Assembly: GCA_949130485.1 (NCBI GenBank)
Contig: OX422203.1
Coordinates: 5,646,429-5,710,428 of the forward strand
Length of the DNA: 64,000 nt
Direction: 5' to 3'
From: Agelas oroides
Taxonomy: Eukaryota > Porifera > Demospongiae > Agelasida > Agelasidae
The first letter of the stretch is position 1. Every line of letters begins with the position of its first letter. Under the pieces are notes generated by a model. It was not told the DNA's origin. It did no database searches and saw nothing but the letters and a program-made list of their open reading frames with translations. Below, in pieces: positions 1-64,000 of the stretch. A program made the translations under genes and the position numbers.

Positions 1-3000
1 CTACACTCTACAATGGCTCTACTATTTTCTACCATGGCTCTACTTGACTCCACTTGACTCTACTACACTCTACCATGGCTCTACTTGGCTCTACTTGGCT
101 CTACTACACTCTGCCATGGTTCTACTTGACTTTACTTTACTCTCCTACACTCTACCAGGCTCTACTTGGCTCTCCTTGGCTCTACTTCACCCCACTATGG
201 CTCTACTACATTTTACGATAGCTCTACTTAACTCTACATGACTCTACTACATTCTACCGGCGTTCTAATTCGTTCCACTTCACTCTACTACACTCTAACA
301 TGGCTCTACTACATTCTACCATGGCTCTACTATACATTTTACAATGGCCCTACTTCACTCTACATGACTCTACTACATTCTACAGGGGTTCTAATTCGCT
401 CTACTTGGCTCTACTACACTCTCCCATGGCTCTACTACATTCTACCATGGCACTACTTGACTCTACTTGACTCTACTACACTCTACCATAGCTCTACTTG
501 ACTCTACTTGGTTCTACTACACTCTTCCATGGCTCTACTACATTCTTCCAAGGCTCTACTGAACACTACATGACTCTACTACACTCTTCCATACTTCTAC
601 TTGCCTCTACTACACACTACCATGGCTCTACTACACTCTCCCAAGGCTCTACTTGACTCTACATGACTCTACTACATTCTACCGTGGGTCTACTTAGCGC
701 TAATTGACACTACTACTCTCCACCGTGACTCTACTGGGCTCTACTTGGCTCAACTACACTATACCATGCCTGTACTACATTCTACGATGGCTCTACTTGA
801 CTCTACATGACTCTACTACATTCTACAGGGGTTCTAATTCGCTCTACTTGGCTCTACTACACTCTACCATGGCTCTACTGAATTCTACCATGGGTCTACT
901 CGTCTCTACATGACTCCAATACATTCTACCGGGGTTCTAATTCGCTCTACTTGGCTCTACTACACTCTACCATGGCTCTACTACATTCTACCATGGCTCT
1001 ACTTGACTCCACTTGACTCTACTACACTCTACCATGGCTCTACTTCGCTCTACTTGGCTCTACTACACCCTGCCATAGCTCTACTTGATTTTACTTCACT
1101 CTCCTACACCCTACCAGGCTCTACTTGGCTCTCCTTGGCTCTACTTCACCCCACTACGGCTCTACTACATTTTACGATAGCTCTACTTGACTCTACATGA
1201 CTGTACTACATTCTACCGGCGTTCTAATTCGCTCTACTTCACTCTACTACACTCTACCATGGCTCTACTCCATTCTACCATGGCTCTACTATACATTTTA
1301 TAATGGCCCTACTTCACTCTACATGACTCTACTACATTCTACAGGGGTTCTAATTCGCTCTACTTGGCTCTACTACACTCTCCCATGGCTCTACTACATT
1401 CTACCATGGCTCTACTTGACTCTACTTGACTCTACTACACTCTCACATGGCTCTACTTGGGTCTACTTGGCTCTACTACACTCTACCATGGCCCTACTAC
1501 ATTCTACCATGGCTCTACTTGACTCTACTTGACTCTACTACACTCTACCATGGCTCTACTTCGCTCTACTTGTCTCTACTACACTCTACCATGGCTTTAC
1601 TACACTCTACCATGTCTCTACTTGCCTCTACATGACTCTACCACACACTTCTATGGATCTACTTGACTCTACTACACTCTGCCATGGCTCTACTTGCCTC
1701 TACATGACTCTACCACACACTTCTATGGATCTACTTGACTCTACTTGGCTCTAATACACTCTACCATGGCTCTACTACATTCTTCCAAGGCTCTACTGAA
1801 CTCTACATGACTCTACTACACTCTACAATACTTCTACTTGCCTCTACTGCATTCTAATATGGCTCTAGTTTGCTCGACTTGGATCTACTACACCCTACCA
1901 TGGCTCTACTACACTCTCCCAAGGCTCTACTTAACTCCACATCACTCTACTACATTCTACCACGACTCTACTTGACTCTACTGGACTCTACTACATTCTA
2001 CCATGGCTCTACTTAGCGCTATTTGACTCTACTACTCTCCACCATGGCTCTACTTGGCTGTACTTGGCTCAACTACACTATACTATGCCTCTATTACATT
2101 CTACGATGACTCTACTTGACTCTACATGACTCTACTACATTCTACAGGGGTTCTAATTCGCTCTACTTGGCTCTACTACACTCTCCCACGGCTCTACTAC
2201 ATTCTACCATGGCTCTACTTGACTCTACTTGACTCTACTACACTCTACCATGGCTCTACTTGGGTCCACTTGGCTCTACTACACTCTACCATGGCTCTAC
2301 TTCGCTCTACTTGGCTCTACTACACTCTACCATGGCTCTACTACACTCTACCATGTCTCTACTTGCCTCTACATGACTCTACCACACACTTCTATGGATC
2401 TACTTGACTCTACTACACTCTGCCATGGCTTTACTTGATTTTACTTGACTCTACTACACTCTACCATGCCCCTACTTCGCTCTATTACACGCTATCATGA
2501 CTCTACTACATTCCACCATCGCTATACTTGTCTCTACATCACTCTACTACACTCTACCATAGCTCTACTTAACTCTAGTTGGCTCTTCTACACTCTACCA
2601 CGGCTGTACTACATTCTTCCAAGGCTCTACTGAACTCTACATGACTCTACTACACTCTACCATGGCTCTACTACACTCTCCAAAGGCTCCACTTGACTCT
2701 ACATCACACTACTACACTCTACCATAGCTCTACTTGACTCTACTTGGCTCTACTACACTCTACCATGCCTCTACTGGCCTCTACATGAATCTACCACACA
2801 CTTCTATGGATGTACTTGACTCTACTACACTCTGCCATGGCTCTACTTGATTTTACTTGACTCTACTACACTCTACCATGCCCCTACTTCGCTCTATTAC
2901 ACGCTACCATGACTCTACTACATTCCACCATGGCTATACTTGACTCTACATCACTCAACCATAGCTCTACTTGACTCTACTTGGTTCTACTACACTCTTC

Positions 3001-3432
3001 CATGGCTCTACTACATTCTTCCAAGGCTCTACTGAACTCTACATGACTCTACTACACTCTACCATACTTCTACTTGTCGCTACTACACACTACCATGGCT
3101 CTACTACACTCTCCCAATGCTCTACTTGACTCTACATGACTCTACTACATTCTACCATGGCTCTACTTAGCACTAATTGATACTAGTACTCTCCATCGTG
3201 ACTCTACTGGGCTCTACTTGGCTCAACTACACTATCCCATGTCTGTACTACATTCTACGATGGCTCTACTTGACTCTACATGACTCTACTACATTCTACA
3301 GGGGTTCTAATTCGCTCTACTTGGCTCAACTACACTCTACCATGGTTTTACTACATTCTACCATGGGTCTACTCGTCTCTACATGAGTCCAATACATTCT
3401 ACCGGGGTTCTAATTCGCTCTACTTGGCTCTA
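1..3432. repeat. Higher-order repeat, 3.43-kb unit, copy 1
   Basis: Position 1 aligns with 3,433. The offset is 3,432 bp at first and drops to 3,422 bp after one 10-bp unit is lost near 3,894. Bases 1 to about 2,765 recur in the next copy. Bases 2,766-3,432 instead match 7,310-7,976, so the unit is a composite of two blocks that also appear in the neighbouring 3.0-kb repeat. Confidence 0.85.
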
Positions 3433-6187
3433 CTACACTCTACAATGGCTCTACTATTTTCTACCATGGCTCTACTTGACTCCACTTGACTCTACTACAC
3501 TCTACCATGGCTCTACTTGGCTCTACTTGGCTCTACTACACTCTGCCATGGTTCTACTTGACTTTACTTTACTCTCCTACACTCTACCAGGCTCTACTTG
3601 GCTCTCCTTGGCTCTACTTCACCCCACTATGGCTCTACTACATTTTACGATAGCTCTACTTAACTCTACATGACTCTACTACATTCTACCGGCGTTCTAA
3701 TTCGTTCCACTTCACTCTACTACACTCTAACATGGCTCTACTACATTCTACCATGGCTCTACTATACATTTTACAATGGCCCTACTTCACTCTACATGAC
3801 TCTACTACATTCTACAGGGGTTCTAATTCGCTCTACTTGGCTCTACTACACTCTCCCATGGCTCTACTACATTCTACCATGGCACTACTTGACTCTACTA
3901 CACTCTACCATAGCTCTACTTGACTCTACTTGGTTCTACTACACTCTTCCATGGCTCTACTACATTCTTCCAAGGCTCTACTGAACACTACATGACTCTA
4001 CTACACTCTTCCATACTTCTACTTGCCTCTACTACACACTACCATGGCTCTACTACACTCTCCCAAGGCTCTACTTGACTCTACATGACTCTACTACATT
4101 CTACCGTGGGTCTACTTAGCGCTAATTGACACTACTACTCTCCACCGTGACTCTACTGGGCTCTACTTGGCTCAACTACACTATACCATGCCTGTACTAC
4201 ATTCTACGATGGCTCTACTTGACTCTACATGACTCTACTACATTCTACAGGGGTTCTAATTCGCTCTACTTGGCTCTACTACACTCTACCATGGCTCTAC
4301 TGAATTCTACCATGGGTCTACTCGTCTCTACATGACTCCAATACATTCTACCGGGGTTCTAATTCGCTCTACTTGGCTCTACTACACTCTACCATGGCTC
4401 TACTACATTCTACCATGGCTCTACTTGACTCCACTTGACTCTACTACACTCTACCATGGCTCTACTTCGCTCTACTTGGCTCTACTACACCCTGCCATAG
4501 CTCTACTTGATTTTACTTCACTCTCCTACACCCTACCAGGCTCTACTTGGCTCTCCTTGGCTCTACTTCACCCCACTACGGCTCTACTACATTTTACGAT
4601 AGCTCTACTTGACTCTACATGACTGTACTACATTCTACCGGCGTTCTAATTCGCTCTACTTCACTCTACTACACTCTACCATGGCTCTACTCCATTCTAC
4701 CATGGCTCTACTATACATTTTATAATGGCCCTACTTCACTCTACATGACTCTACTACATTCTACAGGGGTTCTAATTCGCTCTACTTGGCTCTACTACAC
4801 TCTCCCATGGCTCTACTACATTCTACCATGGCTCTACTTGACTCTACTTGACTCTACTACACTCTCACATGGCTCTACTTGGGTCTACTTGGCTCTACTA
4901 CACTCTACCATGGCCCTACTACATTCTACCATGGCTCTACTTGACTCTACTTGACTCTACTACACTCTACCATGGCTCTACTTCGCTCTACTTGTCTCTA
5001 CTACACTCTACCATGGCTTTACTACACTCTACCATGTCTCTACTTGCCTCTACATGACTCTACCACACACTTCTATGGATCTACTTGACTCTACTACACT
5101 CTGCCATGGCTCTACTTGCCTCTACATGACTCTACCACACACTTCTATGGATCTACTTGACTCTACTTGGCTCTAATACACTCTACCATGGCTCTACTAC
5201 ATTCTTCCAAGGCTCTACTGAACTCTACATGACTCTACTACACTCTACAATACTTCTACTTGCCTCTACTGCATTCTAATATGGCTCTAGTTTGCTCGAC
5301 TTGGATCTACTACACCCTACCATGGCTCTACTACACTCTCCCAAGGCTCTACTTAACTCCACATCACTCTACTACATTCTACCACGACTCTACTTGACTC
5401 TACTGGACTCTACTACATTCTACCATGGCTCTACTTAGCGCTATTTGACTCTACTACTCTCCACCATGGCTCTACTTGGCTGTACTTGGCTCAACTACAC
5501 TGTACTATGACTCTATTACATTCTACGATGACTCTACTTGACTCTACATGACTCTACTACATTCTACAGGGGTTCTAATTCGCTCTACTTGGCTCTACTA
5601 CACTCTCCCAAGGCTCTACTACATTCTACCATGGCTCTACTTGACTCTACTTGACTCTACTACACTCTACCATGGCTCTACTTGGGTCCACTTGGCTCTA
5701 CTACACTCTACCATGGCTCTACTTCGCTCTACTTGGCTCTACTACACTCTACCATGGCTCTACTACACTCTACCATGTCTCTACTTGCCTCTACATGACT
5801 CTACCACACACTTCTATGGATCTACTTGACTCTACTACACTCTGCCATGGCTTTACTTGATTTTACTTGACTCTACTACACTCTACCATGCCCCTACTTC
5901 GCTCTATTACACGCTACCATGACTCTACTACATTCCACCATCGCTATACTTGACTCTACATCACTCTACTACACTCTACCATAGCTCTACTTAACTCTAG
6001 TTGGCTCTTCTACACTCTACCACGGCTGTACTACATTCTTCCAAGGCTCTACTGAACTCTACATGACTCTACTACACTCTACCATGGCTCTACTACACTC
6101 TCCAAAGGCTCCACTTGACTCTACATCACACTACTACACTCTACCATAGCTCTACTTGACTCTACTTGGCTCTACTACACTCTACCA
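3433..6187. repeat. Higher-order repeat, 3.43-kb unit, copy 2 (incomplete)
   Basis: This is a near-identical copy of 1-2,765 with one 10-bp unit deleted near 3,894. Similarity ends close to 6,187, where CCATGCCTCTACTGG in copy 1 is replaced by CCATGGCTCTACTACATTC. The stretch 6,188-7,309 is a mosaic of the same blocks and partly matches the end of the 3.0-kb unit: 6,876-7,309 resembles 9,926-10,318. Confidence 0.85.
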
Positions 6188-7309
6188 TGGCTCTACTACA
6201 TTCTTGCAAGGCTCTACTGAACTCTACATGACTCTCCTACACTCTACCATACTTCTACTTGCCTTTACTACACCCTACCATGGCTCTACTACACTCTCCC
6301 AAGGCTCTACTTGACTCTACATGACTCTACTACATTCTACCATGGCTCTACTTCACTCTACATGACTCTACTACATTCTACCATGGCTCTACTTGCCTCT
6401 ACATGACTCTACCACACACGTCTACGGCTCTACTTGACTCCACTACACTCTGCTATGGCTCTACTTGATTTTACTTGACTCTCCTACACCCTACCAGGCT
6501 CTACTTGGCTCTCCTTGGCTCTAGTACACCCTACCATGGCTCTACTACATTTGACGATAGCTCTACATGACTCTACATGACTCTACTACATTCTACCGGC
6601 GTTCTAATTCGCTCTACTTCACTCTACTACACTCTACCATGGCTCTACTACACTCTACCATAGCTCTACTTGACTCTACATGACTCTACTACATTCTACC
6701 ATTGCTCTACTTGACTCTAGTACACTCTACGATAGCTCTACTTGGCTCTACTTGACTCTACTACACACTAACATGACTCTACTTCGCTCTATTACACGCT
6801 ACCATGACTCTACTACATTCGAACATGCCTATATTTGACTCTACATCACTCTACTACACTCTACCATAGCTCTACTTGACTCTACTTTGCTCTACTGCAC
6901 TCTACCATTGCTCTACTACATTCTTCCAAGGCTCTACTGAAGTCTACATGACTCTACTACACTCTAGCATACCTCTACTTGCCTCTACTACATTCTACCA
7001 TGGCTCTAGTTTGCTCTACTTGGATCTATTACACTCTACCATGGCTCTACTACACTCTCCCAAGGCTCTACTTGACTCTACATCACTCTACTACATTCTA
7101 CCATGGCTCTACTTGACTCTACTTGACTCTACTACATTCTGCCATGGCTCTACTTAGCACTAATTGACTCTACTGCTCTCCACCATGGCTCTACTTGGCT
7201 CTACTTGACTCAACTACACCTCTAGTACATTCTACCATGGCTCTACTTGACTCTACTTGGCTCTACTGCACTCTACCATGGCTCTACTTGGCTCTACTAC
7301 ACTCTACCA

Positions 7310-10300
7310 TGCCTCTACTGGCCTCTACATGAATCTACCACACACTTCTATGGATGTACTTGACTCTACTACACTCTGCCATGGCTCTACTTGATTTTAC
7401 TTGACTCTACTACACTCTACCATGCCCCTACTTCGCTCTATTACACGCTACCATGACTCTACTACATTCCACCATGGCTATACTTGACTCTACATCACTC
7501 AACCATAGCTCTACTTGACTCTACTTGGTTCTACTACACTCTTCCATGGCTCTACTACATTCTTCCAAGGCTCTACTGAACTCTACATGACTCTACTACA
7601 CTCTACCATACTTCTACTTGTCGCTACTACACACTACCATGGCTCTACTACACTCTCCCAATGCTCTACTTGACTCTACATGACTCTACTACATTCTACC
7701 ATGGCTCTACTTAGCACTAATTGATACTAGTACTCTCCATCGTGACTCTACTGGGCTCTACTTGGCTCAACTACACTATCCCATGTCTGTACTACATTCT
7801 ACGATGGCTCTACTTGACTCTACATGACTCTACTACATTCTACAGGGGTTCTAATTCGCTCTACTTGGCTCAACTACACTCTACCATGGTTTTACTACAT
7901 TCTACCATGGGTCTACTCGTCTCTACATGAGTCCAATACATTCTACCGGGGTTCTAATTCGCTCTACTTGGCTCTACTACACTCTACAATGGCTCTACTA
8001 TTTTCTACCATGGCTCTACTTGACTCCACTTGACTCTACTACACTCTACCATGGCTCTACTTGGCTCTACTTGGCTCTACTACACTCTGCCATGGTTCTA
8101 CTTGACTTTACTTTACTCTCCTACACTCTACCAGGCTCTACTTGGCTCTCCTTGGCTCTACTTCACCACACTATGGCTCTACTACATTTTACGATAGCTC
8201 TACTTAACTCTACATGACTCTACTACATTCTACCGGCGTTCTAATTCGTTCCACTTCACTCTACTACACTCTAACATGGCTCTACTACATTCTACCATGG
8301 CTCTACTATACATTTTACAATGGCCCTACTTCACTCTACATGACTCTACTACATTCTATAGGGGTTCTAATTCGCTCTACTTGGCTCTACTACACTCTCC
8401 CATGGCTCTACTACATTCTACCATGGCACTACTTGACTCTACTTGACTCTACTACACTCTAACATGGCTGTACTTGGCTCTACTTGGCTCTACTACACTC
8501 TACCATGGCCCTACTACATTCTACCATGGCTCTACTTGACTCTACTTGACTCTACTACACTCTACCATGTCTCTACTTGCCTCTACATGACTCTACCACA
8601 CACTTCTATGGATCTACTTGACTCTACTACACTCTGCCATGGCTCTACTTGATTCTACTTGACTCTACTACACTCTACCATGGCTCTACGTGGCTCCACT
8701 TGGCTCTACTACACTCTACCATGGCTGTACTACACTCTACCATGTCTCTAATTGCCTCTACATGACTCTACTACACACTTCTATGGATCTACTTGACTCT
8801 ACTACACTCTGCCTTGGCTCTACTTCCCTCTACATGACTGTACCACACACTTCTATGGATCAACGTGACTCTACTTGGCTCTACTACACCCTACGATGGC
8901 TCTACTACATTGTTCCAAAGCTCTACTGAACTCTACATGACTCTACTACACTCTACAATACTTCTACTTGCCTCTACTGCATTCTAATATGGCTCTAGTT
9001 TGCTCGACTTGGATCTACTACAACCTACCATGGCTCAACTACACTCTCCCAAGGCTCTACTTGACTCCACATCACTCTACTACATTCTACCACGACTCTA
9101 CTTGACTCTACTGGACTCTACTACATTCTACCATGGCTCTACTTAGCGCTAATTGACTCTACTACTCACCACCATGGCTGTACTTGGCTGTACTTGGCTC
9201 ATGTACACTATACCATGCCTCTACTACATTCTACGATGGCTCTACTTGACTCAACATGACTCTACTACATTCTACAGGGGTTCTAATTCGCTCTACTTGG
9301 CTCTACTACACTCTCCCATGGCTCTACTACATTCTACCATGGCTCTACTTGACTCTACTTGACTCTACTACACTCTACCATGGCTCTACTTGGGTCCACT
9401 TGGCTCTACTACACTCTACCATGGCTCTACTACATTCTACCATGGCTCTACTTGACTCTACTTGACTCTACTACACTCTACCATGGCTCTACTTCGCTCT
9501 ACTTGGCTCTAATACACTCTTCCATGGCTCTACTACACTCTACCATGTCTCTACTTGTCTCTACATGACTCTACCACACACTTCTATGGATCTACTTGAC
9601 TCTACTACACTCTGCCATGGCTTTACTTGATTTAACTTGATTCTACTACACTCTACCATGCCCCTACTTCGCTCTATTACACGCTACCATGACTCTACTA
9701 CATTCCACCATGGCTATACTTGACTCTACATCACTCTACTACACTCTACCATAGCTCTACTTAACTCTTGTTGGCTCTTCTACACTCTACCACGGCTGTA
9801 CTACATTCTTCCAAGGCTCTACTGAACTCTACATGACTCTACTACACTCTACCATGGCTCTACTACACTCTCCCAAGGCTCCACTTGACTCTACATCACT
9901 CTACTACACTCTACCATAGCTCTACTTGACTCTACTTGGCTCTACTACACTCTACCATGGCTCTACTACATTCTTGCAAGGCTCTACTGAACTCTACTTG
10001 ACTCTACTACACTCTAGCATACCTCTACTTGCCTCTACTACATTCTACCATGGCTCTAGTTTGCTCTACTTGGATCTATTACACTCTACCATGGCTCTAC
10101 TACACTCTCCCAAGGCTCTACTTGACTCTACATCACTCTACTACATTCTACCATGGCTCTACTTGACTCTACTTGACTCTACTACATTCTGCCATGGCTC
10201 TACTTAGCACTAATTGACTCTACTGCTCTCCACCATGGCTCTACTTGGCTCTACTTGACTCAACTACACCTCTAGTACATTCTACCATGGCTCTACTTGG

Positions 10301-10318
10301 CTCTACTACACTCTACCA
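7310..10318. repeat. Higher-order repeat, 3.0-kb unit, copy 1 (3,009 bp)
   Basis: The next copy starts 3,009 bp further on. The left boundary is set at CCATGCCTCTACTGGCC. Compared with copy 2, this copy lacks a 41-bp segment near its right end. It also has a few private substitutions, for example TCTATAGGGG near 8,357 where the others read TCTACAGGGG. Confidence 0.85.
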
Positions 10319-13300
10319 TGCCTCTACTGGCCTCTACATGAATCTACCACACACTTCTATGGATGTACTTGACTCTACTACACTCTGCCATGGCTCTACT
10401 TGATTTTACTTGACTCTACTACACTCTACCATGCCCCTACTTCGCTCTATTACACGCTACCATGACTCTACTACATTCCACCATGGCTATACTTGACTCT
10501 ACATCACTCAACCATAGCTCTACTTGACTCTACTTGGTTCTACTACACTCTTCCATGGCTCTACTACATTCTTCCAAGGCTCTACTGAACTCTACATGAC
10601 TCTACTACACTCTACCATACTTCTACTTGTCGCTACTACACACTACCATGGCTCTACTACACTCTCCCAATGCTCTACTTGACTCTACATGACTCTACTA
10701 CATTCTACCATGGCTCTACTTAGCACTAATTGATACTACTACTCTCCATCGTGACTCTACTGGGCTCTACTTGGCTCAACTACACTATCCCATGTCTGTA
10801 CTACATTCTACGATGGCTCTACTTGACTCTACATGACTCTACTACATTCTACAGGGGTTCTAATTCGCTCTACTTGGCTCAACTACACTCTACCATGGTT
10901 TTACTACATTCTACCATGGGTCTACTCGTCTCTACATGAGTCCAATACATTCTACCGGGGTTCTAATTCGCTCTACTTGGCTCTACTACACTCTACAATG
11001 GCTCTACTATTTTCTACCATGGCTCTACTTGACTCCACTTGACTCTACTACACTCTACCATGGCTCTACTTGGCTCTACTTGGCTCTACTACACTCTGCC
11101 ATGGTTCTACTTGACTTTACTTTACTCTCCTACACTCTACCAGGCTCTACTTGGCTCTCCTTGGCTCTACTTCACCACACTATGGCTCTACTACATTTTA
11201 CGATAGCTCTACTTAACTCTACATGACTCTACTACATTCTACCGGCGTTCTAATTCGTTCCACTTCACTCTACTACACTCTAACATGGCTCTACTACATT
11301 CTACCATGGCTCTACTATACATTTTACAATGGCCCTACTTCACTCTACATGACTCTACTACATTCTACAGGGGTTCTAATTCGCTCTACTTGGCTCTACT
11401 ACACTCTCCCATGGCTCTACTACATTCTACCATGGCACTACTTGACTATACTTGACTCTACTACACTCTAACATGGCTGTACTTGGCTCTACTTGGCTCT
11501 ACTACACTCTACCATGGCCCTACTACATTCTACCATGGCTCTACTTGACTCTACTTGACTCTACTACACTCTACCATGTCTCTACTTGCCTCTACATGAC
11601 TCTACCACACACTTCTATGGATCTACTTGACTCTACTACACTCTGCCATGGCTCTACTTGATTCTACTTGACTCTACTACACTCTACCATGGCTCTACGT
11701 GGCTCCACTTGGCTCTACTACACTCTACCATGGCTGTACTACACTCTACCATGTCTCTAATTGCCTCTACATGACTCTACTACACACTTCTATGGATCTA
11801 CTTGACTCTACTACACTCTGCCTTGGCTCTACTTCCCTCTACATGACTGTACCACACACTTCTATGGATCAACGTGACTCTACTTGGCTCTACTACACCC
11901 TACGATGGCTCTACTACATTGTTCCAAAGCTCTACTGAACTCTACATGACTCTACTACACTCTACAATACTTCTACTTGCCTCTACTGCATTCTAATATG
12001 GCTCTAGTTTGCTCGACTTGGATCTACTACAACCTACCATGGCTCAACTACACTCTCCCAAGGCTCTACTTGACTCCACATCACTCTACTACATTCTACC
12101 ACGACTCTACTTGACTCTACTGGACTCTACTACATTCTACCATGGCTCTACTTAGCGCTAATTGACTCTACTACTCACCACCATGGCTGTACTTGGCTGT
12201 ACTTGGCTCATGTACACTATACCATGCCTCTACTACATTCTACGATGGCTCTACTTGACTAAACATGACTCTACTACATTCTACAGGGGTTCTAATTCGC
12301 TCTACTTGGCTCTACTACACTCTCCCATGGCTCTACTACATTCTACCATGGCTCTACTTGACTCTACTTGACTCTACTACACTCTACCATGGCTCTACTT
12401 GGGTCCACTTGGCTCTACTACACTCTACCATGGCTCTACTACATTCTACCATGGCTCTACTTGACTCTACTTGACTCTACTACACTCTACCATGGCTCTA
12501 CTTCGCTCTACTTGGCTCTAATACACTCTTCCATGGCTCTACTACACTCTACCATGTCTCTACTTGTCTCTACATGACTCTACCACACACTTCTATGGAT
12601 CTACTTGACTCTACTACACTCTGCCATGGCTTTACTTGATTTAACTTGATTCTACTACACTCTACCATGCCCCTACTTCGCTCTATTACACGCTACCATG
12701 ACTCTACTACATTCCACCATGGCTATACTTGACTCTACATCACTCTACTACACTCTACCATAGCTCTACTTAACTCTTGTTGGCTCTTCTACACTCTACC
12801 ACGGCTGTACTACATTCTTCCAAGGCTCTACTGAACTCTACATGACTCTACTACACTCTACCATGGCTCTACTACACTCTCCCAAGGCTCCACTTGACTC
12901 TACATCACTCTACTACACTCTACCATAGCTCTACTTGACTCTACTTGGCTCTACTACACTCTACCATGGCTCTACTACATTCTTGCAAGGCTCTACTGAA
13001 CTCTACTTGACTCTACTACACTCTAGCATACCTCTACTTGCCTCTACTACATTCTACCATGGCTCTAGTTTGCTCTACTTGGATCTATTACACTCTACCA
13101 TGGCTCTACTACACTCTCCCAAGGCTCTACTTGACTCTACATCACTCTACTACATTCTACCATGGCTCTACTTGACTCTACTTGACTCTACTACATTCTG
13201 CCATGGCTCTACTTAGCACTAATTGACTCTACTGCTCTCCACCATGGCTCTACTTGGCTCTACTTGACTCAACTACACCTCTAGTACATTCTACCATGGC

Positions 13301-13368
13301 TCTACTTGACTCTACTTGGCTCTACTGCACTCTACCATGGCTCTACTTGGCTCTACTACACTCTACCA
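10319..13368. repeat. Higher-order repeat, 3.0-kb unit, copy 2 (3,050 bp)
   Basis: This copy is collinear with copy 1 and carries the extra 41-bp segment near 13,310. Private changes include TGACTATACTTGA near 11,447 and TGACTAAACATGA near 12,259. Confidence 0.85.
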
Positions 13369-16074
13369 TGCCTCTACTGGCCTCTACATGAATCTACCAC
13401 ACACTTCTATGGATGTACTTGACTCTACTACACTCTGCCATGGCTCTACTTGATTTTACTTGACTCTACTACACTCTACCATGCCCCTACTTCGCTCTAT
13501 TACACGCTACCATGACTCTACTACATTCCACCATGGCTATACTTGACTCTACATCACTCAACCATAGCTCTACTTGACTCTACTTGGTTCTACTACACTC
13601 TTCCATGGCTCTACTACATTCTTCCAAGGCTCTACTGAACTCTACATGACTCTACTACACTCTACCATACTTCTACTTGTCGCTACTACACACTACCATG
13701 GCTCTACTACACTCTCCCAATGCTCTACTTGACTCTACATGACTCTACTACATTCTACCATGGCTCTACTTAGCACTAATTGATACTAGTACTCTCCATC
13801 GTGACTCTACTGGGCTCTACTTGGCTCAACTACACTATCCCATGTCTGTACTACATTCTACGATGGCTCTACTTGACTCTACATGACTCTACTACATTCT
13901 ACAGGGGTTCTAATTCGCTCTACTTGGCTCAACTACACTCTACCATGGTTTTACTACATTCTACCATGGGTCTACTCGTCTCTACATGAGTCCAATACAT
14001 TCTACCGGGGTTCTAATTCGCTCTACTTGGCTCTACTACACTCTACAATGGCTCTACTATTTTCTACCATGGCTCTACTTGACTCCACTTGACTCTACTA
14101 CACTCTACCATGGCTCTACTTGGCTCTACTTGGCTCTACTACACTCTGCCATGGTTCTACTTGACTTTACTTTACTCTCCTACACTCTACCAGGCTCTAC
14201 TTGGCTCTCCTTGGCTCTACTTCACCACACTATGGCTCTACTACATTTTACGATAGCTCTACTTAACTCTACATGACTCTACTACATTCTACCGGCGTTC
14301 TAATTCGTTCCACTTCACTCTACTACACTCTAACATGGCTCTACTACATTCTACCATGGCTCTACTATACATTTTACAATGGCCCTACTTCACTCTACAT
14401 GACTCTACTACATTCTACAGGGGTTCTAATTCGCTCTACTTGGCTCTACTACACTCTCCCATGGCTCTACTACATTCTACCATGGCACTACTTGACTCTA
14501 CTTGACTCTACTACACTCTAACATGGCTGTACTTGGCTCTACTTGGCTCTACTACACTCTACCATGGCCCTACTACATTCTACCATGGCTCTACTTGACT
14601 CTACTTGACTCTACTACACTCTACCATGTCTCTACTTGCCTCTACATGACTCTACCACACACTTCTATGGATCTACTTGACTCTACTACACTCTGCCATG
14701 GCTCTACTTGATTCTACTTGACTCTACTACACTCTACCATGGCTCTACGTGGCTCCACTTGGCTCTACTACACTCTACCATGGCTGTACTACACTCTACC
14801 ATGTCTCTAATTGCCTCTACATGACTCTACTACACACTTCTATGGATCTACTTGACTCTACTACACTCTGCCTTGGCTCTACTTCCCTCTACATGACTGT
14901 ACCACACACTTCTATGGATCAACGTGACTCTACTTGGCTCTACTACACCCTACGATGGCTCTACTACATTGTTCCAAAGCTCTACTGAACTCTACATGAC
15001 TCTACTACACTCTACAATACTTCTACTTGCCTCTACTGCATTCTAATATGGCTCTAGTTTGCTCGACTTGGATCTACTACAACCTACCATGGCTCAACTA
15101 CACTCTCCCAAGGCTCTACTTGACTCCACATCACTCTACTACATTCTACCACGACTCTACTTGACTCTACTGGACTCTACTACATTCTACCATGGCTCTA
15201 CTTAGCGCTAATTGACTCTACTACTCACCACCATGGCTGTACTTGGCTGTACTTGGCTCATGTACACTATACCATGCCTCTACTACATTCTACGATGGCT
15301 CTACTTGACTCAACATGACTCTACTACATTCTACAGGGGTTCTAATTCGCTCTACTTGGCTCTACTACACTCTCCCATGGCTCTACTACATTCTACCATG
15401 GCTCTACTTGACTCTACTTGACTCTACTACACTCTACCATGGCTCTACTTGGGTCCACTTGGCTCTACTACACTCTACCATGGCTCTACTACATTCTACC
15501 ATGGCTCTACTTGACTCTACTTGACTCTACTACACTCTACCATGGCTCTACTTCGCTCTACTTGGCTCTAATACACTCTTCCATGGCTCTACTACACTCT
15601 ACCATGTCTCTACTTGTCTCTACATGACTCTACCACACACTTCTATGGATCTACTTGACTCTACTACACTCTGCCATGGCTTTACTTGATTTAACTTGAT
15701 TCTACTACACTCTACCATGCCCCTACTTCGCTCTATTACACGCTACCATGACTCTACTACATTCCACCATGGCTATACTTGACTCTACATCACTCTACTA
15801 CACTCTACCATAGCTCTACTTAACTCTTGTTGGCTCTTCTACACTCTACCACGGCTGTACTACATTCTTCCAAGGCTCTACTGAACTCTACATGACTCTA
15901 CTACACTCTACCATGGCTCTACTACACTCTCCCAAGGCTCCACTTGACTCTACATCACTCTACTACACTCTACCATAGCTCTACTTGACTCTACTTGGCT
16001 CTACTACACTCTACCATGGCTCTACTACATTCTTGCAAGGCTCTACTGAACTCTACTTGACTCTACTACACTCT
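13369..16074. repeat. Higher-order repeat, 3.0-kb unit, copy 3 (truncated)
   Basis: Collinear with copies 1 and 2 for about 2.7 kb. It diverges near 16,074, where the other copies read CTAGCATACCTC and this one reads CTACCATACTTC. The region 16,075-19,859 continues the satellite without a repeat period that I could assign. Confidence 0.8.
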
Positions 16075-19000
16075 ACCATACTTCTACTTGCCTTTACTAC
16101 ACCCTACCATGGCTCTACTACACTCTCCCAAGGCTCTACGTGACTCTACATGACTCTACTACATTCTACCATGGCTCTACTGCACTCTACATGACTCTAC
16201 TACATTCTACCATGGCTCTACTTAGCGCCAATTGACACTACTACTCTCCACCATGACTCGCTCAACTACACTATACCATGCCTGTACTACATTCTACGAT
16301 GGCTCTACTTGACTCTACATGACTCTACTACATTCTACCATTGCTCTACTTGACTCTACTTCACTCTAGTACACTCTACGATAGCTCTACTTGGCTCTAC
16401 TTGACTCTACTACACCCTACCATGCCTCTACTTCGCTCTATTACATGCTACCATGACTCTACTACTTTCCACCATGGCTATAATTGACTCTACATCACTC
16501 TACTACACTCTACCATAGCTCCACTTGACTCTACTTGGCTCTACTGCACTCTACCATGGCTCTACTACATTCTTCCAAGGCTCTACTGAACTCTACATGA
16601 CTCTACTACACTCTACCATACCTCTACATGCCTCTACTATATTCTACCATGACTCTAGTTTGCTCTACTTGGATCTATTACACCCTACCATGGCTCTACT
16701 ACACTCTCCCAAGGCTCTACTTGACTCCACATCACTCTACTACATTCTACCATGGCTCTACTTGACTCTACTTGCCTCTACTACATTCTACCATGGCTCT
16801 ACTTAGCGCTAATTGACTCTACTGCTCTCCACCATGGCTCTACTTTGCTGTACTTGGCTCAACTACACTATACCATGCCTCTACTACATTCTACGATGGC
16901 TCTACTAGACTCTACATGACTCTACTACATTCTACAGGGGTTCTAATTCCCTCTACTTGGCTCTACTACACTCTCCCATGGCTCTACTACATTCTACCAT
17001 GGCTCTACTTGACTCTACTTGACTCTACTACACTCTACCATGGCTCTACGTGGCTCCACTTGGCTCTACTACACTCTACCATGGCTCTACTTGACTCTAC
17101 TTGACTCTACTACACTCTAACATGGCTCTACTTCGCTCTAGTTGGCTCTACTACACTCTACCATGGCTCTACTACACTCTACCATGTCTCTACTTGCCTC
17201 TATATGACTCTACCACACACTTCTATGGATCTATTTGACTCTACTACACTCTGCCATGGCTCTACTTGCCTCTACATGCCTCTACCACACACTTCTATGT
17301 ATCAACTTGACTCTACTTGGCTCTACTACACTCTACGATGGCTCTACTACATTCTTCCAAGGCTCTACTGAACTCTACATGACTCTACTACACTCTACAA
17401 TACTTCTACTTGCCTCTACTGCATTCTAATATGGCTCTAGTTTGCTCGACTTGGATCTACTACACCCTACCATGGCTCTACTACACTCTCCCAAGGCTCT
17501 ACTTGACTCCACATCACTCTACTACATTCTACCACGACTCTACTAGACTCTACTGGACTCTACTACATTCTACCATGGCTCTACTTAGCGCTATTTGACT
17601 CTACTACTCTCCACCATGGTTCTACATGGCTGTACTTGGCTCAACTACACTATACCATGCCTCTACTACATTCTACGATGGCTCTACTTGACTCTACATG
17701 ATTCTACTACATTCTAAAGGGGTTCTAATTCGCTCTACTTGGCTCTACTACACTCTCCCATGGCTCTACTACATTCTACCATGGCTCTACTTCACTCTAC
17801 TTGACTCTACTACACTCTACCATGGCTCTACTTGGGTCCACTTGGCTCTACTACACTCTACCATGGCTCTACTACATTCAACCATGGCTCTAGTTGACTC
17901 TACATGACTCTACTACGCTCTACCATGGCTCTACTTCGCTCTACTTGGCTCTACTACACTCTACCATGGCTCTACTACATTCTACCATGTCTCTACTTGT
18001 CTCTACATGACTCTACCACACACTTCTATGGATCTACTTGACTCTACTACACTCTTCCATGGCTTTACTTGATTTTACTCGACGCTACTACACTCTACCA
18101 TGCCCCTACTTCTCTCTATTGCACGCTACCATGACTCTACTACATTCCACCATGGCTATACTTGACTCTACATCACTCTACTACACTCTACCATAGCTCT
18201 ACTTGACTCTAGTTGGCTCTTCTACACTCTACCACGGCTGTACTACATTCTTCCAAGGCTCTACTGAACTCTACATGACTCTACTACACTCTACCATGGC
18301 TCTACTGCACTCTCCCAACGCTCCACTTGCCTCTACATGACTCTACTACACTCTACCATAGCTCTACTTGACTCTACTTGGCTCTACTACACTCTATCAT
18401 GGCTCTACTTCATTCTTGCAAGGCTCTACTGAACTCTACATGACTCTTCTACACTCTACCATACTTCAACTTGCATTTACTACACCCTACCATGGCTCTA
18501 CTACACTCTCCCAAGGCTCTACTTGACTCTACATGACTCTACTACATTCTACCATGGCTCTACTTCACTCTACATGACTCTACTACATTCTACCATGGAT
18601 CTACTTAGCGCTAATTGACACTACTACTCTCCACCGTGGGTCGCTCAACTACACTATACCATGCCTGCACTACATTCTACGATGGCTCTACTTGACTCTA
18701 CATGACTCTACTACATTCTACCATGGCTCTACTTCACTCTACATGACTCTGTTACATTCTACCATGGCTCTACTTGCCTCTACATGACTCTACCACACAC
18801 GTCTATGGCTCTGCTTCACTCCACTACACTCTGCCATGGCTCTACTTGATTTTACTTGACTCTCCTACACTCTACCAGGCTCTACTTGGCTCTCCTTGGC
18901 TCTACTACACCCTACCATGGCACTACTACATTTTACGATAGCTCTACATGACTCTACGTGACTCTACTACATTCTACCGGTGTTCTAATCCGCTCTACTT

Positions 19001-19859
19001 CACTCTACTACACTCTACCATGGCTCTACTACACTCTACCATGGTTCTACTTGACTCTACATGACTCTACTACATTCTACCATTGCTCTACTTGACTCTA
19101 CTTGACTCTAGTACACTCTACGATAGCTCTACTTGGCTCTACTTGACTCTACTACACCCTACCATGCCTCTACGTCGCTCTATTACACGCTACCATGACT
19201 CTACTACATTCCACCATGGCTATAATTGACTCTACATCACTCTACTACACTCTACTTGGCTCTACTGCACTCCACCATGGCTCTACTACATTCTTCCAAG
19301 GCTCTACTGAACTCTACATGACTCTACTACACTCTACCATACCTCTACATGCCTCTACTACATTCTACCATGGCTCTAGTTTGCTCTACTTGGATCTATT
19401 ACACCCTACCATGGCTCTACTACACTCTCCCAAGGCTCTACTTGACTCTACATCACTCTACTACATTCTACCATGGCTCTACTTGACTCTACTGGACTGT
19501 ACTACATTCTACCATGGCTCTACTTATCGCTAATTGACTCTACTACTCTCCACCATGGCTCTACTTGGCTGTACTTGGCTCAACTACACTATACCATGCC
19601 TGTACTACATTCTACGATGGCTCTACTTGACTCTATATGACTCTACTACATCCTACAGGGGTTCTAATTCGCTCTACTTGGCTCTACTACACTTTCCCAT
19701 GGCTCTACTATATTCTACCATCGCTCTACTTGACTCTCCTTGACTCTACTACACTCTACCATGGCTCTACTTGGGTCCACTTGGCTCTACTACACTCTAC
19801 CATGGCTCTACTACATTCTACCATGGCTCTACTTGACTCTACTTGACTCTACTACACTC

Positions 19860-22185
19860 TACCATGGCTCTACTTCGCTCTTCTTGGCTCTACTACACTC
19901 CACCATGGCTCTACTACACTCTACCATGTCTCTACTTGCCTCTACATGACTCTACCACACACTTCTATGGATGTACTTGACTCTACTATACTCTGCCATG
20001 GCTCTACTTGATTTTACTTGACTCTACTACACTCTCCCATGCCCCTACTTCGCTCTATTACACGCTACCATGACTGTACTACATTCCACCATGGCTATAC
20101 TTGACTCTACATCACTCTACTACACTCTAACGTAGCTCTCCTTGACTCTACTTGGCTCAACTACACCATACCATGCTTGTACTACATTCTACGATGGCTC
20201 TACTTGACTCTACTTGACTCTACTACATTCTACCATGGCTCTACTTCGCTCTACATGACTCTACTACATTCTACCATGGCTCTACTTGCCTCTACATGAC
20301 TCTACCACACACGTCTACGGCTCTACTTGACTCTACTACACTCTTCCATGGCTCTACTTGATTTTACTTGACTCTCCTACACTCTACCAGGCTCTACTTG
20401 GCTCTCCTTGGCTCTACTACACCCTACCACGGCTCTACTACATTTTACGATAGCTCTACATGACTCTACATGAATCTACTACATTCTACCGGCGTTCTAA
20501 TGCGCTCTACTTCACTCTACTACACTCTACCATGGCTCTACTTGACTCTACATGACTCTACTACATTCTACCATTGCTTTACTTGACTCTACTTGACTCT
20601 AGTACACTCTACAATAGATCTACTTCGCTCTACTTGAGTCTACTACACTCTACCATGCCTCTACTTCGCTCTATTACACGCTACCATGACTCTACTACAT
20701 TCCACCGTGGCTATAATTAACTCTACATCACTCGACTACACTCTACCATAGCTCTACTTGACTCTACTTGGCTCTACTGCACTCTACCATGGCTCTACTA
20801 TATTCTTCCAAGGCTCTACTGAAGTCTACATGACTCTACTACACTCTACCATACCTCTACTTGCCTCTACTACATTCTACCATGGCTCTAGTTTGCTCTA
20901 CTTGGATCTATTACACCCTACCATGGCTCTACTACACTCTCCTAAGGCTCTACTTGACTCTACATCACTCTACTACATTCTACCATGGCTCTACTTGACT
21001 GTACTTGACTCTACTACATTCTGCCATGTCTCTACTTAGCACTACTTGACTCTACTACACTCTACCATGGCTCTACTTAGCTCTCCTTGGCTCTACTACA
21101 CTCTACCATGGCTCTACTAAATTCTACCATGTCTCTACTTGCCTCTACATGACTCTACCACACGCTTCTACGGCTCTACTTGACTCTACTACACTCGGCT
21201 ATGGCTCTACTTGATTTTACTTGACTCTACTACACTCTACCAGGCTCTGCTTGGCTCTCCTTGGCTCTACTACACCCTACCATGGCTCTACTACATTCGA
21301 CGATGGCTCTACTATGCATTTTACAATGGCCCTACTTCACTCTACATGATTCTGCAACATTCTACCGGGGTTCTAATGTGCTCTACTTTGCTCTACTACA
21401 CTCTACCATGGCTCTACTACATTCTACCACGGCTCTGCTTGATTCTACAGACTCTACTACTTTCTACCATGGCTCTACTTGACTCTACTCGACTCTAGTA
21501 CACTCTACGATAGGTCTTCTTGGCTCTACTTGACTCTACTACACTCTACCATGCCCGTACTTCGCTCTATTACACGCTACCATGACTCTACTACATCCCA
21601 CTATGGCTATACTTGACTCTACATCACTCTTCTACACTCCACCATAGCTCTACTTGACTCTACTTGGCTCTACTACACTCTATCATGGCTCTACTACATT
21701 CTTCCAAGGCTCTACTGAACTCTACATGACTCTACTACACTCTACAATACCTCTACTTGCCTCCACTACATTCTAATATGGCTCTAGTTTGCTCGAATTG
21801 GATCTATTACACCCTACCAATGCTCTACTACACTCTCCCAAGGCTCTACTTGACTCTACATCACTCTACTACATTCTACCATGGCTCTACTTCACTCTAC
21901 ATGACTCTACTACATTCTACCATCGCTCTACTTAGCGCTAATTGACACTACTACTCTCCACCATGACTCTACTTTGCTCTACATGGCTCAACTACACTAT
22001 ACCATGCCTGTACTACATTCTACGATGGCTGTACTTTACTCTACATGACTCTGCTACATTCTACAGGGGTTCTAATTCGCTGTACTTGGCTCTACTACAC
22101 TCTACCATGGATCTACTACATTCTACCATGGCTCTACTTGACTCTACTTGACTCTACTACACTCTATCATGGCTCTACTACATTC
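19860..22185. repeat. Long satellite segment duplicated about 6.08 kb apart, copy 1
   Basis: The segment recurs at 25,941-28,250 with an offset of 6,081-6,091 bp. Landmarks shared only by these two copies include a block with TGCATTTTACAATGG (21,324; 27,405) and CTGCTTGATTCTACAGACTC (21,434; 27,515). The intervening 22,186-25,940 holds other arrangements of the same units. Confidence 0.8.
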
Positions 22186-25100
22186 TACCATGTCTCAACT
22201 TGGATCTACAAGACTCTACCACACTCGTCTACGGATCTACTAGACTCTCCTTGACTCTACTATATTCTACCATGGCTCTACTTAGCACTAATTGACTCTA
22301 CTACTCTCCACCATGGCTCTACTTGGCTCAACTTCACTATACCATGCCTCTTCTACATTCTACCATGGCACTACTTGACTCCACTTGACTCTACTACACT
22401 CTACCATGGCTCTACTTGATTTTACTTCACTCTCCTACACTCTACCAGGCTCTACTTGGCTCTCCTTGGCTCTACTTCACCCCACTATGGCTCTACTACA
22501 TTTTACGATAGCTCTACTTGACTCTACATGACTCTACTACATTCTACCGGCGTTCTAATTCGCTCTACTTCACTCTACTACACTCTACCATGTCTCTATT
22601 ACATTCTACCATGGCTCTACTATACATTTTACAATGGCCCTACTTCACTCTACATGACTCTACTACATTCTACAGGGGTTCTAATTCGCTCTACTTGGCT
22701 CTACTACACTCTCCCATGGCTCTACTACATTCTACCATGGCTCTACTTGACTCTACTTGACTCTACTACACTCTAACATGGCTCTACTTGGTTCTACTTG
22801 GCTCTACTGCACTCTACCATGGCTTTACTACGCTCTACCATGTCTCTACTTGCCTCTACATGACTCTACCACACACTTCTATGGATCTACTTGACTCTAC
22901 TACACTCTGCCATGGATCTACTTGCCTCTACATGACTCTACCACACACTTCTATGGATCTACTTGACTCTACTTGGCTCTACTACACTCTACGATGGCTC
23001 TACTACATTCTTCCAAGGCTCTACTGAACTCTACATGACTCTACTACACTCTACAATACTTCTACTTGCCTCTACTGCATTCTAATATGGCTCTAGTTTG
23101 CTCGACTTGGATCTACTACACCCTACCATGGCTCTACTACACTCTCCCAAGGCTCTACTTGACTCCACATCACTCTACTACATTCTACCACGACTCTACT
23201 AGACTCTACTGGACTCTACTACATTCTACCATGGCTCTACTTAGCGCTAATTGACTCTACTACTCTCCACCATGGCTCTACTTGTCTGTACTTGGCTCAA
23301 CTACACTATACCATGCCTCTACTACATTCTACGATGGCTCTACTTGACTCTACATGACTCTACTACATTCTACAGGGGTTCTAATTCGCTCTACTTGGCT
23401 CTACTACCCCCTCCCATGGCTGTACTACATTGTACCATGGCTCTACTTGACTCTACTTGACTCTACTACACTCTACCATGGCTGTACTTGGGTCCACTTG
23501 GCTCTACTACACTCTACCATGGCTCTACTACATTCAACCATGGCTCTACTTGACTCTACTTGACTCTACTACACTCTACCATGGCTCTACTTCGCTCTAC
23601 TTGGCTCTACTACACTCTACCATGGCTCTACTACACTCTACCATGTCTCTACTAGCCTCTACATGACTCTACCACACACTTCTATGGATCTACTTGACTC
23701 TACTACACTCTGCCATGGCTCTACTTGATTTTACTTGACTCTACTACACTGTACCATGCCCATATACTTCGCTCTATTACACGCTACCATGACTCTACTA
23801 CATTCCGTCATGGCTATACTTGACTCTACATCACTCTACTACACTCTACCATAGCTCTACTTGACTGTACTTGGCTCTACTACACTCTACCATGGCTCTA
23901 CTACATTCTTGCAAGGCTCTACTGAACTCTACATGACTCTACTACATTCTACCATACTTCTACTTGCCTTTATTACACCCTAGGCTACCATGGCTCTACT
24001 ATACTCTCCCAAGGCTCTACTTGACTCTACATGACTCTACTACATTCTACCATGGCTCTACTTCACTCTACATGACTCTACTACATTCTACCATGGCTCT
24101 ACTTAGCGCTAATTGACACTACTACTCTCCACCGTGACTCGCTCAACTACACTATACCATGCCTGTACTACATTCTACGATGGCTCTACTTGACTCTACT
24201 ACATTCCACCATGGCTCTACTTCACTCTACATGACTCTACTACATTCTACCATGGCTCTACTTGCGTCTACATGAGTCTACCACACACGTCTATGGCTCT
24301 ACTTGACTCCACTACACTCTGCCATGGCTCTACTTGATTTTACTTGACTCTCCTACACTCTACCAGGCTCTACTTGGCTCTCCTTGGCTCTACTACACCC
24401 TACCATGGCTCTACTATATTTTACGATAGCTCTACATGACTCTACATGACTCTACTACATTCTACAGGGGTTCTAATTCGCTCTACTTGGCTCTACTACA
24501 CTCTACCATGGCTCTACTACATTCTACCATGGGTCTACTCGTCTCTACATGACTCTAATACATTCTACCGGGGTTCTAATTCGCTCTACTTGGCTCTACT
24601 ACACTCTACCATGGCTCTACTACACTCTACCATGGCTCTACTACATTCTACCATGCCTCTACTTGACTCTACTTGACTCTACTACACTCTACCATGGCTG
24701 TACTACACTCTACCATGTCTGTACTTGCCTCTATATGACTCTACCACACTCTTCTATGCCTCTACTTGACTCTACTACATTCTAGCATGGCTCTACTTAG
24801 TGCTAATTGACTCTACTACTCTCCACTATGCCTCTACGTGGCTCTACTTGGCTCAACTACACTATACCATGCCTCTACTACATTCTACGATGGCTCTACT
24901 TGGCTATACATGACTCTACTACATTCTACCGTGGTTCTAATTCGCTCTACTCGGCTCTACTACATTCTACAATGGCTCTACTCGGCTCTACTACATTCTA
25001 CAATGGGTCTACTACATTCTACCATGGCTCTACTTAATTGACTCTACATGACTCTAATACATTCCACCGGGGTTCTAATTTGCTCTACTTGGCTCTACTA

Positions 25101-25940
25101 AAGTCTACCATGGCTCTACTACATTCTACCATGGCTCTACTTGACTCTACTTGACTCTACTACACTCTACCATGGCTTTACTTGTCTCTACTTGACTCTA
25201 CTACACTCTACCATGGCTCTACTACATTCTACCAATGCTCTAGTTGAATCTACATCACTCTACTACATTCTACCATGGCTCTACTTGACTCTACTTGACT
25301 CTACTTCATTCTACCATGGCTCTACTTAGCACTAATTGACTCTACTACTCTCTACCATGGCTCTACTTGGCTCAACTACACTATACCATGCCTCTTCTAC
25401 ATTCTACCATGGCTCTACTTGACTCTACTTGACTCTACTACACTCTACCATGGCTCTACTTAGTTCTACTTGGCTCTACTACACTCTACCATGGCTCTAC
25501 TACATTCTACCATGGCTCTACTTGACTCTACTTGACTCTAGTACACTCTACCATGGTTCTACTTGGCTCTACTTGGCTCAACTATACACTCTACCATGGC
25601 TCTACTACATTCTACCATGTCTCTACTTGCCTCTACATGACTCTACCACACTCTTCTACGACTCTACTTGACTCTATTTGACTCTACTACATTCTACCAT
25701 GGCTCTACTTGACTCTACTTGACTCTACTACATTCTACGATGGCTCTACATGGCTCTACATGACTCTACTACATTCTACCACGGCTCTAGTTGACTGTAC
25801 TTGACTCTACTACACTCTACCATGGCTCTACTTGTCTCTACTTGGCTCTACTACATTCTACCATGGCTCTACTTGACTCTACTTGACTCTACTACACTCT
25901 ACCATGGCTCTACTTGGCTCTACTTGGCTCAACTACACTC

Positions 25941-28250
25941 TACCATGGCTCTACTTCGCTCTACTTGGCTCTACTAAACTCCACCATGGCTCTACTACAC
26001 TCTACCATGTCTCTACTTGCCTCTACATAACTCTACCACACACTTCTATGGATGTACTTGACTCTACTACACTCTGCCATGGCTCTACTTGATTTTACTT
26101 GACTCTACTACACTCTCCCATGCCCCTACTTCGCTCTATTACACGCTACCATGACTCTACTACATTCCACCATGGCTATACTTGACTCTACATCACTCTA
26201 CTACACTCTAACGTAGCTCTCCTTGACTCTACTTGGCTCAACTACACCATACCATGCTTGTACTACATTCTACGATGGCTCTACTTGACTCTACTTGACT
26301 CTACTACATTCTTCCATGGCTCTACTTCGCTCTACATGACTCTACTACATTCTACCATGGCTCTACTTGCCTCTATATGACTCTACCACACACGTCTACG
26401 GCTCTACTTGACTCTACTACACTCTTCCATGGCTCTACTTGATTTTACTTGACTCTCCTACACTCTACCAGGCTCTACTTGGCTCTCCTTGGCTCTACTA
26501 CACCCTACCACGGCTCTACTACATTTTACGATAGATCTACATGACTCTACATGACTGTACTACATTCTACCGGCGTTCTAATTCGCTCTACTTCACTCTA
26601 CTTCACTCTACCATGGCTCTACTTGACTCTACATGACTCTACTACATTCTACCATTGCTTTACTTGACTCTACTTGACTCTAGTACACTCTACAATAGAT
26701 CTACTTCGCTCTACTTGAGTCTACTACACTCTACCAATGACTACCATGCCTCTACTTCGCTCTATTACACGCTACCATGACTCTACTACATTCCACCGTG
26801 GCTATAATTAACTCTACATCACTCTACTACACTCTACCATAGCTCTACTTGACTCTACTTGGCTCTACTGCACTCTACCATGGCTCTACTATATTCTTCC
26901 AAGGCTCTACTGAAGTCTACATGACTCTACTACACTCTACCATACCTCTACTTGCCTCTACTACATTCTACCATGGCTCTAGTTTGCTCTACTTGGATCT
27001 ATTACACCCTACCATGGCTCTACTACACTCTCCTAAGGCTCTACTTGACTCTACATCACTCTACTACATTCTACCATGGCTCTACTTGACTCTACTACAT
27101 TCTGCCATGTCTCTACTTAGCACTACTTGACTCTACTACACTCTACCATGGCTCTACTTAGCTCTCCTTGGCTCTACTACACTCTACCATGGCTCTACTA
27201 AATTCTACCATGTCTCTACTTGCCTCTACATGACTCTACCACACGCTTCTACGGCTCTACTTGACTCTACTACACTCGGCTATGGCTCTACTTGATTTTA
27301 CTTGACTCTACTACACTCTACCAGGCTCTGATTGGCTCTCCTTGGCTCTACTACACCCTACCATGGCTCTACTACATTCGACGATGGCTCTACTATGCAT
27401 TTTACAATGGCCCTACTTCACTCTACATGATTCTGCAACATTCTACCGGGGTTCTAATGTGCTCTACTTTGCTCTACTACACTCTACCATGGCTCTACTA
27501 CATTCTACCACGGCTCTGCTTGATTCTACAGACTCTACTACTTTCTATCATGGCTCTACTTGACTCTACTCGACTCTAGTACACTCTACGATAGGTCTTC
27601 TTGGCTCTACTTGACTCTACTACACTCTACCATGCCCATACTTCGCTCTATTACACGCTACCATGACTCTACTACATCCCACTATGGCTATACTTGACTC
27701 TACATCACTCTTCTACACTCCACCATAGCTCTACTTGACTCTACTTGGCTCTACTACACTCTATCATGGCTCTACTACATTCTTCCAAGGCTCTACTGAA
27801 CTCTACATGACACTATTACACTCTACAATACCTCTACTTGCCTCCACTACATTCTAATATGGCTCTAGTTTGCTCGAATTGGATCTATTACACCCTACCA
27901 ATGCTCTACTACACTCTCCCAAGGCTCTACTTGACTCTACATCACTCTACTACATTCTACCATGGCTCTACTTCACTCTACATGACTCTACTACATTCTA
28001 CCATCGCTCTACTTAGCGCTAATTGACACTACTACTCTCCACCATGACTCTACTTGGCTCTACATGGCTCAACTACACTATACCATGCCTGTACTACTTT
28101 ACTCTACATGACTCTGCTACATTCTACAGGGGTTCTAATTCGCTGTACTTGGCTCTACTACACTCTACCATGGATCTTCTACATTCTACCATGGCTCTAC
28201 TTGACTCTACTTGACTCTACTACACTCTTCCATGGCTCTACTACATTCTT
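25941..28250. repeat. Long satellite segment duplicated about 6.08 kb apart, copy 2
   Basis: Second copy of 19,860-22,185. It differs by small unit-level indels, for example an inserted CCAATGACTA near 26,733 and a short deletion near 28,096, plus scattered substitutions. It therefore seems older or less homogenised than the 2,172-bp repeat to its right. Confidence 0.78.
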
Positions 28251-30919
28251 CGAAGGCTCTACTGAACTCTACATGACTCTATTACACTCTACCATACTTC
28301 TACTTGCCTCTACTACACCCTACCATGGCTCTACTACACTCTCCCAAGGCTCTACTTGACTCTACATGACTCTACTACATTCTACCATCGCTCTACTTAG
28401 CGCTAATTGACACTACTACTCTCCACCGTGACTCGCTCAACTAACCTATACCATGCCTGTACTACATTCTACGATCGCTTTACTTGACTCTACATGACTC
28501 TACTACATTCTACCATGGCTCTACTTAACTCTACATGACTCTACTACATTCTACCATGGCTCTACTTGCCTCTACATGACTCTACCATACACGTCTACAG
28601 CTCTACTTGACTCTACTACACTCTATCAGGCTCTACTTGGCTCTCCTTGGCTCTACTACACCCTACCATGGCTCTAATACATTTAACGATAGCTCTACAT
28701 GACTCTACATGACTGTACTACATTCTACCGGCGTTCTAATTCGCTCTACTTCACTCTACTACACTCTACCATGGCTCTATTACATTCCACCATGGCTCTA
28801 CTATACATTTTACAATCGCCCTACTTCACTCTACATGACTCTATTACACTCTACCATGGCTCTTCTACATTCTACCATGGCTCTACTTGACTCTACATGA
28901 CTCTACTACATTCTATCATTGCTCTACTTGACTCTACTTGACTCTACTACACTCTACCATGCCCCTACATCGCTCTATTACACGCTACCATGACTCTACT
29001 ACATTCCATCATGGCTATAATTGACTCTACATCACTCTACTACACTCTACCATAGCTCTACTTGACTCTACTTGGCTCTACTGCACTCTACCATGGCTCT
29101 ACTACATTCTTCCAAGGCTCTACTGAACTCTACATGACTCTACTACACTCTACCATACCTCTACTTGCCTCTACTACATTCTACCATGGCTCTAGTTTGC
29201 TCTACTTGGATCTATTACACCCTACCTTGGCTCTACTACACTCTCCCAAGGCTCTACTTGACTCTACATCACTCTAATACATTCTACCATGGCTGTACTT
29301 GACTCTACTTGAGTCTACTTGAGTCTACTTGACTCTACTACACTCTACCAAGCCCCTACTTCGCTCTATTACACGCTACCATGACTCTACTACATTCCAC
29401 CATGGCTATACTTGACTCTAGATCACTCTACTACACTCTACCATAGCTCTACTTGACTCTACTTGGCTCTACTACAATCTACCATGGCTCTACTACATTG
29501 TTCCAAGGCTCTACTGAACTCTACATGACTCTACTACACTCTACCATACTTCTACTTGCCTCTACTACACCCTACCATGGCTCTACTACACTCTCCCAAG
29601 GCTCTACTTGACTCTACATCACTCTACTACATTCTACCATGGCTCTACTTCACTCTACATGACTCTACTACATTCTACCATGGCTCTACTTAGCGCTAAT
29701 TGACACTACTACTCTCCACCGTGACTCTACTTGGCTCTACTTGGCTCAACTACACTATACCATGCCTGCACTACATTCTACGATGGCTCTACTTGTCTCT
29801 ACATGACTCTAATACATTCTACCGGGGTTCTAATTCGCTGTACTTGGCTCTACTACACTCTACCATCGCTCTTCTACATTCTACCATGTCTCTACTTGCC
29901 TCTACATGACTCCACCACACTCTTCTACGACTCTACTTGACTCTACTTGACTCTACTACATTCTACCATGGCTCTACTTGACTCTACTTGACTCAACTAC
30001 ATTCTACGATGGCTCTAGTTGGCTCTACATGACTCTACTACATTCTACCATGGCTCTACTTGACTCTACTTGACTCTACTACATTCTGCCATGGCTCTAC
30101 TTGGCTCTACTTGGCTATACTACACTCTACCATGGCTCTACTACATTCTACCATGTCTCTACTTGCCTCTACATGACTCTACCACACTCGTCTACGGATC
30201 TACTTGACTCTACTACATTCTGCCATGGCGCTACTTGATTTTACTTGACTCTCCTACACTCTACCAGGCTCTACTTGGCTCTCCTTGGCTCTACTTCACC
30301 CCACCATGGCTCTACTACATTTTACGATAGCTCTACTTGACTCTACATGACTCTACTACATTCTACCGGCGTTCTAATTCACTCTACTTCACTCTACTAC
30401 ACTCTACCATGGCTCTACTACATTCTACCATGCCCCTACTTCGCTCTATTCCACGCTACCATGACTCTACTACATTCCACCATGGCTATACTTGACTCTA
30501 CATCACTCTTCTACACTCTACCATAGCTCTACTTGACTCTACTTGGCTCTACTACACTCTACCATGGCTCTACTACTTTCTTCCAAGGCTCTACTGAACT
30601 CTACATGACTCTACTACACTCTATAATACCTCTACTTGCCTCTACTACATTCTAATAAGGGTCTAGTTTGCTCGACTTGGATCTATTACACCCTACAATG
30701 GCTCTACTACACTCTCCCAAGGCTCTACCTGACTCCACATCACTCTACTACATTCTACCATGGCTCTACTTGACTCTACTGGACTCTACTACATTCTACC
30801 ATGGCTCTACTTAGCGCTAATTTACTCTACTACTCTCCACCATGGCTCTACTTGGCTGTACTTGGCTCAACTACACTATACCATGCCTCTACTACATTCT
30901 ACGATGGCTATGCTTGACT

Positions 30920-33091
30920 CTACATGACTCTACTACATTCTACAGGTGTTCTAATTCGCTCTACTTGGCTCTACTACACTCTACCATGGCTCTACTTGGC
31001 TCTACTTGGCTCTACTGCACTCTACCATGGCTCTACTACATTCTACCATGGCTCTACTACATTCTACCATGGCTCTACTTGACTCTACTTGACTCTACTA
31101 CACTCTACCATGGCTCTACTTGGCTCTACTTGGCTCTACTATACTCTACCATGGCTCTACTACACTCTACCATGTCTCTACTTGCCTCTACATGACTCTA
31201 CCACACACTTCTATGGATCTACTTGACTCTACTACACTCTGGCATGGCTCTACTTGATTTTACTTGACTCTACTACACTCTACCATGCCCCTACTTCGCT
31301 CTATTACACGCTACCATGACTCTACTACATTCCACCATGGCGATACTTGACTCTAGATCACTCTACTACACTCTACCATAGCTCTACTTGACTCTACTTG
31401 GCTCTGCTACACTCTACTATGGCTCTACTACATTGTTCCAAGGCTCTACTGAACCCTACATGACTCTACTACACTCTACCATACTTCTACTTGCCTCTAC
31501 TACACCCTACCATGGCTCTACTACACTCTCCCAAGGCTCTACTTGACTCTACATCACTCTACTACATTCTACCATGGCTCTACTTCACTGTATATGACTC
31601 TACTACATTCTACCATGGCTCTACTTAGCGCTAATTGACACTACTACTCTCCACCGTGACTCTACTTGGCTCTACTTGGCTCAACTACACTATACCATGC
31701 CTGTACTACATTCTACCATGGCTCTACTTGTCTCTACATGACTCTAATACATTCTACCGGGGTTCTAATTCGCTATACTTGGCTCTACTGCACTCTACCA
31801 TGGCTCTACTACATTCTACCATGGCTCTACTTGTCTCTACATGACTCTAATACATTCTACCGGGGTTCTAATTCGCTGTACTTGGCTCTACTATACTCTA
31901 GCATGGCTCTTCTACATTCTACCATGTCTCTACTTGCCTCTACATGACTCTACCACACTCTTCTACGAGTCTACTTGACTCTACTTGACTCTACTACATT
32001 CTACCATGGCTCTACTTGACTCTACTTGACTCTACTACATTCTACGATGGCTCTACTTGGCTCTACATGACTCTACTACATTCTACCATGGCTGTACTTG
32101 GCTCTACTTGGCTCTACTACACTCTACCATGGCTCTACTACATTCTACCATGTCTCTACTTGCCTCTACATGACTCTACCACACTCGTCTACGGATCTAC
32201 TTGACTCTACTACATTCTGCCATGGTGCTACTTGATTTTACTTGACTCTTCTACACTCTAGCAGGCTCTACTTGGCTCTCCTTGGCTCTGCTTCACCCCA
32301 CCATGGCTCTGGTACGTTTGACGATAGCTCTACTTGACTCTACATGACTCTACTACATTCTACCGGCGTTGTAATTCGCTCTACTTCATTCTACTACACT
32401 CTACCATTGCTCTACTACATTCTACCATGCCCCTACTTCGCTCTATAACACGCTACCATGAGTCTACTTCATTCCACCATGGCTATACTTGACTCTACAT
32501 CACTCTTCTACACTCTACCATAGCTCTACTTGACTCTACTTGGCTCTACTACACTCTACCATGGCTCTACTACATTCTTCCAAGGCTCTACTGAACTCTA
32601 CATGACTCTACTACACTCTACAATACCTCTACTTGACTCTACTGGACTCTACTACATTCTACCATGGCTCTATTTCGCGCTAATTTACTCTACTACTCTC
32701 CACCATGGCTCTACTTGGCTGTACTTGGCTCAACTACAGTATACCATGCCTCTACTACATTCTACGATGGCTATGCTTGACTCTACATGACTCTACTACA
32801 TTCTACAGGGGTTCTAATTCGCTCTACTTGGCTCTACTACACTCTCCCGTGGCTCTACTACATTCTACCATGGCTCTACTTGACTCTACTTGACTCTACT
32901 ACACTCTACCATGGCTCTACTTGGCTCCACTTGGCTCTACTACACTCTACCATGGCTCTACTACATTCTACCATGGCTCTACTTGACTCTACTTGACTCT
33001 ACTACACTCTACCATGGCTCTACTTCGCTCTACTTGGCTCTACTACACACTACCATGGCTCTACTACATTCTACCATGGCTCTACTTGACT
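30920..33091. repeat. Higher-order repeat, 2,172-bp unit, copy 1
   Basis: First of three head-to-tail copies at a constant 2,172-bp offset (landmarks 31,635, 33,807, 35,979). The left edge is set where similarity to the next copy begins, close to ACAGGTGTTCTAATTCGCTC at 30,942. The copies differ at only a few positions by eye, which makes this the youngest-looking amplification in the array. Confidence 0.88.
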
Positions 33092-35263
33092 CTACATGAC
33101 TCTACTACATTCTACAGGTGTTCTAATTCGCTCTACTTGGCTCTACTACACTCCACTATGGCTCTACTTGGCTCTACTTGGCTCTACTGCACTCTACCAT
33201 GGCTCTACTACATTCTACCATGGCTCTACTACATTCTACCATGGCTCTACTTGACTCTACTTGACTCTACTACACTCTACCATGGCTCTACTTGGCTCTA
33301 CTTGGCTCTACTATACTCTACCATGGCTCTACTACACTCTACCATGTCTCTACTTGCCTCTACATGACTCTACCACACACTTCTATGGATCTACTTGACT
33401 CTACTACACTCTGGCATGGCTCTACTTGATTTTACTTGACTCTACTACACTCTACCATGCCCCTACTTCGCTCTATTACACGCTACCATGACTCTACTAC
33501 ATTCCACTATGGCGATACTTGACTCTACATCACTCTACTACACTCTACCATAGCTCTACTTGACTCTACTTGGCTCTGCTACACTCTACTATGGTTCTAC
33601 TACATTGTTCCAAGGCTCTACTGAACCCTACATGACTCTACTACACTCTACCATACTTCTACTTGCCTCTACTACACCCTACCATGGCTCTACTACACTC
33701 TCCCAAGGCTCTACTTGACTCTACATCACTCTACTACATTCTACCATGGCTCTACTTCACTGTATATGACTCTACTACATTCTACCATGGCTCTACTTAG
33801 CGCTAATTGACACTACTACTCTCCACCGTGACTCTACTTGGCTCTACTTGGCTCAACTACACTATACCATGCCTGTACTACATTCTACCATGGCTCTACT
33901 TGTCTCTACATGACTCTAATACATTCTACCGGGGTTCTAATTCGCTATACTTGGCTCTACTGCACTCTACCATGGCTCTACTACATTCTACCATGGCTCT
34001 ACTTGTCTCTACATGACTCTAATACATTCTACCGGGGTTCTAATTCGCTGTACTTGGCTCTACTATACTCTAGCATGGCTCTTCTACATTCTACCATGTC
34101 TCTACTTGCCTCTACATGACTCTACCACACTCTTCTACGAGTCTACTTGACTCTACTTGACTCTACTACATTCTACCATGGCTCTACTTGACTCTACTTG
34201 ACTCTACTACATTCTACGATGGCTCTACTTGGCTCTACATGACTCTACTACATTCTACCATGGCTGTACTTGGCTCTACTTGGCTCTACTACACTCTACC
34301 ATGGCTCTACTACATTCTACCATGTCTCTACTTGCCTCTACATGACTCTACCACACTCGTCTACGGATCTACTTGACTCTATTACATTCTGCCATGGCGC
34401 TACTTGATTTTACTTGACTCTCCTACACTCTAGCAGGCTCTACTTGGCTCTCCTTGGCTCTGCTTCACCCCACCATGGCTCTAGTACGTTTGACGATAGC
34501 TCTACTTGACTCTACATGACTCTACTACATTCTACCGGCGTTGTAATTCGCTCTACTTCATTCTACTACACTCTACCATTGCTCTACTACGTTCTACCAT
34601 GCCCCTACTTCGCTCTATTACACGCTACCATGTGTCTACTACATTCCACCATGGCTATACTTGACTCTACATCACTCTTCTACACTCTACCATAGCTCTA
34701 CTTGACTCTACTTGGCTCTACTACACTCTACCATGGCTCTACTACATTCTTCCAAGGCTCTACTGAACTCTACATGACTCTACTACACTCTACAATACCT
34801 CTACTTGACTCTACTGGACTCTACTACATTCTACCATGGCTCTACTTCGCGCTAATTTACTCTACTACTCTCCACCATGGCTCTACTTGGCTGTACTTGG
34901 CTCAACTACAGTATACCATGCCTCTACTACATTCTACGATGGCTATGCTTGACTCTACATGACTCTACTACATTCTACAGGGGTTCTAATTCGCTCTACT
35001 TGGCTCTACTACACTCTCCCGTGGCTCTACTACATTCTACCATGGCTCTACTTGACTCTACTTGACTCTACTACACTCTACCATGGCTCTACTTGGCTCC
35101 ACTTGGCTCTACTACACTCTACCATGGCTCTACTACATTCTACCATGGCTCTACTTGACTCTACTTGACTCTACTACACTCTACCATGGCTCTACTTCGC
35201 TCTACTTGGCTCTACTACACACTACCATGGCTCTACTACATTCTACCATGGCTCTACTTGACT
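33092..35263. repeat. Higher-order repeat, 2,172-bp unit, copy 2
   Basis: Collinear with copies 1 and 3 without unit-level indels that I could see. Copies 2 and 3 share changes absent from copy 1, such as CCACTATGGCGAT (33,505; 35,677) where copy 1 reads CCACCATGGCGAT. This suggests that copies 2 and 3 separated last. Confidence 0.88.
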
Positions 35264-37385
35264 CTACATGACTCTACTACATTCTACAGGTGTTCTAATT
35301 CGCTCTACTTGGCTCTACTACACTCTACTATGGCTCTACTTGGCTCTACTTGGCTCTACTGCACTCTACCATGGCTCTACTACATTCTACCATGGCTCTA
35401 CTACATTCTACCATGGCTCTACTTGACTCTACTTGACTCTACTACACTCTACCATGGCTCTACTTGGCTCTACTTGGCTCTACTATACTCTACCATGGCT
35501 CTACTACACTCTACCATGTCTCTACTTGCCTCTACATGACTCTACCACACACTTCTATGGATCTACTTGACTCTACTACACTCTGGCATGGCTCTACTTG
35601 ATTTTACTTGACTCTACTACACTCTACCATGCCCCTACTTCGCTCTATTACACGCTACCATGACTCTACTACATTCCACTATGGCGATACTTGACTCTAC
35701 ATCACTCTACTACACTCTACCATAGCTCTACTTGACTCTACTTGGCTCTGCTACACTCTACTATGGTTCTACTACATTGTTCCAAGGCTCTACTGAACCC
35801 TACATGACTCTACTACACTCTACCATACTTCTACTTGCCTCTACTACACCCTACCATGGCTCTACTACACTCTCCCAAGGCTCTACTTGACTCTACATCA
35901 CTCTACTACATTCTACCATGGCTCTACTTCACTGTATATGACTCTACTACATTCTACCATGGCTCTACTTAGCGCTAATTGACACTACTACTCTCCACCG
36001 TGACTCTACTTGGCTCTACTTGGCTCAACTACACTATACCATGCCTGTACTACATTCTACCATGGCTCTACTTGTCTCTACATGACTCTAATACATTCTA
36101 CCGGGGTTCTAATTCGCTATACTTGGCTCTACTGCACTCTACCATGGCTCTACTACATTCTACCATGGCTCTACTTGTCTCTACATGACTCTAATACATT
36201 CTACCGGGGTTCTAATTCGCTGTACTTGGCTCTACTATACTCTAGCATGGCTCTTCTACATTCTACCATGTCTCTACTTGCCTCTACATGACTCTACCAC
36301 ACTCTTCTACGAGTCTACTTGACTCTACTTGACTCTACTACATTCTACCATGGCTCTACTTGACTCTACTTGACTCTACTACATTCTACGATGGCTCTAC
36401 TTGGCTCTACATGACTCTACTACATTCTACCATGGCTGTACTTGGCTCTACTTGGCTCTACTACACTCTACCATGGCTCTACTACATTCTACCATGTCTC
36501 TACTTGCCTCTACATGACTCTACCACACTCGTCTACGGATCTACTTGACTCTATTACATTCTGCCATGGCGCTACTTGATTTTACTTGACTCTCCTACAC
36601 TCTAGCAGGCTCTACTTGGCTCTCCTTGGCTCTGCTTCACCCCACCATGGCTCTAGTACGTTTGACGATAGCTCTACTTGACTCTACATGACTCTACTAC
36701 ATTCTACCGGCGTTGTAATTCGCTCTACTTCATTCTACTACACTCTACCATTGCTCTACTACGTTCTACCATGCCCCTACTTCGCTCTATTACACGCTAC
36801 CATGTGTCTACTACATTCCACCATGGCTATACTTGACTCTACATCACTCTTCTACACTCTACCATAGCTCTACTTGACTCTACTTGGCTCTACTACACTC
36901 TACCATGGGTCTACTACATTCTTCCAAGGCTCTACTGAACTCTACATGACTCTACTACACTCTACAATACCTCTACTTGACTCTACTGGACTCTACTACA
37001 TTCTACCATGGCTCTACTTCGCGCTAATTTACTCTACTACTCTCCACCATGGCTCTACTTGGCTGTACTTGGCTCAACTACAGTATACCATGCCTCTACT
37101 ACATTCTACGATGGCTATGCTTGACTCTACATGACTCTACTACATTCTACAGGGGTTCTAATTCGCTCTACTTGGCTCTACTACACTCTCCCGTGGCTCT
37201 ACTACATTCTACCATGGCTCTACTTGACTCTACTTGACTCTACTACACTCTACCATGGCTCTACTTGGCTCCACTTGGCTCTACTACACTCTACCATGGC
37301 TCTACTACATTCTACCATGGCTCTACTTGACTCTACTTGACTCTACTACACTCTACCATGGCTCTACTTCGCTCTACTTGGCTCT
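35264..37385. repeat. Higher-order repeat, 2,172-bp unit, copy 3 (end truncated)
   Basis: Third copy of the 2,172-bp unit. It departs from the pattern near 37,385, where copy 2 reads CTACACACTACC and this copy reads CTACACTCTACC. The stretch 37,386-41,029 is satellite with looser order and more frequent single-base variants. Confidence 0.85.
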
Positions 37386-40300
37386 ACTACACTCTACCAT
37401 GGCTCTACTACACTCTACCATGTCTCTACTTGCCTCTACATGACTCTACCACACACTTCTATGGATCTATTTGACTCTACTACACTCTTCCATGGCTCTA
37501 CTTGATTTTACTTGACTCTACTACACTCTACCATGGCTCTACTTGGCTCCACTTGGCTCTACTACACTCTACCATGACTCTACTACATTCCACCATGGCT
37601 ATACTTGACTCTACATGACTCTACTACACTCTACCATAGCTCTACTTGACTCTACTTGGCTCTACTACACTCTACCATGGCTCTACTAAATTCTACCATG
37701 GCTCTACTTGTCTCTAGATGACTCTAATACATTCTACCGGGGTTCTAATTCGCTGTACTTGGCTCTACTACACTCTAGCATGGCTCTTCTACATTCTACC
37801 ATGTCTCTACTTGCCTCTACATGACTCCACCACACTCTTCTACGACTCTACTTGACTCTACTAGACTCTACTACATTCTACCATGGCTCTACTTGACTCT
37901 ACTTGACTCTATACTACATTCTACGATGGCTCTACTTGGCTCTACATGACTCTACTACATTCTACCATGGCTCTACTTGACTCTACTTGACTCTACCATG
38001 GCTCTACTACATTCTACCATGTCTCTACTTGCCTCTACATGACTCTACCATACTCGTCTACGGATCTACTTGACTCTACTACACTCTGCCATGGCGCTAC
38101 TTGATTTTACTTGACTCTCCTACACTCTACCAGGCTCTACTTGGCTCTCCTTGGCTCTACTTCACCCCACCATGGCTCTACTACATTTTACGATAGCTCT
38201 ACTTGACTCTACAAGACTCTACTACATTCTACCGGCGTTCTAATTCGCTCTACTTCACTCTACTACACTCTACCATGGCTCTACTACATTCTACCATGGC
38301 TCTACTATACATTTTACAATGGCCCTATTTCACTCTACATGACTCTACTACATTCTACCGGGGTTCTAATTTGCTCTACTTCACTCTACTACACTCTACC
38401 ATGGCTCTACTACATTCTACCATGGCTCTACTTGACTCTACATGACTCCACTACATTCTACCATTGCTCTACTTGACTCTACTTGACTCTAGTACACTCT
38501 ACGATAGCTCTACTTGGCTCTACTTGACTCTACTACACTCTACCATGCCTCTACTTCGCTCTATTACACGCGACCATGACTCTACTACATTCCACCATGG
38601 CTATAATTGACTCTACATCACTCTACTACACTCTACCATAGCTCTACTTGACTCTATTTGGCTCTACTGCACTCTACCCTGGCTCTACTTTGCTCTACCA
38701 TGGCTCTACTTGACTCTACATGACTCTACTACATTCTACCATGGCTCTACTTGATCATACTTGACTCTACTACACTCTACAATACCTCTGCTTCGCTGTA
38801 CTTGACTCTACTACACTCCACCATGGCCCAACTTGGCTCTACTACATGCTACCATGGCTCTACTACATTCTACCATACTACATTCTACCATTGAGTCTAC
38901 ATTATTCTACGAAACTCTACCATAGCTCTACTTGCCTCTACTACATTCTACCATGGCTCTACTTTGCTCTACTTGGATCTATTACACCCTATCATGGCTC
39001 TACTACACTCTACCAAGGCTCTACTTGACTCTACATGTCTCTACTACATTCTACCGTGGCTCTACTTGACTCTACTACATTCTACCATGGCTCTACTACA
39101 CTCTACAATGGCTCTACTACATTCTACCATGGGTCTACTTGACTCTCATCACTCTACTACACTCTACCATAGCTCTACTTGACTCTACTACATTCTACCA
39201 TGGCTCTACTACACTCTACAATGGCTCTACTACATTCTACCATGGGTCTACTTGACTCTCATCACTCTACTACACTCTACCATAGGTCTACTTGACTATA
39301 CTACATTCTACCATGGCTCTACTTGGATCTACTACACTCTACCATGGCTCTACTACATTCTTCCAAGGCTCTACTTGACTCTACATGACTCTAGTACAGT
39401 CTACCATAGCTCTACTTGACACTATTACAGTCTACCATGGCTCTAGTTCGCTCTACTTGGGGGATGTACTACACACTGCCATGGCTGTACTACATTCTAC
39501 CATGGCTTTACTTGACTCTACATGACTCTACATGACTCTACTACACTCTACTATAGCTCTACTTGACTCTATTGCATTCCTCCATGGCTTTACTTCGCTC
39601 TACTTGGAGCTACTACACTCTACCATGGCTCTACTAGATTGTTCGAAGGCTCTACTTGACTCTACATGACTCTAGTACACTCTACCATAGCTCGACTAGA
39701 CTCGACTACATTCTACCATGGCTCTACTTCGCTGTACTTTGATCTACTACACTCTACCATGGCTCTATAGACTACATTCTTCCAAAGCTCTACTTGACTC
39801 TACATGACTCTACTACACTCTACCATAGCTCTACTTGCCTCTACTACATTCTATCATGGCTCTACTTTGCTCTACTTGGATCTATTACACCCTATCATGG
39901 CTCTACTACACTCTCCCAAGGCTCTACTTGACTCGACATGTCTCTACTACATTCTACCATGGCTCTACTTGACTCTACTACGTTCTACCGTGGCTCTACT
40001 ACACTCTACAATGGCTCTACTACATTCTACCATGGGTCTACTTGACTCTCATCACTCTACTACACTCTAACATAGCTCTACTTTACTCTAATACATTCTA
40101 CCATGGCTCTACTTCGCTCTACTTGGATCTACTACACTCTACCATGGCTCTACTACATTCTTCCAAGGCTCTACTTGACTCTACATGACTCTACTACACT
40201 CTACCATAGCTCTACTTGACACTACTACATTCTACCTTGGCTCTAGTTCGCTCTACTTGGGGGATGTACTACACACTGCCATAGCTCTACTATATTCTAC

Positions 40301-41029
40301 CATGGCTTTACTTGACTCTACATGACTCTACTACACTCTACCATAGCTCTACTTGACTCTACTACATTCCTCCATGGCTTTACTTCGCTGTACTTGGAGC
40401 TACTGCACTCTACCATGGCTCTACTAGATTCTTCCAAGGCTCCACTTGACTCTACATGACTCTTCTACACTCTACCAGCTCTACTTGGCTCTACTTGGCT
40501 CTATAATGGCTCTACTACATTCTACCATAGCTCTACCACATTCTACCATGGATCTACGTGACTCTACATCACTCTACTACACTCTACCATAGCTCTACTT
40601 CACTCTACTGCATTGTACCATGGCTCTACTTGAGTCTACATGAGTCTACTACATTCTACTACATTCTACCATGGCTTTACTTGACTCTAAATGACTCTAC
40701 TACACTCTACCATAGCTCTACTTGACTCTACTACATTCCACCATTGCTTTACTTCACTCTACTTGGATCTGCTACACTCTACGATGGCTCTACTACATTC
40801 TTCCAAGGCTCTACTTGACTCTACATGACTCTACTACACTAGGTCTACCATAACTCTACTTGCCTCTACTACATTGTACCATGGCTCTATAGTTTGCTCT
40901 ACTTGGATCTATTACACCCTATCATGGCTCTACTACACTCTCCCAAGGCTCTACTTGACTCTACATCACTCTACTACATTCTACCATGGCTTTGCTTGAC
41001 TCTACTACATTCTACCATGGCTCTACTTA

Positions 41030-41369
41030 GCGCTAATTGACTCTACTACACTCCACCATGGATCTAATTGGCTATACTTGGCTCAACTACACTATACCAT
41101 GCCTCTACTACACTCTACGATGGCTCTACATGACTCTACATGACTCTACTACATTCTACCAGGATTCTAATTCGCTCTACTTTGCTCTACTACACTCTAC
41201 CATGGCTCAACTACATTCTACCATGGCTCTACTTAGCGCTAATTGACTCTACTACACTCCACCATGGCTCTACTTGGCTCAACGACACTATACCATGGCT
41301 CTACTACTTTCTACGATGGCTCTACTTGACTCTACATGACTCTACTACATTCTACCATGGCTCTACTTA
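41030..41369. repeat. 340-bp satellite doublet, copy 1
   Basis: A 340-bp block starting in GCGCTAATTGACTCTACTAC recurs directly at 41,370-41,709 with only a few substitutions (for example GATCTAATTGG against GATCTACTTGG). It contains the local word ACCAGGATTCTAATTCGC. Confidence 0.88.
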
Positions 41370-41709
41370 GCGCTAATTGACTCTACTACACTCCACCATG
41401 GATCTACTTGGCTATACTTGGCTCAACTACACTATACCATGCCTCTACTACACTCTACGATGGCTTTACATGACTCTACATGACTCTACTACATTCTACC
41501 AGGATTCTAATTCGCTCTACTTTGCTCTACTACACTCTACCATGGCTCAACTACATTCTACCATGGCTCTACTTAGCGCTAATTGACTCTACTACACTCC
41601 ACCATGGCTCTACTTGGCTCAACGACACTATACCATGGCTCTACTACTTTCTACGATGGCTCTACTTGACTCTACATGACTCTACTACATTCTACCATGG
41701 CTCTACTTA
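41370..41709. repeat. 340-bp satellite doublet, copy 2
   Basis: Direct tandem copy of the preceding 340 bp. It is the last well-ordered repeat before the transposon-like insertion at 41,870. Confidence 0.88.
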
Positions 41710-41869
41710 GTGCTAATTGACACTACTACTCTCCACCGTGACTCGCTCAACTACACTATACCATGCCTGTACTACATTCTACGATGGCTCTACTTGACTC
41801 TACATGACTCTACTACAATCTAGAGGGGGTCTAATTCGCTCTACTTGGCTCTCCTACACTCTACCATGG

Positions 41870-42199
41870 GCCCCAGTGGCGTAGCTACACCCGGGCATAC
41901 CCGGGCCTGTGCCGACGTAAAATTCGCTGGTGCCCGGCTCAAAATAATGTAGAAAGCTAAGTTATTAGCATGTGCGATCGCAAATTTCAAGCGGACATGA
42001 AGCGAGTATACAGGTAAGACTGAAAGAACTGTATCTCGCGGTGGCCGAAAACGGCCTCAGAAGCGGTCTCAGAGTGTAAAATTTTGAAATTTTTCATGGC
42101 AGGAGCATGCCTCAGGTCCCCTAGCAGATGCGTGGTGCGCGCGCACTGAGTGTGCCCATGCTGTGCCCACGTAACCTGCTCATCCTGGCTACGCCACTG
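41870..42199. mobile_element. Non-autonomous TIR element (MITE-like) inserted in the satellite
   Basis: A 330-bp block of unrelated, GC-richer sequence interrupts the satellite. CAGTGGCGTAGC at 41,874-41,885 is the exact reverse complement of GCTACGCCACTG at 42,188-42,199, giving terminal inverted repeats of 12 bp. ACCATGG stands directly outside both ends (41,863-41,869 and 42,200-42,206) and may be a target-site duplication, although this heptamer is also a normal satellite word. The interior holds no open frame. The superfamily is not certain; the end sequence and a 7-8-bp duplication would suit a hAT-like element. Confidence 0.8.
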
Positions 42200-42715
42200 A
42201 CCATGGCTCTACTACATTCTACTATGTCTCTACTTGAATCTACATGACTCTCCTACATTCTACCATGGCTCTACTTGACTCTACTTGACTCTAGTACACT
42301 CTACGATAGCTCTACTTGGCTCTACTTGACTCTACTACACTCTACCTTGGCTCTACCTGACTCTACTCGACTATACACTCATATATATGGCTCTAGTTTA
42401 CTTTACTTGACCCTACTACACTCGATCATACATGGATCTACTTGAACCCACTTCACTCTACTAGACTCTACTATGGCTCTAGTTGACTCTACATGACTCT
42501 ACTACATGCACTCTCCCCTGTCTGTACTTAACGCTCTACCATGGGTGTAATAATTATTGACTGTATTCAACTCTACTATACTCTACCATAGCTCACCTTG
42601 ACTCTACTACAGTGTTAGTACCAGGGCTCTGATTAACTCTATGGTGGTCCTACGTGACTCTATTTGACTCTACTACACTCTGCCATGACTCTACTTGACT
42701 TTACCTGACTAACCA
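42200..42715. repeat. Degenerate right edge of the satellite
   Basis: The CTCTAC units resume after the inserted element but become irregular. Spacing breaks down, foreign words such as CATATATATGG and TAATAATTATTGACTG appear, and the last recognisable units fade near 42,715. A decayed edge of this kind is expected where homogenisation no longer reaches. Confidence 0.85.
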
Positions 42716-43714
42716 TGTGACTAGGTTGATCAAAGTTGCTGTTGGCACAATATAAATTTGTGAACTCAACAATAATCCAATACCACCACTGGTGGAGTCA
42801 TGGAAGACTGAGGTAGAATAGAACATGCATTGTATTCATTTTTGTTTGGAGTAGCCAGTTGAGTTGGTTGCAAACATCTTTCTTCACTGCAGCTAGTGCG
42901 ATGATATTGAAATTTACAAATACAGATGTGTAAGAGATTGGACTTGTTGCACAAGTAGTGAACTATTACTTGCAGGATTGTATGTGCTATCTTTGATATT
43001 CTTTGTGTTTCATTTTTATGTTTAGCATGTGTGTGGTTTTAAATTACTTCCTTTAGGTTGAGTTGTGCAATAGGTTTACTGGAAGGTTCTTTAATCAGTA
43101 AGATCATAGTGTATATTTCACTTAAGATGTGTGTTCATTTGTGTGTAATGTCTTTCACGTATTTCCTTCCTGCTTGGTGTAGAAACTAATCTTTTCTTTG
43201 GTGCAATAGGTGCTAAATCCTGTTCTTTCATGGTGTATGATCTATTAGGAACTTGCATCATTTTTGTATAGCCTTGTTGGCACATTTTTGGTGTATTATA
43301 TCATTTTTGAGTTTTTGTATTTAAGTGGACTGAGTTGTGTGTATTTGCATTCCATCGAAATCGGGTGAATTAAAAGTTTGAGAACATTCACCGCTACGGT
43401 CCGTTACAAGATGTCTTGTGATGGGAGACAGCAATGAGCAGCCATACATCTATATTTTCCAAGCTAAGTTTTAACTTGATGAGAACATTAGTACGTATGT
43501 CACGCATTTGGAGTTCATGCCAAGCCACATGAATGTTTAATAAAAAGATGAGTACCATCCATCAAAATATTTGAGATAATGGGGAGAATACATATAAAAA
43601 TTGGATTTCATTAACCAGATTAGGTGTATAAAAGTTTGGCATCTTCCACACTAAATTACAGTCAGAAAATAGAATGTGACACCTTACTCAAGTCAGTGCA
43701 TGTATATAAGAAAG
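42716..43714. other. AT-rich intergenic or 3' flanking sequence, no gene seen
   Basis: Unique sequence between the satellite edge and the stop codon of the kinase-kelch gene. It presumably holds that gene's 3' untranslated region. I see no conserved coding stretch; the 62-codon minus ORF at 42,766-42,954 has no recognisable motif. Confidence 0.5.
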
Positions 43715-46231
43715 TCAAACAATGGTAGCAACTTCTATCGAGTTATCTGCGTTATCTGGTGTATGGCCACCTACTACCATGAGCTGGTTTTGAGGGAAAA
43801 CTGCCAGTAGACATTGAGATCGAGCAGTTGTTATGCGGCTAATGGGCTCCCAGGAGTTAGTGGTTGTCTTGTACGTGTGGATGACAGCTGTCTTTTTATC
43901 GTCTGAATCTCTTCCACCCACCGCCACGAGTTGTCCATGTAGTGACGCACATGTGGATAAGGTAACTGGAGTATCAAGTAGTTTCTGCCAAACTCTAGCT
44001 CTACCTCTGCTTGGCGAAGACAAAGCCCTCAGTCGTGTTCCAAAAGACTGGGATTGGCAAGACTGGAAGAGGGCATCGAGTGAACAAGTAAAAACTGACT
44101 TTGACTTTCCTTTCTCATGAACACCTGCCAGAATGTACACTTGGTCTCCACAGAGTGTTGCTGATGCTTCGGAGAGAGGGTGAGGGAGGCTGCTGGCTGT
44201 GAACCACTGTCGACTATTTGTGTCCATCACTTCAACTGTACTTAGTCTCTTGCCTCCTTCACCCCACCCACCTGCCACAACCAGATATCTGCCACTACAC
44301 ACTGCAGTAGTCACCCAGCGCTTTGTTGGCATGGGCAGGAAATGTTCTGTCCATTTGTTATCAGTAAGGCTGAGGAGTGAGCTGCTGACCTTGTGGTTTG
44401 GCATCTTTCCACCAATAGCAGTCAGAAGAGTGTTGACAATTGCTAGACTGAAACCATAGTTAGGGCATCTAGGAAGTGCAGACCATTTCTGGCTAGTGAA
44501 ATCAAGCGAATACACTGGTACTTCTTTTTCCACCGGGGCACATCTAAAGTAAGCTACATACCCATCTACAGTAGCCACACCTCCCCACATCTTACATGGT
44601 CCCCTCCCTCCATCACTCCATCTCAGTTCAATGTTACCTACACTTGCTGTTGCACCACTTGCCGCTGGCTTTTGAATTTCTGTCTGTCTTAGCTGCCGTC
44701 GGAGTTCCTGTACTTGGATCTGTTGGTCTTGGACTGGTTTCTCCCCCTCCAGAATGTTTTGCTGGGATTTTGCAGTCACCTCCACGTTGGATTGTAACTG
44801 TTGGGTGAACTCCTGACTCTCTTGCTGACATGTGGATATGGCTGCTTTATTCTGCAGTAGCTGTTGGTCTTTACCAACTTGTTGCTCATCTTTTGCAGTG
44901 AGTTTTTGAAAATGGTCATCGGTTGAACTAACCAAATTCTGTTGTCCCAGCATTTGCTGCGGCTGTTGCTGGAGATCTTGTTCCTTCCCTTGTAGCCGGT
45001 CACTCTGGATGTGCAGATGGGCACTCTGAGCAGTGAGTTGCTGTTTGAGAATTCGTAGTTGGTCATTAGTTTCAGTGAGCTGATCCTGTAGTCTCAAAAT
45101 CTGTTGTTGTTGCTGCTGGATTTTCTGTTCCTTCACTTGCAGATTGTCACTTTGGGTCAGCAGTTTGTCACTCTGAGATTTCAGCTTGTCATTCTGGATT
45201 GTCAGCTGTTTTTGAAGGTTTTGGATCTGCTGTGCTTGTTGCACTTCTGTTTCTTCATGCTCCCTGTTGGATCTTTCTGTTGGTTTGGTGCACACTGGAG
45301 ACTGCCGCACACTGTCAGCATACTTGGAGGATGCTTTCAGTGCAGAAATGTGACCACAAAGCTCATGGGAAGATGGCCTGTCTCTGTCTTTATCTTGTAG
45401 GCAGTTAAGAGCAAGTGGTAGCATGAGATGGACTGGGTCAATCAGATCAACGTGGGATCGTCGACGTTCAGTTTCCGGAATGTCTACTTTTACTCTACCA
45501 GAGGGAGCTCTTGGGTCACTGATTTCTATGATGTGGAAGCGGTCTCCAGGTTCAGGAAACTTTCGGGTCATAATCTGAATGGCTAAAACACCGAAAGAAA
45601 ATGAGTCCAGCTTGTCAGTGTACACGGGGGGCTCTGCTAGTGCTTCTGGGGACATGTATGCCATTGTACCTGGGCACAAAGTAAGTGGTGTGAGCTGTGC
45701 TGTGCTGCAATTTGCCGTGTATAACTTCACCATTCCAAAGTCTGTAACTTTAGCTCTGCTGCCTGCAATCAGCAATACGTTGTTGCTTGATAGGTCTCGA
45801 TGGATGATGCCATTGGAATGGAGATAAGAAAGGGCCAGGGCTATGTCATAACACAGATTCACTTCAGTGTGATATGGGATTGGTTCATGGGATCGTGCAA
45901 GAAATCGGGTCAAACTCTCATCCATTAACTCCATCAACAAGACTGGTAGTCTCGATTCAGGATCATGATACATGCCCAAGAACTGGACAATGTGTGGGTG
46001 CTTTATGGCACTTAAAAGACGACACTCTTGCTCAAATTTTTGCATGACACTTGTTGATCCTGGTGTGGTAAACTGAAAGAGAGCAGGGTGGAGGATTTTA
46101 GCAGCACAGGGTAGGTCATCACACATGGCCTTGCAGACAGCACCATATGACCCAATGCCAAGAGACTCAGTTTTGATGAGGTCAACCTGCTGATAGTGAA
46201 ACTCATACAGGGGCTGGGACTGTTGAGCCAT
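43715..46231 (-). CDS. Protein kinase (TKL-like) with coiled coil and C-terminal kelch domain
   Basis: One uninterrupted 838-codon frame. Residues about 20-295 form a protein kinase domain with a glycine loop GIGSYGAV (25-32), the ATP-anchoring lysine in CAAKIL (K45), catalytic loop HRDLSSNN (D146), DFG at 164-166 and SPEA at 194-197, so the catalytic set is complete. The HRDLSSNN loop is typical of tyrosine-kinase-like serine/threonine kinases. Residues about 325-520 are glutamine-rich with heptad-like QxxQ/LxxQ spacing, a probable coiled coil for oligomerisation. Residues about 530-838 hold about five kelch blades, marked by AIGGK, VVAGGW, VAVGGRDSD and VVGGH. Kelch propellers bind proteins, so a signalling kinase with a recruitment domain is likely; substrates are unknown. 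The start ATG (46,229-46,231) lies just before the kinase domain in a good context (purine at -3, G at +4). The gene has no introns, unlike its neighbour, which could reflect retroposition or a single-exon lineage expansion. Confidence 0.93.
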   Translation of the reverse strand: MAQQSQPLYEFHYQQVDLIKTESLGIGSYGAVCKAMCDDLPCAAKILHPALFQFTTPGSTSVMQKFEQECRLLSAIKHPHIVQFLGMYHDPESRLPVLLMELMDESLTRFLARSHEPIPYHTEVNLCYDIALALSYLHSNGIIHRDLSSNNVLLIAGSRAKVTDFGMVKLYTANCSTAQLTPLTLCPGTMAYMSPEALAEPPVYTDKLDSFSFGVLAIQIMTRKFPEPGDRFHIIEISDPRAPSGRVKVDIPETERRRSHVDLIDPVHLMLPLALNCLQDKDRDRPSSHELCGHISALKASSKYADSVRQSPVCTKPTERSNREHEETEVQQAQQIQNLQKQLTIQNDKLKSQSDKLLTQSDNLQVKEQKIQQQQQQILRLQDQLTETNDQLRILKQQLTAQSAHLHIQSDRLQGKEQDLQQQPQQMLGQQNLVSSTDDHFQKLTAKDEQQVGKDQQLLQNKAAISTCQQESQEFTQQLQSNVEVTAKSQQNILEGEKPVQDQQIQVQELRRQLRQTEIQKPAASGATASVGNIELRWSDGGRGPCKMWGGVATVDGYVAYFRCAPVEKEVPVYSLDFTSQKWSALPRCPNYGFSLAIVNTLLTAIGGKMPNHKVSSSLLSLTDNKWTEHFLPMPTKRWVTTAVCSGRYLVVAGGWGEGGKRLSTVEVMDTNSRQWFTASSLPHPLSEASATLCGDQVYILAGVHEKGKSKSVFTCSLDALFQSCQSQSFGTRLRALSSPSRGRARVWQKLLDTPVTLSTCASLHGQLVAVGGRDSDDKKTAVIHTYKTTTNSWEPISRITTARSQCLLAVFPQNQLMVVGGHTPDNADNSIEVATIV

Positions 46232-46980
46232 ATTTCTTCAAGGCCTGAATGGGAAAGATACGTAATAGCCATTACACGGTGGTCAGGGAATAACTAATTG
46301 CTTCTGAGGGCAAGTGTTGGTACCATAAAATTATGCCAAGGCTGTCACGCAATAAGATATAGCTCCCAAGGTAGGGAGAGCTTCAGGAGTGAGACTGCAA
46401 TAGTGGTTGCCATGGGTGGACCCAGAGGGAAAGGGGGCAAGAGTGCATGGTGATTGCTGTGCACATAGTCAATGTGGTTGGCTGTGCGCATAGCAAACAG
46501 CATTGTAGGGCATGCTCCCCGTAATTAAAATTAGACGTGCTTCTGAAGCAATCAGGGACTACTTAGCTACCGTAACTACACACAATCTACAGCTAGTCTT
46601 TAGCTATAAAAATATCCGCTCAAAGTGCGGAAAGTTTTGTACCTTTCCAGTGGTCTGAAAGTCCTCTCATTGGATCCTGGCAAAACTGCTTGCAAGGTTC
46701 GCAACCCTAGTTACAACTTCATGAAAGTGAATCTAGGCTACGACTTCCTGTGAGTGTTAGCTAATTATTGCCCACCAGTTATAGTTTGACTGTCGGCTTT
46801 TCCCTTTCTTCTTTAGCTACATATCAAACATGTCTTTATTTCCAGCGGAGGCGGCAAGATGCTAACTGTTCAGCGCCTCAAGGGCGTGGTGGCGACGTCA
46901 GGCCTCCATGTATAGTCTACGTTAGGCACTCAGCCAATTTTTATCATGTACTTTAAAGGCGGGCCCACCACTTAGTTAAA
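46232..46980. other. Upstream region of the kinase gene, nothing recognised
   Basis: Likely holds the 5' untranslated region and promoter of the minus-strand kinase gene. No TATA box stands out at a convincing distance. The small plus ORF at 46,768-46,956 has no recognisable motif. Confidence 0.45.
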
Positions 46981-47566
46981 GATTTGGCAGCGGTTTTACG
47001 TTGCCTTAGTGTGGAACTATTCAGAACCATTCACGTACCTGTGTACAACGGCTCCAAGATCGTTGACTTGATGCAGAACCAATCAAATTGCCAGATTTGA
47101 CTCTTGTATAACAGAATCCACGCACTAAGGGCTAACCTCTCAATTCGTATTTCAACAGTCATAGAAACACATTCACAGCTGGGATTGTGCTTATCATGAA
47201 TATCAGCAAAGAAGACACTGCATGCCAGGTTGAGAATGTATGGAATGAACATACCGTACACGTGCTAGCTTAGTACATAAACAAAAAGTTGGGTTCACTC
47301 CAAGAACACAAATTTCTTAATTTGGGAAGTGGTTAGGGTGAACAATGGCAGTGCCTCACAAAAAGAAGTTGCCACAAGTAGTAAACTTCATGTATGTTTT
47401 CATGCACCATAGCTACCATTGCTAAATAAGGATGGAGACATGCAGCCGGGTTGGGTGAGATGGCAGGCTAACTTGCTCATAATATACAGCTATATAACTA
47501 TTTTACCTGTTTGCTTGCTCATAGGTTAGCTATATCAAGTGTGTTGAGATCAGGGCCAGAGAGCGA
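46981..47566. repeat. 586-bp tandem duplication, copy 1
   Basis: Starts with GATTTGGCAGCGGTTTTAC, which recurs at 47,567. Shared landmarks in the same order include CATTCACGTACCTGTGTAC, the AATCCACGCACTAAGG word, TTCACAGCTGGGATTGTGC and TGTGTTGAGATC. No coding function is apparent. The duplicated unit contains small indels against copy 2 and so is not recent. Confidence 0.85.
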
Positions 47567-48157
47567 GATTTGGCAGCGGTTTTACATTGCCCATGGAAAC
47601 TGTTCAGAACCATTCACGTACCTGTGTACAACGGCTCCAGGATTGTTGACTTGATATAGAACCAATCAAATTGTACTCTTGTATCACAGAATCCACGCAC
47701 TAAGGCCAGCTAAGTGCTAACCTACACGATGCAATTTATATTTCAACTGTCAAGAAAACACATTCACAGCTGGGATTGTGCTTATCAATATTGGCAGAGA
47801 ACTATAAAGAAGATACTGCATGCCAGGTTGAGCATGTGAACATCACCCTACATAAACAAGAAGTTTGGTTCACCAAACAAAACCAAATATCCTAATTTGG
47901 GAACAATGCCTGGTTAGGGTGTAGCTACAATGGCAGTGCCTTAGTTGCCACCATGAGTTTAATTTAAATTGTGGAAAGTAGTCAACTTCATAATTATATG
48001 TACAAATCATAGCTACCATTGCTAGATAAGGATGGAGACATACAGTGTTGGGTGAGAGCAGGCTAACTTGCTCACATTAACTATTTAAGCTACCTGTTTG
48101 CTTGCTCAAAGGCAAGCTATATTAAGTGTGTTGAGATCCTGACAGGGCCAGAGAGTG
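47567..48157. repeat. 586-bp tandem duplication, copy 2
   Basis: Direct repeat of the preceding block, ending near the second CAGGGCCAGAGAG word. Differences include substitutions and short gaps; for instance, copy 1 has an extra GCCAGATTTG after CAATCAAATT. Confidence 0.82.
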
Positions 48158-48966
48158 CAAGATTCATCATTCAGTGTCTATCATGTGAAATCTCCGGTAT
48201 CAACAGAGGTTAGTTGCATGTTTAGTTATCTTTTTTTTTTTGTGAGTAATGCACAATGGTTTTGACCAGTGTGGTCTTCTTCTGGGAGGGCATACAGGCA
48301 CATTTTTGTAGACGGCTAGGCAGAATACATGTGTAGTCAACAACAACAAAAAAATGTTCATAGTCAAGTGTAATGCCTGCATGGGACAGTGACTGTAAAT
48401 GGTGAATACTGTAGCTCTATCCCTTCATCCTGAGGTTGGGGTCCTCACCCTTCATCCTCTCGATCAGCATCATCCTCACTAGGCATCTATACATGGTCAA
48501 CAGCAAGCACACTGGTAGCTTTTTCATGTTATGTATATTGCATAGAAAATACTAATAGGTAGTTGTACATCATAAACATCAGCTTGGTTGTTGTGGGTTG
48601 ATTAAAATTGACCACTTGAAACTGCTAAAGCCTGGTTCGTCCCAAATGTCATGCTATCTCATCTTATTTCCCCTTAGCATAGTCAATGGGGAAATGTTCC
48701 ATAAGGTACATAGGTTGGATGGCTATTGAACTGTACAGAAGAAATGGGTACCTTGTTTAGCATGGTAAAAGGAAAACAAACAGTTGTGGCTACCAGTAAT
48801 TGATGGAGCTTGACAGAATACCTAATCATGAGTGACCAAGTACCATCAAAACATGTTTGCTATAAACACATGCACATTGCATTCCAGTGGTATTAGCTAT
48901 GCAGCTACGCAACTGCCAGAATGGGACATCATGTGCTTTAGCAATTTGGTGATACCTATACTTAGG
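48158..48966. other. Intergenic sequence, nothing recognised
   Basis: Unique AT-rich sequence with a 10-base T run near 48,230 and an A-rich run near 48,346. I found no conserved open frame; the ORFs at 48,200-48,382 and 48,897-49,094 look random. Confidence 0.45.
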
Positions 48967-49346
48967 ATCAAGAGTTTATAACAGTAAGAGTGTGCAACTC
49001 CCATATGGTTTCTATACCCGCCATCTGGATACGTAGGATGACATAGGCAATCAGCAATGAATATTGTAAGCTGTGAAAACACAACAGTGTTCACATAGCT
49101 AATGTATAGCCTCGTTCCCAGGCCTCCCCCGTTTTCGTTTTGGTTTGCGTTCAGTATAATACACGGCAGCGGAATAGCACGAAAACGGGGGAGGCCTGGG
49201 AACGAGGCTAGCTAATGTACACTAGCACCTAGAATGGCTTCATGTTAAGTACCTGATAAGCATATTCACTGCTGATGGTCTACGTCATCCTATCCAGATG
49301 GCGGGTGTAGAAACCGTTGCACTCTCATTGTTATGAACTCTTGTTA
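48967..49346. repeat. Imperfect inverted repeat flanking a foldback element
   Basis: The left arm (about 48,967-49,066) and right arm (about 49,259-49,346) are reverse complements over roughly 85-100 bp with scattered mismatches. Both contain CGCCATCTGGAT or its complement ATCCAGATGGCG, and AGAGTGTGCAAC or the complement of AGAGTGCAAC. The spacer of about 190 bp holds a second, perfect inverted repeat (49,107-49,210). The arms may be the ends of an old transposon or an inverted duplication. Confidence 0.8.
49107..49210. mobile_element. Foldback MITE with perfect 32-bp arms
   Basis: The arm at 49,107-49,138 is the exact reverse complement of 49,179-49,210, separated by a 40-base loop. The arms start TAGCCTCGTTCCCAGG. 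GCTAATGTA flanks both sides (49,098-49,106 and 49,211-49,219), consistent with a 9-bp target-site duplication. A foldback miniature element with perfect arms suggests recent insertion. Confidence 0.88.
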
Positions 49347-49352
49347 GGATAT

Positions 49353-50103
49353 GTCATAAACCTTATGTAGTCACGAGATTATCAGAGATGGAAGGGGTTA
49401 CAGGTTACCTCCCCATCTATGTACAATGTTGTAAATTAGTATAGCATCACATAATTGAGTGAAGGCCACACCCACCACAGTTTGCTGTGAATATAATTAA
49501 GGTTACTTGGCTAAAACCATTTTCATCATGAAACGAGTTTGCACAAACTCACCAGTGTGTATGTGCACATTGCTCTCCAAAGTGTTGTAGATACCTTTTG
49601 TATGCATGGATGCTGCTGACACTGGTTGTGGACCAATCGTGTCCATCAGTTATGTATATTCACAATGTCTACTAACACCCTTCTCCCCTAGACTGGACCT
49701 ACCACACGTTGCAGCAGTTGTTCAGAGCAAGCTAGTGATTTGATGGTTTCGCCAAGGGTGGAACTGTCTACCGCTGCTATTTGCACTTCGGAAGTGAAGA
49801 TTACTTCTTGCATGTCAAGGCTAGTCATACACAAATTACCTACACTCCCAACTGCGTCTCTAAGTATGCAAAGCATTCAGCCTCAAATGCTTGACCATAA
49901 GAATGGAGAACAGTGCATGCGGTCTTATTTCAGGACTAAATATGTCAGAATTTCATTAATTTTCACTCATCATAAAAATTTGTTGTTCTTATCAAGCAAC
50001 AATGTTGGTGGCTGTTCTAAGTTCTGCAAACAATGCCTGGAAGAGAAGAAACAGTCACATAATTATAAAGTATACCTCACTAATTATGAAGCATCTAGTA
50101 ATG
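49353..50103. other. Sequence downstream of exportin-T, no certain gene
   Basis: Contains the probable 3' untranslated region of the exportin-T gene. A 62-codon minus frame at 49,688-49,876 opens directly after a stop codon and has no recognised family, so no gene is called. Confidence 0.4.
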
Positions 50104-53100
50104 TCAGAGACCCACTCCAAAACGGGTTGATTTGTGCTCTTGTAAATTCATTAGGGAGAACCAGAAACTGATTTTAGCAGTCAATACCTTCAAGTAAGGT
50201 TTTAGGGTCCTTATTTCTGCTTCTTGTACTTGTTGAAGCATGACCTGGCCAGAAAGAAGACATTTAGCTTAGTACACTGTATAACGGTAACTACCACATA
50301 GATTAATACTGTACCATAAAAATTCTAATAAAAAACTTTACCTGAATCAAATGTGGTGGCACATTTAAAGACGGAAGGTACTCATTCTGTAAGTACACAA
50401 TCACTTCATTGCCCTAGTGAAAAATGTAATCATTCTGTAACTGTACATACTAGGTTTGGTGATCATAGCTGAGAAAAGTTAGATTGTAAATGATCTAATT
50501 GAGCATACTGACTTTCTTTTGCATGAATACAAAATGTTCTTGTATTTTAGCTCAGAACTTGCTTTCATGCTACTTCTGTCAATCTTACTCTTTTGTCCAA
50601 CATTGCTTTTAATACACCAGCAATTTCTCCTAGTGCCTGAAAAGACAATGTACATACTATCAACAATTACGTACTAAACATAACACTCACAAAACAGACC
50701 AGAAATGAATGTCCATCATTGAGGTCAAAAGTCATTTTGAGAGGTGCCAGAAAACAAGCTGGCACAATATGTTTATACATGTAGTCTGGAAAGCCAGGCA
50801 GCGTTCCTTCAGCACCTGTGATGAGACATAAAGGCAACAGGAATGTGCATGGAACTAGGTTTGCCAATCAATCCTTGTCCCATTCCTGCATTTCACCTCA
50901 GCTTTTATACTTACAGGTAAAAAGAAAAATGCAAGAGAGTTTTGCTTACATTCACTTCATATATGCACATAGTTTCTAGAATGATAAACTCGTAAACTTC
51001 TAATTGCTTGTGTTCCCGAGAACAGAGGACCAGCAGAGGGCATATTAGCTACATTTCTGGTCAGTTAAAACTTACCCCATGAATCTACCAATCTCCTAAG
51101 CACTCCAAAACAGACCTTCTGAACCTGAAAAGATTCACATAGATTAAAAGCATCTCAAGAACATAGCTTGTGACATGTTCTGTATTTGTTACTACAAGTA
51201 TATCTACATACATCACAGACCATAGCTACAAACAGCTCACAGCTGGGTCAGGAAATCCCTCTGCTCCCTGGACCAGTGTACTTAATACCTCTTCCAGGTT
51301 CTGCGACTCTGCAAAGAATGGGTACAATTTCGGTTAGAGCATTGAGGTTGGATGTGGTTGTCTTACCTTGTCTTGCAATGACCTCCGTGACATTATTAGT
51401 AGCTATAGAGTTGATGAAGAGGAAATAGGACTTGTGAAGGTTCTGTCGCTCCCTATGCTCCTAGAAAAGCAGAAAGTTACATGAAGTGTATGTGACACAG
51501 GCAATCTTCAATCGCAATTTGCTGCCCTTCAAAAAGCACAATTGCAGTGATCATACTCACACAAGACTGCATATTGCGAATTTGAAGACAATCCATCAGC
51601 TGGAACACATACATACATATATGCACACGCTCATGCACGCATTCACACACGCACTAACACATGCACGTGCACACACAAACACACATCCAGGTCTGCAGAA
51701 TCAAATGGCTGCTTGAGACATGTAACTATGCTCTGCACAACCGGCATGAACACCTCCTGAAGAAAGGGAGAAATCTTTTCCTTGTACTTGGCAATCAGTT
51801 GGTTTATCAGTGAAATGAACTCTTGGAGATCACGGCACTGCATGGGAGAACGGATCAAATTGTAGCAAATAAAATGCGGTTTTCAACTGTAGTTAAGCAA
51901 AAGGAATAAGTAACAAATTTCTCGAGGTTTTCTCGCAAAGTACAAATCAGTATCACAATTATGGAAACCACATAGAAACAGCTGCTACTGGCACAATTAT
52001 GTATGTAAAACTGGGTTTCGAGGTCCAAACGACACTAGTCAGAACTGAAGAGCTTGCATTTTATCCGGATGCAGATGTCACATAAACATACGTCTGTATG
52101 AGAAATCTATACCTACATAAAACCAGTAACCAACCTTGCAATCCTTGAGAAGTAGCAACACAGTCATAGGGATGTACTTTAGCAATTCATCACCGAGACA
52201 GATGATCATGCGATGTAGGTATTGCCTCACTCCAGAGTGCAGTAGCTCTCGCTGAGTGCCAGCTTCTAGCCCATGCAGGAAAACAGGGAGGGCCTAGGCA
52301 CAGAAAACCAACATCAGAGTCATGCAACATGAAAATAGTCATGCAGCCGATTTTTAAGTGAGATGTAGTGCATTAATTTTTCATACATGCCAAAATAGCA
52401 GATTACTGTCCACACAGTTTATCATAATACTCTATGTCTGCACAGATGCCAACAATTTGTACATGCTGGTGTTAAGACTATGCCTTTTCCACATAAGCTT
52501 TCAATTCCATTCCCAGGCCGATTCGAAAAATCGGAAACGAATTAAACTGTGTACAGCCGCTCAGGACAGAGTATTCTGAGCAATGTACTGTTTGATCATG
52601 ACAGCCACACAGATCATTAATAGTAAGTGTGAGTAGTAACATAGCAATAAACCTTGTGAGAGCTTGTGTACTTTACACACGCACTCCCTAGCAATCACTC
52701 TCATGCATGTACTCACCTCTGCAAAGCATTCCAAGCATCCGCTCTGTTCTGCTAGTTGGTGGTTAGTGAACACTTTACTAGCTCGGCTGCAACAAAGTAA
52801 AGTACCTTATTCAAACTGTAACTGTACACAAGAGAGTGAAGCAGTTATACTGCACATCTTAAACCAAACCTGGCAAAGGAGATTAGGTGGTACAATGCCT
52901 GTGCAATCTCCTCCTGTTGATTTGGATTTTCAGTCTTGGTCAACTATGAATGAAAAATGATGATAAAAGCATCAAATGTATGCTGATCAAAATCATCAAC
53001 ACCAACCACCAAATATTTAAATCACGATTCAGCTTGTGTAAAGGGTTGAGTGATAGCAAGTAAGTAATACCCACTGCTATTGCAGTAAGCATGCTAAACA

Positions 53101-56100
53101 TGCACATCACTTACCTCTGCGAGATACACAGGAAATGTGTTTACTGGAGTTGCAAGAAGTGTGTTCATCAAAGCCCTCTTACCCTATGCAAGGAACAAAG
53201 GTGATCAACCACTGTGCATGCACTGGGTGAAGCTTGCAAACCTCTGGTGGTTGTTGGGAAGAAGCAACTAGGATGCCTGCTGCTTCATACAAGAAAGTCT
53301 TAAAGAAGAAAAATGACAAATGACATGAATGGAGTCTTCAATGGATAGCAGTTGTCCCAACTCACTAGATCACTGCAAGACAGGTAACCTTTATTCTTAA
53401 GTGAACCCTGAATAGAACATAACAGTAGAAATGTACTCTGTGAAAGTGCAAAATCTACCAAGGTTTGCCAAACTGAAAAATAATGTGGCAACTATGGATA
53501 CACCAAGAACAAATAAGCATCAATACAAATTCATTACCCTGCTCCTAAGGTTGGTTTTTAGAAGTTTACTGTACAAAAATAATGCCTAGGCTATGGCTAC
53601 TTGAAGAATGACCGTCTGCAAAGTGTGCCCAAAGCATGTTTGGTTGTCGAACAGACCTTAATATTTCAGCCACATTAATAAGTTACCCATACTGGATCGA
53701 GAGGCACTGATTGTAGAATAGATGCTGTGATTTGTATGTACCGTATGATTTCTAATAATTCGTACAAAAATAAATAATTTCACTTTTAGCTGTACGAATT
53801 GATTAGAGCACAAAAATTACCAAATATTCCTAGAAACGGGGGAGGTACGAATAAATAGAGTATTTGTACGAAGTAAACCAATCGACAACTTTGAGCGGGT
53901 ACTTATCTACCTTCAACTAGCTTCAATTATACAAGGTGCAGAATGCAAATATTAAACTCTGCAATTAAAACCGGTCCTACGGTACACAACAGCTAGTAAC
54001 AAGTAACTTTAGCTTCTATCTACATACATACATGATTACGCTAAGCGATCAAGTTTATGTAGCTGCACAACTTACACTTTGAAGAATGAACTTAGCATAC
54101 TGTACATCATTCGCTGAACGTTAGTCTCATGAAGCTTCACATGACTAAATCAGGGTAGGGGACACACACAATGACCCCAATCCCAGCTAATTTCAACATT
54201 GTCCCTGGCCATATGATCAGAACCAAGAGCCAAAAAAGTGTTTATTTGTATTTTTGGACATTGGAAACACTACCTCATCGCATTTGCATCTCCCACAGTG
54301 CTTGTGCTCAAACTCATTTCTGTTGTACGAACAATAGAATTCCATTTTTACATGTACAAATCAATTACCGTTTTTCCCGGGAAAGGGGGGTGTACAAAAC
54401 AACAGGGTGTACGAACTATTACGGTACTTTTCCTTTGTAAACTTAGTGAGTAGATAGAGCATTGCGCTATAAACTGACCATTATCATTACTATGCACTGT
54501 GTAAATACTGAGATAAAGCCTATACATATTATATCTTAGCAAGGATCACAGTTTTGTAAAAACGGCAATCAATAGTGAAACTTCACACAGAAATTTATAC
54601 AGAAATGGCCAACTAGTTCAGTCTGTGCTAGCTACACTAACATACAATGTGCTCCTGTTTGGAAGACTTACTGGAACCATTAGTAGCAAGCCTTGTAGAT
54701 TCTTCATGACTTGCTCAGCCATCACTCCAAGGTGGTTCCTGCAATTACACAGGAGCATACAATAAAGTTAAAGTACCACCATTACATACAGAATACTTAG
54801 TACATAATTATAAAACAGTGTGATCTTACATACATGTAGGTCATAGAGTAAGAAACAAAGTTTCGTGAATACAGATAGATTCTGTAGATGCCACTTACTC
54901 GGATTAGTATATACTCAATCCATGAGTAAGTTGCTCTTCTAGCAGACTCACTTGAGAATAGTGCATGCATGTACCATTTACAGTCAAAGCTATGGTGTGA
55001 GAATCTTAGTCTTCTTTACTACAATGTCTTCTGATTTGTCACAGGGAAATGCAATGGCCTCAGTCATCTTGGAACTGGCAGCACTTTTCCTACAATATAG
55101 TACACATGCCACTGGACGTAAAGTGGCTCTCTACAGTTATGAACATGACATTGTTAACTGACCTGACAGCATAATATACTATAACTTACTTCACGGCCTT
55201 GATGAACCTAACAAACAGGTAGGAAAGGCGACTTCTCACAGCAGAGTTTGGGTGTCTCAGTCCTTGGCCCCCAAGAAAGCTATCCTGTTATATATGCACA
55301 TATACCAGAAATGTAAGCAAAGTAACAGTCTCTGCTACTATAATATGCATGAAGCATTTCGTAGTTGTATTACGTATTGTTGTTACTGTTGAAGTAAATA
55401 TGTCTGTTGGTCAGCAGGGAGAATGATACTAATTAACATCTAACAGATTGGTGCGTGCAACCATGAGGTGCTTACGCTAAAATAATCAGAGAGCACAGAT
55501 GGACTGTTAGCAAAAAATGACACAGCTCTTGTGCTTGGTCTGACTTGCAACAATGACCACTCAAACAGCAAAATTACATACTGCATATATGTACAGTAGT
55601 TGAACCAATATCAGTGGCATCAGCACTAACATCTGGTACTACACTTACCAACACTCCTGGGATGTACTGAGTTTCCAGGATGAAGAACTTCTCATACCGC
55701 ACCATGGTCTCATAGTACTGGCCAGCAATGAATACAAGGGTGCATAGTTCAAGTGTAATGGTAGGTATGGGTGAACATGCAGGAGTACATGAGCCATCAG
55801 CTCATGTACTCCTGGTGGGAAACATGCTAGTATATACATGCATGCAACATGTATCCTGCTTTAAGCAGCAAGGTGCCATTATGCAGAACAGTTTAACATA
55901 CTTGAAGCACTACTGCAACATGGGTGTGATGGCACACTTGGCTCTGAACAACCTAGACCAGGAGAGTGCAATGACAGGTACAATCAGCAGTTTTACCACA
56001 CCGAATTGATGTGCATGTTTGTAACATTACAGTGGAAGTCATGCTAAAGAATATAATGAGGTGCCCTAATTCCAGGGAGAGAGCAATGTATATTTATGAT

Positions 56101-59100
56101 ACTGGTACTTGACAATTTGTGGCAATCCCAGATAGAAATTGAAGATTATTCTATTGTGCATTTTAGTGCATCACCGAGTTCAACACACTACAGTGCTGAG
56201 CTTTACTAAGGGCGGGGCTTATACGTGCTTCATAGACACAGCAGATGTTCATGCATTCACATATGAGCCTTACCCTTAGTGGAAGCTCAGTGCTATAACA
56301 TGTCAAACTTAGTGATGCATTCAAAATATGCGACGGAATCTCTATCTGGGACTATCACATTTGTCTTGTCTGCATTACAGGGGTTGTACTGCACTTCAAA
56401 TCGCAAAATTATATGAAGCATAAACACTACTTTTGTCAGTTACTTTATTATTTAACTCACAGTGGTCATCATCTGGTGCCAGGGTGAGTTGGAAACATTA
56501 GGAGCACCAAATTTCTATACAAATTAAAAAAAGTAGAACAAGGAAACAGTACATTGCCCGTTACTACTGTTTAACTTATCTTACATCAATTCGTGCATGG
56601 CATCACTGTCTACAGTCTTGTATGTCTATACACAATTCACCAAACTAGCCCCTATGTTTGCATACATTTGGGTACATCTAACAGACTCAAGTCCTCCAAG
56701 TCTACCTACCTTGTCTGTGATGACTTCACCCAACATGTAGAAAACTCTAAGGGCCACCTCTACATTCATGAAGGGTTCTGATGGGAGATTGGCAAATACG
56801 GAGGCTAGCAGGGACTGTGCTGTCTGAAGAACAAGAGGGGGGTCCTGCATGGAAGGTGGGAAGGATGAGTAGTACTGATTTAGTTGGTGTTCTACGGACT
56901 CAGCAAATACTGTACAGAGCAGCCTATTACCCAACCATATTGAAAAGGTCAACATACAGTTGTGATAAATACACTCTGGATCACAATGGTACGTATCACG
57001 TGTATTTGACAAAGAGGGCTCTGGTAACAATGTGCAAGTCTATGTGGTGAGGTACAGCTACAACTATCATCTTACCAGCTGGGCAATGTTGTCAAAGAGC
57101 ACCTTTAGCTGCTTCCGGTACTCCAGAAATAATGCCTCCTCCTCACCCTTGAGTAATTTAGAGTGTGCAATTGAACCATATACTTTGTAATACTATGTAC
57201 ATGTATATTTTAGACATTGCAACACAACTGTGTACTAGCTGAGGCTAATCTCAAAGAGTCCCATAGCTGCAAAATCGATAGACATATTGTGGATTCTTGA
57301 CATACAGGGATGTATATACGTACGTAAATCTACAAGGAAAGTCTGTCTTCATAGAACATGCTGCAGTATACAATTCCTTATTTAGGTTCATACAGTCTAG
57401 TGTCAACACTTCCTACAACCAGAGCTACATGTAACCATCCACTAATGTTCACCTCATTGAGAAAGTTGTAGTCTTTGTCAAACTTGAGTTTGGTGATGAC
57501 TACTCCCAGCAGTGTCTGCAGGTTAGTTCTGTCATTGTCAGATAGATTGGAGTGGCGCTGAATGTGAGAAAGAGAGATGTAATTGTAAAAAGAATGAATG
57601 GTACATACGTGTATGTAGGACGAATGCATGTTGTAACAGATGGGGACTGAAACTTGCAACAGTTAATAACTGACTTCAGTAGAAACATTCAGCGTCTAGT
57701 ATGTGGTTTGAGAGTTCTATTATGACATTGTGGGAAAAAAACTTTTCCAGTTTGCACTATCTGCTGAAATTAAATTCTTTGGTATACGTATGGTGCAGTG
57801 TGTACATGTACCTTTAGAATGCTAATGTACTGCACAGCAAATGGTACAATGACCTCTGAGATACCATCATCTTCATCACTAAGGTACCTGTGCGTATGTG
57901 TATTTGTGTGATGTGCACATGCGGATAAAGCAAATGGGAGGGAATGTGAGGATGTATAGAAGCTACAACTAAGGTATCCCTTGATATGTTTACAGCAATA
58001 TGCATGCGATCAGAGTTGTATACCTATGTAAGTAGGGAAGTTTTGCTTCAATGGCTGCCAAAGTCAGCTTTGCATTCACCTCATCCCCACTTTTCATCAA
58101 CCTGCATCCAGCCAATAAACAAATGTACATAGTCAAGTATCACATTTACTACTCAATTATCATATCTTACACATGCAGTGTCAAACAGCTAAAGTATGGT
58201 AGTTTCATGCTCCAAGTTATAGCCAGACAACTCTCTTAAGTTTATTCATAAGTCTAACCATTCGTAACTCTAACTCATCAATATACAATCATGCCTTACA
58301 AGCATGGCTTATAGTGGGTACACCTAGCAGTTGCCAATCATGAAACTTACTTGTTCCAGCTGGTGACAAGGGCACATCCCATGCCACTGACCAGTTTTGA
58401 AAGCACTACTTCAAAGTCCACGTCCTCCTCCTGGGTGGGTAGGGAAGAGGATCCAACTAGTATCCCATCTATTCTACTGTACATCAATATATTTGTCTCA
58501 AAACACAGACTACAACACAGAAGATGGTACACACACATGAACGGCACACTAGCAAGTACTTTTCTTGTACATTGTACATGTACACATAAATAAGGTCACC
58601 CCAAGTGCAGCTGATAAGGGCTGAAATGTATGCTGTGCAGTGGGTGACTTTGTAAAACATCCAAACCTGCCCTTTTTTCAGGTAGATTTGGCTCACTGCA
58701 TGATTGTTCACACACAGACACACACACTCTGCAAAATAAACTAACTTGTGAAGGCACAACAGAGAGTACTCCAGCTGACTCTAACACCTTGCAAAGGCTC
58801 TCTACCAGTTTGGTCTTTTCCAGTGGGTCCATTCCTGCAGGTTATAGTTACCACAAAGTTACACTGGCAAAGGGGAAATGTGTTGTTAATCAAATGCTCT
58901 GAAATACAACACAGGGTGAATGCATGCTGCTTAGTGATATACATGTTCTTCTCGTGTGTCACTGTGGCCTGGTTGCAGTGTACTTATTAAACTGCAAGAA
59001 CACAAATCGCAACAAAACATAGAGAGAGTAACTTGAAAAACAGTTGCTTCTTAGTCAGCACCTTTCATTTGCAGAGAATAGGATAGGAGTGCATTCCTTA

Positions 59101-59832
59101 AATAGTAACGTGTAATGCTATTGGGACCTCACTCCACTTACCCTTGCTGACAATCTCATGAAGGCAGTTGGCTGCACCTTCACGGAGGGGAGGAACACTC
59201 AGGTACTTTAGTAACACACTGCAGGACCAAAGAAGACAATAAACAACATCCATTCCTGTGAATACACAAGGATAGTGGTATTGTATACCTTAACAGGTGA
59301 TGTTAAACACATGATATAAACTTGAACACTTGTGTACTCAAATGTAAGTATTAATAAACTTACCCAACAAACTTGTCATTAGCAATAAGATTGATGTCAA
59401 TCCAGGACACATAGGCGCCCACCACCTCCATGGCCAGACATGTCACAACATGATCCACACTCTCATAGGTTGTCTGTAAATACAGCAATATCAGTATCGA
59501 GGAAGACCATGACTATAGCAATTGATGTAAAAGACGGGGATGCAATTAAAGGTACAATAGTAACTCATTCAGAAAGAACCAATTTTTCAATGCAAAATGT
59601 TTAACTGATCCTTACAACAGCAGGGATTTGGCACTACAGTTGAATACTCCTAATCTGCGAATGGACCCTTCCGTAATCACAATGTAAAATCTGCATCGGT
59701 GCCAGTATGACTTCAATGTACATCTACTATTATGGCTTGTTCCCATACCATGATCTGGAACCAGGACTCCACCAAGTCAGCCACACACTGGTCCCTCATT
59801 GTATCCTTGATTAATGTATTGCGGGTGTTCTC
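50104..59832 (-). CDS. XPOT: Exportin-T (tRNA export receptor), 29 exons, N-terminus not found
   Basis: Exportin-T is a karyopherin-beta HEAT-repeat protein that carries mature tRNA out of the nucleus with RanGTP. Exons in transcription order: 59832-59749, 59473-59364, 59218-59142, 58834-58746, 58430-58351, 58101-58024, 57887-57812, 57557-57453, 57147-57076, 56844-56710, 56514-56461, 55952-55902, 55717-55649, 55284-55190, 54738-54672, 53407-53366, 53298-53242, 53183-53115, 52943-52870, 52786-52717, 52293-52135, 51837-51685, 51460-51367, 51308-51241, 51124-51076, 50815-50691, 50636-50589, 50413-50342, 50244-50104. All junctions are GT-AG and phases agree, giving 820 codons plus TGA. Landmarks matching vertebrate XPOT include NTLIKDTMR, EVVGAYVSWID, MDPLEKTKLVESLC, EEALFLEYRKQLK, VRYEKFF, SGVRQYLHRMIICL and YKHIVPACFLAPLK. 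Exon 1 here corresponds to about residue 165 of the human protein, so roughly 160 N-terminal residues, including the Ran-binding repeats, are missing. The C-terminus is about 20 residues longer than usual. Confidence 0.93.
51600..51684. repeat. CA-rich simple repeat in an exportin-T intron
   Basis: Imperfect (CA)n / (CACG)n / (CATA)n tract, with ACACATACATACATATATGC followed by many ACAC and GCAC words. It abuts the donor site of the exon at 51,685-51,837, so the donor GTGTGT is itself part of the minus-strand (GT)n tract. Confidence 0.75.
53740..53880. repeat. Degenerate interspersed repeat, copy A
   Basis: AT-rich stretch beginning GTACCGTATGATTTCTAATA and containing several GTACGAA / TTCGTAC words and an AAACGGGGGAGGTACG segment. 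A related sequence lies in the opposite orientation at 54,318-54,436. Both lie in the largest exportin-T intron (53,408-54,671). The element class is unknown. Confidence 0.45.
54318..54436. repeat. Degenerate interspersed repeat, copy B (inverted)
   Basis: Starts near TGTTGTACGAACAATAG and ends GTACGAACTATTACGGTAC, the inverse of the copy A start. It shares the AATCAATT and GGGGGxGTAC words with copy A. The rest of the 1.26-kb intron shows nothing else that I recognise. Confidence 0.42.
55780..55814. other. Perfect 15-bp hairpin next to an exportin-T acceptor
   Basis: CAGGAGTACATGAGC (55,780-55,794) and GCTCATGTACTCCTG (55,800-55,814) are exact reverse complements around the loop CATCA. In the minus-strand transcript it lies in the intron, about 60-95 bases upstream of the acceptor for the exon at 55,649-55,717. 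A role in splicing is possible but not shown; chance palindromes of this length are rare. Confidence 0.7.
56118..56359. mobile_element. Palindromic MITE, copy 1 (exportin-T intron)
   Basis: A 242-bp imperfect palindrome. The ends TGTGGCAATCCCAGATAG and CTATCTGGGACTATCACA pair with few mismatches. Inner pairs include GTGCTGAGCTTTACTAAGGG with CCCTTAGTGGAAGCTCAGTGC. It is clearly related to 59,930-60,183 along its length but more diverged from perfect symmetry, so it is the older copy. It lies in the intron between exons 56,514-56,461 and 55,952-55,902. Confidence 0.82.
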
Positions 59833-59929
59833 CTAGGAGAGAATAAGGTCAGACGTTGGGGGTCAAGTGGTTTCCACATGCATTAGTAACATAAGTATAC
59901 CACGAGTACAGAGTGAATCAGGTTTAATA

Positions 59930-60183
59930 TATGTGGCAGTTCCGGATAGAACTCGAATATTATTCCATCGTGTATTTCTAACGCATCACTGAGTTTGATG
60001 TGCTGTAGTACTGAGCTTCCGTTAGGGATGGGGCTCATATGCGCTTCATAGACATATCAGATATTCATGCATTTACATAGCGCGTATGAGCTGGAAGCTC
60101 AGCGCTACAGCGCATCAAACTTAGTGATGTGCTCGAAATACGCGACGGAATAATATTCGAGTTCTATCCAGGACTGCCACATA
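59930..60183. mobile_element. Palindromic MITE, copy 2
   Basis: A 254-bp element with terminal inverted repeats TATGTGGCAGT (59,930-59,940) and ACTGCCACATA (60,173-60,183). These continue inward as GGATAGAACTCGAATATTAT paired with ATAATATTCGAGTTCTATCC. The middle remains partly self-complementary (GTACTGAGCTTCC with GGAAGCTCAGCGC). The outermost TA pairs could be a TA target-site duplication, as for Tc1/mariner-type MITEs. It lies just 5' of the first recognised exportin-T exon. Confidence 0.85.
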
Positions 60184-61919
60184 GACATTTAACTTTCACA
60201 TGAGATACAGCTCTAGAGATACACTGTAGTCTGTGTAAAATAGAACTATGCAATGTGTTTGTATGTAAGGTTATGCATGTGGTAAGGATTGCCCTCCACA
60301 TCTTTCAAATGTGGTGACTGTAATTACATAAGTGACATCATATAATATATAGATCACATGATATCGATGGCTGCAACTATCCACAGATGACATAGGGAAG
60401 AGATGTTTTGCTTTGATAAGGTTTCTGTTTCAAAATGAGTTCAAGCTATAAGTTCCTCACACAGGTCCATATCCAATAACAGATTGCTGGAAGATAGCTT
60501 CTCACTTTCAATAGATAATTCCTGTTCTAAAACGTATGGGTCTTATAGAGACCCATGACCCCATAATGCACTTGACACCAATCCTGGTCATTTGCTAATG
60601 AGATGCATGACCATATAATGGTATTCATGACCTACCTGACAAGGGTTGTGCCCCACAAAGGGTTAGACAAATGCTTAGGGCTGGATTCAATTTTAGCTTG
60701 CCTGCTACTTCTCAACATCTGGCCTCATGTTCTAGCTCTTTTACCCACTATTAGGAGCTGGCCTGAAGTTGTTGTTAAAAGTTTTATGCAAGTGTACGTA
60801 AGTGGAACAAGGCAAAAGATTATGTAGAACGCCACAAGGTACTCCAGTGAAAGTGCATGATGTTTTTAATGTTAACAGCAGCACAGAATGGAGGAACAGA
60901 ACAAATCTGAGCTTAAAAAAGCACATACACTCCACGAGAGTGGCTAACATGTTACTAATGTTTTGCCTGACTGTAATTGTGTATTTACTATTATCTTGTA
61001 TCAACAGCCAAAAAGGTATATATGGCCGTCATCATTGTGTGTGGGGGACTGTTATGTACATCCATCTTTGATGGCTCTTACTTCCATATATAGCTTAAAG
61101 ATTAGTTACTATATCACGAGGGAAATATCCTCATTAGCCTCTACAACTTTACCTGAGTGTCTTAAGTGTGTGAGTATTCCTAAGGGACACAAAGTTGTGG
61201 TTTTCAGACTGATTACTCACTGTTGATATCATGTTTGGCTCAAGCTAAAATCTGATTGATTGCATCATTGTTATATCATTCATTACTTTGGGCATAACAG
61301 CTCAATCACCATTAATTATAATCTCACTGTTTCATAAATAAAACATGCAAAGACAGGTAGCAGCCATGTGTGTGTGTTGAGCCTTTACTAGACACACTCC
61401 AACTGCATCTGTCAGCAGAGCCCTCATGAATATCATTAAACGGCTGTTTTAGGGCTCTTTTGCTCTCCCATAACAATGAAATAATACGTTGTAGTTATAG
61501 TTTAATAAACACTCGCAATGCTATGATGATGTCCAACTGTTGCTAGCAACATGTCTCCATAGTTTGTGTCCCATTCAGGTGAACCCTTAAAATATGTTCC
61601 TCAAATAGAGTTACATGAGGGACAAATGATTACATAAATGTTTCAGTAAGAGACAGCAACTCTCCCAGGATGTTTTGAAGCTATAAAGGAGTAATTCAGG
61701 TGATAACGGATATACATAATATCCCCTACAAACTGATAATGATCTACTTTTTAGTAAAGTACTCTATAAGCCAGTCATGCAATCTGTCAAGAGGACAAGT
61801 TAATGATCAACTATGATAGAACAGTTAAATATAAATGAACAACTGCAGTAAAAACCTTATCCACCAGTGAAAACATGATAGCCAGTTTGCTAATCATTGC
61901 GTTCACTCTACCGGTGCAG
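60184..61919. other. Intergenic or intronic sequence, no confident gene
   Basis: The N-terminal exportin-T exons would be expected here, but I found no segment resembling the conserved N-terminal motifs on the minus strand. Plus-strand frames at 60,603-60,827 and 60,963-61,226 are hydrophobic but match nothing I know. A run into position 61,919 (TTCACTCTACCGGTGCAG) resembles a plus-strand splice acceptor for the relic gene that follows. Confidence 0.45.
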
Positions 61920-63678
61920 TGTTCAGATGATTGCCCTCCCTGGTCCAGCCCTGATAACAGCTCAAGTACTGGCTGCTCTTGTGGTGGAATCGTGCTCCCG
62001 AGGTCAAGTGCAGCCCAGAACAGACATTGTTACATTTCGGATACTGCATGACATTTGACAATGCAATTGAAACTACCGAGTAGGCCACGTGCCCCTACGT
62101 TGCTCATTATACTACAGCTGACCAAGTCTACATTAGGTTGCCTCAAAATGTTTCTCTGCTGACTTCACGTGTGGACCGTTGAATCGAGAGGGTACACTGT
62201 GTGGTAAATGCAAACTCAATACGGCACTGCACTCTATTCATACAAACTGCAGTGTGAGAGATGCTGGAATCATGGTTATGGATGGGCCTTATACTTTGCC
62301 ATTGAACTGCTCCCGATAACTCTACTCTACTTTCTTGTGATGGTATTCCACATAAGAGCAACATGCTCTGCACTGAGTGCTCTTGTGTTTATGAGTCAGG
62401 CTGTGGTCTACACAGTACGACTGCATGTACCCTTGCAGATGTACATTGAGAATGAGGTGAAGGGATATCTATATACTGCTGCTAACATTGTGTGGGATCT
62501 GGAGCTTAGATTTCTTTCGTTCTACTGTTCCCCCATTCTGTGTTAGCAGTAGTCTAAAGAACATCCACGCACTTGCACTGGAGTATCTTGCAGCGTTTTA
62601 CCCCATCTGCCTTACTGCAATTACATACACTTGCATAAAACTTCACAATAACAATTTCAGGCCACTGGTTTGGCTTTGGAAGCCATTTCATAGACACGTT
62701 GTTCACATCAGGAGATGCACATTGGACCCCAGAGCATCAATAATCAACACATTCGCCACATTTCTGCTTCTCTCCTACTCCAAAATCCTTTTCGTATCAT
62801 TTACACTGCTGTACAGTGTTACTATCAACTATGTTGATGGTAAGAAAAAGTGTGTTTTATATTATGATCAAGCAATGGATTGTCATAGTGAAGAATGCTT
62901 CATTTTTGGAGCTTTAGCTATTTGTGTGTTGATAATATTCATCATTTCCCCAGTCCTTCTCCTCATTTTGTACCCTACACAATTGTTCAGAAGGTGCATC
63001 ATGTGCTGTGGATCCAGGTGGAATGCTCTCCGCATGTTTATGGAAGCGTTTCAGGGAGAGTACAAGGATGGAACCAATAGCACTTGTGACCTTAGGATGT
63101 TTTCTGCACTGTTCTTCGTTCTTAGAATTTTGTCTTTAGCCTCACATCTACAACATCAATACTGGACCACTATGCCATTGTTGTGGACACAAATTGTGCT
63201 TGGTGTGATTTTTTCATGCCTCATTACTATCACAAGACCATACAAAGAAAACTACAGAAACATAGTTGATAGTCTGATCCTGGCAGTGATAGTGTCACTC
63301 TTCCTTGTACTTAATCTTGTAGTTCACTCTCGACACACCACTGGCAATTTTATCATTGCTATGGTACTAGTAGGTATTCCACACGCTGTACTACTATCCT
63401 ACATTTGATACAAGCTGGCTAAGAAGGCAGGCATCGTGCAATACCTGAAAACCAAATACCATGTCTTGAAAGGACTTGTTGTTGCTGTCAGACATGCATC
63501 AAATGAAGCAGATGTGGAGGGTGTGCCTGACATCAACGCCTTCCCTGACAGACTACAAAACCCAGAGAAATATGAACCTGATGCACAGGAACACACCACC
63601 TCTGAACCTGGTAAAGGGTCAATTACCAGACAGTCAGGAAGACTGAATCCTGTGTATACATATGGTTCCATTGACTGA
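61920..63678 (+). pseudogene. Frameshifted relic of a cysteine-rich multi-pass receptor-like gene
   Basis: Consecutive pieces of one protein lie in different frames: a cysteine-rich piece with CSDDCPPW (61,920-62,048), GYCMTFDNAIETTE (62,039-62,080), VGHVPLRCSLYY (62,080-62,115), CGPLNREGTLCGKC (about 62,146-62,211), QYGTALYSYKLQCERC plus two membrane spans (62,217-62,487), and GIWSLDFFRSTVPPFC with about six more spans (62,491-63,405). A TGA at 63,406-63,408 follows. The same frame then continues with YKLAKKAGIVQYLKTKY and a charged cytoplasmic tail to a TGA at 63,676-63,678. The order of cysteine-rich extracellular repeats, about eight hydrophobic helices and a short tail matches a protein family I associate with sponge gene sets, function unknown. 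At least four single-base frame changes and internal stops (62,119; 62,134; 63,406) lack splice sites that could explain them, so I call it a pseudogene. Uncorrected sequencing errors are the alternative, but the neighbouring kinase and exportin genes show none. Confidence 0.75.
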
Positions 63679-64000
63679 TGAATTTTAATGCCATGTAGAT
63701 TTTAGACAAGTACATACATTATTTCATTGCATGAGTCAGGCAGACAAACGTTTAAAACAGTTATTTCTTCAATATGCCTGTTACCTGTGCCACTGATGTA
63801 CATGTATATATCAGTGACTGTGCATTGACTAAACGTGTACACATCTTCAGTTTTTTAACATACCGCCAAATTAAATTCTTTATTTCTGTGTTGTGGGTGG
63901 AGTTTTGCACACCACCTTACATGGTCTCACCACCTTGGGAGGCCAGTGTGTCCTTCTAAGGTCCATTTGCTACCAGAAGTCCAGAGAGCAGACAAAGATA
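63679..64000. other. 3' flank of the receptor relic, nothing recognised
   Basis: AT-rich unique sequence to the end of the window. No conserved coding motif was seen; the short frame at 63,774-63,959 looks random. Confidence 0.45.

Follow-up and report, generated by a model that had tools for sequence, protein, structure and literature searches.

Satellite A, a large repeat family in the genome of the sponge Agelas oroides, is new as far as the literature searched shows and is of a known type. We examined this family in a 64,000-bp stretch of contig C21 (C21:5646429-5710428; hereafter, the window) and across the genome assembly, which comprises 259.3 Mb in 141 contigs, with C21 accounting for 7.16 Mb. 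The array in the window is probably the edge of a ~410-kb block of locally homogenised satellite that most likely belongs to (peri)centromeric heterochromatin, with the period of the repeat following from a grammar of unit blocks and from copying. The helical period is real, but a design inferred from that period is not supported at present.

Unit structure, block grammar, and boundaries of the array

Positions 1-41869 of the window were parsed into units by dynamic programming (Table 1). The parse placed 4059 anchors, giving 4058 spacings, of which 2834 were 10 bp, 1188 were 11 bp, and 36 (0.9%) were of other lengths. The mean of the 10- and 11-bp spacings was 10.295 bp (~10.30 bp). A sequence-only reading of this DNA had described a mix of 10- and 11-bp units with a mean of ~10.3 bp and a TA step at a fixed place in nearly every unit; both descriptions are borne out, and 85% of units carry TA where expected. 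Within the unit, conservation is 91-93% at positions 2-6 and 80% at position 1, whereas the commonest base at each tail position (7-10) accounts for 36-63%. The core mismatch of the array is 7.7% and its G+C content is 44%.

Table 1. Coordinates of features identified in the window.
Feature	Position	Strand	Description
Satellite A array	1-41869	+	10-/11-bp units CTCTACTACA, CTCTACTTGA, CTCTACTTGG, CTCTACATGA, YTCTACCATGG; runs on left of the window
21-bp dimer (example)	1389-1409	+	CTCTACTACA + TTCTACCATGG; dimer type holding most 11-mers
Higher-order duplication	1-6197	+	1-2775 vs 3433-6197, 99.4%
Higher-order duplication	30761-37726	+	30761-35544 vs 32932-37726, 98.0%, offset 2171
Non-autonomous DNA-transposon-like insert, 326 bp	41874-42199	+	Ends CAGTGGCGTAGC / GCTACGCCACTG; breaks the array
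Degraded satellite A remnant	42200-42715 (end approximate)	+	11.6% mismatch in the core; among 44 spacings, 5 differ from 10/11 bp, including two 25-bp jumps
Neighbouring gene, protein kinase + Kelch protein	43715-46231	-	Pfam

The 11-mers represent a single unit type that is tied to the preceding TACA unit. They are mostly (Y)TCTACCATGG-like, with tails no more than two changes from CATGG in 93.7%; a TACA unit precedes 976 of the 1187, and an 11-mer comes next after 976 of the 1003 TACA units. Three 10-mers most often precede each 11-mer (683 cases), with one (331) and two (140) accounting for most others. The array is therefore composed of blocks of 41, 21, and 31 bp that end in an 11-mer, and a 103-bp repeat is 41+41+21. 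The sequence-only reading had given means of 103/10 and 31/3 bp for these units. Of this, the ~10.3-bp mean holds and the 103-bp repeat is mostly 41+41+21, but the 31-bp block is the rarest of the three.

Blocks are in turn contained in kilobase-scale copies. The five longest self-matches span 2.8-4.8 kb at offsets of 2.2-6.1 kb and are 97.6-99.4% identical, far more alike than adjacent units. Offsets of 3009, 3050, 3432, and 6059 bp approximate whole multiples of 10.305 bp, whereas those of 2171 and 4343 bp do not. Human alpha satellite is a higher-order-repeat satellite with a nucleosome-sized basic unit. Satellite A resembles this type in its short unit, multi-unit blocks, highly similar kilobase copies, and more degraded edge, but its basic unit is ~10 bp rather than nucleosome-sized. 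Open reading frames of 93-124 amino acids within the array were considered as coding sequence and rejected; being short and repeated along with the duplications, they were taken to be mechanical.

Satellite A fills the whole of the span from 1 to 41869 that had been assigned to the array. However, it does not end there, since the insert at this point is followed by degraded satellite to ~42715. The insert has at least 39 other dispersed copies in the genome (41 matches including the copy in the window and one 41-base fragment; 40 of 266 candidates scored). The protein kinase and Kelch protein encoded beyond the remnant has thousands of relatives (6428 of 7999 candidates scored).

Distribution of satellite A across the genome

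A 27-mer from satellite A, with up to two mismatches allowed, matched the genome at 121,347 places (72,573 + 48,774). The reversed 27-mer had no genome matches, which rules out chance. The window held 705 such matches in 41.9 kb, or 16.8 per kb, and 14 array samples held 15.9 per kb; from these densities the family is estimated at ~7.2-7.7 Mb, or 3% of the genome. A pattern with a different unit order had no genome matches.

Blocks were mapped with exact 52- and 62-mers (the first 100 of 110 places, ending in C14, plus complete lists of 51 and 35 places). Among the matches listed, satellite A forms blocks that range from tens to hundreds of kb and are mostly in a single orientation, on C2 (6.40-6.55 Mb), C3 (8.40-8.80 and 11.68-12.32 Mb), C13 (5.57-5.78 Mb, with one match at 5.13 Mb), C14 (3.00-3.16 Mb on the minus strand, and 5.82-6.04 Mb with the orientation flipping from plus to minus somewhere in 6.003-6.022 Mb), and C21 (5.28-5.58 Mb, reaching 5.684 Mb in a separate search of which part of 225 matches was listed). 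All C21 places listed share one orientation and fall within a single ~410-kb stretch (5.279-5.688 Mb), such that the satellite extends left of the window to at least C21:5.279 Mb. Lone places or pairs were listed on C6, C8, C10, C16 (1.70, 1.98, 4.32, and 4.73 Mb), and C19. Seven short places in both orientations were identified on C1, and the family also forms islands of ~120-1400 bp, likewise in both orientations.

These blocks may be functional centromeres that would carry CENP-A chromatin and merely tolerate the short unit, a reading that we hold as possible but only tentatively. It would account for the single, uniformly oriented stretch on C21 and for the comparable blocks on C2, C3, C13, and C14. 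Moreover, Talbert et al., 2018 (PMC5844345) describes CENP-A enrichment of 5- and 10-mers in Drosophila melanogaster, the centromeres of which use such repeats. However, an arrangement of one block per chromosome is ruled out for C3, C14, and C16, each of which has at least two blocks or places, and the switch in orientation on C14 falls inside one block. The short places on C1, oriented both ways, likewise argue against this reading.

The blocks seen among the matches listed are chromosome-internal, and no satellite A array was present at the starts of the seven chromosome-size contigs sampled (5 kb each; C10, C15, C18, and C20-C23). As a separate observation on these contig starts, the telomere repeat (CTAACC)n opens C10, C15, C20, C21, and C22 at base 1 and gives way to a 55-bp repeat, and C18 has the telomere repeat from base 583 followed by a 54-bp repeat. 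Neither the telomere repeat nor a 54-/55-bp repeat was seen in the first 5 kb of C23.

Carriage of the islands by a transposon was considered and rejected, since an all-versus-all comparison of 19 sequences (18 loci and the window, with arrays masked) revealed no flank common to the islands. The few shared pieces comprised 40-72 bp between locus L017 and loci L041/L042 and ~1 kb at 90% identity between L041 and L042; the window itself shared 122 bp with L031 and 45 bp with L042.

A second satellite, B (CATGAGACAC), is unrelated to satellite A and had 3209 genome matches. It is composed of 10-bp units with shifts of 3, and its phase was poor in the three stretches examined.

Helical phase and predicted nucleosome positioning

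As the sequence-only reading anticipated, TA steps in the array recur at close to the helical repeat and hold phase well past 100 bp. The TA spectrum of positions 1-41869 peaks at 10.305 bp, and TA autocorrelation peaks include lags of 10, 21, 31, 41, 62, 103, 144, and 206 bp; in the flank, no TA autocorrelation exceeded 0.06 save at lag 1. At a period of 10.305 bp, anchor vector strength was 0.951 over 147 bp, 0.923 over 300 bp, 0.82 over 1030 bp, 0.47 over 10.3 kb, and 0.44 over 41 kb, with phase drifting visibly past ~16 kb. At 10.2 bp, strength was 0.921, 0.802, and 0.526 over 147, 300, and 600 bp, respectively, and at 10.5 bp it was 0.845, 0.561, and 0.149 over the same distances. At the 10.5 bp per turn of relaxed B-DNA, TA winds around the helix approximately once per 0.56 kb, and therefore only phase at the scale of the nucleosome is meaningful. 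The claim that TA steps face the same side of the helix for more than 40 kb cannot be sustained, given a strength of 0.15 by 600 bp at this period and of 0.44 over 41 kb at the best period.

Shuffling the order of units (100 shuffles) reduced vector strength to 0.894 over 147 bp and 0.54 over 1030 bp, whereas shuffling the order of blocks (100 shuffles) left it at 0.949 over 147 bp, 0.910 over 300 bp, and 0.77 over 1030 bp. Autocorrelation of TA was also averaged in lag bands of 5-108, 108-211, 211-520, 520-1035, 1035-2065, and 2065-5150 bp. In these bands, values were 0.105, 0.095, 0.084, 0.066, 0.049, and 0.017 in the real array; 0.104, 0.091, 0.068, 0.037, 0.013, and -0.002 in 30 block shuffles; 0.085, 0.053, 0.022, 0.005, 0, and 0 in 30 unit shuffles; and approximately zero in the flank. 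Since block shuffles keep phase to ~200 bp, the block grammar is enough for phase at the scale of the nucleosome. The faster loss of phase in unit shuffles nevertheless counts against this reading. Past 200 bp the excess of the real array over block shuffles is real, and strength at the best period over the whole array was 0.456, compared to a mean of 0.334 and a maximum of 0.431 in 20 block shuffles. This excess is probably due to the kilobase duplications.

Positioning was modelled in 147-bp windows and compared to the flank, to Widom 601, and to 400 column permutations of the first 300 real units, which keep period and composition and randomise which steps share a phase. Roll and wedge base-step tables were used in the bend models. 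Like Widom 601 and TA-periodic 'strong nucleosome' sequences, satellite A has TA steps spaced at 10.2-10.4 bp, and it keeps this phase for 100 bp or more. TA-only amplitude was 0.076 in the array, 0.021 in the flank, and 0.031 in 601; 99.9% of array windows and 14% of flank windows were above 601, and 12% of permutations reached or passed the real value. The WW-SS amplitude of the array (0.118) was higher than that of the flank (0.073) and lower than that of 601 (0.165), with 2.9% of array windows above 601 and 77% of permutations reaching or passing the real value; in this model, the D. melanogaster centromeric 10-mer Prodsat, AATAACATAG, gave 0.124. AA/TT/TA-GC amplitude was 0.109 in the array, 0.050 in the flank, and 0.114 in 601, with 39% of array windows above 601 and 49% of permutations reaching or passing the real value. 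Roll amplitude in the array (0.100) was like that of ordinary flank (0.108) and below that of 601 (0.131), and 97% of permutations were at or above the real value.

Predicted bends were likewise unexceptional. The wedge model gave 44.9 degrees over 120 bp in the array, compared to 33.5 degrees (SD 17.6) in the flank and 79.5 degrees in an A5N5 control, and the roll model gave 8.4, 10.2, and 55.7 degrees, respectively. Permuted repeats bent at least as much as the real array in 64% (wedge) and 98% (roll) of 200 permutations. Neither roll amplitude nor either bend placed the array well above ordinary DNA represented by the flank, and neither phased A-tracts nor strong curvature were found (AA and TT account for 1.15 and 5.65% of steps). 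Predicted bending is not above that of permuted repeats because other steps offset the strongly phased TA. The suggestion of an intrinsically curved or exceptional positioning tract is thus not supported. TA-only amplitude exceeds that of 601 and the two mixed models place the array above the flank, but 49-77% of permutations match or exceed the array in those two. By the permutation control, satellite A stands out as a positioning sequence only in TA, and only to a moderate degree.

Substitutions, spacing, and the origin of the period

One explanation for a motif that recurs once per turn is that CTCTAC is a putative site for a heterochromatin or centromere protein, which would read it along one face of the helix as Prod does on Prodsat. 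The conservation of positions 2-6 relative to the tail and the presence of arrays on many chromosomes are consistent with such a site, as is the substitution rate among the youngest copies (at least 97% identity; 6 alignments, 15,969 columns, 187 substitutions, and 18 indels). In these copies, the TCTA core (positions 2-5) had approximately half the rate of the tail (48/6206 vs 95/6665, p = 0.0004; positions 1 and 6, with 24/1550 and 20/1548, are left out of this test). However, 152 of the 187 are clustered within 12 bp of a second substitution, a pattern that exchange between units would produce, and among the 35 isolated substitutions the core (10/6168) and tail (14/6584) did not differ (p = 0.55). 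Pairs with 93-97% identity gave the same result, with 255/8293 in the core and 394/8881 in the tail for all substitutions and 66/8104 and 74/8561, respectively, for isolated ones (p = 0.73). The core/tail gap vanishes for isolated substitutions and is therefore explained by exchange between unit types, and by position in these copies the TA step was no better kept than the preceding TC. Collectively, these observations lead us to reject a protected CTCTAC core and make a protein site unlikely.

The spacing of units was examined in the same copies. Between the youngest copies, 14 of 18 indels change phase. Relative to all substitutions (14 to 187) this is approximately half the ratio in a transposon control (26 indels per 166 substitutions; 192 per 1318 over 55 pairs), and relative to isolated substitutions (14 to 35) it is not below that control. 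All indels compared to all substitutions numbered 45 to 889 in the 93-97% pairs, a ratio that is ambiguous in that 213 of the 889 are isolated, and 161 to 1478 in the 88-93% pairs. At face value, the low indel ratio, together with how few spacings depart from 10 or 11 bp in an array with 7.7% core mismatch, suggests some hold on spacing, which vanishes only when clustered substitutions are set aside; a mild hold on array spacing might therefore exist.

Odd unit lengths were counted with core, island, and edge classes assigned by hand. They made up 36 of 4059 lengths in the window and 70 of 2830 across 15 samples from cores (on C2, C3, C6, C8, C10, C13, C14, C16, and C21), although the C10 sample, at 29 spacings, belongs with the islands. 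The 11 islands had 32 odd lengths of 518, and the 5 edge or mixed stretches had 161 of 3102. Cores tended to be tighter than islands and edges, but per-locus rank tests were not significant (p = 0.16 and 0.066). An initial, approximately tenfold gap between C21 and islands shrank to 2.5% vs 6.2% with more loci and no gap chaining, and held spacing in cores was rejected on this basis. The copy alignments and odd-length counts thus gave no clear sign that selection acts on the TA core or removes indels that change phase.

The sequence-only reading had proposed that the mix of 10- and 11-bp units is selected to keep TA in rotational phase on histone octamers, making the satellite a natural strong positioning tract. 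The spectral peak at 10.305 bp, the TA-only amplitude above 601 in nearly all windows, an AA/TT/TA-GC amplitude close to that of 601, the rarity of spacings other than 10 or 11 bp (36/4058), and the faster loss of phase in unit shuffles are all in keeping with this proposal. However, permuted repeats equal or exceed the array in WW-SS, AA/TT/TA-GC, roll, and bend, the 11-mer is tied to its predecessor (976/1003), block shuffles are enough at the scale of the nucleosome, most indels shift phase, and isolated substitutions are no rarer in the core. Moreover, runs of pure 10-bp units exist elsewhere in the genome (16 matches; 11-mers 1/15 in L086 and 7/69 in L087), and mean spacing varies from 10.12 to 10.33 bp among 14 samples of arrays, each 2-3 kb long and two of them from one C21 block. 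Selection for phase is thus quite unlikely.

We therefore favor a locally homogenised satellite, the history of which may be outlined as follows. An ancestral 10-bp unit with the core CTCTAC would have given rise to a 21-bp dimer (a TACA 10-mer and a CATGG 11-mer), which, interspersed with further 10-mers, would have yielded the 21-, 31-, and 41-bp blocks. These blocks may then have spread as kilobase higher-order copies through unequal exchange and conversion. The 10.3-bp mean and the TA phase would be an outcome of block grammar plus copying, such that nucleosomes would receive at most a moderate rotational preference and the period would apparently not be held by selection.

Among known satellites, Prodsat is the closest, and satellite A shares its organization of 5-12-bp tandem units in large arrays with approximately one helical turn per unit. 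However, Prodsat is exactly 10 bp and nearly AT-only, whereas satellite A mixes 10- and 11-bp units, is richer in G+C, and has the core CTCTAC. Most satellite units are either nucleosome-sized or 5-10 bp according to a review (PMC8122249), and human satellite III and Drosophila dodecasatellite (named in PMC8122249 and PMC5844345) also have 5-12-bp units and reside in (peri)centromeric heterochromatin. Satellite A is unrelated to these in sequence, and its own (peri)centromeric location is only inferred. No descriptions of sponge satellites or centromeres were found in the literature searched; the main text of a paper on Spongilla lacustris (PMC12141999) contains neither 'centromer' nor 'satellite'.

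The idea of helix phase is already in print for another animal, Drosophila: Talbert et al., 2018 (PMC5844345) suggests rotational phasing as an advantage of 5- and 10-mers, Prodsat included. It is very unlikely that the centromeres of this early-branching animal consist of single-helical-turn repeats with a 10/11 grammar that holds CENP-A nucleosomes to a single rotational register. If this were true, satellite A would be an independent, convergent counterpart of Prodsat and would speak for helix-length centromere repeats as a general rule. The permuted-column and block-shuffle controls remove most of what seemed to argue for design, and satellite A shows that a helical rhythm can easily arise from copying alone. 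As a 7-8-Mb family with a 10.3-bp unit, it provides, beside Prodsat, a natural system for testing helix-length repeats in centromeric nucleosomes.

Sequences adjoining satellite A

Satellite A, the array of 10- and 11-bp units, is adjoined by satellite B, which is unrelated to it and is built of 10-bp units (CATGAGACAC and variants). A genome pattern search returned 3209 matches to the satellite B pattern, and the first 100 of these listed are distributed over contigs C1-C6. A separate stretch of approximately 1 kb, 90% alike between two sampled loci (L041:6439-7384 and L042:3432-4427), adjoins or sits inside satellite A on C2 and C3 alike.

Positions of repeats, genes, and dispersed elements (bare coordinates are window positions; L, sampled loci numbered from their own first base)
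Feature	Position	Strand	Remark
Satellite B	L041:1-3080 and 4478-5700; L031:1731-3027 (C2 ~6.33-6.35 Mb)		Beside satellite A
Protein kinase-Kelch gene	43715-46231	minus	Member of hugely expanded family
(CTAACC)n telomere tract	L045, L046, L048, L049, L050		Starts of C10, C15, C20, C21, C22
(CTAACC)n telomere tract	L047 (C18)		From base 583
Short dispersed element	43270-43440		12 matches: C2, C3, C14, C17, C21

Interruptions and orientation within satellite A

Somewhere from 6.003 to 6.022 Mb, the satellite A block at C14:5.82-6.04 Mb switches from plus to minus orientation, which gives it the look of an inversion. At L005, from approximately base 1887 (C21 near 5.6145 Mb), a sequence that is not satellite breaks into the array; it carries GGTGTTT/AACACC motifs and may be a further mobile element. 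Among the other listed copies of the transposon-like insert at 41874-42199, a lower bound, the closest is on C16 (96%); the others share 82-88% identity, together with one 41-base fragment at 93%. Another copy of the short dispersed element (C2:6328002-6328119) directly adjoins a satellite A island.

Chromosome ends and the kinase-Kelch family

Behind the telomere tract in L045-L050 come 1.3-4.6 kb of a subtelomeric repeat, near-perfect and with a unit of 54-55 bp, which different chromosomes share. Within the window, the kinase-Kelch gene belongs to a family to which 6428 of 7999 scored proteins matched at E <= 0.001.
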